From: Olivibacter jilunii
GTDB taxonomy: Bacteria > Bacteroidota > Bacteroidia > Sphingobacteriales > Sphingobacteriaceae
NCBI RefSeq assembly: GCF_900607235.1
Contig: NZ_LR027850.1
Coordinates: forward strand, 326,043 to 390,042
DNA: 64,000 nucleotides
Reading direction: 5' to 3'
Below are positions 1 to 64,000 of this stretch, piece by piece; position 1 is the first letter of the stretch, and each line of letters starts with the position of its first letter. The notes under the pieces were generated by a model. The model worked only from the letters and a program-made list of their open reading frames with translations. It was not told the origin of the DNA and did not search any database. The position numbers were made by a program, and so were the translations under genes.

Positions 1-2376
1 GGCAGTCCGGTAACGGTAACCTTCGTAGCGGGCCCTGTTGATCACGACAAGAGCAGGCTGGAGGTGACGAAAGACGGAGCAGTAGCGGACGGCGTAGACT
101 ATAACGAAGCAACGGCCACGATAGTGGATGCGAACGACAACCCGATCGCAGGCCAGGATGTGGTATTCGATATCACGAACGTTGACGGCACTACCAGCCA
201 ACAGACGGTAACGACGGATGCGGCAGGTAAAGCGGTGGTACGTGTGAACAGCACAAAAGCGGGAGAGGCAACTATCGCGGCTACTGTAGGCGGCACGGCC
301 ATCAGCGGCAGTCCGGTAACGGTAACCTTCGTAGCGGGCCCTGTTGATCACGACAAGAGCAGGCTGGAAGTAACGAAGGACGGAGCAGTAGCGGACGGTG
401 TAGACTATAACGAAGCAACAGCCACCATTGTGGATGCGAACGATAACCCGATCGCAGGCCAGGATGTGGTATTCGATATCACGAACGTTGACGGCACTAC
501 CAGCCAGCAAACGGTAACCACGGATGCAGCGGGTAAAGCAGTAGTACGTATAACCAGTACAAGTGCTGGTCAAGCGACTATTGCAGCTACGGTAGATGGA
601 AAGGGTATCAGTGGTAGCCCGGTTGTTGTAAACTTTGTAAGACCTTATAACTTAAGTATAACCAAGGTTGCCGATCAAGCGAGAGTAAAAGCCAGCGAAA
701 ATACTACGTTTACAGTGACAATCACCAATGAAGGTCCGACGGCTATTCCTAGCGGAAAAGTGATTAGCTTGACAGAGCGGCCAGGAAATGGTGTAAGCAT
801 TACCGGTTACGAAGTGACATCAGGTAACGGAACCATCAATGGAACAGGTAATACGCCTACGGTGACAACCAGTGCAAACATACCGGTTAATGGAACCATC
901 GTGGTGAAAGTGACTGCACAAATAGCAGTTGACGCTCCGGCAACCATCACAAATGGTATCAGCGTTTGGGGTCCGGATAAACCTATAACAGAGGATCCGG
1001 ATGATGAAGATGATACACCGGAAATACCTGTTGATCGTGACGCGCAATTAAGCATAACAAAAGTTGCAGATCAAGCAAGGGTGGTGGCTGGTACAAGCAC
1101 CAGCTTTACGGTAACAATCACGAATAATGGTCCTGCTGAAATCGCTAGCGGTAAGGTGATTACCTTAACTGAAAGACCGGGAAGTGGCGTAAGCATCACT
1201 GGTTACGAAGTGACCTCTGGTAATGGAACAGCTAGCGGAAATGCAACGGCTGCAACGGTTACTACAAATAAAGTAATTCCTGTTAACGGAACCATTATCA
1301 TCAAGGTAACTGCGACGATAGCAGCGGACGCTCCGGCAACCATAACCAATGGTATCAGCGTATGGGGTCCGGACAAACCGACAACAGAAGAACCGGACGA
1401 TGAAGACGACACACCGGAAATACCAGTTGATTATGTATCAAACTTGAGTATTACAAAAGTAGCGGATCAGGCGAGGGTCCAAGCGGGTGAGTCTACCAGC
1501 TTCACCGTAACTATCACGAACAATGGTCCTTCAGATATTTTGAGTGGTAAAGTAATCAATATTGCTGAACTACCAAGTGAAGGATTAAGCATCACCGGGT
1601 ATGAAGTGACTTCAGGTAATGGTACAGCAAGCGGTAATGGAAATACAGCTACTGTCATAGCTAATACAAAAGTAGCTAGAGGTGGAACGATTACGATGAA
1701 GATAAGGGGATTGGTTAATGCAGAAGCGCCGGCAGTAATTAGCAATGGTATCCAAGTTTGGGGTCCAGATAAACCGGTTACGCAAGATCCGGATGATGAG
1801 GATCAAACACCGGAAATACCGGTTGATTATCAATTACCGGAAGCGGCGGATGACGAAGCGGAAACAACCTCGGCAACACCGGTTACCATCAATGTGTTGG
1901 CAAATGATAGAGCTACTAGATGGCCATTGAATGTCGCCTCAGTAGAAATTGTGAATGCGCCTCAGAACGGTAAAGTTGCAGTAAACGCAGACGGAACGGT
2001 GACGTATACATCGGATAAGGGTTATGTCGGTACGGATAGATTCACTTATACAGTGAAAGACGAAAAAGGCAATGTAAGTAATGCTGCCACTGTCATGGTT
2101 AATGTGATTCCGAACCCATTGTTCATACCGAATGCCTTTACACCGAATGGTGATGGTAAGAATGACCAGTTTGAGATTATGGGAATAGAAGGCTATGATC
2201 GGGTTGAACTCTATGTGTTCAATCGTTGGGGCAATGAAGTATATAATAATCCAAATTACAATAATAATTGGGATGGTCAGAACCTGAATGAAGGTACTTA
2301 CTATTACTTGATCAAACTGATTAAGGAAGATAAAGTGGAAACGCAAAAAGGTTGGGTATTATTAAAGAGACAGTAG
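1..2376 (+). CDS. Partial T9SS type B sorted adhesin with Big_1 and DUF11 repeats
   Basis: The reading frame is already open at base 1, so this is the 3' part of a larger gene. It encodes a modular surface or secreted protein. In order it shows bacterial Ig-like Big_1 (invasin-type) repeats to about base 640 with a period of 306 bp (102 residues), and three DUF11-type repeats of 396 bp (132 residues) whose NLSIT-like starts lie near 649, 1045 and 1441. A cadherin/Ig-like domain follows (about 1837-2112). A gliding-motility-associated C-terminal (CHU_C) domain (about 2113-2373) contains IPNAFTPNGDGKND and FNRWGNEVY. That domain is the known T9SS type B sorting signal, so export through T9SS and surface attachment or release is expected. 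The next genes (PorP/SprF, then TPR-OmpA) are the usual partners of such giant substrates. Adhesion is inferred from the repeats only. Confidence 0.9.
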   Translation, partial: GSPVTVTFVAGPVDHDKSRLEVTKDGAVADGVDYNEATATIVDANDNPIAGQDVVFDITNVDGTTSQQTVTTDAAGKAVVRVNSTKAGEATIAATVGGTAISGSPVTVTFVAGPVDHDKSRLEVTKDGAVADGVDYNEATATIVDANDNPIAGQDVVFDITNVDGTTSQQTVTTDAAGKAVVRITSTSAGQATIAATVDGKGISGSPVVVNFVRPYNLSITKVADQARVKASENTTFTVTITNEGPTAIPSGKVISLTERPGNGVSITGYEVTSGNGTINGTGNTPTVTTSANIPVNGTIVVKVTAQIAVDAPATITNGISVWGPDKPITEDPDDEDDTPEIPVDRDAQLSITKVADQARVVAGTSTSFTVTITNNGPAEIASGKVITLTERPGSGVSITGYEVTSGNGTASGNATAATVTTNKVIPVNGTIIIKVTATIAADAPATITNGISVWGPDKPTTEEPDDEDDTPEIPVDYVSNLSITKVADQARVQAGESTSFTVTITNNGPSDILSGKVINIAELPSEGLSITGYEVTSGNGTASGNGNTATVIANTKVARGGTITMKIRGLVNAEAPAVISNGIQVWGPDKPVTQDPDDEDQTPEIPVDYQLPEAADDEAETTSATPVTINVLANDRATRWPLNVASVEIVNAPQNGKVAVNADGTVTYTSDKGYVGTDRFTYTVKDEKGNVSNAATVMVNVIPNPLFIPNAFTPNGDGKNDQFEIMGIEGYDRVELYVFNRWGNEVYNNPNYNNNWDGQNLNEGTYYYLIKLIKEDKVETQKGWVLLKRQ
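64..640 (+). repeat. 306-bp tandem Big_1 coding repeat
   Basis: Bases 1-63 and 307-369 are almost identical, as are 64-220 and 370-526, giving a 306-bp period with mostly silent differences. The array continues beyond the left edge of the window. The last unit diverges after about base 550. Confidence 0.85.
649..1830 (+). repeat. Three 396-bp DUF11 coding repeats
   Basis: Three copies of a 132-residue module start near 649, 1045 and 1441. Each begins with L-S-I-T-K-V-A-D-Q-A-R and ends with a D/E-rich linker containing DPDDED and PEIPVD. They are more diverged at DNA level than the Big_1 units upstream. Confidence 0.85.
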
Positions 2377-2399
2377 ATATTGGACATAGGTTGTAGGGA

Positions 2400-2434
2400 T
2401 TGTCCAAAAAGAAACAGGCAAACTTTTTGGACAA
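2400..2434. terminator. 12-bp inverted repeat between adhesin gene and porP
   Basis: TTGTCCAAAAAG (2400-2411) pairs perfectly with CTTTTTGGACAA (2423-2434) around an 11-nt loop, 24 bp after the adhesin stop codon. No T-run follows, so it may be a partial terminator or mRNA-processing hairpin rather than a classical intrinsic terminator. Confidence 0.5.
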
Positions 2435-2491
2435 GGCCTTACAAACCACATTGCTTCATAAGGCAAAGGACTCGAATGAAAATAAAACGCT

Positions 2492-3499
2492 ATGGATAAG
2501 CATAATATAAAGAGATTAGTCATCGTACTGACATTGGCACTCGGTTTGGGAGAGGTCAAAGCGCAGCAAAATATCCAATTCACGCAATACATTTTTAACT
2601 CACTGAGTGTAAACCCAGCTTATGCAGGTTACAAAGAGGAATGGTTTGCGCAAATGGCTTTGCGTAGTCAGTGGACTGGTATTGACGGCGCGCCAAAAAC
2701 GGGACAGGCATCAATAGACGGCGTGTTGGGGATGAATAAGAATACAGGGGTAGGTTTGCAGGTTACTGCAGATAAATTGGGGGCACAAAGTGCTACTTCC
2801 GTCTATGCCAATTATGCTTATCGTTTGCGCTTAGATGCTGAAGATACCCAAAGGCTAAGTTTTGGAATCGGGGCAGGTATTACCCAATACGGACTGGATG
2901 GAAATGAACTGAGAACAACTTATCCGGGCGATCCAACAATTCCACCGGGAAAAATCAGTAACACGATTCCGGACATACGTTTTGGCGTTTACTATTATAA
3001 TCCTCGTTGGTACTTAGGTGTTTCTATGATGGACTTACTTTCAGGTGATCAATCCAATAATATTTTCCGTTGGGACGCGAATGCTACTTCCAATTTAAAG
3101 CGTAAGCGTCATATGTATTTGATAGGAGGGGCCCTGTTTGATCTATCAGAAGATATGAAACTTCGACCAAGTGTAATGGTTATGGAGGATTTTAAGGGAC
3201 CTACAAATGTTGATTTGAATGCCATGTTTATCTTTGGGGAACGAGTGTGGTTGGGAGCGGGATATCGAATGGGATTAAAAATGGGTAAATCATACGCCAA
3301 CGGACAGCAGAATCTGAGAAGCTCTAATGCAATTACAGGTGTGGCGCAATTTTACGTCACCGAACGTTTGCGAATTGGTTATTCATACGACCACATATTA
3401 AGCCGTTTGAGCTCTGTTCAAAACGGAACGCATGAGGTCACTATTGGTTTAACCTTTCCTCAAAGCGGTTATAGACTCATAAGTCCACGATTCTTTTAG
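2492..3499 (+). CDS. PorP/SprF family type IX secretion system outer-membrane protein
   Basis: The product has 335 residues with an N-terminal signal peptide ending near AQQN (about residue 24). The mature start, IQFTQYIFNSLSVNPAYAGY, is typical of PorP/SprF proteins, and the remainder reads as beta-barrel strands ending in a C-terminal FF. Family members sit in the outer membrane and tether or accept T9SS substrates, especially type B (CHU_C) proteins. The gene follows the CHU_C adhesin by 115 bp and precedes a TPR-OmpA protein by 24 bp. In many Bacteroidota these form a dedicated adhesin-SprF-OmpA unit, so this copy probably serves the upstream adhesin. Specific gene symbols (porP, sprF) are not assigned because such genomes carry many paralogues. 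Confidence 0.88.
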   Translation: MDKHNIKRLVIVLTLALGLGEVKAQQNIQFTQYIFNSLSVNPAYAGYKEEWFAQMALRSQWTGIDGAPKTGQASIDGVLGMNKNTGVGLQVTADKLGAQSATSVYANYAYRLRLDAEDTQRLSFGIGAGITQYGLDGNELRTTYPGDPTIPPGKISNTIPDIRFGVYYYNPRWYLGVSMMDLLSGDQSNNIFRWDANATSNLKRKRHMYLIGGALFDLSEDMKLRPSVMVMEDFKGPTNVDLNAMFIFGERVWLGAGYRMGLKMGKSYANGQQNLRSSNAITGVAQFYVTERLRIGYSYDHILSRLSSVQNGTHEVTIGLTFPQSGYRLISPRFF

Positions 3500-3523
3500 G
3501 CCAGGTAACGAATTAATCAGCTA

Positions 3524-5479
3524 ATGCAGAATCCAATGAAGAAATTATACATATATCCCTATTTATTAGTGCTCATCCTTTTAGGATCGGGGGTACAAGC
3601 ACAAGAACAACCTACGCTGCGCGATCGGGCAAATCAACTGTATAATGAATACCAATTCGCGAAGGCCGCTCAATTATATGAACGCTTGGTCGATAGTAAA
3701 AAACCGAGGCAAAGCGATTTGGAAAATTTGGCGGATTGCTATAGGAAGATGAATAATTACGGAATGGCTGAGAATTGGTACGTTCGTGTATTGGAAGATA
3801 GCACAAGCAATCCGATTAACAAACTGCGATATGCTGAAGTACTAAAGGCCAATGCAAAATATGCCGAAGCAAAAAGGGCTTTTCAGGACTATGCAGATAA
3901 AGCTGGCAGCACGAATGAAATTGATTTACAAATAAGGGGATGCGATTCTGCCATTGTTTGGATGCAGCAACCGACTACGCATAAGTTAAGAAACGAGTCT
4001 TCTGTAAACACAGCCTTGGCAGAATTTGGAGGATATACCGTTGGAGATAAAGTTTATTATGTTGGGGAACCTGATGCTATTATGTTCAAGAATGTTTACG
4101 GATGGACGGGTAATCCTTTTTTAAGAGTTTATAGCGCGAAGCATAACGAAGGAAACATCCTGAAGGAATCAAACATTGCAGAGGCGTCATTTAACAATGA
4201 ACCTTATCATGTGGGGCCCGTGGCGTCTAATAAAGAAGGAACGACACTTTATGTAACGCGTACTCATCCCGGAAAAGAGGTGCAAAAGGAGAAAGAAGAT
4301 AGAAAAAGATACCGTACCAAAAATTTGGAATTATATATTTATACAAATGATAACGGTACTTGGAACGAAACCCCTTTTGCTTACAATCGAGTGAATGAAT
4401 ATTCAGTAGGCCACGCTGCCTTGAGCCAAGACGGTGAAACATTATATTTCGTCTCGGATATGCCGGGAGGACAAGGTGGAACCGATATATGGTATAGTGA
4501 GCGCTTATTGAATGGTGAGTGGGGCGAACCTAAGAATGCCGGTCCGATGATCAACAGTGCCGGAGACGAGATGTTTCCCAGTATAACAAAGGAAGGTGTT
4601 CTGTATTTCTCAAGTAATGGTTGGCCAGGTATGGGGAATCTAGATGTTTTTACCGCAATGGGAACTAAAGAAACTTGGTCTAAGGCGGTTAATATGCGTT
4701 TTCCTGTTAATTCTCCTGCTGATGATTTTGCCTACACGGTTAACGATATTACCAATCTCACCGAGGCGGGTTTTATGTCTTCAAATAGAAAAGGAGGCTT
4801 GGGTAGTGATGATATATATTCTTTTACTTATTTAAAACCGAAATTTACGGTGCTGCTTGCCGGGGTAACTTACGACAAGGAGACCGAAGAACCTTTAGCT
4901 GACGCAAACGTTAGTTTGCTTGATGAACAAGGTACCTTATTGGCTAAGAAAACGAGCGAATCGGCAGGTCGATTTGAATTTGAAGTGGATGTAGAGCAGG
5001 CTTATCAAGTATTAGGCGAAAAAGTTGGCTACATTGCCGATTCGGCATTTACTAATACCAATGGATTAAATCCGGGCGATACGGTGAAAGTTGCTTTATA
5101 CCTAGATCAGTTAAAACAAGGGAAGACTTTCCGGTTGGATAATATCTATTATGATTTTGATAAATTTAATATCCGTAAAGATGCCGCGGTTATTTTGGAC
5201 GGACTCGTAAAAATCATGAAAGACAATCCGACCCTAAAAATAGAGCTCTCATCCCACACAGATAGCAGAGGAAGGGATAAATACAATATGACGCTTTCTC
5301 AAAAACGCGCACAGGCTGCAGTTGACTATTTAGTCAGCAGAGGAATTGCGAGAGATAGGATGATTGCTAAAGGATACGGTGAAAGTAAGTTATTAAACCG
5401 TTGTGCTAACGGCATCAAGTGCTCAGAAGCAGAACATCAACTGAATAGAAGAACTGAATTTACTGTATTGGAACTTTAA
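3524..5479 (+). CDS. TPR / PD40 beta-propeller / OmpA-family outer-membrane protein
   Basis: The protein has 651 residues (647 if the ATG at 3536, directly before the signal peptide MKKLYIYPYLLVL, is used). After the signal peptide come TPR-like helices (about 30-150), PD40/WD40-like beta-propeller segments (about 200-440, with repeated GGTDIWYS and GNLDVF-type blades), a carboxypeptidase-regulatory-like beta-sandwich (about 450-530) and an OmpA C-terminal domain (about 545-650). The last holds the NIYYDFDKFNIR start and the LSSHTDSRG and LSQKRAQAAVDYL motifs that bind peptidoglycan. This matches the PorE/SprE-associated OmpA proteins found with PorP/SprF. It is co-directional with porP at 24 bp and probably co-transcribed. 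It likely anchors the T9SS substrate machinery to the cell wall. Confidence 0.85.
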   Translation: MQNPMKKLYIYPYLLVLILLGSGVQAQEQPTLRDRANQLYNEYQFAKAAQLYERLVDSKKPRQSDLENLADCYRKMNNYGMAENWYVRVLEDSTSNPINKLRYAEVLKANAKYAEAKRAFQDYADKAGSTNEIDLQIRGCDSAIVWMQQPTTHKLRNESSVNTALAEFGGYTVGDKVYYVGEPDAIMFKNVYGWTGNPFLRVYSAKHNEGNILKESNIAEASFNNEPYHVGPVASNKEGTTLYVTRTHPGKEVQKEKEDRKRYRTKNLELYIYTNDNGTWNETPFAYNRVNEYSVGHAALSQDGETLYFVSDMPGGQGGTDIWYSERLLNGEWGEPKNAGPMINSAGDEMFPSITKEGVLYFSSNGWPGMGNLDVFTAMGTKETWSKAVNMRFPVNSPADDFAYTVNDITNLTEAGFMSSNRKGGLGSDDIYSFTYLKPKFTVLLAGVTYDKETEEPLADANVSLLDEQGTLLAKKTSESAGRFEFEVDVEQAYQVLGEKVGYIADSAFTNTNGLNPGDTVKVALYLDQLKQGKTFRLDNIYYDFDKFNIRKDAAVILDGLVKIMKDNPTLKIELSSHTDSRGRDKYNMTLSQKRAQAAVDYLVSRGIARDRMIAKGYGESKLLNRCANGIKCSEAEHQLNRRTEFTVLEL

Positions 5480-5698
5480 TTATAACATGGTTCAAGCAAA
5501 AGCGATAAAGTCCATCATCAGGGTATATCGAATCGTGAAAAATACTGAATCTATTCATTCGTTTAACCGTCACAACAGATAAACTATGTCAACATAAGTC
5601 AACGCATTATTATATAGTTATTATTCGTTAAACTACTGATCCGGTCAACCTAAACCAATAAATTAAAGTAAGTATTGTTTTAACGATAACGAATAAAA

Positions 5699-6337
5699 AT
5701 GAATATCTTGTTAGTCGATGATCACAGTGTTATCCGGTTAGGTGTCCTTTTTATTATTAAGGAAATGTTCGGAAATCCCGTTATTCACGAAGCCGAAACA
5801 TGGGGCAAAGCGACTGAGCTGATTGACCACTATCCAATTGATTTGGCCATTTTGGATATCGAAATCCCGGGAGGCAAAGGTCTTGATATGATTTCCCTGT
5901 TGAGAACAAAAAAGCCCTATCTTAAAGTATTAATGTTTACCGCTTTTGACGAACATGTGTATGCCCTGCGATATCTAGATCAGGGAGCACATGGATTTAT
6001 ACAAAAAACGGCAAATGACCAAGAACTTAGAAAAGCGATCGGCAACGTGTCGGCTGGTAAGCAATATATCAGTACGGCGATAAAAGATATGATTTGGGAA
6101 AGCCGGCTCAAAAAAGGTAAATCGATACAAAGTAATCCATTTGAATTATTGTCTAACCGTGAATTGGAGGTCTGCAAATTGATGGTCAAAGGTCTTCGAT
6201 TAAGCGATATTGCCGCACAGCTGCAATTGCATACCTCTACCGTTGGGACTTATAAAAATAACATTTTTCAAAAGCTTCAGGTTAATAATATACGGTTGCT
6301 TCTCGACAAGTTTCACTTATATCAAATGTATAACTGA
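5699..6337 (+). CDS. NarL/FixJ (LuxR) family response regulator
   Basis: This 212-residue two-domain regulator has an N-terminal receiver with acidic pocket D7-D8, phosphoacceptor D53 in ILDIEIPGG, T81 and K103. A LuxR-type helix-turn-helix lies at about residues 147-200 (SNRELEVCKLMVKG, then TSTVGTYKNNI). It is expected to bind DNA when phosphorylated. No histidine kinase is adjacent, so it is an orphan in this window. It is separated by 219 bp from the OmpA gene and followed by a long region without a convincing gene. The receiver is well conserved; targets cannot be deduced. Confidence 0.9.
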   Translation: MNILLVDDHSVIRLGVLFIIKEMFGNPVIHEAETWGKATELIDHYPIDLAILDIEIPGGKGLDMISLLRTKKPYLKVLMFTAFDEHVYALRYLDQGAHGFIQKTANDQELRKAIGNVSAGKQYISTAIKDMIWESRLKKGKSIQSNPFELLSNRELEVCKLMVKGLRLSDIAAQLQLHTSTVGTYKNNIFQKLQVNNIRLLLDKFHLYQMYN

Positions 6338-7160
6338 AGACCAAAACATCATCCATCGGTGCGACTAGTGCCGAACTTTCTAAAGCCAAGCGAAGCTGAT
6401 TAGTTATGTCGCTTTCAGGACCTGCTAGTGTAAACTGTCGGACCAATTTACTCCACTCCACTTTCATAAACCGTTTACTTATTTAAAAATACATAACCAC
6501 CATACTATTGTTTGCTTAAAAAGTAGGTAGTCCAAAGCCTACAAGAGATGTTCGGTTTTCTGAAATCCAATGCAAGAATGGTTTTGGGCTACTGCGGGCG
6601 GCTTTTTTGTCGTTAAAGCAAACAACGAGTTCTTTCTCTCAAAAAAGAAAGCTACGAACAAGTAAAGCCCTTTTTGTGAATGACTAATTAACTTATTAAT
6701 TCGTGTAGGATATGTGTACGGGCCTCTTATGGAAATCTCTAGTCTCGAGCTTATCCTAAGATCGCTTAATTAATTAGAGATATCTGATGCTGCTGTCAGT
6801 TGAACTGTCTATGGTTTGGCCGAAAGTACCCAAGTTACCAATCGTAAATAGGCGTCTTCCGTACGGTATTAGTTATGATCGAAAGCTATAGTTAATATTG
6901 ATATTATATTAATTTACGCGCAACTGTTCGAAATTAATTGGGTAATTTTTTATTTGCTGGTAAAGCAAGTTTGTGTGGTGTTTTTAACACGTTGTTTGTT
7001 AGCGACTTTGTTGGTGTTAGATTCTTAATAAAGAAAAACTGAACAAGTTGAACATTTATTCTTCCTGCAAAATTAGTTAATTTAGAATAAACGGATTATA
7101 ATTTCTGATTGGCCGTAAATTCCGTGAGAGTCGGTTTTCTTCACTAAATTATGAGATACC
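6338..7160. other. 823-bp region without a convincing gene
   Basis: No ORF with recognisable protein features was found. An imperfect inverted repeat (GTAGTCCAAAGCC at 6527-6539 against GGTTTTGGGCTAC at 6580-6592) is followed by a T-run near 6603-6608. AT-rich sequence close to 7040-7150 presumably contains the promoter of the terpenoid cluster, but no clean TTG/TAnnTTTG pair with correct spacing was found. Confidence 0.4.
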
Positions 7161-8132
7161 ATGCATTCTTTTTCAGCAATATCTGACCTCTATCAGCAAA
7201 AAAGAGATTCGTTAGTGTTCCCGCTTACCCCCTCAAATCTTTACGGATCTATCAATTATTTTTTGGATTTACCCGGTAAGAGGATAAGGCCCGCTCTCTG
7301 CTTGATGGCCAATGAATTATTTACTCCTATTCGATCCGATAGTTATAGAATAGCGCATGCAATCGACCTCTTTCATAATTTTACGCTCATTCATGATGAT
7401 ATCATGGATCGATCCCCCCTGCGCAGAGGTCGCGCTACCTTACATACAAAATATGACGAAGGTACAGCCATCCTCGCTGGCGATACGTTATTTATTTATT
7501 GCTATTTGTTACTCAACAAAGTGGACTTAATTCACCGAACGCATATTGTCGAATTGTTTTCAGAAACGGCCAAACAGGTTTGCGAGGGACAGCAGATGGA
7601 TATCGATTTAGAAAAGAAGGAAATGGACGCTGTACATTATGCCGATTACCTGGAAATGATCACCAGGAAGACATCGGTACTGTTGGGCTGTGCAGCTCAG
7701 TGCGGAGCTATTATGGGTGGTGCGAATGAGCAACAACAGATCAGTTTGTATGAATTCGGCAAGAACATTGGTATTGCTTTTCAGATACAGGATGACTATC
7801 TGGATACCTTTGGTTTGACTGCCCGGACCGGGAAACAGGTAGGGGGCGATATCTTGGAAAACAAAAAAACGGCGTTGCTGGTCAAAGCTTTTGAAGTGGC
7901 CGACTTCAAACAGAAAATAATGTTAAAGGAAGCTTTCTTACAAACGGGACAAGATAAAGTCCAAGCCGTTATAAACAGTTATAAAGCATTGGAGGTAGAT
8001 CAATGGGCCACCAAAGCGATCGAGTCATATACAGCAATTGCCTTCGGTAATCTAGAAGAGATTGATGTGCCTGTTTTTAAAAAGGAAAAGCTGATGAAAT
8101 TGGCGAATTCCTTATTAGTAAGACAGTCTTAA
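7161..8132 (+). CDS. Polyprenyl (geranylgeranyl/farnesyl) diphosphate synthase
   Basis: This 323-residue trans-isoprenyl diphosphate synthase has a first Asp-rich motif DDIMD at residues 79-83 followed by RSPLRRG, and a second motif QDDYLD at 209-214. The early GKRIRP loop (39-44) binds isopentenyl diphosphate. It condenses IPP with allylic diphosphates in the cytoplasm. The first Asp-rich motif has no two-residue insertion and F74 lies five positions before it. In the archaeal-type enzymes this combination is associated with a C20 product, but Bacteroidota housekeeping enzymes look similar, so C15 is not excluded. It is the first gene of a co-directional group with dxs, ispH and a terpene cyclase, for which it should supply the substrate. 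Confidence 0.9.
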   Translation: MHSFSAISDLYQQKRDSLVFPLTPSNLYGSINYFLDLPGKRIRPALCLMANELFTPIRSDSYRIAHAIDLFHNFTLIHDDIMDRSPLRRGRATLHTKYDEGTAILAGDTLFIYCYLLLNKVDLIHRTHIVELFSETAKQVCEGQQMDIDLEKKEMDAVHYADYLEMITRKTSVLLGCAAQCGAIMGGANEQQQISLYEFGKNIGIAFQIQDDYLDTFGLTARTGKQVGGDILENKKTALLVKAFEVADFKQKIMLKEAFLQTGQDKVQAVINSYKALEVDQWATKAIESYTAIAFGNLEEIDVPVFKKEKLMKLANSLLVRQS

Positions 8133-8179
8133 ATAGGTAAATCTACGATTATATAATCACCGTCAAATTGTACGCCGTT

Positions 8180-10126
8180 ATGAAGAAAACCAAGTTGTCT
8201 TTGCTCGACCAGATCAATAATCCCACCGATCTTAAAAAGTTGAAAAGGTCGCAACTTCCCCAGTTATGTGACGAACTAAGGGAATTCATAATCGAAACTG
8301 TAAGCAGGCACGGAGGACATTTCGGAGCCAGTTTAGGTACGGTTGAGCTAACGGCTGCCCTGCATTATGTTATGAATACGCCCTACGATCAGCTAATTTG
8401 GGATGTAGGGCATCAAGCTTATGGTCATAAAATCCTAACGGGGAGACGTGACACTTTTCATACCAATCGCAAACATAAGGGCATCAGTGGCTTTCCACGC
8501 AGAGAGGAAAGTGTATACGATGCATTTGGAACAGGCCATTCTTCGACGTCTATTTCTGCCGCCCTCGGTATGGCGCTCGCTGCCAAACTTAGTGGACAGC
8601 ACGATAAGCAGCACATTGCGGTGATAGGTGACGGTGCCATGACGGCAGGTATGGCTTTCGAAGCGCTCAATCATGCCGGTGCGTCAGATACCAACTTAAT
8701 CGTTATTCTAAATGATAATTGCATGTCCATTGATCAGAATGTGGGCGCCTTAAAAGACTATCTGACACACCTGACCTTAACCGGAACTTATAACAAGTTC
8801 CGTAAAAATGTAGGAAAAACAATCACGAAGTTACCACTGGTCGGGGAACGATCTAAAGAGCTGCTGCATAGAACAAAGTCAGGAATCAAGAGCATGCTAT
8901 CCGAGCAAGCAAATTTTTTTGAGGCATTAAATTTGCGCTATTTTGGGCCACTGGACGGACATGATGTATTGAAATTAGTGGAAACATTGCAGTACATGCG
9001 CCATATTCCGGGCCCTAAATTACTCCATGTAATTACAACCAAGGGTAAAGGTTATGCACCGGCAGAACAGGAAAAAACATTATGGCATTTTCCCGGACTT
9101 TTTGATAAGGTCACGGGGAAGATACAGAAAGCGATCATTGATGGACCGCAACCTCCCAAATACCAAGATGTGTTTGGACATAGCGTGGTCGAACTCGCCG
9201 AGCGCAATGATAAAATTGTAGGTATTACGCCTGCCATGCTGTCCGGTTCTTCTCTCAAATTTATGATGGAGAAGATGCCCGAACGAACCTTTGACGTAGG
9301 CATATGTGAACAACACGCGGTAACTTTAGCTGCTGGACTAGCTACGCAGGGAATGACGGTATTCTGTAATATTTACTCATCTTTCATGCAAAGAGGCTAT
9401 GATCAGCTCGTGCATGACGTCGTGTTGCAACAGCTACCGGTTATTTTCTGCCTTGATAGAGGAGGACTGGTAGGGGAAGATGGCGCTACCCATCATGGCA
9501 TATACGATATTTCCTATTCGCGATGCTTACCGGGCCTAATTATCAGCGCTCCCATGAATGAATCTGAATTGCGAAACCTGATGTATACTGCGCAACTTTC
9601 CGGACTCACACAGCCTTTTATGATCAGATACCCGAGAGGACAGGGAGTAATGCCCAATTGGAGAACTCCATTCCGAAAAATAAAGATCGGCACCGGTCGG
9701 AAAATTCGTGAGGGGCGGGACCTCGCCATCCTTTCCTTTGGTCACCCCGGGAACTTCGCCCTGGAGGCCTGTGAAGAATTGGAGGCGGATGGAGTGAATG
9801 TGGCACTGTTCGATATGCGATTTGTGAAGCCGATTGACAAGCATCTTTTGCATCATGTTTTTCAGCATTACCGACAGCTGATTACCGTTGAGGATGGTAC
9901 AATAATCGGTGGGCTGGGAAGTGCGGTATTGGAATTTATGGCAATTAATAATTATCACGCCGACGTACGGATATTAGGCGTTCCGGATCGTATCGTCGAA
10001 CACGGTAAAGTAACTGAATTGCATAAGGAATGTGGCTTTGATAAAGATGGAATCAAAGCGGTTGTAAAAGAAATGCTTCAACAAGAACGGATCATACAAA
10101 AGCTGGTCAAACATGAAAGTCTTTGA
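8180..10126 (+). CDS. dxs: 1-deoxy-D-xylulose-5-phosphate synthase
   Basis: The enzyme condenses pyruvate and glyceraldehyde-3-phosphate with thiamine diphosphate, the first step of the MEP isoprenoid pathway. ATG 8180 gives 648 residues; a TTG four codons upstream is less likely. Visible DXS signatures are the thiamine-diphosphate motif GDGAMTAGMAFEALNHA with the following LNDN, the histidine region WDVGHQAYGHKILTGR, and the catalytic-glutamate block GICEQHAVTLAAGLA. The C-terminal transketolase domain contains FDMRFVKPID. The protein has the full family length. It overlaps ispH by 14 bp and lies 47 bp after the prenyltransferase, implying one transcript. Finding dxs beside ispH and a terpene cyclase suggests a dedicated precursor-supply copy, though whether another dxs exists elsewhere cannot be seen. 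Confidence 0.93.
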   Translation: MKKTKLSLLDQINNPTDLKKLKRSQLPQLCDELREFIIETVSRHGGHFGASLGTVELTAALHYVMNTPYDQLIWDVGHQAYGHKILTGRRDTFHTNRKHKGISGFPRREESVYDAFGTGHSSTSISAALGMALAAKLSGQHDKQHIAVIGDGAMTAGMAFEALNHAGASDTNLIVILNDNCMSIDQNVGALKDYLTHLTLTGTYNKFRKNVGKTITKLPLVGERSKELLHRTKSGIKSMLSEQANFFEALNLRYFGPLDGHDVLKLVETLQYMRHIPGPKLLHVITTKGKGYAPAEQEKTLWHFPGLFDKVTGKIQKAIIDGPQPPKYQDVFGHSVVELAERNDKIVGITPAMLSGSSLKFMMEKMPERTFDVGICEQHAVTLAAGLATQGMTVFCNIYSSFMQRGYDQLVHDVVLQQLPVIFCLDRGGLVGEDGATHHGIYDISYSRCLPGLIISAPMNESELRNLMYTAQLSGLTQPFMIRYPRGQGVMPNWRTPFRKIKIGTGRKIREGRDLAILSFGHPGNFALEACEELEADGVNVALFDMRFVKPIDKHLLHHVFQHYRQLITVEDGTIIGGLGSAVLEFMAINNYHADVRILGVPDRIVEHGKVTELHKECGFDKDGIKAVVKEMLQQERIIQKLVKHESL

Positions 10127-11342
10127 TATTCCAACCGCATATAAAAGTGAAATGGTTACGGCTATTAAAAAGAGCAGGCAGGAGCGTGATCATCTAAAAA
10201 AGGATTTCAGCCCTTCTATTCTTGATTTTGGAAAAGTTCGAATTAACCTGGCACGTCACTTCGGTTTTTGTTATGGTGTGGAGAACGCCATTGAAACCGC
10301 ATACACTGCCATACAGGAAAACCCACATAAGCGGATTTATCTATTGAGCGAGATTATCCATAACCCACACGTAAACCAAGCCCTTCAGGAAAATGGCGTT
10401 AAATTTATTATGGATACCTATGGCAGACAGCTTATCCCATGGGAAGAAATTACGCCTGCGGATGTAGTCATTATGCCAGCCTTTGGCACAACGGTAGAAG
10501 TAGAGCAGATGCTAAAGCGGAAGGAAATCAACCGGATATATTACCGAAGTAAATGTCCATTTGTCGAAAAAGTGTGGACAAGAGTATCTCAAATAGCGAA
10601 TAAAGGTTATACCGTGATTGTGCATGGAAAACCTGACCATGAAGAAACGAGAGCTACTTTTTCGCACAGTAGAAGCGTCGGTGCTTCGATGGTTATTAAA
10701 GACCTAAAGGAAGCAGAACTATTAGCCGACTTCATCAGAAATCGAAGGCCCCCAGCTGATTTTTATAGTCTATTTGAAGGACGGTATTCCGAAGGCTTTC
10801 ACATCACGCAAGATCTAAAGAGAATCGGTGTAGTAAATCAAACTACTTTACTTGCTGACGAAACACAGCAAATAGCTGATTTTTTGCAACAGACCATGGT
10901 CGAACATTACCAGTTGACAGATGATCATATAACGGATCACTTTGCCAATATGCGGGATACACTCTGTTATGCCACGCATGACAACCAAAGTGCCGTAACA
11001 GAAATGCTCTCGCTGGATGCCGATCTGGCAATTGTAGTAGGCGGGTATAACAGCTCTAACACATCTCATCTTGTAGAATTATGCGAAGCAAAGCTGCCTA
11101 CTTATTTTATTTCCGCCAGTGAAAGCTTACTGTCAAAGACAGCGATAGAGCATTGGGATATTCACCATCAGCAATTAAAGCTGACGAAAGACTATTTGCC
11201 GTCGGAGTCTGTAGTAATACATTTAACAAGTGGTGCGTCTTGTCCGGATATTCTGATTGAAAATGTGATACGTAGGGTGCTCTCTTTTTATCATCTGTCG
11301 TTCGATAATTGGCAGATTGCAAGTAAGCTTAAAAATAAATAA
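10113..11342 (+). CDS. ispH: 4-hydroxy-3-methylbut-2-enyl diphosphate reductase (IspH/LytB)
   Basis: This is the last MEP-pathway enzyme, reducing HMBPP to IPP and DMAPP with a [4Fe-4S] cluster. Three cluster cysteines are seen: C53 (HFGFCYGVENAIE), C148 (YRSKCPFVEKVW) and C377 (TSGASCPDILIENVI). The length of 409 residues is much greater than the ~310 of E. coli IspH and resembles the long cyanobacterial/plastid-type enzymes, with an N-terminal extension of about 40 residues and an insertion after C148. Its start lies inside the 3' end of dxs (14-bp overlap), a sign of translational coupling. This long form may be a second copy in addition to a housekeeping ispH, but that cannot be checked here. 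Confidence 0.92.
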   Translation: MKVFDIPTAYKSEMVTAIKKSRQERDHLKKDFSPSILDFGKVRINLARHFGFCYGVENAIETAYTAIQENPHKRIYLLSEIIHNPHVNQALQENGVKFIMDTYGRQLIPWEEITPADVVIMPAFGTTVEVEQMLKRKEINRIYYRSKCPFVEKVWTRVSQIANKGYTVIVHGKPDHEETRATFSHSRSVGASMVIKDLKEAELLADFIRNRRPPADFYSLFEGRYSEGFHITQDLKRIGVVNQTTLLADETQQIADFLQQTMVEHYQLTDDHITDHFANMRDTLCYATHDNQSAVTEMLSLDADLAIVVGGYNSSNTSHLVELCEAKLPTYFISASESLLSKTAIEHWDIHHQQLKLTKDYLPSESVVIHLTSGASCPDILIENVIRRVLSFYHLSFDNWQIASKLKNK

Positions 11343-11400
11343 TGTTATTGACATTCCGAAAATAAAATCTTGTTGGATATTATACTAAACACAAAACAAA

Positions 11401-12375
11401 ATGGAAAAAATTTTTCGTCAAATTCGTTATCCATTCTCCTTTGGCATTTCGCCTTTTGTCGAAGAAACCCATGATGAAATTTTCAACTGGATTAGTAGCT
11501 TTGGACTTCTTTCTACGGAAGAATCGGTTCAGCGTTATAGAGAAGAAAAATATATTTGGTGGGCTGCCAGAACCTTTCCCTTCGCCGATAAAACCGGTTT
11601 GTATCTGGTAGGATGCTGGACGGCTTTGTTTTTCATTGCTGATGATATGATGGTAAATCCAAGCAATCATAACGAAAAAATTTTAACATCCCTGAAGGAT
11701 GACGTAATCGACATTCTTATTCATCATAAAACGGTACCGATGCGTATCGGCAATAACCTTGGTGCTTGCTTTAGTGATCTTTGGCAGCAAATAAAGCAAC
11801 ATACGGATCAAGATTGGCAGCGATGGTTTGTGGAAGAGATGTTAAAAATGCTCAAGTCTTGGCAAATGGAAGCGGAGCTGATTAAAACGGAGAAGGGGCT
11901 AAGTCTAGCGGATTATATGAAAATGAGGCCTTATTTTTCCGGTGGTAATGTGTGTTGCTGCTTGCTCTCCTTGGCAAGCAAGTTTAGTTTTCCTTTCTAT
12001 GTCTACCAGCATCCTGTGGTCCAACAAATGCTGCTGATGGCAGTTAGAACGGCTAGCTGGGCTAATGATATTCATTCCCTGGGCAAAGAACTCAACAAAG
12101 AGGGAGCAGAAAATATAGTGATCATCCTGGCAAAAGAAAAGAAGTTATCCTTTAAAGAAGCAATAAAGGAATCCCTGCATATACATGATGCTGATCTAAT
12201 GCGCTTGCAGGAATTGGAACGTACTCTTCCTTCATTTGGTGAAGAAATGGATCGTGAGCTAACTCGTTACATCCAGTCGATAAAAGCACTGATTAGTGGC
12301 AATCACGAATGGGTACTGTACGATACCAGTCGTTATAAAGATACAAAAGAGATAATGGAAAGATTGGAGGCTTAA
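11401..12375 (+). CDS. Class I terpene synthase (terpene cyclase)
   Basis: The 324-residue all-alpha protein carries all hallmarks of bacterial class I terpene cyclases: an Asp-rich motif at D81-D82 (FFIADDMMVN, lacking the usual later acidic residue), the pyrophosphate-sensor arginine R176 (KMRPYFSGG), the NSE triad N222/S226/E230 (ANDIHSLGKE) preceded by a conserved arginine (MAVRTASW), and the C-terminal RY pair R311-Y312. It should ionise a prenyl diphosphate with Mg2+ and cyclise it. The product is unknown; a C15 or C20 substrate is plausible, with C20 mildly favoured by the upstream synthase. It starts 58 bp after ispH in the same direction. No P450 or methyltransferase follows, so the scaffold may be the final product or be tailored elsewhere. 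Confidence 0.88.
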   Translation: MEKIFRQIRYPFSFGISPFVEETHDEIFNWISSFGLLSTEESVQRYREEKYIWWAARTFPFADKTGLYLVGCWTALFFIADDMMVNPSNHNEKILTSLKDDVIDILIHHKTVPMRIGNNLGACFSDLWQQIKQHTDQDWQRWFVEEMLKMLKSWQMEAELIKTEKGLSLADYMKMRPYFSGGNVCCCLLSLASKFSFPFYVYQHPVVQQMLLMAVRTASWANDIHSLGKELNKEGAENIVIILAKEKKLSFKEAIKESLHIHDADLMRLQELERTLPSFGEEMDRELTRYIQSIKALISGNHEWVLYDTSRYKDTKEIMERLEA

Positions 12376-12819
12376 TCATAGAAATAAAGCGGATCTGATT
12401 GATGTCCTAATGAATTTTCTTTATTTGGATGATGTGGTGGTTGCTAATGAAGGTCGATGTTCAAAGCTCTTTGGTGCAGTCATTTGGGGGATAGGTATCT
12501 TTGCTTTTGCATTGGACCTAGCTCCCCCAAATGCCGCGTATATTTATAGTAATTATCGAAACAATAAAACGAGCAGATCCTAAAATTATTGTCTCTTACA
12601 CCATACTTTTTTTTCAAAGCTAAGCTGGCTAATATTTGTAACGGATCTTGAATAACCTTTCCGCAGTTGATTGCTTGTTTTTTTCTTGCATGCTTGTAAA
12701 TTCTTATATTGTCTTCTAAAGACGATATGCGAGTTGTTGAGGTAATAACCAAACTTTTGCTTCTGAATATTGTCTTATAAAAAACATCGCAAGTTTAATG
12801 AGCTGATAATACAAGAAAT
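12376..12819. other. 444-bp intergenic region
   Basis: This lies between the terpene cyclase and the ytxH-like gene. A minus-strand open frame (12480-12752, TTG start) has no recognised features. No terminator hairpin was found directly after the cyclase stop. Nothing else is supported. Confidence 0.35.
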
Positions 12820-13092
12820 ATGAACGACGTTGGAAGAGTAATTACATTTTTAGCAGGTTTGGGAGCTGGAATAGCTATTGGGATATTATTTGCACCCGAT
12901 AAAGGTGAATATACAAGAGAAAAATCAGCTAATTCAATGAAAAACCTGGCGCAAGGTTTTCGAAAGCAGGCGGTAGATCAAATTGAACATTTCAACCATA
13001 TGAAAAGCGAGTTGACAGAAGCCATTAAGTCTAAGTTAAAAAAGGAACCTTGGGAAATAGAAGGGCAAACGGACGAGCACGCTTGGATATAA
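12820..13092 (+). CDS. YtxH domain-containing protein
   Basis: This small protein of 90 residues has one N-terminal membrane segment (about 6-25, FLAGLGAGIAIGILFAPDKG) ending in the FAPDKG signature of the YtxH family, followed by a charged helical tail (about 30-85). YtxH proteins (sometimes labelled gas-vesicle-like) are often part of general stress responses; a molecular function is not established. The ATG at 12820 is used. It is a single gene between the terpenoid cluster and cheB, with 86 bp to the latter, and a shared transcript is possible. Confidence 0.8.
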   Translation: MNDVGRVITFLAGLGAGIAIGILFAPDKGEYTREKSANSMKNLAQGFRKQAVDQIEHFNHMKSELTEAIKSKLKKEPWEIEGQTDEHAWI

Positions 13093-13178
13093 GTCCTTTG
13101 TACTTAGCGATTACTAACATCGTGTTCCGATAGCCCGCTTTTCCATAGAAGCTATAAACACGAGAGTTCTATGCTGTT

Positions 13179-13781
13179 ATGAAGACAGAAGCAAATGATT
13201 TCTTTCTTGTAGGAATAGGCGGATCGAGTGGAGGGATACAGGCCATGCAGACCTTTTTTGAATCAATGCCCTTTCTTCCTAATATTGCCTTTGTTGCTAT
13301 CACTCATTTATCGCGTGGGTATGTCAGTAATTTGAGTGCTATTTTAGCACGTTATACGCCTTATCGAGTTATCGCAGTGAAGGACGATGTGCAGCTCGCA
13401 TCGGGAAATATATATGTTATTACCGAAGATAGTTATTTGGAATGTGCTGACGGAAAGCTGTTGAAAAGGCCGCGGCCAAAGGAATCAGACATTAACAGGG
13501 CCGTTGACATCTTTCTTCTTTCTCTTGCCGAAACGTTTCGAGAACGCGCCATTGCTATTATTTTATCAGGTGGGGGCAATGACGGCTTGAAAGGGGCCGT
13601 TGCCGTTGAAAAACGAGGCGGTCTGGTCATGAGTCAGAGTCCCATTTCTTCGCAATTCCCTCAAATGCCATTGGCTGTGATCAGGGATAATAATCCCTCT
13701 GCTGTTTTAGAGCCGGCAGCACTGGCTGAGGCGGTTGTTCAACGTGTTCATGAGAAATCTACTAACAGAATCAGAAAATAA
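13179..13781 (+). CDS. Stand-alone CheB-type methylesterase domain protein
   Basis: This 200-residue protein consists of a CheB methylesterase/deamidase domain only, with no receiver domain. The catalytic triad candidates are the serine in GIGGSSGGIQAM (residues 12-23), the histidine in AITHLSRG and the aspartate in SGGGNDGLKG. Canonical CheB removes methyl groups from chemoreceptors. No cheR, receptor, cheA or cheW is in this window, and such single-domain CheB genes in Bacteroidota usually sit with stress-type signalling genes, so a non-chemotactic role is likely. Neighbours are a ytxH-like gene upstream and a convergent LytS-type kinase. The family assignment is firm; the role is unknown. 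Confidence 0.87.
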   Translation: MKTEANDFFLVGIGGSSGGIQAMQTFFESMPFLPNIAFVAITHLSRGYVSNLSAILARYTPYRVIAVKDDVQLASGNIYVITEDSYLECADGKLLKRPRPKESDINRAVDIFLLSLAETFRERAIAIILSGGGNDGLKGAVAVEKRGGLVMSQSPISSQFPQMPLAVIRDNNPSAVLEPAALAEAVVQRVHEKSTNRIRK

Positions 13782-13799
13782 CTGAAGCGGAGTAAATCT

Positions 13800-14876
13800 T
13801 TATTGGTTAGTCGGGATTGGAATGCAAAATTCAAAGCATAATCCTTGCGAAATGTTACGAGAAACAGCTAGCTCTTCGCCATAATGTCGCTCCAGTCTTT
13901 TGGCTGTGTTTGAAATACCAACACCCTTACGCTGAAAGAGTTCTTCGAGGGATCCGGGGTATGCACTGCCGGTATTATTTACCTTAATCCAAACCTTTTT
14001 GCTCTTTACTATACACGAGATCTCTATCTCTCCTCCCTCCAATGCCGGTTCAATGCCATGTTTTACAGCATTCTCAACCAGCGGCTGCAACAACATTGGA
14101 GGGATCTGTACTTGAGGAACGTTGGGGGCTATGTTTATCCGGTACTGAAGACGTTTGCCAAATCGCACTTTTTCGAGCGAAAGGTACTTTTCCATAAAAC
14201 TAAGCTCGTTTGCAAGTGGCACAAATGCTTCTTTCGTTGATAGCAGTGCATACCTAAAAGTGTCGGCTAAGCGAGCTATCAATACCCTGGTTTTTTCCTG
14301 TTCCGGAGGCAGTGAAGCGCTTATACTGCTTAATGTGTTGAATAGGAAATGAGGTTGTATCTGCGCTTTCAAGGCGTTAATCTCGCCGCGATAGGCAAGT
14401 TCTCGTAATTCCTTTTCAAGACGGACTTGCATTTCCCGCTCGCGGAAAAAATGATACATGTGGAGGATGCTGAATACTTGGATATAAAAAAGTAAATTCG
14501 GACCTAAATTCTGCAATATCTGCTGATTGGTCATAGGTAGCTTTCCATCCAACGGATTATAGAGCTGATATAACAACATCCAGATACTATAATACAAAAC
14601 CGCACTAAATAGGTGAAGGAAAAATCTTTTTTTTAACGACCAATGAGCTAGCCTTCGGAAATGTAGCCACCATACAGGTAAACAGGCTATAGCCATAAAC
14701 AGACAGTCGACTAATAATTCCTTGATATAGCGAGCTGTCACACTGGTATTTATGAGACTTGGGGTTGCATAAAGGATGCTCATTATAAGGAAACATGAAA
14801 CAAAAAGCAGGATTTCCTGACGTGTTGCATTGGATATGGATGGATTACGTTGCATTTCGCTTGTAATAAAAATCAT
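13800..14876 (-). CDS. LytS/YehU-type sensor histidine kinase
   Basis: The protein has 358 residues, with about four membrane segments in the first 145 residues, a short coiled linker, and the His_kinase domain of the LytS/YehU class containing the phosphoacceptor block QIQPHFLFNTL (H176). A HATPase region (about 255-355) has PPMLLQPLVENAVKHGIEPA and GVGISNTAKRLE. It should sense a membrane or extracellular cue and phosphorylate the LytTR regulator encoded divergently 121 bp away. There is no extracellular domain, so sensing is probably through the membrane region. It ends 18 bp from cheB, in convergent orientation. Confidence 0.9.
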   Translation of the reverse strand: MIFITSEMQRNPSISNATRQEILLFVSCFLIMSILYATPSLINTSVTARYIKELLVDCLFMAIACLPVWWLHFRRLAHWSLKKRFFLHLFSAVLYYSIWMLLYQLYNPLDGKLPMTNQQILQNLGPNLLFYIQVFSILHMYHFFREREMQVRLEKELRELAYRGEINALKAQIQPHFLFNTLSSISASLPPEQEKTRVLIARLADTFRYALLSTKEAFVPLANELSFMEKYLSLEKVRFGKRLQYRINIAPNVPQVQIPPMLLQPLVENAVKHGIEPALEGGEIEISCIVKSKKVWIKVNNTGSAYPGSLEELFQRKGVGISNTAKRLERHYGEELAVSRNISQGLCFEFCIPIPTNQ

Positions 14877-14997
14877 TGTACAATTTAAGAATAAATCGGA
14901 AATATGATTTGTCGGTCACATTTGTTATTAAACAGACGATGCTACCGCTTGTAGAAAATTATGCTAAATTTGATGTTAACATAATACATTAGGTTTT

Positions 14998-15726
14998 ATG
15001 TCCAAACAATCTGTTTTGATCGTCGATGACGAAGAGCATGCGAGGCTGCTCATTAAGCAATACCTAAAAGAACATGCCGGATTTTCGCTAGCGGGCGAAT
15101 GCCATAATGGTATCGAAGCGGTAAAATATATTAATATGTTGGAACCAGAACTGGTTTTCCTGGACATCCAAATGCCTGGATTAAATGGCTTTGAAGTTCT
15201 GCAACGGGTGGAACATGTGCCGAAGGTTATTTTTACAACGGCGTTTGATCAATATGCTATCCAAGCCTTTGAGATAAATGCTATCGACTATTTATTAAAA
15301 CCCTATACCAAAGATCGGTTCAACGACGCCATAACCAGAATCGGACCGATACCTAAGCTCCTCCCAAATCTTGTCTCGCATTTTTCATCGCGTAACGGAA
15401 AATATCCCGACCATGTGATGGTAGAAAGTAGAAGGCGCTTTGTGAATCTCCGAGTCGTAGATATTGTTTACATGAAGGCTGATCGCGACTATACCGAGAT
15501 ATATACTACTGCTAACACTTACATAAGTTCCGTTGGCATAGGCGCCATTCTTCAACACTTTGATCCTGCTCTGTTTCTTCGTATACATCGGTCGGTAATT
15601 ATCAACTTGGCTCATGTGCGTGAGCTGTATAAAGATATTCATAGAACCTTTATCGTATTGGATAATGGGGTGGAATTGAGCGTGGGAAGGAATTACCTTC
15701 CCAATGTCAAAAGTCTGATTATTTGA
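14998..15726 (+). CDS. LytTR family (LytR/AlgR) response regulator
   Basis: The protein has 242 residues: a receiver with phosphoacceptor D56 (FLDIQMPGLNG), K101 (YLLKPYTKDR) and TAFDQYAIQAFEINAIDYLLK typical of LytR/AlgR regulators, then a C-terminal LytTR DNA-binding domain (about 135-240) with MKADRDYTEIYT and FLRIHRSVIINL. It is divergent from the LytS-type kinase and almost certainly its partner. The stop codon overlaps the end of the convergent lipoprotein gene by 8 bp. Regulated promoters are not evident. Confidence 0.92.
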   Translation: MSKQSVLIVDDEEHARLLIKQYLKEHAGFSLAGECHNGIEAVKYINMLEPELVFLDIQMPGLNGFEVLQRVEHVPKVIFTTAFDQYAIQAFEINAIDYLLKPYTKDRFNDAITRIGPIPKLLPNLVSHFSSRNGKYPDHVMVESRRRFVNLRVVDIVYMKADRDYTEIYTTANTYISSVGIGAILQHFDPALFLRIHRSVIINLAHVRELYKDIHRTFIVLDNGVELSVGRNYLPNVKSLII

Positions 15727-16237
15727 TTTTATACGTAGCGGTTAGAAGATGGCGTCCGTCACTGCCATCTAAATAATGGTGAAGTACCAGGGTGTTCGCA
15801 TTCGTTGCGGCCACAACATAAACCCGTGCCTTTTGTTGATCATCGGTCATCGTCAGTTCTTTCGTGGAAGGCATATATTTCCAGGTGCCGTTTTCTTTTT
15901 CGACCTCCTCCTCTTCGTCACATTTGTCACTTCCAAGATGTCGGTATATTTTATTGTCGTTACGGAATATAATGGCATCGTCTTTATCACAGGGATCAAG
16001 CTTTGCCAAAATATCCGTCTCGATTTCGCCATCTATATCCCAATCGATCCCCGGCTCGGCTTTAAAATCAGTGAGCACCCAATATTTATCAGTAAAAGAA
16101 CCGTCTAGGGTATGGGTGTCATTGTTGTCAAAATGATTCTTACTAAGGCCGGATTGGCAAGAGGACTCCGTATAGAGTACGGCGATGATCATAGCGATAG
16201 CAATGATCCAGGCAATGTTTTTCGTCTTTTTATCCAT
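15719..16237 (-). CDS. Lipocalin-like putative lipoprotein
   Basis: The protein has 172 residues, an N-terminal hydrophobic segment (about 8-24) and a cysteine at about residue 27 (YTESSC) that could be a lipobox cysteine. The rest is rich in short beta strands, with KYWVLTDF early, an acidic stretch DEEEEVEKENGTW, and a TATYKIK end. This pattern resembles the lipocalin-like domain lipoproteins common in Bacteroidota, expected at the periplasmic face of a membrane. The gene is monocistronic and convergent with the LytTR regulator (8-bp overlap). The exact family is not certain and no ligand can be deduced. Confidence 0.65.
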   Translation of the reverse strand: MDKKTKNIAWIIAIAMIIAVLYTESSCQSGLSKNHFDNNDTHTLDGSFTDKYWVLTDFKAEPGIDWDIDGEIETDILAKLDPCDKDDAIIFRNDNKIYRHLGSDKCDEEEEVEKENGTWKYMPSTKELTMTDDQQKARVYVVAATNANTLVLHHYLDGSDGRHLLTATYKIK

Positions 16238-16527
16238 ATTGAAAAATGTTAACAGTCAAAAATAGTTTCGGTGATTCGTTCTTCCTTTTATTTTCTACGA
16301 AATGCACAAATAGCGGACGAAACGCCTAGGTGAGACTATTAAATTTCGTTGTGCCGGAAACATTTATGGCTAAATCCGAAGCCTCATGAAGGCGTCCGTC
16401 AATTTCGTCTTTAAGTTTATTTAGTTGAGGACAAAAGAACATTAGCTTGCTTGAATTGTTGTATAAGAACATTTAGCTACGAGTTAATTTTGAGGGCTCT
16501 ACCTGAAAATTACCGGCTATACTTATT

Positions 16528-18561
16528 ATGGAAGATAAAGAGAAAACGGAGCATGGCACATACGGCAAATCTGAAGACCGAAGTAGGCAGGGGCACTCAT
16601 CTGTGCGTCGTGGCAACGCTACATCAAGTAGCTTATCAACCCAAAGGCGGTTCAAATTATCGGACGAAACCTACTATAATCTTTTTAATTCCATAGATGA
16701 GGGCTTTTGCATAATTGAAGTGATTTTTGATCGCCAAGAGCGTCCGGTCGACTATCGATTCATAGAAGTTAATGAACCATTCGAGCAACTGACAGGAATT
16801 GTCGATGCTGAAGGGCGACGAATGCGAGATATCGCTCCATTGCATGAAAACCTGTGGTTTGAAGTCTATGGTCGCATCGCATTGACCGGCAAACCGGAGC
16901 GCTTCCAAATGGTCGCAAGTCAATTGGATCGCATTTACGACGTATACGCCTTTCGAGTGGGAGAACCGGCAGACAATCAGGTGGCCATCCTTTTTAAAGA
17001 TATCACCGCTCAAAGGCGTGAAGATTTGGATTTGGCCGAGCTTGCCGGTATGGGAGAGCAACTTTCCCGTGCCGATAGTGCGGAGGTAGCCCTTGCAATC
17101 TTTTGTGAAAGATTGGGGAATTACTTAAACCTCGGCTTTTGTGCATTTGCAGAAATTGACCAGTCAGAGCAACAGGCAACCGTTGTACATGAGTGGCATA
17201 GAAAGGGCTTTCATTCGATAAAAGGTGTGTATGCTATTGCAGACTATATTTCGCCTGGTTGGGAACAGGCCATGCGAGCAGGCAAAAACTTTATTGTAGA
17301 AGATTTAAAAGGCTCAGCCCATCCCGGCTTTGAACGATATGCCATGCGCGGTATTGCCTCTTTCATCAGCATTCCGCTGATCCGTAACGGCCGGTGGCTG
17401 TGTATGGTTAATCTGTACGATAGTAAACCCCGTAAATGGCTAGATACTGAAATTAAACTGGGCAACGAATTGGCAAATCGCTTTTGGAATCGATATGAAA
17501 GACTACGGGCAGAGGAGGCGCTGCGAAAATCGGAAGAGAGTTATCGGGCAATCGTTAATCAAAGCATCGTAGGAATCCTTCGGCTGAATTTTCGAGGCGA
17601 AGTTGTTTTTACAAATGATCAGTTTTGCAAAATGCTGGGTTATAGTCCTTCAGAAATGATGAAATTAACGGTGCTTGATTTGATGTATCCTGAAGATTTG
17701 GAACGCAATAATCTTCTCTTCAGTAGAATGGTAGCAGAGGGTACTCCTTATGAGATTGAGAAAAGACTAATTTGTAAAAATGGATCCTTGATTTGGGTCA
17801 ATAATCACGTATCACCAATTTTTAATTCGGATGGGAAGCCGGAGTCTGCGGTGGTAGTGTCAGTCGATGTTACCAGACAAAAAGCAGTCGAGAAAATGAA
17901 AGACGATTTTATAGGTGTGGCTAGCCATGAATTAAAGACACCGCTTACTAGTATAAAGGCTTATACTCAGTTATTAAAAAAAAGTACGACAGACGATACA
18001 CCTGCTTCTTTTATCAATAAACTAAGCAAGCAGGTAGATCGGTTAACAAACCTTGTGTACCTGTTGCTTGATACTTCTAATATTTCCGGCGGGCACTTGA
18101 TGCTGCAACTAGGCGATATAGACTTGAATGAATTGATCGATGACTGTATTCAAGATTTACAGCCCATCAGTATCGATCACAAACTGATTTTTCATAAAGA
18201 GAAGATTCCGCACCTGATCGCAGATAAAAATCGGATCAATCAAGTGCTGACTAATTTAATTTCAAATGCGGTTAAGTATTCTCCTGAAGGTAAGGCAGTA
18301 CATATAAAAGCGATAGATGTAGGCTACGGCGTCAAAGTAAGTGTACAAGATTACGGAGTTGGTATTGCGGCTGAAGACCAGTCAAAAATATTTAATCGTT
18401 TTTTTCGGGTAACTAATAAGGGAAACGACAATATATCAGGCATTGGACTCGGTCTATATATTGTCTCCGAAATTATTAAAAAACATAATGGCATACTAGG
18501 CGTAGAAAGCGTTCCGGGACAGGGTGCAACTTTTTTCTTTGAAATCCCGTATCAAAACTAG
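16528..18561 (+). CDS. Soluble PAS-GAF-PAS sensor histidine kinase
   Basis: This 677-residue kinase has no predicted membrane segment. Domains in order are a PAS domain (about 45-150, YNLFNSIDEGFCIIEVIF), a GAF domain (about 165-325), a second PAS/PAC (about 332-450, SYRAIVNQSIVGILRL), HisKA with H467 (VASHELKTPLTSIKAY) and HATPase_c (about 565-675) with the N box LISNAVKYSPEG and G boxes DYGVGIA and GIGLGLYI. It likely senses a cytoplasmic signal and passes phosphate to an unlinked regulator, as no response regulator is adjacent. The first ~45 residues are polar and of low complexity, so the true start could be slightly downstream. Confidence 0.9.
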   Translation: MEDKEKTEHGTYGKSEDRSRQGHSSVRRGNATSSSLSTQRRFKLSDETYYNLFNSIDEGFCIIEVIFDRQERPVDYRFIEVNEPFEQLTGIVDAEGRRMRDIAPLHENLWFEVYGRIALTGKPERFQMVASQLDRIYDVYAFRVGEPADNQVAILFKDITAQRREDLDLAELAGMGEQLSRADSAEVALAIFCERLGNYLNLGFCAFAEIDQSEQQATVVHEWHRKGFHSIKGVYAIADYISPGWEQAMRAGKNFIVEDLKGSAHPGFERYAMRGIASFISIPLIRNGRWLCMVNLYDSKPRKWLDTEIKLGNELANRFWNRYERLRAEEALRKSEESYRAIVNQSIVGILRLNFRGEVVFTNDQFCKMLGYSPSEMMKLTVLDLMYPEDLERNNLLFSRMVAEGTPYEIEKRLICKNGSLIWVNNHVSPIFNSDGKPESAVVVSVDVTRQKAVEKMKDDFIGVASHELKTPLTSIKAYTQLLKKSTTDDTPASFINKLSKQVDRLTNLVYLLLDTSNISGGHLMLQLGDIDLNELIDDCIQDLQPISIDHKLIFHKEKIPHLIADKNRINQVLTNLISNAVKYSPEGKAVHIKAIDVGYGVKVSVQDYGVGIAAEDQSKIFNRFFRVTNKGNDNISGIGLGLYIVSEIIKKHNGILGVESVPGQGATFFFEIPYQN

Positions 18562-18621
18562 TAAAAAATCCAGAACATTTTCCCTGTACACACTGTTCTA
18601 GTGTAAACAAATAGCTATCTT

Positions 18622-19203
18622 ATGAAAAATAGGTTAATTTTATGGGCGGCCGGTATTATACTGGCCCTTAGTAGTTGCGGTAATGCTTCCAACAAGGATG
18701 CAAAAGAAACCGCCGACAGTATTAACGAATCCATGGCAGACACGTCGACAATGTCCACCGATACGACTGCCGCGCAAACAGAGGATGCGAAATTTGCTAC
18801 CGAAGCGGCAAGCGGTGGTCTTGCTGAGGTAGAATTGGGGAAACTAGCCGAGCAGAAAGCGTCGGACGCAAAAGTTAAGGAGTTTGGGGCTATGATGGTG
18901 AAAGATCATTCAAAAGCCAATGAAGAGTTAAAGGCGCTCGCTGCAAAGAAGAACATTGCGCTTCCCGCAGCGCCTGCAGAGGAGAAGCAAAAGAAGATGC
19001 AGGAAATCTCCGCAAAGACAGGTGCCGATTTCGATAAAGCTTATGTGGAAGAAATGTTGGCGGATCACAAAAAAGATGTGACACTTTTTGAAGAAGCTTC
19101 CAACAGGGTGCAGGATCCGGAGATGAAGCAGTTTATTGATAAAACACTCCCCGTGCTGCGCACGCACTTAGATCATATCCAAAAAATTGCAGAGAAAAAA
19201 TAG
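18622..19203 (+). CDS. DUF4142 ferritin-like lipoprotein
   Basis: This 193-residue lipoprotein has a signal ending at LSSCGN (C19), a T/S/D-rich linker (about 25-55), and a four-helix DUF4142 domain (about 58-190) with FATEAASGGLAEVELGKLA, the VKEFGAMMVKDHSKANEELK helix and a C-terminal TLPVLRTHLDHIQKI. DUF4142 proteins are periplasmic or outer-membrane, with conserved His/Glu and a ferritin-like fold. They are common in stress-related loci but biochemically uncharacterised. It follows the PAS kinase by 60 bp and could share its transcript. Confidence 0.85.
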   Translation: MKNRLILWAAGIILALSSCGNASNKDAKETADSINESMADTSTMSTDTTAAQTEDAKFATEAASGGLAEVELGKLAEQKASDAKVKEFGAMMVKDHSKANEELKALAAKKNIALPAAPAEEKQKKMQEISAKTGADFDKAYVEEMLADHKKDVTLFEEASNRVQDPEMKQFIDKTLPVLRTHLDHIQKIAEKK

Positions 19204-19209
19204 TGTGAT

Positions 19210-19247
19210 AAAGTCCCCCATAAAGCGTCTGACTTTTTGGGGGCTTT
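19210..19247 (+). terminator. Hairpin after the DUF4142 gene
   Basis: AAAGTCCCCC (19210-19219) pairs with GGGGGCTTT (near 19239-19247) across an approximately 19-nt loop, starting 6 bp after the stop codon. A T-run lies inside the loop rather than after the stem, so termination efficiency is uncertain. Confidence 0.45.
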
Positions 19248-19280
19248 GCAGTTCAAGGGCACTTCAACGCCTTCCTGCTT

Positions 19281-19667
19281 ATGCAAAGTAATCTGTTCCA
19301 TCTACTTGATCTGCTTTTTACAATCATCCACATCTTAATAATAGTTTTTAATCTCTTCGGTTGGATATGGGAAGTAACGCGGAAACTTCACTTTTATATG
19401 GTGTGTTTAACGGCATGCTCATGGTTGGTGTTAGGGTTCTGGTTCGGATTTGGCTATTGTCCCATAACAGATTGGCAATGGCAGGTGAAGGATAAGTTGG
19501 GCGAACGTAACTTGCCCAATTCATTTATTAAGTATGTGTGCGACAAACTTTTCGATCGCAGTACAAATGCTGAATTCATAGATATAACAACAGGCGTATG
19601 TTTTGGCCTAGTCGCAATTTTGTCCGTCTATTTCAATTTTTTCCACAGGAGACCGTTGAATAAATAA
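19281..19667 (+). CDS. DUF2784 membrane protein
   Basis: This 128-residue inner-membrane protein has about four hydrophobic segments (about 5-25, 38-58, 60-70 and 103-122). The segment FWFGFGYCPITDWQWQVKDK is the hallmark of DUF2784. No function is established. It stands downstream of a DUF4142 gene and a hairpin, and is followed by the convergent ferritin-like pair. Confidence 0.8.
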   Translation: MQSNLFHLLDLLFTIIHILIIVFNLFGWIWEVTRKLHFYMVCLTACSWLVLGFWFGFGYCPITDWQWQVKDKLGERNLPNSFIKYVCDKLFDRSTNAEFIDITTGVCFGLVAILSVYFNFFHRRPLNK

Positions 19668-19752
19668 GCAGTTCCAACCTTCGGGCGCTAATGAACGATC
19701 ATGACTTTTTCGATATTGAAATTATGAAAAAGCACTGAAGTAAAAGAAAGAA

Positions 19753-19774
19753 GAAGTGCCCTTTTGGACACTTC
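19753..19774 (-). terminator. Terminator of the ferritin-like operon
   Basis: GAAGTG (19753-19758) pairs with CACTTC (19769-19774). Read on the minus strand, the hairpin lies 34 bp after the stop of the Ferritin_2 gene and is followed by a pyrimidine-rich, T-containing tract. Confidence 0.5.
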
Positions 19775-19807
19775 CCCCTCTACACATAACATCCCCTTTG
19801 TTTAAGG

Positions 19808-20638
19808 TTAATTCACAATAAAAAGCCCGGCAATTTGAAGCACCGCTTCTTTTGAAAGAGCTTCGTCAAAAGCTTCCGTTGCAGCGTTTATACTGATTTT
19901 TCCTCCCACACCATTCAATGTCGTAATATCGGCACCTGCCTGTACTTTATTGTCTTCGCCCGCATAAATCGGATCCACCGCACCAACGCCTGTGTCGTTA
20001 GCCCCGGTGATCCATGGCTTGAGATTTGCTGCAGCACCCCCTCTCGCTCTGCGCATTTGTCTGATATGCGATGCATGCCTGGCCTCCACCGAATGTATAT
20101 TTAAAGCGTAACGAAGAATATCATCGTTTTCCATTAAATTACCTGCTTGACCCTTATAAGCCCTTACACCCGTATCCTCGAAGGCGTTGGCAACAGCGAG
20201 AAATGTATCATAATTTGTAAACACATCGGAAAACGCACCACCGGCAGTAAAATCGAATGTCGGTTTTGACACTGCGGCTGACCCTAACGCGCTTTTAAGA
20301 AATGCTACATGCTGGTCTTCATGGTCTTTGATAACCGTTATAGCACCTCTGGCCGTTGCATTAGGGATTAATCCGCCGGCAGCAAGGCCCTTCGTGTAAA
20401 ATTCGGCTTCTAAATACTCAAGGGTTAAGGCAAAATTTAGAACGTCTACTATTTTCTGTGGAATTGTTTGTCCATATGCTTTTTTAAACATGGTACTCAC
20501 TGCCAGCGGTATACCCGCCAATGCTACCTTTGCACTGAAAGTGCTGAGGGCTCTGATCGCGGCCCGACGTGGATTCAATCGCTCGTGGATTTCAGCATCC
20601 ACATTTTCAATTTGCTTAATTATTTCAAAAAGATTCAT
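19808..20638 (-). CDS. Ferritin_2 (ferritin-like) exported protein
   Basis: With ATG 20638 (preferred over a TTG three codons upstream) the protein has 276 residues. An N-terminal region with RR (NPRRAAIRALSTFSAK) and a hydrophobic stretch (about 35-50, VALAGIPLAVSTMF) looks like a twin-arginine or Sec export signal. The mature part is a four-helix ferritin-like domain of the Ferritin_2 type (also found in plant desiccation-related proteins): ALTLEYLEAEFYTKGL, DHEDQHVAFL and SVEARHASHIRQMR supply the E/H metal ligands. It may bind a di-iron centre outside the cytoplasm. The upstream paralogue is 10 bp away, implying one operon. Confidence 0.82.
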   Translation of the reverse strand: MNLFEIIKQIENVDAEIHERLNPRRAAIRALSTFSAKVALAGIPLAVSTMFKKAYGQTIPQKIVDVLNFALTLEYLEAEFYTKGLAAGGLIPNATARGAITVIKDHEDQHVAFLKSALGSAAVSKPTFDFTAGGAFSDVFTNYDTFLAVANAFEDTGVRAYKGQAGNLMENDDILRYALNIHSVEARHASHIRQMRRARGGAAANLKPWITGANDTGVGAVDPIYAGEDNKVQAGADITTLNGVGGKISINAATEAFDEALSKEAVLQIAGLFIVN

Positions 20639-20648
20639 AATAGTCAAG

Positions 20649-21365
20649 TTAATAAGTGGGTAAATCTCTTGCGTTTATTTTTGTTTTAATAAAAGGGGCG
20701 GCAGCTGTTAATACCTTTGTCGGGCTTAACGATTTTTCAAGCCCATTCATATCCACTACATCGCTACCTGCAAAACTTCCGTTTTGAATTAGATCACGAA
20801 TTAAGGCAGCGTGCCTTGCCTCCACCGAGACGATTTTGCCTGCCAATAGTAAATATTCTCCTTTCTCAATCAATTGTCCTGCTCCATTGTAAGCCGATAC
20901 ACCCAGGTCTTCGAACACTTTCGCTGTGGCCAGTACACTATCCCTACTGCCAAAGTTAATGGATGAAAAATCAACTTCTAAATCCTGAATAGCGTTCGCT
21001 TGCAAAGCCGCTTTGAAAAACTCGCGATGCGCAATTTCATGGTCGCGGATGTCGGTCAGTAAATTTTTTTCCAGCTCCGAAATACCACTATAAGGTGTTT
21101 CCGCAACCTTCGTATAAAAAGCTGCCTCTAATTGTTCTAATGCATAAGCATAGTTTAAAATGGCAATATCTCCTTTTCCCAAATACACACCTTCATCCAT
21201 TCCCGGGAAGTCATCATCGTCTTTGTTACAGCCTGTAACGGCTATTGCTGTAACGGCCATACTGGCGCTGGCATATTTCAAAAAGGAACGTCTTTTTAAT
21301 GACGAAGTAGTTAAGTTCTCTGTACTATACAAAGTTTCTTTTTCCTTTAAATAATAATCATTCAT
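20649..21365 (-). CDS. Ferritin_2 (ferritin-like) Tat lipoprotein
   Basis: ATG 21365 gives 238 residues. The N-terminus has a twin-arginine-type motif (SLKRRSFLKYAS) followed by a hydrophobic stretch and a lipobox-like AVTGC (cysteine near residue 46), so export as a folded lipoprotein through Tat is likely. Ferritin-like helices follow, with E/H motifs YALEQLEAAFYTKV, DHEIAHREFFKAAL and SVEARHAALIRDL. It is paralogous to the downstream gene and probably forms an operon with it (10-bp gap). A folded, metal-loaded periplasmic ferritin-like protein would fit Tat export. The enzymatic role is unknown. Confidence 0.82.
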   Translation of the reverse strand: MNDYYLKEKETLYSTENLTTSSLKRRSFLKYASASMAVTAIAVTGCNKDDDDFPGMDEGVYLGKGDIAILNYAYALEQLEAAFYTKVAETPYSGISELEKNLLTDIRDHEIAHREFFKAALQANAIQDLEVDFSSINFGSRDSVLATAKVFEDLGVSAYNGAGQLIEKGEYLLLAGKIVSVEARHAALIRDLIQNGSFAGSDVVDMNGLEKSLSPTKVLTAAAPFIKTKINARDLPTY

Positions 21366-21704
21366 AGATAATTTATTTAGCGTTTGCAATTGTTTAAAGA
21401 GACTTACGATAATAAGGGGAACTTGGATTTACGTACCGCATTTTTTTCTTTAGTGTGATGAGTAAAAAAAGAAAGTTTCAAAATGGAAAGAGGGGATGAT
21501 GCCAACTGCATTGCCAATGGGCAAGCAATACCGGTCAGGGGCAATCGACGATGGAGAGCTGTTAAGTAAAGATGTCTACACAGGTAATAATCTCCCGTTC
21601 TTTAGAAAATGCGTTCTGCTCATCGGACAGAAAGGCTTACGGCGAGTGAGTTTTAACTATAAATTTATAGGGAGCGCCCGATGAAACTGCCGTCATTTAC
21701 CGGA

Positions 21705-23804
21705 TTACTCCGCTATGTAAAACGACTGGCTAAAGGCTCCATTAGCGGCAACATCCCAAGCTTCAAGGCGTACCCATGCGCGTTTCTCAAGCTTGGTCTT
21801 AAACCGGAGCACCTGCGAACCAAAGGCTTCTGTTTTAGTTAAGTCGATCCTTTCCCGGTATACCTGCTGTCCATCGCCGGAGATAACTTCTACAAAATTC
21901 ATGGGAAAAGTCCAATTTAGTGCCAGTTCAATGGTGGCCATTCCTGAATTATCGAGCGTTATAGTTTCACCCGAATGTTTACCGTTGATGGTTAAGCGTG
22001 GCATCAATACCTCGCCGGTTGTAGTGAAAAATCGGCCCTTTTGCATACTGTTGAGTATGGGATCCCAACTATCGGTAAACTTAGGTAGCGAGTCGAGCAT
22101 CAAATAATTCACATTCATGTGAGCATACATCTCGTTTGCGGGCGTTATCGTAAAAAGATCGGCTTCAGCAATAACGGTTTTTTTTAAGCCCCAGTTATTC
22201 ATATCATCCATTAAATCAAGCACGCGTTTGCCTAATCTTGGCGAAGATAAATCGGCGGGCATAGGCTTCCAGGCGGCACCCATAAAGCGATCCGATTTAA
22301 AAAAGTCCTCATTTTTATAAAGATCGGGTGTGTTTACCGAACCTTTAGTGCGTGCATGAGCGGTCCATGCAAGGCCCTGCTCTTGCTCGAGAAGCTTCAA
22401 CATGTCTTTCTTGTCTCCAATATGGTATATTTTCCCATAGGAAGGGTGGTTTTCTGAATAGGCCGCTCCGTTTTCACGAGACATAATCCAATAAACCGGT
22501 TTGGGGAAGAGAGCAAGCCAGTGGCCTCCAAAGAACTCATTGGGCTCTTCGCCGGGGAGCAGAAGAAAGCGATCATCTGATAAGCGTTTACATTGTTCAA
22601 AAAGAGCATGCAGCTCTTTTAACCGTTGTTCATCAGGTCCTTTAGGGTGCGCGGTATAGTGAAACTCTGCTAAGTGCACCATGTCAACTCCCATTCGTTT
22701 AAACACGGTGACAAAGTCAGGGACTTCCGGAATGGGTTTGTTTGCCAGTACAACATTCATGATGAATTCATTATGAAAATGGCTGGACATGGTTTTATAT
22801 CCGGGAAGTTTTACATAGGCATCATTGTGCGTGAATTTTTTTATGGCAGCGAAGGCATTGTCTTCATCTTCCGTACTCAACATGCAAAAAAAGTTCAGGC
22901 GCTGTTTGGTCCCCGGAGGAGCATTGAACCAGGGAACAAATCGCTTATCTCCCTGTAGGTCTTGTCGGATTCCGATGCCATATCCATCAACCATTTTCCG
23001 ATAGTTGTTTCCATACCAGGTAAATTTCAAGTTGAAGGCCTCATCCAATGGATAAAAGTATTGATGTGGAGCAGGAAACAGCGTCAAAATACCCTCTTTT
23101 CCCTTTGCGGCAATGCTGCGATATTTAACCGCCACGTTTTTGGAAGTATCCGTAGCAATCATATCCGTAGTTTGCAGGCTATCCGCTGTGTTAATCCAGG
23201 ATATACTTTTCCATTCCGGCTCACGACTTACCAAACCGGCGTCATAAACAATGGCAGAAGAATCTGCATTTGTAGACATGACAGCGGCAACATTAAAAAG
23301 CGGGCTGCCATTATAAAAAGTAATCTCAAGGTCGCCGCTAAAGCGATCGGCCTTAAGCGAAGAGATTTTTACTACGGTGCGACTACCGATGGTTTCCACC
23401 GTCGCGTCGGATTTTTCTAGTTTTACTTCATGCGTGTTATAAGGCTTTTGGGGAACTTTATCAAAAAAGATATTCCAGCCATTCTGCGAGACTAAATCCC
23501 GTTTACCGATAGTCAGAAGAAAAGATGGATCCAGATTCGATGAGATAAGTTTGCTCACTTTGCCTTTCGTCAGCAAAATACGACTGAACAAGGGTTTCCC
23601 TGCTTGCATATTAAGTTCAACCTGGCCATAGCGGTTATCCCCGGCAGGCCATTTTATTTCCAATATATCATTGCGGTAGTTTAAATCCGCGCCGGCTTTT
23701 TTGTCGAATTTTTGGCGGCTTACGGTTGGTGTTTGAGCCAACAACGTGTTTGTATAATAGACTAAGAGGAGGCTAATAATTAGGCAGCTGCGCATGTGAA
23801 TCAT
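21705..23804 (-). CDS. Secreted PHP-domain-like (CehA/McbA-like) protein
   Basis: This 699-residue protein has a signal peptide (MRSCLIISLLLVYYTNTLLAQ from the second ATG, 23795). The first half (to about residue 340) is beta-rich and of unknown class. Residues about 345-600 resemble a PHP-type metallohydrolase: DMVHLAEFHYTAHPKG, LLLPGEEPNEFFGGHWLALF and AWTAHARTKG carry conserved H/E/D residues in the arrangement seen in CehA/McbA-type enzymes. A C-terminal beta domain (about 610-699) follows. It is probably periplasmic or secreted and may cleave a phosphoester or carbamate-type bond, but the substrate is unknown. No operon partner is seen. Confidence 0.6.
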   Translation of the reverse strand: MIHMRSCLIISLLLVYYTNTLLAQTPTVSRQKFDKKAGADLNYRNDILEIKWPAGDNRYGQVELNMQAGKPLFSRILLTKGKVSKLISSNLDPSFLLTIGKRDLVSQNGWNIFFDKVPQKPYNTHEVKLEKSDATVETIGSRTVVKISSLKADRFSGDLEITFYNGSPLFNVAAVMSTNADSSAIVYDAGLVSREPEWKSISWINTADSLQTTDMIATDTSKNVAVKYRSIAAKGKEGILTLFPAPHQYFYPLDEAFNLKFTWYGNNYRKMVDGYGIGIRQDLQGDKRFVPWFNAPPGTKQRLNFFCMLSTEDEDNAFAAIKKFTHNDAYVKLPGYKTMSSHFHNEFIMNVVLANKPIPEVPDFVTVFKRMGVDMVHLAEFHYTAHPKGPDEQRLKELHALFEQCKRLSDDRFLLLPGEEPNEFFGGHWLALFPKPVYWIMSRENGAAYSENHPSYGKIYHIGDKKDMLKLLEQEQGLAWTAHARTKGSVNTPDLYKNEDFFKSDRFMGAAWKPMPADLSSPRLGKRVLDLMDDMNNWGLKKTVIAEADLFTITPANEMYAHMNVNYLMLDSLPKFTDSWDPILNSMQKGRFFTTTGEVLMPRLTINGKHSGETITLDNSGMATIELALNWTFPMNFVEVISGDGQQVYRERIDLTKTEAFGSQVLRFKTKLEKRAWVRLEAWDVAANGAFSQSFYIAE

Positions 23805-24051
23805 TTATAATGGGTTTATACAAAAAAAGGAAAATCGATTTTATCCACAAAGGCAATGCGTTTCAAAATTTCGATAATGCGTATCAACAACCTGCATAAT
23901 ATTGAAAATATCATAGATAATTCAACAAAAGACGCTCGCTAGCTAATATATCTTTTGGAGACAGTAGATAAAAAAGTTATATTTATGGCATATAAAACCA
24001 ATGGGTATTAGGTCTATTGGTTTGCCGATTTGTAAACTTAACTCTATTACA

Positions 24052-24342
24052 ATGAACAAAGCTGATCTTATCACAAAGATTGCCGCAGATGCGGGCATTA
24101 CAAAAGTTCAGGCAGAAAAAGCGCTGAGCAGTATCACTAATTCGGTTACTACAACCTTGAAAAAAGGCGAGAGCGTGTCGTTGATAGGCTTCGGAACCTT
24201 TACAGTGGGCCAGCGTGCCGCCCGTAGTGGACGTAACCCCAACACTGGAGCCGTCATTAAAATAAAGGCTACCAAGGTCCCTAAATTTAGACCCGGTAAG
24301 TCACTTCGCGAAGCCGTAGCCTCAGCAAAAACAAAAAAATAG
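24052..24342 (+). CDS. hup: HU-family DNA-binding protein
   Basis: ATG 24052 gives 96 residues, the normal HU length; the open frame extends 17 codons upstream but those codons lack HU similarity. Features are the MNKADLITKIAADAGITK start, the dimer-core FGTFTVGQRAARSGRNP with the DNA-binding beta-arm sequence GRNPNTGAVIKIKATKVPKF, and the final RPGKSLREAV. It is a nucleoid-associated protein that bends DNA as a dimer. The gene is alone, with a strong hairpin 20 bp after the stop. Confidence 0.92.
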   Translation: MNKADLITKIAADAGITKVQAEKALSSITNSVTTTLKKGESVSLIGFGTFTVGQRAARSGRNPNTGAVIKIKATKVPKFRPGKSLREAVASAKTKK

Positions 24343-24361
24343 GACCCTGCGGACTTATTTC

Positions 24362-24393
24362 ATGTGGTCCGATTCCATTAGATCGGACCACAT
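24362..24393. terminator. Perfect 12-bp hairpin downstream of the HU gene
   Basis: ATGTGGTCCGAT (24362-24373) pairs perfectly with ATCGGACCACAT (24382-24393) around an 8-nt loop. No T-run follows, so it may protect the 3' end of the abundant HU mRNA as well as terminate. Confidence 0.6.
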
Positions 24394-24593
24394 AATCACC
24401 GATACGCTTACCATTCCGTCATTACCTGAATCATACTTCCGAAGAAATTACCATCAGATACCATCAATACGAAATCGATATCATCCCTGAAGCACTGTTA
24501 CAAAGATCGTTTGGAACCTTACTAATTTTAGGTCTTCTTGAGAACAATGAAAAATAATTTAGATATTGTGCTTTCATTTTAAGAGACGCGCCC

Positions 24594-25184
24594 ATGGCCT
24601 ACGATGTAGTCTTGAAAAACATAAACAAACACATTTCACTGGATACGGATGAAATTTCCTACTTTACCTCGCTCCTGAAAGAAAAGAAAGTTTCCAAAAG
24701 AGCCATGATCTTAAAAGACGGGCAGGTATGTAAAGAGATCAGCTTCGTTAAATCGGGTGCTTTGCGAGCATACTACAGAGATAAAACTGGGAAAGAATCA
24801 ACCATTATGTTTGCTATCACAGATTGGTGGGTTACCGATATGTTTTGTTTCGTAAATGAACAGCCCGCCATGCTCAATATTGAAGCAATAGAAGATAGCG
24901 TTGTGCTGCAATTGTTAAAAGCCGATCTGGATAAATTGTACATCAAAATTCCAAAGTTCGAAAGGTTTTTCAGAATAATAATGCAGAATGCATACATCAG
25001 AGAACAGCTTCGCGTTATTCAAAACCTCTCGCTCCCGGCTAATGAACGATATAATCTTTTCTTAAGCAAGTATCCCGAGATAGTAAAACAGGTTAAACAA
25101 AAGCAGATTGCTTCCTACCTAGGTATCACACCGGAATTTTTGAGTATGCTGCGAAGAAATAAAAGAACAAAAAGGATTTCTTAA
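24594..25184 (+). CDS. Crp/Fnr family transcriptional regulator
   Basis: This 196-residue protein has a cyclic-nucleotide-binding-type beta-roll (about 20-120) with LKDGQVCKEISFVKSGALRAYYRD, and a C-terminal helix-turn-helix (about 165-190) with QIASYLGITPEFLSMLRR. The beta-roll lacks the cAMP phosphate-binding cassette of Crp, as is usual for this large Bacteroidota group, and no Fnr-type cysteine cluster is present. It may control the following genes (DUF4406 and nudK), from which it is separated by 57 bp. The effector is unknown. Confidence 0.85.
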   Translation: MAYDVVLKNINKHISLDTDEISYFTSLLKEKKVSKRAMILKDGQVCKEISFVKSGALRAYYRDKTGKESTIMFAITDWWVTDMFCFVNEQPAMLNIEAIEDSVVLQLLKADLDKLYIKIPKFERFFRIIMQNAYIREQLRVIQNLSLPANERYNLFLSKYPEIVKQVKQKQIASYLGITPEFLSMLRRNKRTKRIS

Positions 25185-25241
25185 ACTACATTATTTTTTT
25201 TCTTACGTCCGTTCAGTTTTTTTGTAACAAAATAAAAAACT

Positions 25242-25598
25242 ATGTTCATACTTATTGCAGGTCCTTACCGAAGCGGAACTAACGATGATGTAAACTTAAT
25301 GCGGCAAAATTTAAATAAACTTGAATCGGTCGCTTTACCACTCTTTAGAAAAGGCCATGTCCCTATCATTGGCGAATGGGTCGCACTCCCTCTTATCCAT
25401 CTTGCAGGCTCTACAAAACCGGGCGACGAAGCATGGGAGGAGGTGCAATATCCGGTGGCTCATCGCCTACTTGAAAAATGTGATGCCGTACTTCGGATAG
25501 AAGGGGCATCCAAAGGCGCAGATGAAGATGTGCGAATTGCAAAAGAAAGAGGATTAAAGATCTACTATCATATCGAAGATGTTCCCGATGCAGAGTAA
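25242..25598 (+). CDS. DUF4406 (nucleoside 2-deoxyribosyltransferase-like) protein
   Basis: This 118-residue protein begins FILIAGPYRSGT and contains KGHVPIIGEWVALPL and the ending CDAVLRIEGASKGADEDVRIAKERG. These are typical of DUF4406 and related nucleoside 2-deoxyribosyltransferase-like Rossmann proteins. It may act on a nucleoside or nucleotide. It overlaps the nudK start region (11 bp if nudK starts at 25588), so the two are translationally coupled and may act on related nucleotide metabolites. Confidence 0.8.
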   Translation: MFILIAGPYRSGTNDDVNLMRQNLNKLESVALPLFRKGHVPIIGEWVALPLIHLAGSTKPGDEAWEEVQYPVAHRLLEKCDAVLRIEGASKGADEDVRIAKERGLKIYYHIEDVPDAE

Positions 25599-26166
25599 TG
25601 TGAAAATCCTAAAGACAGAAATCTTGTCTGATAATTGGTATATTTTGAAGAAAATTACCTACGAGTACCTAAAAGGCGACGGGAAAAAACAGGTTCAGAC
25701 AAGAGAAGCTTACGATAGAGGAAATGGTGCCACCATTTTACTCTATAATAAAGAGCAAAAAACGATCATTCTAACTCGGCAGTTTCGATTACCAACCTTT
25801 ATAAACGGCAACGAAACCGGCATGTTAATTGAAGCCTGTGCAGGTTTATTGGATAAGGATAATGCAATAGATTGTATACGCCGAGAAACGGAAGAGGAAA
25901 CGGGCTATAAGGTTACAAATATCACCAAAGTATTGGAGGCTTACATGTCGCCGGGCTCCGTAACGGAGATGCTATATTTTTTTATAGCAGAATACACGAA
26001 TGAAATGAAAATCACAGCTGGAGGTGGCTTGGAATACGAAGGAGAAAACATTGAAGTATTGGAACTCTTTTTTGACGATGCCCTCCGTATGATGGAAACC
26101 GGCGAAATTAAGGACGGCAAAACGATTATATTACTGCAATATCTTCGCCTTAAAAACCTTTTATAA
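25588..26166 (+). CDS. nudK: GDP-mannose pyrophosphatase (Nudix hydrolase) NudK
   Basis: The protein is strongly similar to E. coli NudK along its length: REAYDRGNGATILLYN, QFRLPTFINGNETG, EACAGLLD, the Nudix box (G-x5-E-x7-R-E-x-x-E-E-x-G) in GLLDKDNAIDCIRRETEEET, AYMSPGSVTE and GEIKDGKT. The enzyme hydrolyses GDP-mannose to mannose-1-phosphate and GMP. ATG 25588 gives 192 residues; an ATG three codons earlier (25579) is also possible. It overlaps the DUF4406 gene. Its stop is a few bases from the degraded VOC frame on the other strand. Confidence 0.9.
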   Translation: MQSNVKILKTEILSDNWYILKKITYEYLKGDGKKQVQTREAYDRGNGATILLYNKEQKTIILTRQFRLPTFINGNETGMLIEACAGLLDKDNAIDCIRRETEEETGYKVTNITKVLEAYMSPGSVTEMLYFFIAEYTNEMKITAGGGLEYEGENIEVLELFFDDALRMMETGEIKDGKTIILLQYLRLKNLL

Positions 26167-26231
26167 TAAAAAGTGATACATTGAGAAAACGAATGATACG
26201 CAGATTTTCGAACAAACTCGCTTAAATAGGA

Positions 26232-26592
26232 TTATTCTGACCACACCGCTAGCTCGTAACCATCGGGGTCCGTGATGAAAGCGCTTACCCCCTGGAAAGT
26301 TAAAGATATCCTTCACAAGAACACCTCCGGCACTTATCACCTTACGCTTGCTTGTTTCAATATCTTCCGAATAAAGAACGATTAAAATACTTCCGTTAAT
26401 TGGCTCGCCGGAAGTAAAGCCGCCATCAACATAGTCGCCTTCGAAAGCGGTGTATCCCGGTCCGTAATCCGTAAATTTCCAACGGAAACTATCTGTGTAA
26501 AATTTTTTGGCTCGATTAATATCAGTTGAGAGAAACTCGATATACTGTACCTGCTCATGCTTTAATTTTTTTTGCGATTGTATCTTAGTCAT
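26232..26592 (-). pseudogene. VOC (glyoxalase/bleomycin-resistance) family protein, frameshifted
   Basis: From ATG 26592 the frame reads as a normal VOC protein (VQYIEFLSTDINRAKKFYTD, YGPGYTAFEGDYVDGGFT, SAGGVLVKDIFNFPGGKRFH). After about 26275 the frame loses family similarity and runs 100 bp further into nudK. In the neighbouring frame the expected ending ITDPDGYELAVWSE plus stop is intact, ending at 26232. A loss of 2 bp (or a gain of 1) between about 26270 and 26282 explains this. It is either a recent pseudogene or a base-calling error. The intact protein would have about 120 residues, the usual length for this single-domain metal-binding family. Confidence 0.75.
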
Positions 26593-26877
26593 AACGTCAT
26601 CTTTAGTATACAAATGTATCCCTTAAATGACAAGATTAATAATTTTTTGAAATGAGTGCTATTATACGCTAAATGCCGCTAATAGTCAAAACTGAATAAT
26701 ATTCGATTTCTTGATAAATTTTATCTATAGTTTGATTCTGAAAAAAAGCACCATATATTATTGTCGCGCTAAAAAGGATGCATATATTTGGGATTCAAAA
26801 TAGGCTTATGGCAATGCGGTCGCCTATTGCAGATGTACGATTGAGTTGCTAATAGATCTAAAACAGAATTGGCATAT

Positions 26878-27234
26878 ATGGGAACCAAAATTATGGTGCT
26901 GGAAGATGATCCTGATATCCGTCGGGTTATCGCTTTGATCTTACTTAGAGAGCGCTTCGAAGTACAGAGCTACGCCAGTGCCACCGCATTTTTAAATGAG
27001 ATATCGGACATGGATGCCGACCTTTTTCTACTCGACGTCAAGTTACCCGATGGTAACGGAATGGATATATGTAATCAGTTAAAACAGGATAGTCGGACTC
27101 GCCATATTCCCGTTATCATGATGTCTGCGCATTATAATTTAGCGAAGGCCGGTGAATTTATCGCTGACGATTTTATATGCAAGCCATTCAATATTACGGA
27201 TTTCGTGGACACCATTCGGAAGCATATAGCGTGA
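26878..27234 (+). CDS. Single-domain response regulator (CheY-like)
   Basis: ATG 26878 gives 118 residues comprising a receiver domain only: acidic pocket E9-D10-D11 (VLEDDPDIRR), phosphoacceptor D53 (FLLDVKLPDGNG), the S/T position in MMSAH and K102 (FICKPF). It has no output domain and may act as a phosphate sink or by protein contact. It closely resembles the receiver encoded at 27806-28159 on the other strand, with the same LLD-x-x-LPDGNG and IVMMSAH-type segments. The two flank an unknown gene and probably arose by duplication. Confidence 0.88.
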   Translation: MGTKIMVLEDDPDIRRVIALILLRERFEVQSYASATAFLNEISDMDADLFLLDVKLPDGNGMDICNQLKQDSRTRHIPVIMMSAHYNLAKAGEFIADDFICKPFNITDFVDTIRKHIA

Positions 27235-27253
27235 TTTTGGCTTGTCATTGGTC

Positions 27254-27727
27254 TCATATATTGGAATCAATAATTTCTTTTCCTTTTTGGTATAAATTTT
27301 TAAAAAAAATGAAAGGCAGGTTATTCAGTGCCAAGTAATCTTTAAGCTCTTGAGCGGACATTCTCAGTTCTGCCGCCAAGAAGGAAATAACCGGAATACC
27401 CAATGCACTTAATTGCTCAATGGTTTCCAGTGTGAAAAAACCTAGGCTTTCCGATTCACGATAGAGCTGTTCAAGCCGTTCCATTCGTCGGGCTACTAAC
27501 CGCTCCTGTGTGCTAATCTCCTCTTGCCTTTCTTGCAGTATATTTCCGGTAAATAGATGTAGTTGCTTTACATGATGTAACATGATGTTTGCTTCCAAGG
27601 TAAGGACATCGTTACCTTTTTTCTCCGATAATCGTATCCGGTATCTTACTTTCCCTTTCGATACTTCCTTCTCTTCCAGTTCAAGGTAAGTAAAGCCGAC
27701 CTTAAACTTAATCGCTTTATCGGGCAT
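27254..27727 (-). CDS. Hypothetical protein between two response regulators
   Basis: The 157-residue product is not recognised. The N-terminal part (1-60) looks like short beta strands rich in K/E (FKVGFTYLELEEKEVSKGKV). The middle (about 60-110) is a long charged helix, probably coiled coil, with RMERLEQLYRESESLG. The C-terminal part (110-157) contains LSAQ-type helices, MSAQELKDYLALNNLPFIFF. There is no signal peptide, so it is likely cytoplasmic. It lies 19 bp from the convergent receiver gene and in the same orientation as the second receiver, 78 bp downstream of it, so it could be a partner of one or both receivers. Confidence 0.6.
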   Translation of the reverse strand: MPDKAIKFKVGFTYLELEEKEVSKGKVRYRIRLSEKKGNDVLTLEANIMLHHVKQLHLFTGNILQERQEEISTQERLVARRMERLEQLYRESESLGFFTLETIEQLSALGIPVISFLAAELRMSAQELKDYLALNNLPFIFFKNLYQKGKEIIDSNI

Positions 27728-27805
27728 ACTGATCTCTATGGCCGTGAGAAAATAGCATTATATTTACCGGCACTCGCTGTAGATTTGGCTGCATAATGAT
27801 CCTGG

Positions 27806-28159
27806 TTAACGTATAAGGTGCTTTATTCGACTCACCAGATCGTCGATTTCAAACGGCTTTCTAATAAAATCGGCGGGTATACAATCGCTATTAAGAATGC
27901 GATCGGTATGAGCGGACATCATAACAATAGGGATACCTGCCGTCTCTTGTCGAGATCGAAGGTCGCAACATATTTCTAATCCGTTACCGTCGGGCAAACG
28001 GATATCCAGCAAGAATAAACTGGCGTCGCTGTGTTCCTCCGCCCAAAAACTCTTAGCCTTATTATAACTCTTCACTTCCATCCCTTCTTTTCGCAAAATA
28101 TATTCTATTATTTCTCTAATATCTGTATCGTCCTCAAGGATCACAACTGTCTTTTTCAT
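27806..28159 (-). CDS. Single-domain response regulator (CheY-like)
   Basis: ATG 28159 starts MKKTVVILEDDTDIRE and gives 117 residues; the longer open frame upstream lacks receiver similarity. Key residues are E9-D10-D11, phosphoacceptor D52 (FLLDIRLPDGNG), MMSAH and K101 (FIRKPFEIDDL). It is paralogous to the receiver at 26878-27234. It lies upstream of and co-directional with the unknown 157-residue gene, probably in one transcript. Confidence 0.88.
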   Translation of the reverse strand: MKKTVVILEDDTDIREIIEYILRKEGMEVKSYNKAKSFWAEEHSDASLFLLDIRLPDGNGLEICCDLRSRQETAGIPIVMMSAHTDRILNSDCIPADFIRKPFEIDDLVSRIKHLIR

Positions 28160-28421
28160 AATACTTGTAACTTTTCCGATAGCTACCAAAAATCTAGCTC
28201 CACCATATTTTATATATACGAAATGAGGTAAATTTTGGTTGACCACAAGATCCCTGTATTAAAAAAGTTACGAAACTCATCCATCAGCGACTATGGCGAT
28301 GCTAATCTTAATGGGCGTAATGCACAAATACAGCACAATATGAAGTTTATAAATCCTATCTACGAATTTTACCGTATATCGTTTCGAGACGACGACCAAA
28401 ACAATTGCATAGAGGAACATG

Positions 28422-28450
28422 TTGTAAAGTGAAAAAGTTAACTATATTTA
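28422..28450 (+). promoter_or_regulatory. Bacteroidota-type promoter of the ECF sigma gene
   Basis: TTG (28422-28424) and TATATTTA (28443-28450) are separated by 18 nt and match the TTG-N19-TAnnTTTG consensus except for the last base. The predicted start site is about 16 nt before the TTG start codon. The 15-mer TAACTATATTTACTA here recurs at about 42350-42364, upstream of the small gene at 42377. Confidence 0.6.
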
Positions 28451-28472
28451 CTAGATTTTTATCTGATTATCT

Positions 28473-29012
28473 TTGTCAACAAAATCCGTCTATACAGAAG
28501 AAGAGTTGGTAGCCCTCCTAAAGCGCAGGGATCAGCAAGCGTACAGTTACCTGTATGATAGCTATGCTGCCGCTTTTTACGGGGTTATTCAGCGTATAGT
28601 AGGGGAGGGCGAAGAGGTAACCGATATATTGCAGGAGGGCTTTGTAAAAGTATGGAAGAATATTGAACAGTATGATGTAGGCAAAGGAAAGTTGTTTACC
28701 TGGATGCTCAACATCATGCGTCATGTAGCCATTGATTATTTGCGATCGGGGATGAGAAAGAAAGAACAGCATACCGACAGCTTGGAACCCGGCACGCATG
28801 TAAGAGGAAATGAAACGCATACGAAGGTCGATCACTTGGGCCTGAGCAATGTGTTGGATAAATTGAAGGATGAGCACAGAATTATTATCGAATTGGCGTA
28901 TTACCAAGGATATACACAAGAAGAAATAGCAAAAGAATTGGACATACCGTTGGGAACGGTAAAGTCAAGAGCAAGGTTAGCACTGGCACAATTACGACAA
29001 ATATTGAATTAA
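28473..29012 (+). CDS. ECF/SigK-type RNA polymerase sigma factor
   Basis: The product has 179 residues from a TTG start (no closer ATG is in frame). Region 2 is at about 20-90 (QQAYSYLYDSYAAAFYGVIQ, TDILQEGFVKVWKNI, FTWMLNIMRHVAIDYLRS). Region 4 is at about 125-177 (QGYTQEEIAKELDIPLGTVK, then RARLALAQLRQ). Like SigK-class factors it is paired with a membrane anti-sigma factor starting 1 bp after its stop. The pair is expected to switch on a stress or envelope regulon and probably its own promoter. Confidence 0.92.
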   Translation: MSTKSVYTEEELVALLKRRDQQAYSYLYDSYAAAFYGVIQRIVGEGEEVTDILQEGFVKVWKNIEQYDVGKGKLFTWMLNIMRHVAIDYLRSGMRKKEQHTDSLEPGTHVRGNETHTKVDHLGLSNVLDKLKDEHRIIIELAYYQGYTQEEIAKELDIPLGTVKSRARLALAQLRQILN

Positions 29013-29013
29013 A

Positions 29014-29847
29014 TTGGATATAAAGGCATACATATCGTCAGGAATTATTGAGATGTACGCGCTCGGTATTGCCAGCGAAGCAGAAGCTCGTGAGCTGGAG
29101 AACCTATGTATACAATATCCGGAAATAAAGCAAGCTTTGTTGGAAGCTCAGGAAGGAATGGAACGCTTCGCTCAAGCCAATGCTTCCACCCCGCCTGCAG
29201 AGAGTAAGAACCGCATATTACAAACCTTGCAGCAAGAAGGTTTATTAAGCGATCGAGATACCCAATCGGACTCAATTGCATCGTCAACATCGGAGATTAT
29301 ACCCATCCACGATAGCAGGCAACGCCGAAGCTCTACAGCCGTCTTTGTCGCTGCAGCAGCAATCATATTATTGATATTGGGAGCTATCTACCATCTTTAT
29401 ACCGTTAATAAACTCAAAACGGAAATCCTACTAATGGCCACCCAACAGCGATCTTTAAACGCTGAGCTCACGCAATATCGAGATCGGGCAGATACACTCC
29501 GGCAACAGCTTGCAATTGTGGCTAAACCGGGCATACGGAAACTGGATCTACAGGGGGTGCCGGGCCATGAAGGAAGAGCGGCTGCTATCTATTGGAACAC
29601 GACTACAAAAGAAGTTTATTTGGCGCCTAATCAATTAGCGGTACTACCGAAAGGAAAACAATATCAGTTATGGGCCATTATTGACGGAAAACCGGTAAGT
29701 GCAGGTGTTTTCAATCAAGGAAGTTTAGAGGCGGTGCAGCAGATGAAAACGGTGCAGCGAGCTGAAATGTTTGCCATTACCATCGAAAAGGAGGGCGGGG
29801 CTGAAATACCTAGCTTAGATCAAATGGTGGTTGCCGGTAAAATCTGA
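29014..29847 (+). CDS. RskA-like anti-sigma factor
   Basis: The 277-residue membrane protein starts with TTG immediately after the sigma gene. The N-terminal cytoplasmic anti-sigma region (about 1-80) has SSGIIEMYALGIASEAEARELE, typical of RskA/anti-sigma-K proteins. One membrane segment spans about 108-129 and is followed by a short coiled region (about 130-165). A periplasmic anti-sigma-K domain (about 175-277) contains YWNTTTKEVYLAPNQLAVLP and YQLWAIIDGKPVSAGVF. It sequesters the sigma factor until a signal triggers release. Coupled translation with the sigma gene is likely. Confidence 0.9.
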   Translation: MDIKAYISSGIIEMYALGIASEAEARELENLCIQYPEIKQALLEAQEGMERFAQANASTPPAESKNRILQTLQQEGLLSDRDTQSDSIASSTSEIIPIHDSRQRRSSTAVFVAAAAIILLILGAIYHLYTVNKLKTEILLMATQQRSLNAELTQYRDRADTLRQQLAIVAKPGIRKLDLQGVPGHEGRAAAIYWNTTTKEVYLAPNQLAVLPKGKQYQLWAIIDGKPVSAGVFNQGSLEAVQQMKTVQRAEMFAITIEKEGGAEIPSLDQMVVAGKI

Positions 29848-29863
29848 CGTAAAGCATAAAAAA

Positions 29864-29889
29864 AGCAGGCCACTTAAACGTGACCTGCT
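29864..29889. terminator. Bidirectional terminator between anti-sigma and OmpA genes
   Basis: AGCAGGCCAC (29864-29873) pairs with GTGACCTGCT (29880-29889) with one mismatch. An A-run precedes it and a T-rich tract follows, so it can serve both converging genes. Confidence 0.75.
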
Positions 29890-29904
29890 CTTTCTCAAAA
29901 AGAT

Positions 29905-30357
29905 TCAATCAACTATTTCGATCTCTACCCGACGATTTTTTTTCCGGCCCTCCGAGGTGGCGTTGGAAGCAATGGGTTTGGTATCGCCGAACTCGGTGGA
30001 GGCAATTTTAGAAGCGCTTACCCCCTTGTTTACTAAATAATTTTTAACCTGGTCTGCACGCGATTTAGATAATTTCCAGTTGTAAACATATTCACCTATA
30101 GCATCGGCATGTCCGCTGAGTTTAATGGCGTAACCATTTTCTTTTGCTACTGCTACCAGTTCGTCCAGTTCGGCTTCAAAATCTCTTGAAATAGTCGCTT
30201 TGTCAAAACCGAATTCAATGTTGTTAAAAGATTCCTTGGCTTTAACAGATTTCGTTATCTCCTTTTTTATCAGATTACCATTTGCAAACGAATAGGTTGA
30301 GATGGTGGCCGCTGAAAATAGGGCGGCCAAACCTAAATTAATGGCTGTTTTTTTCAT
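29905..30357 (-). CDS. Small OmpA-family peptidoglycan-binding protein
   Basis: This 150-residue protein has a signal peptide (MKKTAINLGLAALFSAATIS, cleaved near SFANG) and an OmpA C-terminal domain (about 45-150): IEFGFDKATISRDFEAELDE, KLSGHADAIGEYVYN, LSKSRADQVKNYLV and GRKKNRRVEIEI. The conserved D and R residues that bind diaminopimelate are present. There is no barrel domain. It overlaps the upstream Wzz-like gene by 20 bp, indicating translational coupling; a functional link to the cell wall for that protein is inferred. Confidence 0.88.
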   Translation of the reverse strand: MKKTAINLGLAALFSAATISTYSFANGNLIKKEITKSVKAKESFNNIEFGFDKATISRDFEAELDELVAVAKENGYAIKLSGHADAIGEYVYNWKLSKSRADQVKNYLVNKGVSASKIASTEFGDTKPIASNATSEGRKKNRRVEIEIVD

Positions 30358-31942
30358 GCTTTCTTTGATTTAATTGTTTATATATAGTGGATTTATCGAG
30401 TATATTGATTGTCTTTTTATCCTGACCGGCACCTTGCCTAGCTATTTTTTCGGCGGATCGCCTATTACAGGCGTTATACTTAAAAATATTTAGATACATA
30501 TCGCTGCATGATAAGTACAATGGAAAATATACCGGATCAATGGGGGGCGGCTGTAGGATCAATACATAGTAATGATCATTTTTGAGCACCTGTAGAAGAA
30601 ACTTGAAACGTTCGCTGAGTAGACTGCGCTGTAGGAACCAATATGAATCATCGGAGACTAAAAGTGAATTTTCCTGTTTCGCCTTTAAGGATGGGGGACT
30701 GAAAAAAATGTGGTCAAGTGGCAAAGCCCTATCACGATGTACTATTTCTTCGATGTGTACAGAAGGATCCAGCACATAATCTTGTAAGAATTTTCGATCT
30801 TTATAGACTTCGAGTTCATCTCCCATGGGCGCAAGGTGTATAAGTACCACACGCACGCCAGTCTTCAGTAGCGGCTCGATTAAATTTTCTTGTAATTCTT
30901 TCGGGTAGCTCGAATACGTCAGGGCAGTAATATTGACGATGGTTCCGGCAGACAAGGAGTTGTTTTTTATTAGATTGAGGAGATTCCTTTTGGAATCGAT
31001 GTCCGTCCAGACGTGAAAATGGGCCTGGTCGTTGCTCGTTAAATCCGCAGTTCTCAATACGAATGGAAAGCGATATTTTTTGTAATAAATAATGAGAAGA
31101 CTTATTAGTAACGAGAGCAAAAATGAAATAACAGCGAACCGGAAAGGTGATCGGGAAAGATTTCGATTCGTTAATGGTTTTAAAGGTTTAGCTTCTGTTA
31201 GCTCAATGGATGTGACAAGCTGTTTTGGTAGTTGGTCAAAAGACGACTGATATCGGTGTAGCATGAGTTCGTATCGTTTGGCCGCTTCATCCCGAGATTT
31301 TAATAAGCTATTTAACCGATTTATCAAAGAGGATGATAAGGGGTAGTTATGCCCGGGAGGACTTAGTCTTAGCATGGAATCTAATGATGTCAGAATCGCT
31401 AACCGAACTTGTATAAGCGTTTGGCTTAAGGATACTCCGCTTTCCGAATCTGCTGCTTGGGTTTTCGCTCTTTCGGTGTGCAATTGGTTGTAAGAAATAA
31501 TCAAACTGTCTAAAGAACGGTTGTCTGTCGGAAAAGTTGGGATTTGATTAAATTGGGATATAGGAATTTCAGTGTAATTTTTAATCGTTTGCAGTTTGCT
31601 TCGCCATAACTTGCTAAACTTTTTCGTTTGTGTGTGCTTTACTAACAATTTGGTCGCTTCTATACTGTCCAGCAAAGCAACTATTTTGCTATCGAATTGA
31701 TGAATCACCGCGTTTTCCTTCGCCAAATCATTTTCGAGCCTTTTTAGGATAGTTAAGCCGGTCAGCTCGTTCTCTTCCATGGGTAGTTTTTGCTGATCAA
31801 TTTTTGCCAATACGGATAGAACAAGAACGATCAGAAAAATGCAAGCAGCCAACGGCAGCCAGCCCTTGTTGGGCGAGCAACATTCGGCAACACTTTCTTT
31901 TAAAATGACCAGGCTGCGCCGGTATTTTCCTACAAATAACAT
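30338..31942 (-). CDS. Wzz-like membrane protein with degenerate BY-kinase domain
   Basis: This 534-residue protein has membrane segments at about 27-47 and 267-288 flanking a largely helical, coiled-coil-rich periplasmic region, and a proline-containing stretch EAKPLKPLTNR just before the second segment. This is the layout of Wzz/Wzc polysaccharide co-polymerases. The cytoplasmic part (about 295-534) threads onto a BY-kinase/MinD-like fold: TIVNITALTYSSYPKELQEN stands where the Walker A would be but has no GKS/T, GVRVVLIHLAP matches the A' strand without its aspartate, and HYYVLILQPPP matches Walker B without aspartate. No C-terminal tyrosine cluster is present. It is probably catalytically dead and structural. 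No polysaccharide genes are adjacent; a small OmpA gene overlaps downstream. Confidence 0.65.
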   Translation of the reverse strand: MLFVGKYRRSLVILKESVAECCSPNKGWLPLAACIFLIVLVLSVLAKIDQQKLPMEENELTGLTILKRLENDLAKENAVIHQFDSKIVALLDSIEATKLLVKHTQTKKFSKLWRSKLQTIKNYTEIPISQFNQIPTFPTDNRSLDSLIISYNQLHTERAKTQAADSESGVSLSQTLIQVRLAILTSLDSMLRLSPPGHNYPLSSSLINRLNSLLKSRDEAAKRYELMLHRYQSSFDQLPKQLVTSIELTEAKPLKPLTNRNLSRSPFRFAVISFLLSLLISLLIIYYKKYRFPFVLRTADLTSNDQAHFHVWTDIDSKRNLLNLIKNNSLSAGTIVNITALTYSSYPKELQENLIEPLLKTGVRVVLIHLAPMGDELEVYKDRKFLQDYVLDPSVHIEEIVHRDRALPLDHIFFSPPSLKAKQENSLLVSDDSYWFLQRSLLSERFKFLLQVLKNDHYYVLILQPPPIDPVYFPLYLSCSDMYLNIFKYNACNRRSAEKIARQGAGQDKKTINILDKSTIYKQLNQRKHEKNSH

Positions 31943-32072
31943 TAAGGGTATATACGGCTGCGCTTAATGCAAGGATTTTATGTCGGATTGATTGTATAAA
32001 AGAATAACGCCAATTGTTAAAAAGTGAGAACTTTCATGAAATGCAACCGATTTTCGCTGTAACACTCGTGTG

Positions 32073-33047
32073 CTACAATCCTTTCAGAACCTGCTTTGCT
32101 TTCTCATCACTCTCTTGTACGGATGCCTTTCCGGTTTCTATTTCAACTTCCTTCGTGGTAACGGCGTAGGTGTTCGGTCTGATTTCGGAACCATATGCTA
32201 TCACATAAGCTTTGGTGAATTCTGCACCGAAATAAAGGATCATAGCCGAATAATACGTCCATAGCAGTAAAATTACAAGAGAACGAGCAGAACCAAAGGC
32301 GTCTCCTGCTCCGCTCCGGCCAATGTAGAACGAGATGGCAAATTTCCCCAAAATAAACAGGATTGCAGTAACAAAAGCGCCTGTAAGTACATCTTTCCAT
32401 CGTATACGGGCATCCGGAAGCACCTTGAAAATCACCGCAAAGATAAACCAGATAACAGCAAGCGTTATGACCTGGTTTAATATATAAAAGAATACAATAG
32501 AAACATTCTCATATCGAACGCTCAGTCGATCACTGAAGCTGTCCAAAAAGGTCGTTATAAGCAGAGATACCAATAAAATGAAGCTTAAGCTTATAATCAC
32601 CGAAAAGGACAGGAATCTGTTCTGAAGCATTTTTAACCATCCTTTTTTCGGTTTGGGTTTGATGCCCCAAATGTGATTAATGGAGTCCTGAATATCGGCA
32701 AAAACCGTGGTGGCCCCTATCAATAATGTTACGGCACCTATAACAATGGCCGTGGTACTGCTGCCATTGATGTTCGCGTTCTTTATCACTTCCTGTATCT
32801 GCAAGGCCGTATTCTTGTCAAGAAAAGTACTCAACTGGCCGTATATTTGATTCTCGGCCGCTTCCCTCCCTAAAAAGAAGCCGCACAAGGCGATAACGAG
32901 TACCAATAAGGGCGCCATCGAAAATACGGTATAATAGGCTAAGGAACCACTCATTTTCGTAACATTATGCTCCATAAACCCGTTGATTGAAGCCTTCAAT
33001 ATCTGAAATGCCCTGGGCATTAACTTCTTTTTTTCCCTTTTTTCCAT
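32073..33047 (-). CDS. YihY/BrkB family inner-membrane protein
   Basis: The 324-residue protein has six hydrophobic segments between about residues 30 and 290, and family motifs MSGSLAYYTVFSMAPLLVL, the IWGIKPKPKKGW loop, LPDARIRWKDVLTGAFVTA and the C-terminal GSARSLVILLLWTYYSAMILYFGAEFTKAY. The family, once annotated as ribonuclease BN, has no proven function; transport has been suggested. It is monocistronic on the minus strand. The last 30 residues are a charged cytoplasmic tail. Confidence 0.9.
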   Translation of the reverse strand: MEKREKKKLMPRAFQILKASINGFMEHNVTKMSGSLAYYTVFSMAPLLVLVIALCGFFLGREAAENQIYGQLSTFLDKNTALQIQEVIKNANINGSSTTAIVIGAVTLLIGATTVFADIQDSINHIWGIKPKPKKGWLKMLQNRFLSFSVIISLSFILLVSLLITTFLDSFSDRLSVRYENVSIVFFYILNQVITLAVIWFIFAVIFKVLPDARIRWKDVLTGAFVTAILFILGKFAISFYIGRSGAGDAFGSARSLVILLLWTYYSAMILYFGAEFTKAYVIAYGSEIRPNTYAVTTKEVEIETGKASVQESDEKAKQVLKGL

Positions 33048-33259
33048 AAGATGTTAGAAAATGTTGTCCTTTAATTTCAACAATTGAAGATGCCAATGGT
33101 TGAGATGAAATTGAACTACTTGTCCCAGGGATCAGACAGACACAGAGGCCCGTCAGGCTATAAAAAGTAGTTGATAAAATTACCTTGTTTCCTGTAGAAA
33201 AATTGGTACAGGTTATTACACTGCCAATACACTAAATCATACATGTTTCTAAATTAAAA

Positions 33260-33300
33260 TGCAATATAGTTGCATATTTGTAGGAATGGGTTTATCTTTG
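33260..33300 (+). promoter_or_regulatory. Palindromic operator overlapping the promoter of the first uptake operon
   Basis: The 15-mer TGCAATATAGTTGCA (33260-33274) is a TGCAA-N5-TTGCA palindrome. Its TTG (33270-33272) doubles as the -33 element, 20 nt before a perfect -7 box TATCTTTG (33293-33300). A reverse-complement copy of the palindrome with the same -7 box lies at 54537-54576. A repressor bound here would block RNA polymerase. A dimeric metalloregulator (Fur superfamily or similar) is an inference. Confidence 0.7.
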
Positions 33301-33304
33301 ATAT

Positions 33305-33631
33305 GTGTTTGTTTTAAAGAATATCACGCATAAGAAAATTATTGCCCATATATTGCTGGCATTAGTGCTGATTGTTCATGTGGCAAAAGTTTTTCATGAA
33401 CATGCAGGCTGTTTGGCGAGCAGCGACAAACACGGTATCAAAATTTACCAACATCAGGAGGAGTGTAAGATCTGTACCTTTCACTTGCTGGGGAGCGGCG
33501 AGTTCTGTGAATTGCTTTTCACCTTTCTTGTACCTCCAGTAGCGGATGCATTCAATATATTGCCAGTAGATCTTCGCTATTTTAGATGTTGTGACGCCCT
33601 TTACCTACGCGGCCCCCCTAGCCGTTATTAA
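33305..33631 (+). CDS. Small CxxC membrane protein, DUF2946-like, first of haem-uptake operon
   Basis: This 108-residue protein has one N-terminal membrane segment (about 12-28) followed by HEH, a conserved ECKICTFHLLG block, a second hydrophobic stretch (about 66-82) and a C-terminal LRGPPS motif. The layout recalls DUF2946-type small proteins found beside TonB metal receptors in other phyla, but the similarity is by eye only. A clear paralogue is encoded at 54581-54919. The GTG start lies 4 nt after the -7 box, so the mRNA is probably leaderless or very short-leadered. The downstream TonB receptor starts 288 bp later. A role in metal or haem handling at the membrane is inferred from H/C residues and context. 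Confidence 0.7.
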   Translation: MFVLKNITHKKIIAHILLALVLIVHVAKVFHEHAGCLASSDKHGIKIYQHQEECKICTFHLLGSGEFCELLFTFLVPPVADAFNILPVDLRYFRCCDALYLRGPPSRY

Positions 33632-33919
33632 GCAATTTTTCATACATATTGATTAAACCATTCATCTAGGCATCGTTTTGACACCTTTGATTTACATAAA
33701 ATCAAATTAATAGAAGCCGGAGAAATAGCTGGCATACTTTCAATCGTCGGTCGCCGAGGTTTGGTAGGCCGAGGTGCGAATTATAATGGTTTGTAAGTGC
33801 TCGCTATGATCGATCGTTAAAGCAATTGCTTCCTATTCATGCCTTTAATTCGTTTTTAAATACACATAGTTGCATAATTATATCCGTCCGATATTTACGA
33901 CACATTATAGCTGATTTTC

Positions 33920-36247
33920 ATGAAGTATTCTGAATATTTTACAAACTGTTCCAAACGGTTTGCACAATTCTTATCCGTTGTTATTTTTTTTCTATTAGTT
34001 GTTTTTCATCTACCTGTATCTGCTCAAAATGCCAAACCTTCGGACCTGACCGGATTCGTGACCGATTCTACAAAAAAGCCAATCTCCAGTGTTACGGTCG
34101 AAATTCGCGGGAAAGGGACTGTAGCTTCTTCCAACAGCAAGGGCAACTTTTCTATCTCTTTGTCGCAGATCAAGTCCTTTACCTTACGGCATATCAACTA
34201 TCAATCTGTGGAAGTTGATGTCGATTCCATTTCCGCATCCTCTTATCATTGGGTTCTTCAACCCAAAGTCAATATGTTGGACGTTATTTCGGTCACGGCC
34301 TCTGCCAAGCCAATTGAGCTTAGAAAAATTGCATCCAGTGTTTCTGTTTTACAAAAGGGAGCCCCGGAACTTCGACAGATCCAAACGATAGACGAGGCAT
34401 TGGCCTATTTGCCAGGTGTTTCAGTCGACCGCTCTCGGGGTTTAACAACTACCGGAACACATACGAGCGTCATCATGCGTGGAACCGGATCGGCAAATAG
34501 AACCCTGATACTGAAAGATGGGGTGCCCATCAACGACGCCTATACGGGAGGAGTTTCCGAATGGAATAGCTTGGCAGGTAATAGCATTGAACGCATAGAA
34601 GTGGTAAGGGGACCGGGCTCTTCGATTTATGGTTCTAATTCCATGGGAGGTACCATCAATCTCGTTACGCAAAGCCCTTCGGATAAGCCTACCCTTGGTG
34701 CAGATTTTCGCTACGGTTCGATGAATACCTATCAGGCAAGTGTTAAGGCAGGCAAGCAGTTTTCCGATCGGTGGGGGGCAATAGTATTTGCAGAATACAA
34801 GAAAACGGATGGTTATGCCTATATGGCCGACAGCCTCTGGAAGAATTATTATGTAAAGCCGAGCATGAAACTGCTCAATGTGAATGCCAAAGTAGCTTAT
34901 CATTTCCCCTCTGCAGGAACCCTTACGGCCATAGCGGATTACAATCTGCAACAGCCTTTATCGGGTACTACCACCATTTACGATGATCGTAGTGTCGGGG
35001 GAAACTATCAGTTGCGTTACACCAATCCAGCAGCTGTATACGCTCCGGATGTACTTGTCTACTATAATGTGCAGGATCGTGAGTCGAACGCCATTAAATG
35101 GAATCAGGAAAGCAATGCCTTTGATGAGCGTTATTACGATTCACGAGTGCCATTGGACACCTACGGACTGATCGCCAAGGTACATCGTACCTGGGGAGCA
35201 AATGTGGTTACGGTGGGAGCGGACATCCGATTTACCGAAGTAGTATCCCGTAAATATTACTACGAACAAGGTATTCAGGATTTTACCGGCAGACAGGATT
35301 TCGTTTCTTTCTTCGTTAATGACGATTTGGATATTACAGATCGCCTCCATGCTAACATAGGACTAAGGTATGACCATTGGGCTAACCGAAACGGGAAATT
35401 CTTTGACAATATGTCTGGCAATGATATAGCCATCGCTTACGATAACGCTAGTTCTGACATCGTCAATCCCAAAGTGGGAATCAGTTACGATCTGCTGCAT
35501 AACCTGCGCCTAAGGGCGGTGTACGCTACCGGATTCCGCGCACCAAGTAGTTTCTATATGTACAATGCCGCCCCCTTGGGCTCGTCTTTCCGTTTGGGAA
35601 ACCCACGCTTGAAGCCCGAGCGGATGCGGTATTCCTATGATATTGGTGTGGATTTTCAACTATCGGATAAACTGGAGCTTTCCGGTACATTGTATACTTC
35701 CCAATACAGTGATTTTCTTGCGGCAGTGCTGATTGATGCCAATGAAGTTCCGGCTTACCTAGATGTTAAGGGCCTGCCGGTACGGCAATATATCAACATT
35801 GGAAAAGTGAATCTATGGGGAGCGGAAAGCTTTGCCCGTTACCGCTTAACTTCAGACTTTTCGGTACAGGCTAGCTACTTCTATAATTCATCGGAGATAA
35901 AACGGTATGAAACCAATCCGGAATACGAAGGAAATGACATGAGTGATAACCCGTCCCACAATGTGAGCGGGGCATTCATATTTGATCGCGTCCAACTGTT
36001 TCATTTGAGCCTGTGGGGCAGACATACGGGAACTTATTATGGTGATCTGGAAAACACGCCGGAAAAAACCATGCCTGCTGTTACGGTTTTCGACATCAAG
36101 TTCGGTAAGGCGATCGGACCGTTGACACTCAACGTCAATGTGACCAACCTGTTTGATAAACGCTATTACGGAAGTTATACCTCTCCAACAAGTTATTACT
36201 ATGCTCCGGGAAGGAGTGTCTTTGCCGGAATAACTTATCAATTGTAA
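33920..36247 (+). CDS. TonB-dependent receptor of haem/cobalamin type (HmuR-like)
   Basis: This 775-residue outer-membrane receptor has a signal peptide (to about residue 36, PVSAQN), a carboxypeptidase-regulatory-like domain (about 42-115), a plug (about 130-250) with ALAYLPGVSVDRSRG, IMRGTG and RIEVVRGPGSSIYGSNSMGG, and a 22-strand-type barrel ending in FAGITYQL. It imports a substrate with energy from TonB-ExbBD. The next three genes (ExbB-like, DUF2149, CobN-like) match the order of hmuR-associated loci, so haem or another tetrapyrrole is the favoured ligand. A degenerate half operator (ATAGTTGCAT) is seen near 33867. Confidence 0.88.
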   Translation: MKYSEYFTNCSKRFAQFLSVVIFFLLVVFHLPVSAQNAKPSDLTGFVTDSTKKPISSVTVEIRGKGTVASSNSKGNFSISLSQIKSFTLRHINYQSVEVDVDSISASSYHWVLQPKVNMLDVISVTASAKPIELRKIASSVSVLQKGAPELRQIQTIDEALAYLPGVSVDRSRGLTTTGTHTSVIMRGTGSANRTLILKDGVPINDAYTGGVSEWNSLAGNSIERIEVVRGPGSSIYGSNSMGGTINLVTQSPSDKPTLGADFRYGSMNTYQASVKAGKQFSDRWGAIVFAEYKKTDGYAYMADSLWKNYYVKPSMKLLNVNAKVAYHFPSAGTLTAIADYNLQQPLSGTTTIYDDRSVGGNYQLRYTNPAAVYAPDVLVYYNVQDRESNAIKWNQESNAFDERYYDSRVPLDTYGLIAKVHRTWGANVVTVGADIRFTEVVSRKYYYEQGIQDFTGRQDFVSFFVNDDLDITDRLHANIGLRYDHWANRNGKFFDNMSGNDIAIAYDNASSDIVNPKVGISYDLLHNLRLRAVYATGFRAPSSFYMYNAAPLGSSFRLGNPRLKPERMRYSYDIGVDFQLSDKLELSGTLYTSQYSDFLAAVLIDANEVPAYLDVKGLPVRQYINIGKVNLWGAESFARYRLTSDFSVQASYFYNSSEIKRYETNPEYEGNDMSDNPSHNVSGAFIFDRVQLFHLSLWGRHTGTYYGDLENTPEKTMPAVTVFDIKFGKAIGPLTLNVNVTNLFDKRYYGSYTSPTSYYYAPGRSVFAGITYQL

Positions 36248-36265
36248 AACAAAAAACTAAAAAAA

Positions 36266-36859
36266 ATGACCGAATTTATTGATCGTTTTCTCTTTCAGCT
36301 CACAGAGCTTCTGCATGCCCCGGTTTTATTGGCACTTTTTGCCATGGTAGTCTGGACATTGATCAGTATTGGGGCCTTTTTTCGCACCTGGTTGATGCGC
36401 GTACGAAAACCCAGGGAAGCTGTTCATACATTTTTCGCTCAGCACGAAGGCGAAATAACAGCTTTACTAACCGATAGCCCCTATGCTGATATACAGTTGA
36501 CCGAACTGGTTCGCTCTTGGGAAAAAAAGCAGAACAGCCGTTTGGATAACATTCGTTTTTTAATCAAAACGGGGCCATCCATCGGCTTGGTAGGTACGCT
36601 GATTCCTATGGGTCAGGCGCTGTCTTCCCTTTCCAGTGGCGACATGGCGGCCATGTCCGGTAACATGCTGACCGCCTTTACCTCTACCATTATCGGACTG
36701 GTCTGTGGAACGGTGGCCTACCTGATTAGCTTGAAATGGGAAAAATGGCTGCATGCAGATTTTCTTGCCTGCGAAGTAGAGGCGGAAACCCGTTTAAGGT
36801 TTGCCGGTTTAAAGCAAGCGGAAACCGATTCTACCCTCATTTACAATCAATCGCTTTAG
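36266..36859 (+). CDS. MotA/TolQ/ExbB-family proton channel protein
   Basis: The product has 197 residues and three membrane segments (about 14-36, 106-128 and 136-158). Segments 2 and 3 form the MotA/TolQ/ExbB channel domain: FLIKTGPSIGLVGTLIPMG and LTAFTSTIIGLVCGTVAYLI. The family uses proton flow to drive partner proteins. It starts 18 bp after the TonB receptor and ends 1 bp before the DUF2149 gene, which would play the ExbD-like role. In Porphyromonas and Bacteroides hmu loci a channel of this type accompanies the CobN-like chelatase, so the pair may energise that enzyme or the receptor. Confidence 0.88.
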   Translation: MTEFIDRFLFQLTELLHAPVLLALFAMVVWTLISIGAFFRTWLMRVRKPREAVHTFFAQHEGEITALLTDSPYADIQLTELVRSWEKKQNSRLDNIRFLIKTGPSIGLVGTLIPMGQALSSLSSGDMAAMSGNMLTAFTSTIIGLVCGTVAYLISLKWEKWLHADFLACEVEAETRLRFAGLKQAETDSTLIYNQSL

Positions 36860-36860
36860 C

Positions 36861-37205
36861 ATGAAATTACTAAGAGTACACCAGGGGCGCGAGGATCAAA
36901 CACCTCTCGAGGACCCCATAAGTGGCATTGCCAACCTTTTCGATATCAGTGTTGTGCTTATTGTCGCTATGATAGTTGCGTTGATGACGGCGCTCAACAT
37001 GCTGGAGTTGTTCGATCCCAATACGGAGGTAACCTTAACAAAGAAAAATGCACAGGGTCAGATGGAAATCATCTCCAAGAAGGGAAGGGAAATCAAAGTT
37101 AAGAAATTATCGCAAGAAGAAGCTGCCGGCCATGGCGAACGCTTAGGTACGGCCTATCAATTGGAAGATGGACAGATTATTTATGTGCCGGAAAATGTTC
37201 AGTAA
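36861..37205 (+). CDS. DUF2149 protein (ExbD-like partner)
   Basis: The 114-residue protein has one membrane segment at about 28-48 (FDISVVLIVAMIVALMTALN) preceded by an N-terminal cytoplasmic stretch with DPISGIANLFD, typical of DUF2149, and a C-terminal periplasmic domain ending QLEDGQIIYVPE. Topology and neighbours mirror ExbD/TolR. It overlaps the CobN-like gene by 11 bp (start 37195) or 38 bp (start 37168), so the genes are translationally coupled. Confidence 0.85.
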   Translation: MKLLRVHQGREDQTPLEDPISGIANLFDISVVLIVAMIVALMTALNMLELFDPNTEVTLTKKNAQGQMEIISKKGREIKVKKLSQEEAAGHGERLGTAYQLEDGQIIYVPENVQ

Positions 37206-40200
37206 AACAGTATTTATTCGTATCGTATTATGGAGTCAGCTTGTTCTGTGCTTTGCGTTGGAGGCTTTTTGTGCGCCTGCACCGAAAAAGATAGTGATAC
37301 TGGTTTCCGAAAATTATAGTAAACCTGTTGCCGAGGCAATTGCCCAACTGCACAAGCTTCCTGGCTTCACCGATGCTTATCTGGTATCAACAGCCATTGA
37401 CGGAAATGCCGTAGCGGATGTGGGAGGTGCAGATCTAGCCGTCTGCTATGTGCATACCCCGGTCGTACTACAGCGTTTTTCTGCGGAGCTACAGCGCATC
37501 GTTAAACGTGGCGGACATGTATATGCGCTTGGTAACACGCCGGAAGCGGATAGTTATGGCAAGCAGGGCATTCGCTTCGACCCGGAAGTGGCTGCTTATT
37601 TCGAGCATCCCAGCCCGGATAATCTGGCCAATATGATACTAATGCTGTTGAATAGACATTTGGAATCGACCTATCCGGTAAAGCCGGTTGTCCCCTTTCT
37701 GGAAAATGGCATCGTTTCTCTTCGGAGTGGGGAGGTATACGCAAGCTTTGAACGATATGCCCAAGCCGAAAGACTGGGGGAGCGCCCGTTGGTAGGTTTG
37801 TATATGTTCCGTTACGAAGCAGTTACCCGTCAGTGGGAGTATATGAAGTCTTATGCGGATGCCTTAGATACGGCTGGTTTCGATGTGATGCCCTTTTATG
37901 GCCATCCACTTGATCAGGCAATCGAAGATCATTGTTTGGATGCCGACGGAGGCTCTCGTTTATCGGCCCTGTTGAATTTTTCTTCTTTGCCGGGAGCGTC
38001 CAACGAACGGCTTCAGGCGGCATTTTCCCGTATGGGTGTACCGGTAATCAATGCCATCACAATCAGTGACGATACAGCAGCTTGGCATGCCTCCTCCTTG
38101 GGGATACCACTTGCGGCGCGTGCCTTATCGCTTGCCCGTCAGGAACTAAGCGGTCAGATACAGCCGATAATAGCGGCAAGCACCGAATCTGTAGCATCCG
38201 CCGGTGCGGCTGGATACCGCGTCAAATACGCGCCTGAAAGCCGTGTACGAAGATTGGTGGGGCGTGTAAAAGCGTGGTCAAGATTGCAAAGCCTGCCCAA
38301 CCGGGATAAAAAAATTGCGCTGATTTATTATAACGGGCATCCGGGTAAAAATAATATTGGTGCCAGTTACCTGAATGTGCTGCCCAAGAGCCTTACGGCC
38401 ATTTTAAAACGTATGGGTGAAGCGAAATATGATCTTGGTGGTCAAACTCCTGATCCCATTACCGTATTTGATGACGTCATGAACGGAGGCCGTAATATCG
38501 GTACTTGGGCACCGGCGGAACTGGATCGGTTAGTGCAGGAAACGCATCCCGTACTGGTTCCGGTGGAGACCTATAAAAAATGGTTCGGACAGTTGCATCC
38601 TGCTTTCCAAAAGCAGGTAATAAAAAAGTGGGGTGAACCGGAAGATTCAAAGATCATGACCTGGCGTGATCCGGAAGGAAAGATTTATTTTGTTTTGCCT
38701 CGAATCGCCTACGGCAATATTAACCTGATGCCCCAACCGGCCAGGGGTTGGGACGAAGACGCTCAGGCCTTGTACCACGATGTTTCGCTTCCTCCACATC
38801 ACCAATACGTTGCCTTTTATCTGTACCTACAAAAAGGTATGCCCGCCGATGCGGTCATCCATCTGGGAACACATGGAACACAGGAATGGCTTTCAGGACG
38901 TGAAGTGGGGTTTGATGATGACGATGCGCCAGAAGCACTGATGGGTAACCTGGTTAACATTTATCCCTACATTATGGACAATGTAGGGGAAGGAACACAG
39001 GCCAAAAGGCGTGGAATGGCCGTGATTATTGATCATTTAACGCCGCCCTTTGATCAGGCCACCTTAAGACCCGAGTTGCGTGAACTTGCGGGGACCATCA
39101 ACGATTATGATGTGGCTTCCGGCAAAAGTGAAGCACTCGCTGCTGTTCACCTGCGCACAATCAATCGGCTGGCCAGGGAGGCAAATATAGGGAAGGATCT
39201 AGGTATTGATGGCGACATTAAAGCAGAAGATGTACAAAGACTGGAACATTACCTGCAGGAAATCCAGGAGACGCTTAGCCCAATGGGAATGCATACCTTT
39301 GGGCAATCACCGGATTCGGTGATGGCGATAAAAACGGCAGAAGCTATCGTTGGGCGGATGCAGGGGATACCCAAGGATTCACTTGCCGTGCTACTGATGG
39401 ATGTTTACCAGCGCATTATGATCAGTGGCCAACGAGAGCTGGATGCACTGATGACAGCTCTTAATGGAAAGTATGTGGAAGCGGGTTCAGGTAATGATCC
39501 TATTCGAAATCCTTCGGCACTTCCTACAGGAAAGAATTTTTATTCCTTTGACCCCGACCGTATTCCCACCACAGACACTTATCGAGAAGGAGAGAAGCTG
39601 GCTAATCAGTTGATCGCTGATTACCGTGGCAGACACGATGGCCAGTATCCGGATAAGGTGGGATTTAATCTATGGTCGGTGGAAACCATCCGCCATGAAG
39701 GTATTATGGAATCTCAGATATTGAGTTTATTGGGGATAAAGCCTACTTATGATGGCTTTGGGCGGTTGAAAGGAGTAGAAGCAATTGCAGATACTGCGCT
39801 TGGGCGACCGCGTATCGATGTGGTCATCACGCCCTCCGGCTTGTATCGCGACCTATTTCCCAATCTAATGCTGTTATTAGATAAAGCGGTTTCTTTGGCC
39901 TATCAGCAAGATGGTGCTAACTATTTGCGGGAACATATTGACCAAAGTGTGGACAAGCTGTTGTCTTCCGGACTCAAAGACACTACCCTCGCCCGTCAGC
40001 TGGCTAGTATACGCCTGTTCAGCACGAAGAGTGGAAGTTACGGAAACGGCTTGAACGATGTGGTTCAGGCCTCCGATAAGTGGAAAAAAGACCAGAAGGT
40101 TGGGGCTGTTTACTTTAACCGGATGGGACATTTATATGGGCAGGGTCTTTGGGGAAACATACCGGATGGGGAACTCCCGGAAACAGCAAAGGACCTAGCG

Positions 40201-41205
40201 GTATCGCTTTTTAAAAGTGCCTTATCCGGGACGAAGGCAGTTGTTCATAGCCGCTCTACCAATGTTTACGGCGCGTTGGATAACGACGATTTTTTTCAGG
40301 CATTGGGTGGGATGGCGATGGCGGTACGCCATGTTGACGGGGCGTCGCCCGATGTGATGATTACCAACCTGGCCGACCCGAGAAATACCCGCCAGGAATC
40401 GCTAAACAAATTTATCGGAAGGGAGATGAATACCCGTTACCTTAATCCCAAATGGATTGAAAAAATGCTAGATGAAGGATACGCTGGAGCACGGATGATC
40501 GGCCAGGTAGCAGATAATATGTGGGGATGGCAGGTCACAACGCCGGAAGCGATCGATGCACAGAAATGGGAGGATTGGATGGATACTTATGTCAATGATC
40601 AGTACAATCTGGATGTTAAAGGGCGGTTTGCAAAAGCCGGTAACACTTATGCTTACCAGACGATGCTGGCCCGCATGCTGGAAGTGGTCAGGAAAAACTA
40701 TTGGAAACCCGACGAACAGCGTTTGCAGCAGCTGATGACCGAATACCTGAAAACTGCCGAAGAAACGGGACTTTCCTGCGCTGACAATGTATGTGGAAAT
40801 GGAGCCTTGACAGATTTCCTAAAGCAAAGGGCTAATAACACAGGAAATAAGGAGCTAGTAAGCAATCTGATAGAACAGTTGGGTAAAATCCATACAAGTT
40901 CATCCAGCTCTGTAAAGGGTAATGCTGCGAAAGCGGTGGCAGAACCTCGAAAACCTGTTAAAGGTCGGGCAAGATCAGGGCGGTGGTCGAAAGATCCCGG
41001 AACGACTGGGCAGAATGCTCCCGTAGAAAAAGAAGCAGGGAAGTCCACTCCCGTCAAGGGCTATAAAATGGAAGAAACCAGTTGGCAAGCGAACGATAAG
41101 AATCAGAAAGCACAACACGTTTCATCAGCATCTTATGATGGTTTGTTGATAAGCGTCATTGCCTTGTTGATTGGCTTCGGATTTTGGTTTGGCAAAAGGT
41201 ACTAA
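37195..41205 (+). CDS. Membrane-anchored CobN/HmuS-like chelatase
   Basis: From ATG 37195 (which gives the best signal peptide, MFSKTVFIRIVLWSQLVLCF to about residue 30) the protein has 1336 residues; 37168 and 37183 are alternatives. The body is a CobN/magnesium-chelatase-H domain with AVIHLGTHGTQEWLSGREVG, YPYIMDNVGEGTQAKRRGMA and VIIDHLTPPFDQ, plus later FNLWSVETIRHEGIMESQIL and NLADPRNTRQESL. A basic, low-complexity linker and one C-terminal membrane helix (YDGLLISVIALLIGFGFWFG) end it. A secreted, membrane-tethered CobN is not a cobalamin biosynthesis enzyme but matches HmuS, implicated in removing iron from haem. The ExbB-like/DUF2149 genes directly upstream support this. Confidence 0.85.
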   Translation: MFSKTVFIRIVLWSQLVLCFALEAFCAPAPKKIVILVSENYSKPVAEAIAQLHKLPGFTDAYLVSTAIDGNAVADVGGADLAVCYVHTPVVLQRFSAELQRIVKRGGHVYALGNTPEADSYGKQGIRFDPEVAAYFEHPSPDNLANMILMLLNRHLESTYPVKPVVPFLENGIVSLRSGEVYASFERYAQAERLGERPLVGLYMFRYEAVTRQWEYMKSYADALDTAGFDVMPFYGHPLDQAIEDHCLDADGGSRLSALLNFSSLPGASNERLQAAFSRMGVPVINAITISDDTAAWHASSLGIPLAARALSLARQELSGQIQPIIAASTESVASAGAAGYRVKYAPESRVRRLVGRVKAWSRLQSLPNRDKKIALIYYNGHPGKNNIGASYLNVLPKSLTAILKRMGEAKYDLGGQTPDPITVFDDVMNGGRNIGTWAPAELDRLVQETHPVLVPVETYKKWFGQLHPAFQKQVIKKWGEPEDSKIMTWRDPEGKIYFVLPRIAYGNINLMPQPARGWDEDAQALYHDVSLPPHHQYVAFYLYLQKGMPADAVIHLGTHGTQEWLSGREVGFDDDDAPEALMGNLVNIYPYIMDNVGEGTQAKRRGMAVIIDHLTPPFDQATLRPELRELAGTINDYDVASGKSEALAAVHLRTINRLAREANIGKDLGIDGDIKAEDVQRLEHYLQEIQETLSPMGMHTFGQSPDSVMAIKTAEAIVGRMQGIPKDSLAVLLMDVYQRIMISGQRELDALMTALNGKYVEAGSGNDPIRNPSALPTGKNFYSFDPDRIPTTDTYREGEKLANQLIADYRGRHDGQYPDKVGFNLWSVETIRHEGIMESQILSLLGIKPTYDGFGRLKGVEAIADTALGRPRIDVVITPSGLYRDLFPNLMLLLDKAVSLAYQQDGANYLREHIDQSVDKLLSSGLKDTTLARQLASIRLFSTKSGSYGNGLNDVVQASDKWKKDQKVGAVYFNRMGHLYGQGLWGNIPDGELPETAKDLAVSLFKSALSGTKAVVHSRSTNVYGALDNDDFFQALGGMAMAVRHVDGASPDVMITNLADPRNTRQESLNKFIGREMNTRYLNPKWIEKMLDEGYAGARMIGQVADNMWGWQVTTPEAIDAQKWEDWMDTYVNDQYNLDVKGRFAKAGNTYAYQTMLARMLEVVRKNYWKPDEQRLQQLMTEYLKTAEETGLSCADNVCGNGALTDFLKQRANNTGNKELVSNLIEQLGKIHTSSSSSVKGNAAKAVAEPRKPVKGRARSGRWSKDPGTTGQNAPVEKEAGKSTPVKGYKMEETSWQANDKNQKAQHVSSASYDGLLISVIALLIGFGFWFGKRY

Positions 41206-41227
41206 TCGATATTTTCTTTTATCCACC

Positions 41228-41671
41228 CTATTGCTCCTCATGAAATTCAAAGCGTCCGGTTCCTTCTTCTATATTTATTCGATAAACGATCAAGCTATTC
41301 CGAAGCTCAGGACTTATCGCGTGAGAAGGGTCCCGTCCCGGATCATTGGTGTTTGGCATAATACGTAAAATGAGGCCTTGCATGGCCTGTTGACGCTCCA
41401 TGTCTTTCAGTTCTTCAAAGGTTCCCCAAAGAATAGCACTTTTCCACTTGAACATGCTTTCAACTTCATCAACCTGAAAACAGACGCGTGGATTTTTCCG
41501 TAGCATTTCTATTTTTTTACCTTCACCGGAATGAGCATATATCGCATTATTTTGGTATACATAGTTGATTGGCACTATATAAGTTTCGCCGTTTGCGTGG
41601 CATCCAAGCCGGCCGATGAATTGGCTTTTCAATAAATCGACTATTTCTTTCTTATTTAATTCTCCAAGCAT
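41228..41671 (-). CDS. Pyridoxamine 5'-phosphate oxidase family (flavin-binding) protein
   Basis: The 147-residue split-barrel protein shows MLGELNKKEIVDLLKSQFIG, RLGCHANGETYIVPINYVYQ, AIYAHSGEGKKIEMLRKNP and VCFQVDEV, the pattern of the PPOX/Nim (nitroimidazole-reductase-like) group that binds FMN. It probably acts as a cytoplasmic flavoenzyme reducing small molecules. It is convergent with the CobN-like gene at 22 bp and is not obviously part of that operon. Confidence 0.85.
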   Translation of the reverse strand: MLGELNKKEIVDLLKSQFIGRLGCHANGETYIVPINYVYQNNAIYAHSGEGKKIEMLRKNPRVCFQVDEVESMFKWKSAILWGTFEELKDMERQQAMQGLILRIMPNTNDPGRDPSHAISPELRNSLIVYRINIEEGTGRFEFHEEQ

Positions 41672-42376
41672 GATGCATCTTTCACTAAAAGTACGTAAAA
41701 CCTTCGATCTTTAAAAGTAATAGTTTTTCAGATAGCTAGTGAGATTCTATACATTGCAGGTGTGAGCATATTTGGAACTATATAAAAAACGGATCGGAGT
41801 GCCATATTCCTCATGCCCTGATGGTATTAAATTTTTCGATCAGTTTATAAACATCCGTATAAGGCTCCCCCTTTTTCGTAGGCCGCTTCTCAAATAGTAA
41901 TTATCTTCTATTTCGTAGATCTCAGTTTAGCTGAGATCTATAGAGATTCAAAAGAATAGGCTATGCGTTTATCGCTACCATCGAACTAGGTGCGTCTGGT
42001 ATCGATCCCGTTAGAGCTGGTAATACTGCTATTGTACAATTCGCTGTTCGGTTATTACAATCACTTGATTTTGTGGTGTATTGAATTTTGTGTTAAATAT
42101 GTCAATGATAAGTACAGTCCCCGAAATCCCTGGGCGACTACCGAATCAACAAACTTGTATAATTAATGATGTCTATGAATTAGACATCTGTCCGCCTAAA
42201 GTATAGGCATATTTTTAGAATTCAAAAAAAACGCTGCTCGAAATGTAAAGGAAGTTTCAATAACCAGATCAAAACTTTCATCTACTCAATTTTTAAAATT
42301 TGTTGCAAACTAAAAGCAAACGTTATAGATGCTCTTTTTATATAAAAAATAACTATATTTACTAAATACATAAATC
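41672..42376. other. 705-bp region with inverted repeats and a possible coding remnant
   Basis: No complete gene is visible. Two perfect inverted repeats occur: TAGATCTCAG/CTGAGATCTA with a 5-nt loop (41916-41940) and GATGTCTA/TAGACATC with a 5-nt loop (42168-42188). On the minus strand, 41811-41893 reads as a protein-like C-terminal fragment (PYTDVYKLIEKFNTIRA, then stop) without any start, suggesting a decayed gene of unknown family. Confidence 0.45.
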
Positions 42377-42682
42377 ATGAGTGGTCACACACAAATAAAA
42401 GATCCGAACGGTGAGGCGATAATTTTACCCTATACCATCTCGAAGAAAGAAGTTCAATTGGCCGTCTACGGTATTTCCGGAAAAGAATACCGCCTAATTA
42501 CATATCGAGGAACACAGCAGGTGGATTTTACGATAACTTATTCAAAAGGGCACTGGATACAGCTCGACAAAAACAACCGTGTGATATTAAAAGCCAATCG
42601 GATATATGAACTCCTGTTGTCAATTTATACACTCGAAGACGTAGTCAAAAAAAATAAAAATCTTGCGGCTTTGGTCGTATAA
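42377..42682 (+). CDS. Hypothetical small cytoplasmic protein
   Basis: The 101-residue product is not recognised. It has no signal peptide or membrane segment. The sequence reads as alternating beta strands (EAIILPYTISKKEVQLAVYG, then EYRLITYRG) and a short C-terminal helix (YELLLSIYTLEDVV). The ATG is about 10 nt after a probable start site: a -7-like TATATTTA lies at 42354-42361 within a 15-mer (TAACTATATTTACTA) shared with the promoter of the ECF sigma gene at 28473. Confidence 0.55.
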   Translation: MSGHTQIKDPNGEAIILPYTISKKEVQLAVYGISGKEYRLITYRGTQQVDFTITYSKGHWIQLDKNNRVILKANRIYELLLSIYTLEDVVKKNKNLAALVV

Positions 42683-42931
42683 ACTCCAGCTCTTTATTTA
42701 TAAGCAGCCACTTCCATTGTTGCCATAAATCCCGTTGTTCTACACGTTCTCATTTTTTTCGACTTCTCCCCACTGATTTTAATCGTGAACTCAGCATAGG
42801 TATTCGAGTGAAAACGGCACTTACTTTTAAACAACGTCAACTAAATCAAGTTCTAAAACAACTAACCAGCTATTGATAGGAACCCGATTTGAAGCGAATT
42901 CATAACTAAATAACGCCATAAAATAAAGAAA

Positions 42932-44425
42932 ATGCTATTAGAGACAATTAGAAAAGAAAAAATATTTCAACCCGATTCACGTCGGGTCATTGCAAGGTTT
43001 CTGTTTGCCGGAGAAGAACGGGCAAAACGTCTGATTTTGGCGATATTAGATCTCAGTCACAAGCAACAAGAAGAACAGTTTGATCAAGTCATCCGCAAAT
43101 ATTCCCGAAGGCATCGTAATATTAGAAAGCGACTAGCGGGCCATTTCCGCCGTCTTATACCCTTGATGGAGCAAATGGAGCTTAATCCCGAAAACTTACG
43201 AGAGCACCTGCAATTGCTCATCGGCTCCTATTTTACCATGGAGTATTCCATTGAAGCTGCGGCTTTTTTTAACCCATCTATAGTGGAGCATCCCGACCAG
43301 ACGCAGCTGAATACAGGACAAAAACGCATTATAATTAGCTTCCGTGCAACCGGCGAGGGGCATATCTCTTCCATTGTTTTTAGAGAGGGGATACTGGATA
43401 GGAATCAAAATATCGAAATCTTCGAACCTGGGATGTTGTTAGAAGCTCCTGAACATGTAAAGAACCATGTCTACCATAAAAAATCTTTTTTGAGGAAGCT
43501 AAGAGAAATGTGCGACGAAAGCGGACAACATAATGAAGAAGCCTATCAAACCATAAGTAAAGAACTGCAAGATACGTTTACCTATGATGAATTGAAGATT
43601 TCATTGCAGAATGCGCAAGCAGTGTTAGAAGTCAAACAGGAAAATACCCTCTTTTTACAAGAAGCGAAATGGCTGGCATCTTCTAATTATGAAATGACAT
43701 TCTCAACAGACACATCCCTTAGTGAGAGAGTGATCTTTCCGATAGCGGATACAGAGAGAAACGGTATTGAAGATGCTCGCTTCGTGCGTTTTGTGTCGGA
43801 AAGTGGTATGGCAACATATTACGCTACATACACTGCCTATGACGGCACTGCTATATTGCCTAAATTACTGAAGACCCACGATTTCCTACATTTTACGGTC
43901 ATGCCGATTCATGGGTATATAGCCCAAAACAAAGGTATGGCATTGTTTCCTCGGCAGATTAACGGCCGTTATGTTATGTTGTGCAGAATCGATGGGGTGA
44001 ATAACTATATCGCCTATTCAGACAATATCAATGTTTGGCGCGAAGCAAAACTGATACAGACACCGAAGTATCCCTGGGAATTGGTTCAAATGGGAAATTG
44101 CGGTTCACCTTTGGAAACCGAGGCTGGATGGTTGATGATTACACACGGAGTCGGCCCTATGCGTGAGTATGTATTGGGCGTATCCCTCTTGGATCTCGAT
44201 AATCCAGAGCGGGAAATCGGACGTTTAAGTGAGCCGGTGCTTATGCCGAATGCCAAGGAGCGGGACGGATATGTGCCCAATGTAGTTTATTCCTGTGGTG
44301 CCTACATACACGAAGGTGAGCTCGTCATACCTTATGCTATGTCTGATTATACGTCCACCTACGCAACCATCAATGTGAAGGTGCTTTTGGCGGAGATCCT
44401 TAAGGAAGAAGTTGCTAGCACTTAA
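42932..44425 (+). CDS. GH130 family glycoside phosphorylase/hydrolase
   Basis: The product has 497 residues. The first ~200 form a helical N-terminal region (QQEEQFDQVIRKYSRRHRNI). The five-bladed beta-propeller of GH130 follows, with the conserved block NGIEDARFVRF, IAQNKGMALFPRQINGRYVM and GNCGSPLETEAGWLMITHGV. GH130 enzymes cleave or phosphorolyse beta-mannosidic linkages, often beta-1,2. The partners, two GT4 glycosyltransferases on the opposite strand (4-bp tail-to-tail overlap), form a recurrent GH130-GT4-GT4 neighbourhood. It could remodel or recycle a mannose-containing glycan made by them. No signal peptide, so the site is cytoplasmic. Confidence 0.85.
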   Translation: MLLETIRKEKIFQPDSRRVIARFLFAGEERAKRLILAILDLSHKQQEEQFDQVIRKYSRRHRNIRKRLAGHFRRLIPLMEQMELNPENLREHLQLLIGSYFTMEYSIEAAAFFNPSIVEHPDQTQLNTGQKRIIISFRATGEGHISSIVFREGILDRNQNIEIFEPGMLLEAPEHVKNHVYHKKSFLRKLREMCDESGQHNEEAYQTISKELQDTFTYDELKISLQNAQAVLEVKQENTLFLQEAKWLASSNYEMTFSTDTSLSERVIFPIADTERNGIEDARFVRFVSESGMATYYATYTAYDGTAILPKLLKTHDFLHFTVMPIHGYIAQNKGMALFPRQINGRYVMLCRIDGVNNYIAYSDNINVWREAKLIQTPKYPWELVQMGNCGSPLETEAGWLMITHGVGPMREYVLGVSLLDLDNPEREIGRLSEPVLMPNAKERDGYVPNVVYSCGAYIHEGELVIPYAMSDYTSTYATINVKVLLAEILKEEVAST

Positions 44426-45432
44426 CCGTCCAAAATCCGACGGTATACGGTAATATAGTCTTCCGTCATTTTTTCTTTCGTAAATCGGCTTGTAGCCCAA
44501 TGATAACATCTATCTCTACCAAGATTATGGATACGGTGTATAGCTTGCACCGCCTCTGGTACATCGCTTACCAAAAAGCCTGTTATGCCATCTCGGATCA
44601 GTTCGGGCATTGCGCCCTTATTCATCGCAATTACAGGAGTACCACATGCCATAGCCTCCGCAACGCTCAATCCAAAGGGTTCCTCAAACTCGATCAAATG
44701 AAGCAATGCTGATGCACCACGCAGTAAATTATTTCTGTCGGCTGGACCGACGTTACCCAAGTACTGAATCTGATCATTGTCAATATGCGGTAGAACCTGT
44801 TCGGTAAAGTAAAGCTGATCTTGGATCAATCCCGCCAAGAGCAGCCTTTTCCCAGCAAGCTTGGCTGCCCTAATAGCCAAATGGGCCCCTTTTTCAGGGT
44901 GTATACGGCCAAAATAAAGCAGATAGTCTCCTCCGATGGCCGAAAATTGCAACTGAGAGGTGTCGATGCCATTATAGACAGTTGCTATATAATCCAACTC
45001 GGAAGACCGATCCGAATTGCTAATAGCAACATAAAAACTATGCTTGTTGTATTTTTTGTAAACAGGAATAATTTTCGGAGATGAAAAACCATGGATGGTA
45101 GTCACCATAGGGGTATTTATCAGTTTTGCGTAAGTAAGCGGCAGAAAATCAAAATGATTATGAATGATATCGAAGTCCGCTGCGTTTTCCATAAGTTCAC
45201 TAATATGCAAGCATTCTTCTACCTTCGGATCCAATGTAGAGTCCTCCGCATAACCGGTAGGACTACTATATCGAAGCTGCGCGTTCGTCAAGGAATCTGC
45301 TGTCGCAAATAAGGTCACGTCTATACCCTGTTTAAGCAGTCCTTCCGTTAAATTCGAAGCAACTTGTTCCCATGGGCCATACTTACGTGGAGGGGTGCGC
45401 CAGGCGATTGGGGCTAATATTGCGACTTTCAT
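44422..45432 (-). CDS. GT4 family glycosyltransferase
   Basis: This 336-residue GT-B enzyme has an N-terminal acceptor domain beginning MKVAILAPIAWRTPPRKYGP and containing HNHFDFLPLTYA, and a nucleotide-sugar domain with LLYFGRIHPEKGAHLAIRAA and the GT4 E-x7-E block EEPFGLSVAEAMACGTPVIA. It transfers a sugar, with retention, from a nucleotide donor (probably GDP-mannose given GH130 context, an inference). Its start lies inside the end of the larger GT gene (50-bp overlap), indicating strong coupling. Confidence 0.88.
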   Translation of the reverse strand: MKVAILAPIAWRTPPRKYGPWEQVASNLTEGLLKQGIDVTLFATADSLTNAQLRYSSPTGYAEDSTLDPKVEECLHISELMENAADFDIIHNHFDFLPLTYAKLINTPMVTTIHGFSSPKIIPVYKKYNKHSFYVAISNSDRSSELDYIATVYNGIDTSQLQFSAIGGDYLLYFGRIHPEKGAHLAIRAAKLAGKRLLLAGLIQDQLYFTEQVLPHIDNDQIQYLGNVGPADRNNLLRGASALLHLIEFEEPFGLSVAEAMACGTPVIAMNKGAMPELIRDGITGFLVSDVPEAVQAIHRIHNLGRDRCYHWATSRFTKEKMTEDYITVYRRILDG

Positions 45433-47665
45433 CTTCTATAAATTTGCCGTAAGGTTTTTCAAATGTATGTTGGACAGCAAGGTACGAAATGATATACGCA
45501 AGCGTACTTTCCGCTCCCTGATTGCGGTTTACACCGTCCGGTTGCAGGCCATCGCAGCACCCGTGTGTCTCGAAGTCGTACAGGCTGACACGAAGATCGT
45601 TCTCTCCCAAAAACCACATGAAAGACGTATGGAGTGAACCGAGATAGCTGAGTTTTCCACTATGGTTATAAGCCTGCAGGTATAGAAGTACCATGGCCAT
45701 GGCATCGACAGGTTGTTGTGCAAATGGTGAGGGTGTCTCTGTTTGCCGATACCAATTCTGATTGCCGATAAGGCTCAAATGGCCTTTCTGTAAGGTGTGC
45801 AGCTCTAGAAAAGCCATACTTTCAAAAGCAGTTTCTTCATAGGTTTTATTTGTTAATACTTCGGCGGCATATAACATCGCCAAAGGAAGCAATGCATTAT
45901 CGTAAGCTAAAAGTGATTCGTACCAATGCCATCCGTCTTTACGGTGAATTTGGTACTCGTGATGAAGACGAGCCGCTAGTTTCCTTATCAATTCAATCAT
46001 GCCCTCGTCTGAAGGATTATCTTGTAAATAATAGTACAGACCTATAATGGTGTTGGCAATACTACGTATCGACCGGAGCCTTTCGAATTGTGGCATCGCT
46101 CTGAAGAAAAGTTGACGTGCCATCTGGTAATAGGCATCCATAGGTGAATAGGCCATTGCATAGCCTAGGGCCCAAACAGCGCGACCGAAAGCGTCTTCGG
46201 AGCTTGTTTCATCCAGGAAGCTACGATTAAACCCCATAAAATTCCGGAAGGTGCCATTTGCGTTCTGTGCATAATTAATATAGCCTAGGTAGATTGCGAT
46301 GTATTTAATTGTCCTTTCACTTTTTGTCCGCCGGTATGCCATTAGCATCATCAGTAGCGCACGGGCATTGTCATCCAGGCAATATCCCTCGTGATAATTT
46401 GGAATACCGTACGTAGCATGCTGAAATATTCCTGTACTATCGGTCAATCTGTCAATATGGTCGAAACGCAACGGCGGGAGTACATTGAGATCCAAAGCCG
46501 GATCTTCCTTGATAATCAATTTCGGTGTGATTTCATTCAGGTGTTCGGCCAGTGCATAATACCTACCTCCGGTTTTGGGCCAAGTGATGGTTTTTCCATA
46601 TTCTCTCGCGCAGGAACGCATTGTCTCTAACTTATTGGGATGAGCAAGTAAATCTAGCAAAATAGCAGCTAATTGCTTGTCATCATTGAAGTTGAACAAT
46701 TTGCCGCGCCCGCCATCCAGCAATTCAGCGGCATGCCAATAAGGTGTGGATACTACGGCCGATCCGACGCCAACGGCATACGATAGGGTACCGCTTGTGA
46801 TCTGTGCCTCATGAAGATAGGGGGTCAAATAAATATCCAAGGCACTGAGATATTTGAATAAGTCATCTTGAGAGGCATATTGATTCAGAAATATAACATG
46901 ATCTTCCAGATTAAGTTTTTTAACAAGCCTATGTAAAAACAAACGATATTCTTCACCGGCATGTCTCACAACGTTGGGATGCGTTTTGCCGAGTACGATA
47001 TAAACGGTATCCGGGTATGCTTGCACCACTTTAGGTAACGCGCAGATAGCTGTTTCAATGCCCTTGTTGCGCCCGATGAAGCCAAAGGTTAATAGTACGT
47101 GTTTTCCTGTAAGCCGTAATTCCTGTCGGACCACCGTTCTATCATATCGGATGTCAGGTACCCCATGCGGTATCATTTCGATTTTTTCCACGGGTACGTC
47201 ATACAACTCGATGAGCATCTCTACGGCCTTGTTTGCCATTACAACCACTTTTTCCGCTGCCCTTACTATTTCTTTCAAGATCATGGACTCATTGTAAGAT
47301 GGCTTTTTCAAAACCGTATGAAAAGTCACTATTGCCGGTATTGCTATATGATGCAGTAGGGTTAGGACAAATACACCGTTTTGCCCACCAAAAATGCCGT
47401 ATTCATGCTGCACCACACAAATATCAATGCCGTTATTGTTTATATAATCGGCAGCTTTGAGGTAGCTATGATGATCATCTTGTTCAATGATAAACTTTAC
47501 CTCCGGAGGATAAGCGTAAGTATTGTCGGGATCATTGATGGCGATTACAATGTTTTCGGATGCTTGGGAAGATGCTAAATCCTGAATGCTTTCAAACAAG
47601 TTCTGCGAGAAAGAGCCAATGCCACACTGCCGAGGTGCATAGGTGCCTATGAATGCGATTTTCAT
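45383..47665 (-). CDS. GT4 glycosyltransferase fused to an all-alpha (six-hairpin-like) domain
   Basis: This 760-residue fusion has a GT4 glycosyltransferase at about 1-375 (MKIAFIGTYAPRQCGIGSFS, LTFGFIGRNKGIETAI, YLTPYLHEAQITSGTLSYAV). A C-terminal helical domain at about 395-750 has regularly spaced helical hairpins (NYHEGYCLDDNARALLMMLM, DAFGRAVWALGYAM, DGWHWYESLLAYDNALLPLA), resembling an (alpha/alpha)6 toroid of glycosidase type. The fusion recurs next to GH130 in Bacteroidota. It may make and trim the same glycan. It overlaps the second GT gene by 50 bp; together they form a two-gene minus-strand operon. Confidence 0.85.
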   Translation of the reverse strand: MKIAFIGTYAPRQCGIGSFSQNLFESIQDLASSQASENIVIAINDPDNTYAYPPEVKFIIEQDDHHSYLKAADYINNNGIDICVVQHEYGIFGGQNGVFVLTLLHHIAIPAIVTFHTVLKKPSYNESMILKEIVRAAEKVVVMANKAVEMLIELYDVPVEKIEMIPHGVPDIRYDRTVVRQELRLTGKHVLLTFGFIGRNKGIETAICALPKVVQAYPDTVYIVLGKTHPNVVRHAGEEYRLFLHRLVKKLNLEDHVIFLNQYASQDDLFKYLSALDIYLTPYLHEAQITSGTLSYAVGVGSAVVSTPYWHAAELLDGGRGKLFNFNDDKQLAAILLDLLAHPNKLETMRSCAREYGKTITWPKTGGRYYALAEHLNEITPKLIIKEDPALDLNVLPPLRFDHIDRLTDSTGIFQHATYGIPNYHEGYCLDDNARALLMMLMAYRRTKSERTIKYIAIYLGYINYAQNANGTFRNFMGFNRSFLDETSSEDAFGRAVWALGYAMAYSPMDAYYQMARQLFFRAMPQFERLRSIRSIANTIIGLYYYLQDNPSDEGMIELIRKLAARLHHEYQIHRKDGWHWYESLLAYDNALLPLAMLYAAEVLTNKTYEETAFESMAFLELHTLQKGHLSLIGNQNWYRQTETPSPFAQQPVDAMAMVLLYLQAYNHSGKLSYLGSLHTSFMWFLGENDLRVSLYDFETHGCCDGLQPDGVNRNQGAESTLAYIISYLAVQHTFEKPYGKFIEDESRNISPNRLAHPST

Positions 47666-47862
47666 TTTCTTTTTGTTTATCTGTGTGCGTGCCCTTTATC
47701 TATAATACATAAAGAAAAGAGAATCTATATTTGTTTGCTTCGGATCGATGCGAATAACGAGGTAGATAGTCCGAAGGATATCGAAGTGATTAAATATACT
47801 CATTTTTAATGAGATATACCGTGTTTTTCCAGGCAAAATGAATTTGGTTCTTCGCCAAGCAG

Positions 47863-47894
47863 TTGCCGATTTTTTATATGTTTAATATACTTTG
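47863..47894 (+). promoter_or_regulatory. Probable promoter of the cold-shock gene
   Basis: TTG (47863-47865) and TATACTTTG (47886-47894) are 20 nt apart and resemble the Bacteroidota consensus with one extra base in the -7 box. A start near 47900 would leave a ~65-nt AT-rich 5' leader before ATG 47967, a length commonly associated with cold-shock mRNA regulation. Confidence 0.4.
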
Positions 47895-47966
47895 TTTCGT
47901 ATAAAGTTATATAACAATAAATTATATGTATCTTTATACCAGTTATTTATTTTTAATTTGTTTTAA

Positions 47967-48158
47967 ATGCAAGAAGGCGTAGTAAAATTTTTTAACGAAA
48001 CCAAAGGTTTCGGTTTCATCACCCCTACAGACGGTGGACGTGAAATTTTTGTTCATTCATCGGGTCTTAAAGATCGCATACGGGAGAATGATGATGTATC
48101 TTTTGATGTAGAACAAGGCCAGAAAGGTCTTAATGCAGTAAATGTTAAATTGATCTAA
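47967..48158 (+). CDS. Cold-shock domain protein (CspA family)
   Basis: This 63-residue single cold-shock domain starts [18 protein letters not shown] and has RNP1 (KGFGFI) and RNP2 (IFVHSS). It is slightly shorter than E. coli CspA (70 residues), normal for Bacteroidota. It binds single-stranded RNA or DNA as an RNA chaperone. The gene stands alone, with an intrinsic terminator 20 bp after the stop. Confidence 0.93.
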
Positions 48159-48178
48159 TTAATTTTCGCATATATTGT

Positions 48179-48216
48179 GAAAGCCGTCTCGAATTTTTCG
48201 GGACGGCTTTTTTATA
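48179..48216 (+). terminator. Intrinsic terminator of the cold-shock gene
   Basis: AAAGCCGTC and GACGGCTTT form a 9-bp stem, extended by CG pairs around an AT-rich loop, followed by a run of T. It is a classical Rho-independent terminator. Confidence 0.85.
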
Positions 48217-48413
48217 TGTTGTTGAATGTTGCTCTATGTGATCTTTTTACCTCTGTCCTTTCAGTATTGTCAACTTATCTATTCATGCCCTCGCTTAATT
48301 GCATTTCTCTTTCTTTATACCGAAAAGAACAATACCTTTATTCTTATTTAGCCTACAAAGGCGCTTCTAAAATTGAGGAATTATCACCTTCAGCAAGTCT
48401 ATTCGCTGAATAA

Positions 48414-48455
48414 GGTCGGTCGTCCGCTACCATTTCGCTAGCGGATTTGCCGACC
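48414..48455. other. Two-tier 13-bp stem-loop of unknown role
   Basis: GGTCGG (48414-48419) pairs with CCGACC (48450-48455), and inside it TCCGCTA (48423-48429) pairs with TAGCGGA (48439-48445), with small internal loops (3 and 4 nt). No T-run or adjacent gene end explains it. It may be a structured RNA or a remnant recombination site; no second copy was found. Confidence 0.45.
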
Positions 48456-48530
48456 AAATCTGCCAGCTTGAAACCAAGCACTGTGCTAGCAACCGCTGTT
48501 ATTCGATCCATTCACAAAGCTGTAAAAAAC

Positions 48531-48555
48531 AAAACCCCTGTTTCAAAGGGGTTTT
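48531..48555 (-). terminator. Terminator of tiny gene A
   Basis: AAAACCCCT (48531-48539) pairs with AGGGGTTTT (48547-48555). On the minus strand a T-rich run follows (complement of 48521-48530), so it terminates the small minus-strand gene at 48623-48745. Confidence 0.75.
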
Positions 48556-48622
48556 GCTATTACTAAAACAACTTGTAAAACTATAACTTTTAATGTATAC
48601 AACTACTTTAACAACAGGGCAA

Positions 48623-48745
48623 TCATGTTAATGTTTGTAAATCTTCAATAAATGTTTGGTAAAGTGCTTTCTTCAAACTGTTTTTTTCAAGCTCGATAAG
48701 TCTTTGGTACTTCTTGATCAGTAAGGATAATTGATGTTTATTCAT
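48623..48745 (-). CDS. Tiny 40-residue protein A (MNKHQL family)
   Basis: This short frame reads MNKHQLSLLIKKYQRLIELE and continues with NSLKKALYQTFIEDLQTLT before TGA. It is a single amphipathic, K/L/E-rich helix-like peptide with no signal or cysteine. A second copy with the same start (MNKHQL, LIKKY, LE, SL, LY) is on the same strand at 51285-51431. Between stop and terminator both copies keep a conserved ~60-nt 3' region (ACAACTTGTAAA, AACTTTTA). Conservation of protein and 3' sequence supports a real gene, either a microprotein or an RNA with a coding part. The function is unknown. Confidence 0.55.
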   Translation of the reverse strand: MNKHQLSLLIKKYQRLIELEKNSLKKALYQTFIEDLQTLT

Positions 48746-48937
48746 TTGGATGTGTTTGGATGCCACGAAGCTAATGCCTTAAGATGAAAAATGCATAACC
48801 TTTCTGTAAATTTTTTAGATACATTCTAAATAATATTCAATACCCTTTGGAATAAGCAACGCTATTTGTGCAAATTCCGGGCAGGAATTGGGTAGTGCAA
48901 ACTAACCGAACATTCTTAGATTTGTTTCCACAAAACA

Positions 48938-49008
48938 GGTCGGATGGCTGAGTGGTTAGGCAGAGCTCCGCAAGAGATCTCACAGTGGTTCGAATCCACT
49001 TCCGACCT
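48938..49008 (+). tRNA. tRNA-Cys (GCA), divergent anticodon arm
   Basis: The 71-nt cloverleaf has a perfect acceptor stem (GGTCGGA/TCCGACC), a 3-bp D stem (GCT/GGC) with a GAGTGGTTA loop, anticodon stem GAGCT/AGATC with loop CCGCAAG, T arm AGTGG-TTCGAAT-CCACT, and discriminator T73. Anticodon GCA and U73 identify cysteine. No CCA is encoded. Two oddities are seen: position 33, almost always T, is C, and pair 29-41 is a G/A mismatch. It may therefore be a weakly functional or decaying copy. A partial, diverged copy of its 3' half lies at 50444-50478. Confidence 0.72.
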
Positions 49009-49368
49009 CAGTAGCACATAGATGTAGTTTTTATTTGTAAAAGTAGCATCTCGACACAAACTTTTTCTCTTGATCAACGTTTGATATCATTGGTTAGAAT
49101 TGCCAGTTGTTCTTAAGCATAACAATACGACGAACGTTGAAATTGTTAAAACTACATATTGATCTGTAGACTAATAGTGCATGTTGCCCTACCTTTTGGA
49201 ATCACCTTAATAAATAACGAAGATAGGACAACTTTGTGAACAATCGCTTTTTGGGCTTGACGTGCAATGCATTAAAGCTTGATTTATAATCTGTTAAACA
49301 ATAAACTCGTATCAAAAAACGTTACAATATATTTGTAGCACCCGCGAACAGATTTATTTATTTCTCTT
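49009..49368. other. 360-bp intergenic region after tRNA-Cys
   Basis: AT-rich sequence between tRNA-Cys and the PAS kinase. No ORF, clear terminator or integrase remnant was found. The kinase promoter must lie here but no consensus pair stands out. Confidence 0.35.
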
Positions 49369-50430
49369 ATGACTATATTGCCGCCCATCACCTCATTAAC
49401 TGAAAGTTCTAAGTTGCTCTTCTTCTCGTATGATTGCAAAACAAACAGGTTTACTTATGTTAATCCTGCTTTCGAATCTTTTTTTGGACGATCGAGCGAC
49501 AACTTAGATCTTGCTTTTCTGTTTGAAAAAGTTCATTACGAAGATAGGCAATATGTAAAAGAGAAATTGCTCGATTGCTTAAACGGTCAGGTAGTTCACA
49601 GTCTGGAATGTCGAATTGTTTTGCATAAAAAAAAATATTGGTTCCGAATTGAACCGCATTTAGTACGTGATGACGACAATCAACTGCTGGTAGGACACGC
49701 AGAAGACATCAGCCTTTATAAAGAACATGATGAAAACCTAAATAGACACAACGATAAAAAAAATGCTATTTTGGGTATCATGTCGCATGATCTCGCCGGT
49801 CCCATTGGACTTATAACAAACATCACGGTGCTTTTGAATCGGGAAGTAGATCCCGATAATGTTAAAGTCAAAAAATTTCTATCCATAATTGACAGGGCAA
49901 GTAGGGAATGCTTACATCTGATACGCGATTTTTTGGATACGGAATTTTTGGAGACCGCGGAAATCAGATTACTGAAAAGGAGAGCAGACGTGGTGCAGTT
50001 AGTTCAGCGTATGATAGAGGAGTATGCCGGAATGCAAGTGGAGTTGAATCGGTCAATATCCTTTGAGTGCAATAGGAAAACCATTTACGCAGACATTGAT
50101 GAAGCGAAGCTGCCACAGGTAATAAATAATCTCATTTCCAATGCGCTTAAATTTACGAGGGCGGACGACCGCATTACAATCTCACTTGATGAAAGCGATA
50201 CAACTATTTACATAACGGTTGCCGATACCGGAATTGGCATCCCGAAAGAATATCATGCGACTTTATTTGATAAATTCAGCCCCGCAAGGCGTAGAGGCCT
50301 TGGTGGTGAGAGCTCCACAGGCTTGGGCATGCATATCATTAAAACGATTATCGAATGGCATGGAGGTACTATAACCTTCAAAAGTGAAGAAGGCCAAGGC
50401 ACTACTTTTTATATACAACTACCGAAATAG
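49369..50430 (+). CDS. Soluble PAS-domain sensor histidine kinase
   Basis: The protein has 353 residues and no membrane segment. A PAS domain (about 10-120; FTYVNPAFESFFGRSSDNL, then EDISLYKEH) is followed by HisKA with H140 (IMSHDLAGPIGLI) and HATPase_c (about 235-350) with LISNALKFTRADDR, DTGIGIPKEY and TGLGMHIIKTIIEWHGG. It should autophosphorylate in response to a cytoplasmic cue. No regulator is adjacent. It lies between tRNA-Cys and a decayed tRNA-like fragment that begins 13 bp after its stop. Confidence 0.9.
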   Translation: MTILPPITSLTESSKLLFFSYDCKTNRFTYVNPAFESFFGRSSDNLDLAFLFEKVHYEDRQYVKEKLLDCLNGQVVHSLECRIVLHKKKYWFRIEPHLVRDDDNQLLVGHAEDISLYKEHDENLNRHNDKKNAILGIMSHDLAGPIGLITNITVLLNREVDPDNVKVKKFLSIIDRASRECLHLIRDFLDTEFLETAEIRLLKRRADVVQLVQRMIEEYAGMQVELNRSISFECNRKTIYADIDEAKLPQVINNLISNALKFTRADDRITISLDESDTTIYITVADTGIGIPKEYHATLFDKFSPARRRGLGGESSTGLGMHIIKTIIEWHGGTITFKSEEGQGTTFYIQLPK

Positions 50431-50443
50431 ATGCTAGTAATGC

Positions 50444-50478
50444 GCTGCAGAAGAGATCTTGGCATGGTTTGAATCTAC
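50444..50478 (+). pseudogene. Decayed tRNA-Cys 3'-half fragment
   Basis: Aligned without gaps to 48965-48999 of the tRNA-Cys gene, 25 of 35 bases match, including AAGAGATCT and TGGTT-GAATC of the anticodon and T arms. The acceptor 3' end is lost. With the tRNA upstream it brackets the PAS kinase gene. Confidence 0.5.
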
Positions 50479-50517
50479 AAATTACTTAACCTATACACTA
50501 CTTTCAGTTTGGCTATT

Positions 50518-50703
50518 CTAATTTTTCCGTACTTTCTTTTCTCTTAAGACTTCACTTTTTCCAGTGGTGTCTTCATCAGAGTCCGGGTCAAATTGTGGTT
50601 CGTCCTTATCGATCTGTTTTGCTTTTTCTTTCTCAAACTTTTCCTTCTGCCGCGGAGTAGCTGCCGGTTCGGTAGCTACTTCTTTCTTTTTATCCGATTT
50701 CAT
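50518..50703 (-). CDS. Small highly charged hypothetical protein
   Basis: ATG 50703 gives 61 residues, almost all charged or proline: MKSDKKKEVATEPAATPRQK, a basic helix, then an acidic segment DEPQFDPDSDED and a basic tail. It is predicted to be largely disordered. No signal or membrane segment. Similar short K/E/D-rich proteins are common in Sphingobacteriaceae, but no function is known. The open frame extends 30 codons upstream without similar composition, hence the chosen start. Confidence 0.5.
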   Translation of the reverse strand: MKSDKKKEVATEPAATPRQKEKFEKEKAKQIDKDEPQFDPDSDEDTTGKSEVLREKKVRKN

Positions 50704-50927
50704 ATGCCTATTAAGAATATAAAAATAAATGTTCGTTGGATTATTCCTTGCTTCAAACGACAGTAACGGATTATTGGTCCCAAAGCTCCTCATCAGGGGC
50801 TTTATTCCTTACGCTTTAAAGTGGGCGAAGGTATTTATTTACTAAAAACAAGGTAGAAGAGAATTTCTATTGTATTAAACAAAAAATAAGGTTCTTTTTG
50901 TTCAGCAAGGCTAAAAAACTTCTCCTG

Positions 50928-51116
50928 CTACCTGAAGAAAAAATAGGCTATTGCCAGCGCAATTACGGCAACAATAATCGACCAGTGGATCGTAAAGCCA
51001 ACTTTTTTGTCATCCTTTTCGTCAAGAGCCACTTTCGGTAATCCCGGATTATCTTCATGCTTGGCATAATTTGTTTCCATTGTCGTTTTTGAACTATTCG
51101 TTTTATCCTGTTCCAT
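50928..51116 (-). CDS. Small single-pass membrane protein
   Basis: The 62-residue protein has a polar N-terminal region (1-42) rich in K, D, E and N, and one C-terminal membrane segment (about 44-61, IHWSIIVAVIALAIAYFFF) ending in R, a tail-anchored-like layout. No family is recognised. Its ATG is clear and it sits among other small minus-strand genes (50518-50703 and 51285-51431). Confidence 0.55.
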   Translation of the reverse strand: MEQDKTNSSKTTMETNYAKHEDNPGLPKVALDEKDDKKVGFTIHWSIIVAVIALAIAYFFFR

Positions 51117-51181
51117 CTGTTATATGTCTGATACCTATAAATAACGATTTAAACTTCTTAGTGTTTGCGGAGGCTAAAAAA

Positions 51182-51207
51182 GCAAAGCCCCGCCATAAGG
51201 GCTCTGC
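51182..51207 (-). terminator. Terminator of tiny gene B
   Basis: On the minus strand GCAGAGCCC pairs with GGGCTTTGC (one G-T pair), followed by a run of six to seven T (complement of 51175-51181). Confidence 0.7.
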
Positions 51208-51284
51208 TCTTACTATGAACAACTTGTAAACTAAAACTTTTATGTAAACAACTATTGCAACAACAACGCAATCTCAATAAGGTT

Positions 51285-51431
51285 TTAGGATTTGCTGCTA
51301 AATCTCATATTCACAATAGTGTTTGCGGATCCTCTATAGCTGTGGTAAAGTACTATTTCCAAACTGTCTCTTTCAAGTTTCAAACGTCTTTTATATTTTT
51401 TAATAAGTATGAATAATTGGTGTTTATTCAT
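51285..51431 (-). CDS. Tiny 48-residue protein B (MNKHQL family)
   Basis: This frame starts MNKHQLFILIKKYKRRLKLE and continues RDSLEIVLYHSYRGS before diverging and ending at TAA. The first ~33 residues align with tiny protein A (48623-48745), including MNKHQL, LIKKY, LE and SL-x3-LY. The C-terminal ~15 residues are unrelated, perhaps because of an insertion or frameshift in one copy. The 3' region down to the terminator is again similar to that of copy A. Function unknown. Confidence 0.5.
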   Translation of the reverse strand: MNKHQLFILIKKYKRRLKLERDSLEIVLYHSYRGSANTIVNMRFSSKS

Positions 51432-51557
51432 TTAGATATGTTTAGATGCGCTAAGTTGATACGTAGAGATTAAAGATCCATTTGCGATCGGTAGTCAAAC
51501 TATAACAAGGTGTTCTTGTTAATGTTATATAGTCAGTTGAAAATAATATCACATATT

Positions 51558-52031
51558 ATGGAAAAACATCATCCCATAGTTGCAGGTACCGTCGGAACAA
51601 CGTTGATGACACTATTTAGCTATATGGTAGCGGCGTCTAAGGGCGAGAAATTTGAGGAACCGGCTCTTTTGGCCGAAATGGTCGAAAAATTAACAAAAGA
51701 AAAAGAACTCGCTCGTATAAGTGGCTGGACAATGCATTTCGCCATGGGCTGCAGTATGGCCTTCGTTTTCCAGCAAATATGGAAACAGACAAAAACCAAT
51801 CCCGGTATAAAGCAAGGTTTAATTGCCGGTGTACTTAGTGGTTTGTCGGGAATATTAATTTGGAAAGTGGTGTTCAAGTTTCATCCAAATCCGCCTCCGA
51901 TTCCGTTTAACCGGTATTATGGACATCTGCTATTGGCTCATGTAGTTTTCAGTATGGGCGTGGCATTAACCAGTAGAAATTATAAAAACGAAAAGATACA
52001 ACAATCTATCGGAAATGAGGAATCTAAATAA
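51558..52031 (+). CDS. Hypothetical multi-pass membrane protein
   Basis: From ATG 51558 (preferred over 51510) the product has 157 residues with about four hydrophobic segments (about 7-25, 56-72, 84-102, 124-140). Notable parts are HPIVAGTVGTTLMTLFSYMV, WTMHFAMGCSMAFVFQQIW, KQGLIAGVLSGLSGILIWK and YYGHLLLAHVVFSMGVAL with conserved H/Y/G residues. It resembles small conserved Bacteroidota membrane proteins (DUF1440/DUF6789-like layout), but the family is uncertain. It is monocistronic. Confidence 0.65.
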   Translation: MEKHHPIVAGTVGTTLMTLFSYMVAASKGEKFEEPALLAEMVEKLTKEKELARISGWTMHFAMGCSMAFVFQQIWKQTKTNPGIKQGLIAGVLSGLSGILIWKVVFKFHPNPPPIPFNRYYGHLLLAHVVFSMGVALTSRNYKNEKIQQSIGNEESK

Positions 52032-52142
52032 TTAACTGTTGAGGTTGATCTCGTATCGAAGGGAGCCGAATATCAGTTCATTTTCGGATAAGTCGATTTG
52101 TTTGCCAAACTATACCAAATTTAATTCGAAGGGAACTAATTC

Positions 52143-52475
52143 ATGCTAGAGGATAATAAAATCTGTCAGTTGCTATCAATCAGCAGAATATACCACGAGC
52201 CAAAGGTTATGGCATATCCGAGAGGACGCGAAATACTCGAGCGGTTCCCTGATGCAGAGCGGATTCAAGTGGCCTCCCACCAAGCTATACCAGAGCTTTT
52301 TGGTTTCGAAGGAGCGGTAGAAGACTGGTTATGGAATAAAAAGAATGTGCTGATACTCGGCACCAAAAAAGCACTGCAGGCGCGTCCCAATGCCCGAAGT
52401 TCAAACTGGGTAGCACCATCGCATTCCAATGGTTGTTCTTACTGCTATGTGCCCCGGCAGAAAGGGTATACGGCC
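52143..52475 (+). pseudogene. Truncated spore-photoproduct-lyase-like radical SAM gene
   Basis: The N-terminal ~109 residues match the SPL-family radical SAM proteins of Bacteroidota: YHEPKVMAYPRGREILERFP, GTKKALQARPNARSSNWVAP, SHSNGC and CYVPRQKGY. The [4Fe-4S] motif C-x3-C-x2-C is collapsed to C98-S-Y-C101, a loss of about four residues, and after Y109 the similarity stops abruptly at about 52470. A lipoprotein gene on the other strand begins there. The open frame runs on to 52649 but only as the antisense of that gene. The radical SAM enzyme cannot work. Confidence 0.75.
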
Positions 52476-52706
52476 TTACGGTTTACTTGCATCCTTTTCG
52501 GCAACACTGTCGGTTTGCATCGGATACATTTTTTCACTGAGCGTGGAGTCCTGCTCCTTTGGTGCGTCTATGGTATCGGCATCAAACTGTTCCTGGACAT
52601 CGTCGGGCGATTGACTATCGCATCCACATGCGTAAATCATTACCGTTGAAGAGATAATCAGCAATCCACCAATCAGTTTTTTTTTAAAATTTTTGTGATT
52701 CATCAT
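52476..52706 (-). CDS. Small lipoprotein
   Basis: The 76-residue protein (75 from the second ATG) has a lipoprotein signal (KKKLIGGLLIISSTVMIYAC, lipid-modified cysteine near residue 27) and a short acidic, disordered tail with DSQSPDDVQEQFDADTIDAP. It is anchored at a membrane; no function is known. Its stop codon lies at the breakpoint of the truncated SPL-like gene. Confidence 0.6.
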   Translation of the reverse strand: MMNHKNFKKKLIGGLLIISSTVMIYACGCDSQSPDDVQEQFDADTIDAPKEQDSTLSEKMYPMQTDSVAEKDASKP

Positions 52707-53173
52707 TGTTTTTCGGCTTAACTTGGCTACAAGTACATGTTAAGTTTGCCTTCTATTAAATCGTCAAGCGTTTTTCTAGTATCTCGTTCCTTCAATTCCC
52801 ATGTTAGAAATCAAAATCATTTATAGCCATTATCAACAAGAAAACCCCAAAAGCGATTGAAATGTTTGAGACCGGCGGCTATTAGTTACCTATAACGCGA
52901 TAGGCAATAAACAGGAGCATGTAACAAATGTGTGATGGGTATGTTTTGGCACTTCTATTGCTTCAATATACGCAATACTTTAACACCCTATGAAAAACGT
53001 AAAGGCTCTTGATCAAGGATCGGGAGCTTTTTCCTTTTTTTCTGCCAACAAATTATGACTTAGGGCATCATGATAAACGATAAATTATCCTCTACAAACA
53101 TGATGGCTTGTGAATTTGTTAGAAAGTCTGTATTGCTTGCGTTATCACTGCAAGTTATAGATATAAATTAAAT
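52707..53173. other. 467-bp region with an orphan terminator
   Basis: No ORF of note. The only clear element is a plus-strand terminator at 53001-53040 that has no intact gene upstream on that strand; it may once have ended the now truncated SPL-like gene. Confidence 0.4.
53001..53040 (+). terminator. Orphan intrinsic terminator (copy 1 of a repeated type)
   Basis: AAAGGCTCTTGATC (53001-53014) pairs with GATCGGGAGCTTTT (53018-53031) around AAG, followed by a T-rich run. The element and its upstream flank (CACC-TAT-GAAAA-GTAAAGGCTCT) resemble the terminator at 54332-54362. Confidence 0.75.
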
Positions 53174-53428
53174 ATGATTGTAACGCTTACTCCAGACATC
53201 GTGCAACAGCTTCACGCAAAAGGCATAACCTTTCTTTATGCTCCGCTCCAATTTAGTCTTGACGATCCAATTTGGGTACCTATGGTTGTCGAATTTTTTG
53301 ACTGTGATTGGATAGATCCGCAAGCAGATGCTGTATTGTTGCTAAAAGCAGCGCTAGAGATACCCTTCGAGCAGTTTCTAAATCACCGCGTAATGCTGCC
53401 CAATAATTGGGATATGCATGTAGTTTAA
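53174..53428 (+). CDS. Hypothetical small protein
   Basis: The 84-residue product is not recognised. It has no signal peptide; composition is rich in hydrophobic and acidic residues with WVPMVVEFFDCDWIDPQADA and the ending LNHRVMLPNNWDMHVV. The start MIVTLTPDIVQQLHAKGITF suggests a cytoplasmic alpha/beta fold. Single gene between an orphan terminator and the carbonic anhydrase gene. Confidence 0.5.
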   Translation: MIVTLTPDIVQQLHAKGITFLYAPLQFSLDDPIWVPMVVEFFDCDWIDPQADAVLLLKAALEIPFEQFLNHRVMLPNNWDMHVV

Positions 53429-53607
53429 CAACTGTGGAATCAGTCAGACCAATCGGTCGGCTTCGATCTCATTTAACAGCCTATGCCCTTGCTAATAATG
53501 CTATAACCATATACGAATTATTTATTGTGAAAAGACGGCAGTGAATTGCTTTCAACTTTTTAACGTTTTTCATAGATTGCACAACATAAAACATCTAAAA
53601 CATCAAA

Positions 53608-54255
53608 ATGAGAACGCTAACAAAAGAAGATCAACAGGCAATAACACCTCAAAAGGCCTTAAACCTATTGGAAGAGGGCAACAAACGGTTTGTTAATAAT
53701 TTAAAAATCAATCGAAACCTTTTGCAACAAGCAAATGAGACCTCAGACGGCCAACATCCCTTCGCTGTAATTCTAAGTTGTATCGATAGTCGCACATCCG
53801 CCGAATTGATTTTCGACCAAGGCTTGGGCGATGTTTTCAGTATCCGGGTTGCCGGTAATATTGTTAACGAAGACGTTTTAGGAAGCATGGAATTTGGTTG
53901 CAAAGTGGCGGGTGCAAAAATAATTGTCGTGTTAGGCCATACCAAATGCGGTGCAATTAAAGGCGCATGCGATCATGTGGAAATGGGAAACCTAACCGCT
54001 TTACTCTCGAAAATTAGACCCGCTGTTGATGAAGAATTGACCATAAAGGAGAACCGTAGTTCCAAAAACAGCGAATTTGTTGAAAGGGTCTCTGCTATAA
54101 ATGTTAACCGTTCGGTCAAATCGATAATAGAACGCAGTCCAATTCTCAAAGAAATGATAGAAAGTGGCGAAATCGGAATAGTCGGCGGCATTCACGATAT
54201 CACAACAGGCGTAGTTACCTTTTACCCGGACACCTCAATCTTCGGTAAAAATTGA
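53608..54255 (+). CDS. Beta-class carbonic anhydrase
   Basis: This 215-residue cytoplasmic enzyme interconverts CO2 and bicarbonate. Zinc ligands are visible: C in ILSCIDSRT (with the catalytic D-x-R dyad), and H-x2-C in VVLGHTKCGAIKGACD. The N-terminal ALNLLEEGNKRFVNN and DVFSIRVAGNIVNEDVLGSM are typical. The length fits the family. The gene is single, ended by a strong terminator at 54332-54362, and precedes the second uptake operon without apparent link. Confidence 0.92.
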   Translation: MRTLTKEDQQAITPQKALNLLEEGNKRFVNNLKINRNLLQQANETSDGQHPFAVILSCIDSRTSAELIFDQGLGDVFSIRVAGNIVNEDVLGSMEFGCKVAGAKIIVVLGHTKCGAIKGACDHVEMGNLTALLSKIRPAVDEELTIKENRSSKNSEFVERVSAINVNRSVKSIIERSPILKEMIESGEIGIVGGIHDITTGVVTFYPDTSIFGKN

Positions 54256-54331
54256 TCACGGTCCGGTTTTACCAACCAGAGGAGATGATATGGTAGCCGG
54301 CCATTTGATCATTAACACCTATAAGAAAAGT

Positions 54332-54362
54332 AAAGGCTCTCGATCCCTGATCGAGAGCTTTT
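54332..54362 (+). terminator. Intrinsic terminator of the carbonic anhydrase gene
   Basis: AAAGGCTCTCGATC (54332-54345) pairs with GATCGAGAGCTTTT (54349-54362) around CCT; 14-bp stem with one G-T pair, followed by further T. Same design as the element at 53001. Confidence 0.85.
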
Positions 54363-54504
54363 TCATTTAAGTTTCGGCTGTAGAAAAGAGGCAACGGATC
54401 AGATTAGCCTTATAGGATAGCTGTTTATTTTGTCGCGATACACGAAATAGTTTTTTTGGTAAACCCACTTTTGACGACGGTGAAAAAGACATTAAAAATA
54501 AAAA

Positions 54505-54576
54505 AAAGCATTATATAGATATGCTTTGAATAAAATTGCAACTATATTGCATTTTATGGAAAATGGTTTATCTTTG
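54505..54576 (+). promoter_or_regulatory. Palindromic operator and promoter of the second uptake operon
   Basis: TGCAACTATATTGCA (54537-54551) is the exact reverse complement of the 15-mer at 33260-33274. Its TTG (54547-54549) is 19 nt before the -7 box TATCTTTG (54569-54576), identical to that at 33293-33300. An additional inverted repeat, AAAGCAT/ATGCTTT (54505-54511 and 54521-54527), lies just upstream and might be a second binding site. Confidence 0.7.
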
Positions 54577-54580
54577 ACTT

Positions 54581-54919
54581 GTGTTTGCCTCAAGAAATAT
54601 GATCTGTCGGAGAATAATTGCCTATGCGTTACTCATGCTTATGCTGGTAATCCATATGGTAAAAGCCCTACATGAACATCCTGTTCCTGTCTCGAGCAAG
54701 CACAAATATTGCGGTGAGACAGAACAGATCGTTGCCCAGCATAGCGCTCATTGTAAGATCTGTGATTTCCATCTGATAGGAGACAGTGATGTGTCTGTAC
54801 TGTCTTTCCGTTTCCTTATACCCCAAATTGCTGAGGTGTACGATACGCCTAACGCAAGCTTTTGCTACGCTAAATATTTAATCGTCGTCAGTCTTCGCGG
54901 TCCCCCCATATCCTGCTAA
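54581..54919 (+). CDS. Small CxxC membrane protein, DUF2946-like, first of second uptake operon
   Basis: This 112-residue paralogue of the protein at 33305-33631 shares the order of motifs: N-terminal membrane segment (about 10-27, IIAYALLMLMLVIHMVKAL), HEH, HCKICDFHLIG, a second hydrophobic part with FRFLIPQIAEV, and C-terminal SLRGPP. The GTG start is 4 nt after the -7 box; an ATG six codons in (54599) is an alternative. Cysteines and histidines suggest metal or haem contact. It is followed by an ABC ATPase gene 162 bp downstream. Function is inferred from context only. Confidence 0.7.
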   Translation: MFASRNMICRRIIAYALLMLMLVIHMVKALHEHPVPVSSKHKYCGETEQIVAQHSAHCKICDFHLIGDSDVSVLSFRFLIPQIAEVYDTPNASFCYAKYLIVVSLRGPPISC

Positions 54920-55081
54920 CGCATTGCATTATTCCATAGTTATATAAGCGGATCATCTGATAGTCACTACTCTCTAGCATTAACCGGATTCCGGCAGCTG
55001 AGCGTTCAGGCTGGTTGAAGTGATGAAAATCTTTTCAGATTCCGTTAAACATTATTTCAATCATTCCAAATTTCTTTAAGC

Positions 55082-55783
55082 GTGAGCGTACTCAAAGCAG
55101 AACAGCTTAGCAAGGCGTATAACGACACCTTTGCTTTGCGCAATCTCAATCTATCCGTAGAAAAAGGCGAAATCTTTTGTCTACTCGGACAAAACGGTGC
55201 CGGTAAAACAACCACCATCAATCTAATCTTAGGGTTTTTAGCCCCCACCAGTGGCCGTGCCCTTATCAATGGCATTGAAGTTAGACAAAATGACGTTGCC
55301 ACAAAAAAACATGTGGCCTACATCCCTGAAGTCGTGCAATTGTACGGCAATCTTTCAGGCGTCGAAAACCTTGATTTTTTTAGCCGTATTGCGGGCTATC
55401 GCTATCCTACAGAAGCACTCCATGAGTTCTTGGATAAAGCTGGTCTGCAACGGGAGGCAAGTGCTCGGCGATTATCGACCTATTCGAAGGGTATGCGCCA
55501 GAAAGTTGGCATTGCTATCGCATTGGCCAAAAAAGCGGATCTGATTTTAATGGACGAACCTACCTCAGGGCTCGACCCAAAAGCAACGGACGAATTTACT
55601 ACCATATGCAAAGGACTTATTGGCGAAGGTAAAGCAATTTTTATGGCAACGCATGATATCTTCAATGCAGTTAACATGGCAACACGCATCGGCATCATGA
55701 AACAAGGCGAACTGGTACATACCATTACCAACAGTGGGATCACGGCGAATGAATTACAAACCTTATACCTCGAAACAATTTAG
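55082..55783 (+). CDS. ABC transporter ATP-binding protein
   Basis: This 233-residue ATPase (GTG start) has Walker A GQNGAGKTTT, the signature YSKGMRQKV, Walker B LILMDEPTSGLDP and the switch histidine in ATHDIF. The sequence is of the ABC-2 exporter/GldA-NosF type. It ends 12 bp before the siderophore-type TonB receptor and should power the two DUF3526 permeases encoded downstream. The permeases and this ATPase probably form one inner-membrane complex. Confidence 0.92.
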   Translation: MSVLKAEQLSKAYNDTFALRNLNLSVEKGEIFCLLGQNGAGKTTTINLILGFLAPTSGRALINGIEVRQNDVATKKHVAYIPEVVQLYGNLSGVENLDFFSRIAGYRYPTEALHEFLDKAGLQREASARRLSTYSKGMRQKVGIAIALAKKADLILMDEPTSGLDPKATDEFTTICKGLIGEGKAIFMATHDIFNAVNMATRIGIMKQGELVHTITNSGITANELQTLYLETI

Positions 55784-55795
55784 CGTTAAGGCAGT

Positions 55796-58288
55796 ATGAG
55801 ATATCTATTGATAATAGCGATTTTGCTATTGGCCTCTCGCGGCCTAGCGCAATCCAGCATCGATGGTTTAGTGACGGATGAAACCGGTCGGTCGATTGCC
55901 GGTGCTTCCGTTTCTTTGAAAGGGAAAAATATGGACCGAACAGGTCGTACCGATGAGAACGGACACTTTACGCTTACGGCATTGCAGGAAGGTGCTTATG
56001 AGATTAATGCAAGCCATATTGGTTATGGAAACTTCCATGAGGCGGTGGTGTTGGGAAAGAAACCCATTGCTGTAAAAATCGTCCTCATATCCAAATCGAG
56101 TGAGCTGCAGCTGGTGGAAGTCAGTGGCCGGGTGGCCAGAAAATATACCAGTAACTATTCTTTCGGTGCCACGCGGACCTCTACCCTGACAAAAGAGATT
56201 CCGCAGTCTATATCCGCCATAACGAAGGAGCTTATTGCCGACAGGCAGGCATTCCAATTGGCAGACGCGGTTAAAATGGCCAGCGGCGTTACGCCTTCCA
56301 GCTATTACAACCAATATGCTATTCGCGGTATCAGTCAGAACGAGGAGGGACAGATCATTAATGGGATGCGCACAAGGCAATATTATTTCCTACAACCTTT
56401 AACTAGCAATATCGAGCGTGTAGAGGTCATCAAAGGCCCTGCAAGTGCCACCTTTTCCAGTGTGGACCCCGGTGGTAGTATCAACCTGGTAACCAAGAAA
56501 CCATTGGCAATAGAGAGACGAGAGGCGAATATCAGTGCAGGTAGTTTTAGTACCATTAGAGGGAGCTTAGATTTTACGGGGCCATTAAATAGTAATAAAA
56601 CCCTGCTGTACCGGATAAATGCCGCATATCAGGAGGCCGGTAGCTTTCGCGATCTGGTAGATAACAAGTCCTTTCTTGTCTCACCTTCTTTCTCCTATAT
56701 CCCCAATGATAAAACGGCCGTTAATGTAGAGGTGATACTTAGCGACCTCACCGGGGATCTGGATAGAGGGCAACCTATTTTTGGTGCCGTTGCCGGGCAG
56801 ACGAACCTGAACAGCACGCCTATTAACCGCAACCTTGCCGCCCCTGGCGATTTCTTTAAATCAAAGGACCTGATCGTGATGGGCAACTTTTCCCACAAAT
56901 TTACGGATGCGATCAGTTTGAACGCTTCGTATATGAAGCAGAACTGGCATGAGGACCTACAGGAACATCGCACCACCGGCGCATTTGCTCCCGACACGGT
57001 GGGCAACCCCGTTAATTCGCTGGCGGCGATGCAGTTTGTGCAGCGCAAACAATCTTGGAGTACCGATAACTTTCAGGGCTATTTTAACTTCGATCTGAAG
57101 ACAGGAAGAATACAACATAAATTACTGATGGGTTATGATCTGAGCCGTTGGCAGAAACTGAAAGGTGGTGGACAGGACGCAGCCCGGGGCTTTCTGTTGA
57201 GAGATGGAGGCGTAACGAACACCTTTTCGCCCACTAATCTTGCCGATTATCAGGTGATAACGATTGGAAATGTAACCATGCCACGACCGAATGTAGATTA
57301 TTTCGATCTGAACAACCCGATCTATACCATGAAAAGACCAGAGGATTATAATTTGAATATAAGAACCGCATTACCGGCAGCGCTTACCACCACGCATGCC
57401 GTTTATATACAAGATCAATTACGGTGGAATCGTTTTATCGTACTTTTAGGTCTTCGTCAGGAATGGTTTAGGGATATTACGAATTATAAGTCCTCAAATG
57501 AATCTTCTTTTACCAATAAAGCTTTCCTACCGAGGGTAGGGATTACCTATGTGTTGAATAAACAGGTTAATATTTATGGAACCTATCTAGAGGGATTTCA
57601 ACCGCAATCAAATACCGTAACCTTGATGCCCAGTACTGGTGGCTTTTTTGGCTCTCCCGAATCTGCTGCTAGGTTTAAGCCGCTGACCAGCAATCTTAAA
57701 GAACTAGGGACAAAAACCACCTGGTGGGAGGGGAAGTTGAGCGTGAATGCCGCTGTTTATGAGATCAACCAACAAAATATTTTAATGAATGCAGGACTTC
57801 CGGCTTATCCCGATTCTTTGGTTACCAGAGGTGCAGACAGGAGTAGGGGATTTGAAATCGAGGTTGCGGGTTTTATCCGGTCCAATTGGCAGGTAAACCT
57901 GTCTTATAGTTACATCGATGCAAAAATTTTAGAAGATGCCAATGCAAGTATAAAAGGTAGCCGTAAGGAGAATACACCCGTTAATAGTGGCAACCTTTGG
58001 ACTCGCTATGATTTCCAGCAAGATGGCGTTCTAAAAGATCTAGGTATCGGACTGGGGCTGCAATATAGTGGCGATAAAATTCCCTGGTTTACCCGCGAGT
58101 TTAAGGTGCCCGCCTATACATTGCTTGATATTGCCCTTTACTACAAACCGGGCAAAGGCAGTATGCAAATTGCGTTTAACATGAATAATGTGACCAACAA
58201 AAGGTACTGGATCGGTGCGCAGAATTACCTTCGTTTATTCCCCGGGGCACCGAGAAATATCATGCTGACAACTAGTTATCAATTTTAA
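55796..58288 (+). CDS. TonB-dependent siderophore-type receptor (FhuA-like)
   Basis: The 830-residue receptor has a signal peptide (MRYLLIIAILLLASRGLAQ), a carboxypeptidase-regulatory domain (about 22-105), a plug (about 130-245; KEIPQSISAITKELIADRQA, YAIRGISQNEEG, RVEVIKGPASATFSSVDPGG) and a barrel ending in TTSYQF. The plug motifs are those of TonB-dependent siderophore receptors (FhuA/FecA/FoxA type). It lies between the ABC ATPase (12 bp) and the first DUF3526 permease (14 bp), an unusual position for a receptor and strong evidence for a joint role. Confidence 0.9.
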   Translation: MRYLLIIAILLLASRGLAQSSIDGLVTDETGRSIAGASVSLKGKNMDRTGRTDENGHFTLTALQEGAYEINASHIGYGNFHEAVVLGKKPIAVKIVLISKSSELQLVEVSGRVARKYTSNYSFGATRTSTLTKEIPQSISAITKELIADRQAFQLADAVKMASGVTPSSYYNQYAIRGISQNEEGQIINGMRTRQYYFLQPLTSNIERVEVIKGPASATFSSVDPGGSINLVTKKPLAIERREANISAGSFSTIRGSLDFTGPLNSNKTLLYRINAAYQEAGSFRDLVDNKSFLVSPSFSYIPNDKTAVNVEVILSDLTGDLDRGQPIFGAVAGQTNLNSTPINRNLAAPGDFFKSKDLIVMGNFSHKFTDAISLNASYMKQNWHEDLQEHRTTGAFAPDTVGNPVNSLAAMQFVQRKQSWSTDNFQGYFNFDLKTGRIQHKLLMGYDLSRWQKLKGGGQDAARGFLLRDGGVTNTFSPTNLADYQVITIGNVTMPRPNVDYFDLNNPIYTMKRPEDYNLNIRTALPAALTTTHAVYIQDQLRWNRFIVLLGLRQEWFRDITNYKSSNESSFTNKAFLPRVGITYVLNKQVNIYGTYLEGFQPQSNTVTLMPSTGGFFGSPESAARFKPLTSNLKELGTKTTWWEGKLSVNAAVYEINQQNILMNAGLPAYPDSLVTRGADRSRGFEIEVAGFIRSNWQVNLSYSYIDAKILEDANASIKGSRKENTPVNSGNLWTRYDFQQDGVLKDLGIGLGLQYSGDKIPWFTREFKVPAYTLLDIALYYKPGKGSMQIAFNMNNVTNKRYWIGAQNYLRLFPGAPRNIMLTTSYQF

Positions 58289-58302
58289 AACGGAAGATTT
58301 TT

Positions 58303-59751
58303 ATGAGGATTGATGTATTGAAATTATTCGCTAGGCAAACTTACTTAGATGTCTTCAAAAGCAAGGCAATCATGGTATTGCTTGGCATTATTGTTATTTT
58401 ATTAGTTTATGCCGCTTTGAGTGGTGCAGTCATTTACCAACAACAAACGGAAAGCCGACAGCTGTACCAAAAGCAGGTGCGGGAGAATTGGGAAAATATG
58501 CCCGATAAACATCCGCACCGTATGGCACATTATGGTTATCTAGTCTTTCGATCTAAGCATCCATTGAGCTTCTTCGATTTCGGGATGGAAAGTTTCACCG
58601 GTAATGCTATTTTTCTGGAGGCCCATCGACAGAATACCGTTAACTTCTCTGAAGCGGGTTTCAGCACCGGTATGTTGCGGTTTGGCGAGATCAGCATGTC
58701 TATGATTTTGCAGTTGTTACTGCCATTGGTGATTTTTTTCATCGGATTTAATACAGTTGCCACCGATAGAGAAAACGGAACATTAAAAATACTATTGAGC
58801 CAGGGTGTTTCATGGAAGGAGATATTGATCGGAAAAGCGGCTGGTCTACTCGGTATCAGTCTTTCCATTTTGATGCTGGCCATAGTTATATTGATCATGG
58901 GGTGTCTTATTCTTTCGCCCGCCGGGTTAATGACTGATGCGATAAGTCGCGCAGCTTGGCTTTCCCTTTTTTATGTATTGTATTTTGCAGTCATAAGTGT
59001 GATTGCGGTATTAGTTTCTGCCATTAGCAAAACAGCAAAGGTCGCGTTGATTTCCTTGATAGCAATCTGGTTGGTGTGCGCCGTGATTTTTCCGCGGACA
59101 AGCCAGGCCCTAGGTAATTTACTTTACCCATCACCTTCCATCACTGAATTTCAATCCGCCATTGAAAAGGACCTGATAAAAACGGGCGATAGCCACAACC
59201 CGGACGATCCCTATTATAAGGCACTGAAAGATTCCATATTAAAAGTATATAAAGTAAATTCCGTTGAGGAGCTTCCCTTCAACTATAGCGGTTTCCAGAT
59301 GAAGGAAGGCGAGCGGATCAGTGCGGAGTTGTATAACATACATCTGGAACGTCTATTACAGACTTACCAGCGGCAAAACAGGTTGGCCAGGCTTTCCACC
59401 TTCTTCAATCCGATCGCGTCGATCCGTAACATTTCGATGGCCTTATGCGGAACCGATTTCAATACATACATAGGGTTTCAACAGCAGACCGAGGCTTATC
59501 GTTATCAACTGGCACAACACATGAACGAACTGCAGATAAAATTGATCAGCAACAAAAAATTGGGCGATCATGATAAACCCTACAGCATAAGTCGAAGCCA
59601 CTGGAAATCATTTCCGGATTTCAAGTATAAGTTTACCGCCCTGCAAGTGCTAATGAAAGGCGAGGCCTACTCGCTAGTGGCCCTTTTGAGCTGGATTGTG
59701 CTATTGGGTCTTCTAATAATGACTCTTTCAAAAAGACTAAAAGCGATATAG
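58303..59751 (+). CDS. ABC-2 type permease, DUF3526 family (first)
   Basis: The 482-residue permease has a first membrane segment (about 22-44), a ~90-residue extracytoplasmic loop, a cluster of segments (about 130-270) and a last one at about 458-478. A large extracytoplasmic domain between them (about 275-440) contains FFNPIASIRNISMALCGTDF, typical of DUF3526. The segment VATDRENGTLKILLSQGVSW is the ABC-2 coupling helix region. It should pair with the permease directly downstream (2-bp gap) and the ATPase at 55082. Substrate unknown. Confidence 0.82.
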   Translation: MRIDVLKLFARQTYLDVFKSKAIMVLLGIIVILLVYAALSGAVIYQQQTESRQLYQKQVRENWENMPDKHPHRMAHYGYLVFRSKHPLSFFDFGMESFTGNAIFLEAHRQNTVNFSEAGFSTGMLRFGEISMSMILQLLLPLVIFFIGFNTVATDRENGTLKILLSQGVSWKEILIGKAAGLLGISLSILMLAIVILIMGCLILSPAGLMTDAISRAAWLSLFYVLYFAVISVIAVLVSAISKTAKVALISLIAIWLVCAVIFPRTSQALGNLLYPSPSITEFQSAIEKDLIKTGDSHNPDDPYYKALKDSILKVYKVNSVEELPFNYSGFQMKEGERISAELYNIHLERLLQTYQRQNRLARLSTFFNPIASIRNISMALCGTDFNTYIGFQQQTEAYRYQLAQHMNELQIKLISNKKLGDHDKPYSISRSHWKSFPDFKYKFTALQVLMKGEAYSLVALLSWIVLLGLLIMTLSKRLKAI

Positions 59752-59753
59752 TT

Positions 59754-61109
59754 ATGTTCCTTTTGATATTAAAACGTTTCCTGCGATCAAAGATCGCCAT
59801 CATAGGTTTATCTGTAGTACTTGCGGCGGGGGTACTGAGCCTTTTTATCGGTAAGCAGCATATGGATAAACAAAAGAAGAGCTTGCTCCATACCGAACAT
59901 TTCCAACAGGAGCATATTAAGCGGAATGTTCAGTTCCATCAAAGCGAAATCGGCTTGTTGTTATACTATATCCGATTCAGTCTGGTCAATGAGTCGCATC
60001 CTTTAAATGGTCTTTCCATAGGGCAGCGGGATTTGAACAGCTCCATTCAAAGCCTAACAATACGAAATCTGAAAGGCCAGAAATATGATACAGACCTGTT
60101 CAATCCATCAAACCTATTAGCAGGAAACCTGGATTTCAGCTTCGTGCTGATCTACTTATTTCCCCTGCTAATTATCGGCTTCAGTTATAATTTGCTTTCC
60201 GAAGAAAAAGAGGGCGGAACTTGGCAGCTGCTAGCCGCACAAAGCACAAACCCACTGAGAATATTGGTATGGAATCTAATCATCAGAGCATCGGTGGTTA
60301 TTGTAACACTGTTGACTCTGTTACTATTAGCGATTCTTATATTGTCACTACCCCTTGACAAGTACCTGTTGGCAGCCGTCATGATCTCATGCCTGTACCT
60401 GCTTTTCTGGTTCGCCGTTTGTTTTCTGGCGATTTCTTTTCAAAAGGATTCAAGTACAAATGCAGCGATGCTTATCAGCGCCTGGATGTTACTGACCATC
60501 ATTTTCCCCACAGTAGTTAATAACTATATAACCAGTAGATATCCCGTACCGGAGGCACTGGCAACCGTTGTTGACCAGCGGGAAGGGTACCATGAGAAAT
60601 GGGATATGGACAAAAAGCTCACCATGGATAAATTTTATGCACATTATCCGCAATTTCGTAAGTACGGCTTTCCGGAAAAACAATCGAGTTGGCTCTGGTA
60701 TTACGCTATGCAGCAGCTAGGTGATGATGATGCAAAAGAGCACACAGCGCAAATGCGGAATAAGCTTTGGCAACGCGACCAGGCGAGCGAATTGATCGCT
60801 ATTTTTCTGCCCACCTTACACACCCAACATCAGCTGAATACAATAGCAAGATCAGGGTTGAGCAATCACCTGCGGTTTCAGGACAGCATGGCATCATTCC
60901 ACGAGAAGATGCGCCTGTATTTTTACCCGAGGATTTTTGAAAATGCGGCCGTCAATGATCAGAATTGGGACACGTTCGGAGTCGAGCATTACGAAGAGGA
61001 AGTCCGGATTGATTGGATTACCGTTTTGTTACCCTCTATTGTGGTTATCTTGATTTTCGTGTTTTGGGCAGGAATAAATTATCGTAAGAAATCTGTGGTT
61101 GCTCTGTAA
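59754..61109 (+). CDS. ABC-2 type permease, DUF3526 family (second)
   Basis: The 451-residue permease is similar in layout to the previous one: first membrane segment about 15-33, loop with HQSEIGLLLYYIRFS, segments around 125-245 with SYNLLSEEKEGGTWQLLAAQ, a large extracytoplasmic domain (about 265-425), and a last segment about 425-443. It forms the heteromeric partner. Its 3' end lies just before the downstream receptor gene, continuing the operon. Confidence 0.82.
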   Translation: MFLLILKRFLRSKIAIIGLSVVLAAGVLSLFIGKQHMDKQKKSLLHTEHFQQEHIKRNVQFHQSEIGLLLYYIRFSLVNESHPLNGLSIGQRDLNSSIQSLTIRNLKGQKYDTDLFNPSNLLAGNLDFSFVLIYLFPLLIIGFSYNLLSEEKEGGTWQLLAAQSTNPLRILVWNLIIRASVVIVTLLTLLLLAILILSLPLDKYLLAAVMISCLYLLFWFAVCFLAISFQKDSSTNAAMLISAWMLLTIIFPTVVNNYITSRYPVPEALATVVDQREGYHEKWDMDKKLTMDKFYAHYPQFRKYGFPEKQSSWLWYYAMQQLGDDDAKEHTAQMRNKLWQRDQASELIAIFLPTLHTQHQLNTIARSGLSNHLRFQDSMASFHEKMRLYFYPRIFENAAVNDQNWDTFGVEHYEEEVRIDWITVLLPSIVVILIFVFWAGINYRKKSVVAL

Positions 61110-61140
61110 AATAATGCGATCAGCTAAGGAGAAACAAAAT

Positions 61141-63552
61141 ATGCAAGCTTTGGGTGTCTGGTTCTTATGTTTGACATTATTTCTCATGAGCCCATCGGTT
61201 GGACATGGCCGGGCACCTGATGGGCGAATTGAAGTAGTTGTAAAGGATGAGGACAATATTGCTTTACGGGGAGCGACAGTCAAGCTGTTTAAGGAGCAAA
61301 CCGATAAATTGATATCACAAGTCTCTGCAGATGAGAACGGCTTTGTTCAATTTACAGTAGATACAGGCAGGTATCGAATCTGTGTTGTTTCTGTTGGCTA
61401 TCAGGAACAATGCTTAGATACCTCGGTAAGTAAAAATGGACGGGAGCTTGTAGCGCTTTCATTTTCACTGAAAAGTTCGGTGAAGGTGCTAGATGATGTG
61501 GTGATAGTAGCACAGCGACCTACTATACAGGCGGAGGGCAACAAACTGATACTAAGCACCGAAAACACATTATCTGCAGGGAACTCGGCCATGGAGTTGC
61601 TAAAAACCATGCCGGGCGTGAGTGCTGGACAAGATGACGAAATTTTGTTCCGCGGTGCACCCGGTGTGCAGGTAACAATTAATGGTAAAATGACCTATTT
61701 GTCGGGAAAGGAGCTGACCGAAATGCTGAATGGGTTGCATGCCGCAGACATTGCAAAGATCGAGCTACTGTCTTCCCCATCGGCAAATTTCGATGCTGCC
61801 GGAACGGGAGGAGTCATTAATATTGTTACTAAAAGGCGGCAAGAAAAAGGTTATGCAGTAGAATTGCGCTCTACGGTATCCAAAGGTCGATATTGGATGG
61901 TAAACGATAACATAACAGGAAGTTTCAAACATGACAAGTTACAAGTTGATGCATCATTCGATTATAATACACCACACAAAAACACCATAAGTACCAGCTC
62001 ACACATCATATCCTATGGCAGCAACGATATGCTCCTTGAACGCGCAAATGAGGTGTCGTTCAAGATCAAGTTCTATACGTACAAGATTGGTGCGACGTGG
62101 CAATTGGCACCCCGTCATCAGCTATCGGCCAATTATCATGGGTATACGGACGACTTCACGGCACCGAAAACATCTTCGATTACCATGCGTGATCGATCGG
62201 GCACGACCGTGGAGTCGATATATTCCACCGTCAATATTATCGAGCCCTATTACTTCGATGCCTTTAATGCCGGCTATCAGTTCGATATTGATACTTTGGG
62301 CAAGAAGATTACTGCTGATGTACAGCTAATTTCTTATCGTAACTTTTCCAACAGCGAGATGGAAACCCGTCGCTATCGCAAAACGGGCAACCCCGATGGA
62401 GATCTGGATATACTCCGGTCTAATCAACCCGGTTTTATCCGTGTTTCGGCCTATAAGGTGGATGCCCTGTTACCTTATTCCGGAGTCGATCTGAAGGCTG
62501 GACTAAAGTATGCGGTAGCAAGCAATGATAATAATGCCCGTTTTGATTCTTTGCTGAACGGACAGTATGTTGAGGCACTGTCGCTTTCCAATAATTTTAA
62601 CTATCGGGAAACGATTTCGGCAGCCTATGTGTCTGCATCTAAAATATGGAAAAAAACAACCTTCAATGCGGGCCTACGCCTGGAACATACCGATGCAAAA
62701 AGCTGGTCGGTATTGTCGTCCGGAAGCAATCAATGGAACTATACCCGTTTGTTTCCATCGCTGTCTATCAATACGGAAATCAATAATGATAACCAGATCG
62801 ATTTTTCGCTAAGTCGGCGGATTGAACGGCCTCCATATGCCGCACTGAATCCGGTACGTTGGTATAACGACCCCTATTATATGTTTGCCGGCAATGCCAA
62901 TCTACAACCCGAAACGAGTTGGCTATATGCTGTAACTTATACGTTGAAACGAAAGTATTTCTTTCTATTCAATTATAGCGCTAGGAGCAATTATCTTTCC
63001 CGAAACATGATCAAAGACACTCAATCGGAGGCATTGATAAGCCAACGGGCTAATTTCGACCATTTCAGGCGTTTGGATCTAAATGTTGCAACTACGCTGT
63101 TGCCTAGCAGCTGGTGGCAGATGCAATGGAGTGGGGGAATCAACTTTACCACCTATCCGGTAGATCAACATCTTCAGGCGGATAATTTATCACAATGGGC
63201 AGGTAATCTGCAATGTATTAATCAACTTAAGCTTCCAGGGGATGTCAACATGGAATTGGCCGCTTACTGGTATTCCCGGGAATTATTTGGGATTTTTCAG
63301 AAGAGCAGTTACTTCTATGTAAATGCAGGTTTAGCTAAGTCATTTTTCGATAAACGGCTGGGGGTTAGAATTACCTTAAATGATGTTTTCTTTACGAATA
63401 ATTTTAGCGCACACTCCCTCGCAGCAATTACCGACTATCGATATTTCGATAAGCCGGACACCAGAAGGGCAATGTTTTCACTCACCTATAGTTTGGGTGG
63501 TAAGCTACAGTCGGCAAAAGAGCGCAGAACGGAAGAGCAGGACCGGCTCTGA
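61141..63552 (+). CDS. TonB-receptor-like outer-membrane beta-barrel protein
   Basis: ATG 61141 is chosen because AAGGAG lies 10 nt upstream, a rare good ribosome site here, and because the signal peptide (MQALGVWFLCLTLFLMSPSV) starts there; TTG 61099 and ATG 61114 are alternatives. The 803-residue product has a carboxypeptidase-regulatory domain (about 28-105), a plug (about 120-225; MELLKTMPGVSAGQDDEILF, VTINGKMTYLSG, ELLSSPSANFDAAGTGGVIN) and an outer-membrane barrel of the OMP_b-brl_3 type. It probably imports or releases the same ligand or a second one. It is the last gene of the operon. Confidence 0.85.
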   Translation: MQALGVWFLCLTLFLMSPSVGHGRAPDGRIEVVVKDEDNIALRGATVKLFKEQTDKLISQVSADENGFVQFTVDTGRYRICVVSVGYQEQCLDTSVSKNGRELVALSFSLKSSVKVLDDVVIVAQRPTIQAEGNKLILSTENTLSAGNSAMELLKTMPGVSAGQDDEILFRGAPGVQVTINGKMTYLSGKELTEMLNGLHAADIAKIELLSSPSANFDAAGTGGVINIVTKRRQEKGYAVELRSTVSKGRYWMVNDNITGSFKHDKLQVDASFDYNTPHKNTISTSSHIISYGSNDMLLERANEVSFKIKFYTYKIGATWQLAPRHQLSANYHGYTDDFTAPKTSSITMRDRSGTTVESIYSTVNIIEPYYFDAFNAGYQFDIDTLGKKITADVQLISYRNFSNSEMETRRYRKTGNPDGDLDILRSNQPGFIRVSAYKVDALLPYSGVDLKAGLKYAVASNDNNARFDSLLNGQYVEALSLSNNFNYRETISAAYVSASKIWKKTTFNAGLRLEHTDAKSWSVLSSGSNQWNYTRLFPSLSINTEINNDNQIDFSLSRRIERPPYAALNPVRWYNDPYYMFAGNANLQPETSWLYAVTYTLKRKYFFLFNYSARSNYLSRNMIKDTQSEALISQRANFDHFRRLDLNVATTLLPSSWWQMQWSGGINFTTYPVDQHLQADNLSQWAGNLQCINQLKLPGDVNMELAAYWYSRELFGIFQKSSYFYVNAGLAKSFFDKRLGVRITLNDVFFTNNFSAHSLAAITDYRYFDKPDTRRAMFSLTYSLGGKLQSAKERRTEEQDRL

Positions 63553-63653
63553 TGTCAAAAATTGCTAGTGCGAAACAATATGGGCTCAAATTTTTTTTCG
63601 TAATCTGTAAGGTTTCCCCTATAAAATGCAACTAACCTCCAAAAATTATTAAT

Positions 63654-63848
63654 ATGAAAGCACTAGCCATGATTTTTCTTTTCGCAATAAGCGCATGTGG
63701 CCGCGAATCTTCTCCAGAAGGCAGGTCGATTATTCGAGACAAACAGATCGTCGAACAGCTTGACTCATTGAAACGGCAGAACCACGTACTTCTTGATAGC
63801 ATTGGAGCCCTTAATAAAAGAATAGAAAAGCTAGAAAGGATAAGGTGA
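63654..63848 (+). CDS. Small coiled-coil lipoprotein
   Basis: This 64-residue protein has a short lipoprotein signal (MKALAMIFLFAISAC, lipid cysteine at residue 15) and a C-terminal heptad-patterned helix (about 35-62, LDSLKRQNHVLLDSIGALNK) that probably forms a coiled coil, similar in design to Lpp-like proteins. It lies about 100 bp after the receptor and upstream of a sigma factor gene. Function unknown. Confidence 0.65.
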   Translation: MKALAMIFLFAISACGRESSPEGRSIIRDKQIVEQLDSLKRQNHVLLDSIGALNKRIEKLERIR

Positions 63849-63901
63849 AAAGGAAACAGTCGCAAAAGTATTGATATCTTAGCAGAACGCATGCCCACAG
63901 T

Positions 63902-64000
63902 ATGAATGAAGACCAATTTTTACAACTTGTTTCAGTCCACCAGGGAATCATTCATAAGGTCTGTCGATTATACCGGGACACGCCGCCTGATCGAGAAGAT
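63902..64000 (+). CDS. ECF-type sigma factor, N-terminal part
   Basis: ATG 63902 opens a frame to the right edge (33 residues): MNEDQFLQLVSVHQGIIHKV, then CRLYRDTPPDRED. This is the start of sigma region 2 in ECF factors (I-x-K-V-C-x-x-Y ... D-R-E-D). The gene continues beyond the window, so its pairing with an anti-sigma factor cannot be judged. Confidence 0.7.
   Translation, partial: MNEDQFLQLVSVHQGIIHKVCRLYRDTPPDRED

Follow-up and report, generated by a model that had tools for sequence, protein, structure and literature searches.

Two operons, whose boundaries we infer, lie on the + strand of the 64-kb window (the whole stretch of Olivibacter DNA analysed), and both begin with a gene for a small protein. 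In operon 1 this protein (33305-33631) is N-terminally hydrophobic, carries an HEH...CKICxFH motif and matches no Pfam family; its gene has a GTG start immediately after the promoter and is possibly leaderless. It is followed by genes for a TonB-dependent receptor (33920-36247), a MotA/TolQ/ExbB-type protein (36266-36859), a DUF2149 protein (36861-37205) and a CobN-like protein with a hydrophobic stretch at its C terminus (37168-41205). Operon 2 starts with a paralogue of the small HEH/CxxC protein (54581-54919, 37% identical to its operon 1 counterpart), and continues with an ABC transporter ATPase (55082-55783), a TonB-dependent receptor of the siderophore-receptor type (55796-58288, TIGR01783 above cut-off), two ABC-2/DUF3526 permeases (58303-59751 and 59754-61109) and an outer-membrane beta-barrel (OMP_b-brl_3) receptor-like protein (61099-63552). 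Both operons thus encode TonB-dependent receptors, in agreement with the original prediction that they serve uptake.

The same prediction described a palindrome and its exact reverse complement overlapping the -33 elements of the two promoters, and both were found. Operator 1 (TGCAATATAGTTGCA, 33260-33274) is a 7-1-7 palindrome, and operator 2 (TGCAACTATATTGCA, 54537-54551) is its exact reverse complement. Each contains a -33-like TTG on the + strand (33270-33272 and 54547-54549), which stands 20 or 19 nt, respectively, ahead of an identical -7 box TATCTTTG (33293-33300 and 54569-54576, + strand). The promoter consensus was taken from the available text of PMC7366714, where the -33 motif is TTTG; at the window operators the TTG core alone is present (GTTG and ATTG). 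The exact pattern TGCAAN5TTGCA occurs in the window at operators 1 and 2 and nowhere else, and two of the four TTG-N19..21-TAnnTTTG sites on its two strands carry the palindrome. The combination of palindrome and promoter was seen in 0 of 300 windows simulated with a first-order Markov model. With up to two mismatches, TGCAAN5TTGCA alone is at chance level in the window (44 found, 45 expected), so the significance of the palindrome lies in its exactness and promoter position. Conservation of the bases that follow, also claimed originally, is real. However, TGTGTTTG is the beginning of the two paralogous small genes, and the alignment of the two leaders runs through the promoter and the whole small gene, so their likeness is partly a matter of duplication and descent.

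Across the 6.7 Mb of the genome, exact matches to the refined motif TGCAAYWWWRTTGCA number exactly four. All of them are at promoters, spread over three intergenic regions. The third and fourth copies lie as a pair on contig C5, between a ZigA-type COG0523 zinc-chaperone gene (539 bits to the best NCBIfam model, below its cut-off of 600) and a MerC/ABC/FtsX/DUF3299 operon. In each of these divergent promoters the TTG is inside the palindrome, and 20 nt separate it from TACATTTG or from TTATTTTG, which departs from TAnnTTTG at a single base; the palindrome arms are the same as in the window, with no small HEH/CxxC gene. A one-mismatch intergenic site upstream of another small-protein/TonB operon is a probable fifth operator. 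The regulon is therefore larger than the two operons first proposed. Allowing one mismatch raises the count for the refined motif to 15 places, while the reversed control reaches 13, and so the places beyond the four exact copies are treated as background; ten of the 11 one-mismatch places are in ORFs, the intergenic one being that before the small-protein/TonB operon. A search for genomic copies outside promoters gave different answers for the two forms of the motif. The loose pattern TGCAAN5TTGCA has 12 exact places, twofold the 6 of the reversed control. Six of the 12 are inside ORFs, and two are intergenic without matching the refined motif, of which one is close to the end of a contig; the exact refined copies, in contrast, are all intergenic. 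When the motif was required at a single set distance from the -7 box, with no more than three mismatches, 85 matches were found against 44 and 42 for controls (about twofold). Eleven weak matches of this module (two with one mismatch, seven with two, two with three), intergenic according to a simple gene caller, were not counted as members, since no zinc gene was recognised by eye behind any of them.

The exact palindrome with the -7 box is present in 106 of 301 family genomes, compared with four for the reversed pattern, and is absent from the other 195; across the phylum it is found in 30 of 296 genomes (one reversed). Some of the family matches, mainly in genus g16, look like a different promoter class, TTGCATA...TCTAAGTTTG. 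Presence of the site follows that of a Zur-like protein: it occurs in 101 of the 243 family genomes with a Zur-like match (E <= 1e-8) and in 5 of the 58 without (Fisher p 5e-7, the two lists compared by hand). Sites were flagged as inside ORFs at 9/30 family and 12/29 phylum loci, in several cases solely because a gene start had been extended across the palindrome by the caller. Zur-like orthologues lie near sites at L030, L038, L041, L046 and L106, directly divergent at L038 and about 1-2 kb away at the others, and more distant Zur-like genes do so at L024, L104, L139, L147, L151, L154, L157, L161, L162 and L164. In the phylum, neighbours of sites include zur-like, znuA, ZIP and merC genes; the centre of the site deviates from YWWWR where the neighbour is znuA (L155, L156) or a Fur-family gene (L157, L158). 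None of the 30 family loci holds a best match to the Fur of the Olivibacter genome, and at phylum loci L155 and L158 there is a Fur-family gene matching that Fur at 24-27%.

Further comparisons started from the genes. A site with up to one mismatch lies within 400 bp upstream of 28/30 ZigA/COG0523 loci (20/30 exact); these 30 come from a total of 31 detected across 151 genomes of the family, among them the Olivibacter genome itself. The 59 permuted palindromes gave a mean of 0 exact sites and 0.31 with up to one mismatch (maximum 3). For operon 1, the site precedes 8/10 orthologues by automated count and 9/10 when L062 is included, where an exact site was missed because the gene start was mis-anchored (controls mean 0.05). 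These ten were drawn from 15 fetched DUF2149 relatives. The idea of counting every DUF2149 locus as an orthologue of operon 1 was rejected, as L050, L052, L053 and L060 are of a distant CobN type and L051 lacks CobN in its stretch; the palindrome was found in 0/4 of the tested members of these five. Olivibacter domesticus (L057), the closest relative with a name, has operon 1 without the operator. Operon 2 orthologues carry a site with up to one mismatch in 11/18 cases (controls mean 0.44, maximum 3), three of the 11 flagged inside ORFs; discrimination is gone at two mismatches (17/18, controls mean 5.98, maximum 13). This set goes back to 53 further listed matches, of which 20 were fetched; the 18 analysed are those left after exclusion of L100 and L106, where the script detected no ABC gene.

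The most likely regulator of the palindrome is a 151-aa Zur-like protein encoded outside the window on contig C6 (269130-269582). It has a FUR domain (PF01475, 44 bits, cut-off 23.1). Its best-ranked model is the NCBI Zur equivalog NF008646, whose cut-off of 167 is not reached (44 bits), and it is thus named Zur-like from context. C103, C106, C139 and C142, which form two CxxC pairs, are invariant in 11/11 aligned rows, and C85, C89, H92 and H94 are present in ten Zur rows and absent from the genome's Fur; both sets are putative zinc ligands. Among solved structures the best match is a Fur (1.5e-9), with Nur 3eyy at 9e-7 and Zur 4mtd at 1.1e-6. Autoregulation of the genome's own zur was considered and rejected, its 1.5-kb flanks being without a site with up to one mismatch. 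Among the 20 closest zur loci, a set that contains the genome's own, 15 are without such a site and all 20 without an exact one.

Very probably the palindrome serves as operator for a zinc-responsive repressor of the Fur family, Zur, here most likely the C6 protein. The original prediction of a Fur/Zur-like metalloregulator is therefore the best-supported reading, with the neighbouring genes favouring zinc over iron or haem. Nickel/cobalt sensing is the main rival, because the core and spacing are those of the Streptomyces Nur box, tTGCaa-N5-ttGCAA (available text of PMC3919588); as Nur belongs to the Fur family, the original remark that no Fur box was known to match the consensus needs amending. 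The conserved last A of the Nur box is present at operator 2 in its - strand reading and not at operator 1, with A...T outside. That the sites belong to a Nur-like regulator and the operons import nickel or cobalt is nevertheless unlikely. Nur 3eyy and Zur 4mtd fit the C6 protein about equally, zinc function is not obligatory for CobN-like and MerC proteins, and Pseudomonas aeruginosa PA4063-4066 is now assigned to a pyochelin-cobalt export system (available text of PMC13083405). However, the most regular partner of the site is the ZigA-type zinc chaperone (whose 539 bits lie below the cut-off of 600), ZnuA and ZIP transporters adjoin sites in other Bacteroidota, and no nickel enzyme or transporter was noticed among the neighbours examined, though without a targeted search. 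Streptomyces Nur is nickel-dependent and known from sodF/sodN, whereas the Olivibacter-linked genes are of zinc type.

It is very improbable that the iron regulator Fur, which the genome also encodes (C6:159603-159962), acts at these sites as its operators and that the operons serve iron or haem uptake. The TonB receptors are of haem and siderophore-like type, but the recognisable neighbours of sites are zinc-type genes, site presence tracks the Zur-like protein, and the site is missing both from the four distant CobN/DUF2149 loci tested and from another small-protein/TonB operon of the genome. There is equally little to recommend the palindrome as an activating or extended -33 element of an alternative sigma factor with no repressor site. 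The -33 TTG is covered in all four exact sites; however, six operon 1 orthologues have a pair of palindromes at a distance of 39 bp, of which the second overlies the apparent -7 region, and several operon 2 orthologues have TAACTTTG inside the palindrome itself, so that its position relative to the promoter shifts while its symmetry is kept. Pure inheritance of a duplicated promoter and small gene with no operator function, although the alignment of the two leaders and their small genes continues across the coding region, is hardly credible given the ZigA loci with their control palindromes, the same arms at the C5 promoters, the unrelated zinc-type genes behind the palindrome in relatives, and centres that differ between the window sites (TATAG and CTATA in same-strand alignment) with arms and symmetry retained.

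For the Zur operator, we infer binding by the C6 protein, zinc as co-repressor and steric repression. A zinc-bound Zur dimer would occupy TGCAAYWWWRTTGCA, mask the -33 TTG and exclude RNA polymerase; in zinc scarcity Zur would depart, and operons 1 and 2, the ZigA-type GTPase unit and the MerC/ABC/FtsX/DUF3299 operon would be expressed jointly. Comparative evidence supports such a zinc-repressor switch over several metal-uptake operons, near-identical palindromes preceding zinc genes in many relatives, and with it the originally proposed dimeric repressor overlapping the -33 element and co-regulating both window operons.

The closest parallel by gene content is the P. aeruginosa Zur regulon, where PA1922-PA1925 (TonB, CobN, ExbD) and PA4063-PA4066 (ABC/lipoprotein-release type) are Zur-controlled, have Zur sites and are up in zinc depletion (PMC4542158; PMC10393844, available text of both). 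Alike are an operon of TonB receptor, CobN-like and ExbD-type genes and one of ABC ATPase, lipoprotein-release-type permease and small periplasmic proteins. In contrast, the P. aeruginosa Zur consensus GWWAYWNNNTWHCR (PMC10393844, available text) differs from the Olivibacter operator, Olivibacter has Bacteroidota promoters and the small HEH/CxxC gene as an extra member, and the available text of PMC4542158 and PMC10393844 names no DUF3526 ABC transporter operon for that regulon. Canonical Zur boxes, which are palindromes of 7-1-7 or longer form lying over -35, share the 7-1-7 symmetry, the position over the upstream promoter element and the occasional doubling per promoter, but the Olivibacter operator differs from the E. 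coli sequence given in the available text of PMC6103462, whose main text has 'bacteroid' 0 times. COG0523 genes downstream of Zur sites (PMC2770081, available text) agree with the ZigA-type gene as the most regular partner; the main text of that paper has no 'bacteroid' or 'flavobacter' and one 'cytophaga', about UreG. The top-ranked open literature matches, as far as their text is available, give no Zur operator for Bacteroidota.

It is likely that TGCAAYWWWRTTGCA, together with close variants, functions as a zinc operator across much of Bacteroidota, bound by Zur despite the core of the Streptomyces nickel operator and marking zinc-acquisition modules: CobN-like protein with DUF2149, ExbB and TonB, the DUF3526 ABC transporter with TonB, and the small membrane HEH/CxxC protein preceding receptors. 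Little or no role has been assigned to these modules so far. A pair of unexplained palindromes thus becomes a specific prediction of the zinc-starvation regulon, regulator and operator of a Bacteroidota genome. The operator would allow candidate zinc-uptake genes to be listed in many Bacteroidota, and would give DUF3526, DUF2149, CobN-like and small CxxC proteins a role in supplying metal.

The two 15-bp palindromes of the original prediction (33260-33274 in operon 1 and its exact reverse complement, 54537-54551, in operon 2), the identical TATCTTTG boxes at -7 (33293-33300 and 54569-54576) and the conserved bases around them were all confirmed in the sequence. The spacer from the TTG within the palindrome to TATCTTTG is 20 nt in operon 1 and 19 nt in operon 2. 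The Bacteroidota promoter form, as given in an excerpt of PMC7366714, has TTTG around -33 and TAnnTTTG at -7, and the putative window promoters fit it, save that the -33 motif is met in TTG alone. Four TTG-N19..21-TAnnTTTG sites are found in the window, two of them with the palindrome. The palindrome-promoter module appeared in none of 300 simulated Markov windows; the loose motif alone, with mismatches allowed, has no significance in the window.

Operon 1 carries genes for a small HEH/CxxC protein, a TonB receptor, MotA/ExbB, DUF2149 and a CobN-like protein. Operon 2 carries a small gene paralogous to that of operon 1, an ABC ATPase, a TonB receptor, two DUF3526/ABC-2 permeases and an outer-membrane beta-barrel gene. 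As the two leaders can be aligned on through the small genes, both seem to derive from a single ancestral promoter plus small gene, and the common TGTGTTTG and part of the leader likeness would be due to this descent. The central five palindrome bases are unlike when read on the same strand. A GTG start is possible for both small genes (33305 and 54581), and its position, 4 nt past the -7 box, suggests mRNAs with little or no leader; in operon 2 there is an alternative ATG 18 nt downstream. About 280 bp separate operator 2 from the end of an upstream, same-strand gene for carbonic anhydrase (53608-54255), a family of zinc enzymes.

To escape the bias of loci found by pattern, a gene-first test was carried out on ZigA-like genes (30 of 31 loci found, own genome included), with 400 bp upstream scanned and 59 permuted palindromes as controls. 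A site is present at 28/30 loci at no more than one mismatch and exactly at 20/30, versus no exact site and a mean of 0.31 (maximum 3) at no more than one mismatch for the controls. Operon 2 orthologues have the site in 11/18 cases, versus 0.44 for controls; seven of the 11 read TGTAACTTTGTTGCA, which contains a -7 box, and three are flagged in-ORF. Operon 1 orthologues have it in 8/10 cases, or 9/10 counting locus L062. It is absent from operon 1 of Olivibacter domesticus, the closest relative (L057), although the operon is kept (TonB 87% identical); by eye, the promoter there is a plain TTG-N20-TATGTTTG. The window CobN-like protein is 81% identical to its counterpart in O. domesticus DSM 18733, the sole relative returned by that scan.

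The proposed consensus, TGCAAN5TTGCA, has 12 places in the 6.7 Mb genome (6 for the reversed control): four intergenic ones fit a refined motif, TGCAAYWWWRTTGCA, while six lie in ORFs and two are intergenic with a different centre. The source of the refined motif was a set of 24 exact sites ahead of ZigA-like genes, not all of them with W in the centre (a few depart from it); in the genome it has exactly four exact copies. Two of the four are the window sites; the other two, a pair on contig C5, are flanked by a COG0523 GTPase, whose best model is the ZigA zinc metallochaperone, and by a MerC/ABC ATPase/FtsX-type permease/DUF3299-like operon; each divergent promoter has a palindrome-borne TTG with 20-nt spacing to TACATTTG or TTATTTTG. 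A one-mismatch intergenic site, TGCAATATAGCTGCA, lies 21 bp ahead of a small CxICDY gene (L170:6095-10320; G000:C5:287094-291319 for the whole operon). Next come a TonB receptor gene and two small lipoprotein-like genes, whose products contain His and have no Pfam family. The promoter, read by eye, is TTG-N20-TACTTTTG; this operon is a probable further regulon member. The palindrome is absent from another own-genome operon of a small CxxC protein and TonB receptor (L170:3292-6027; G000:C5:284291-287026), thus small protein and operator are not invariably linked.

In pattern searches, palindrome plus -7 box is found in 106/301 family genomes (4 with the reversed pattern) and 30/296 phylum genomes (1 reversed). 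Among 30 family loci, 11 have Zur, MerC, COG0523 or a related gene (BLAST), six have a flavoprotein downstream by eye, and a simple caller places nine sites in ORFs that are in some cases doubtful. For the phylum, BLAST or Pfam shows a Fur-family, ZnuA, ZIP, MerC, COG0523 or small CxxC gene at 14 of the 29 loci; here the in-ORF calls number 12. Some family matches, mostly of genus g16, have TTGCATA...TCTAAGTTTG in common and may be a separate promoter class. By eye, a thioredoxin-reductase-like flavoprotein lies behind the palindrome in L019, L022, L024, L027, L035, L039, L139, L144, L151 and L152; that of L139 matches Pyr_redox_2 (Pfam), and a Zur-like gene is beside it in L024, L139 and L151.

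Two FUR-domain proteins are encoded in the genome: Fur (C6:159603) and a 151-aa Zur-like protein (C6:269130-269582). The latter has a match (E <= 1e-8) in 243/301 family genomes, and the site is found in 101/243 genomes with the match versus 5/58 without (p 5e-7). Zur orthologues lie near sites in L030, L038 (directly divergent), L041, L046 and L106. At L024, L104 and eight phylum loci the Zur-like genes near sites are more distant, with 32-41% identity; phylum sites also adjoin ZnuA (L155, L156) and ZIP (L161) genes. In the alignment, C85, C89, H92 and H94 are kept across Zur rows and absent from the genome's Fur. Counting against Zur as the regulator, the Zur-like protein scores under the NCBI Zur equivalog cut-off and among solved structures matches a Fur best, while the 1.5-kb flanks of the gene that encodes it contain no site at no more than one mismatch. 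Site centres in L155-L158 do not fit YWWWR. Family f16 sites near znuA or Fur-family genes (L155, L156, L157, L158) have the form TGCAAGNNNCTTGCA or TGCAAACTACTTGCA, which may be an operator variant peculiar to that lineage.

The chief rival is a nickel or cobalt role, since the core of the motif is that of the Nur box, as given in an excerpt of PMC3919588. In Pseudomonas aeruginosa, PA1922-1925 and PA4063-4066 have Zur sites and are up in zinc depletion (PMC4542158, in part); a newer account places PA4063-4066 in pyochelin-cobalt export (PMC13083405, in part), so that transport could run either way. Zur boxes frequently overlap -35 and can take a 7-1-7 form (PMC6103462, in part). This operator sequence and gene content were not found for Bacteroidota in the literature searched. 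Judged by its sequence and conservation, the palindrome is a real, conserved operator; the regulator acting at this predicted operator is most likely Zur, and the mechanism predicted for it is ordinary.
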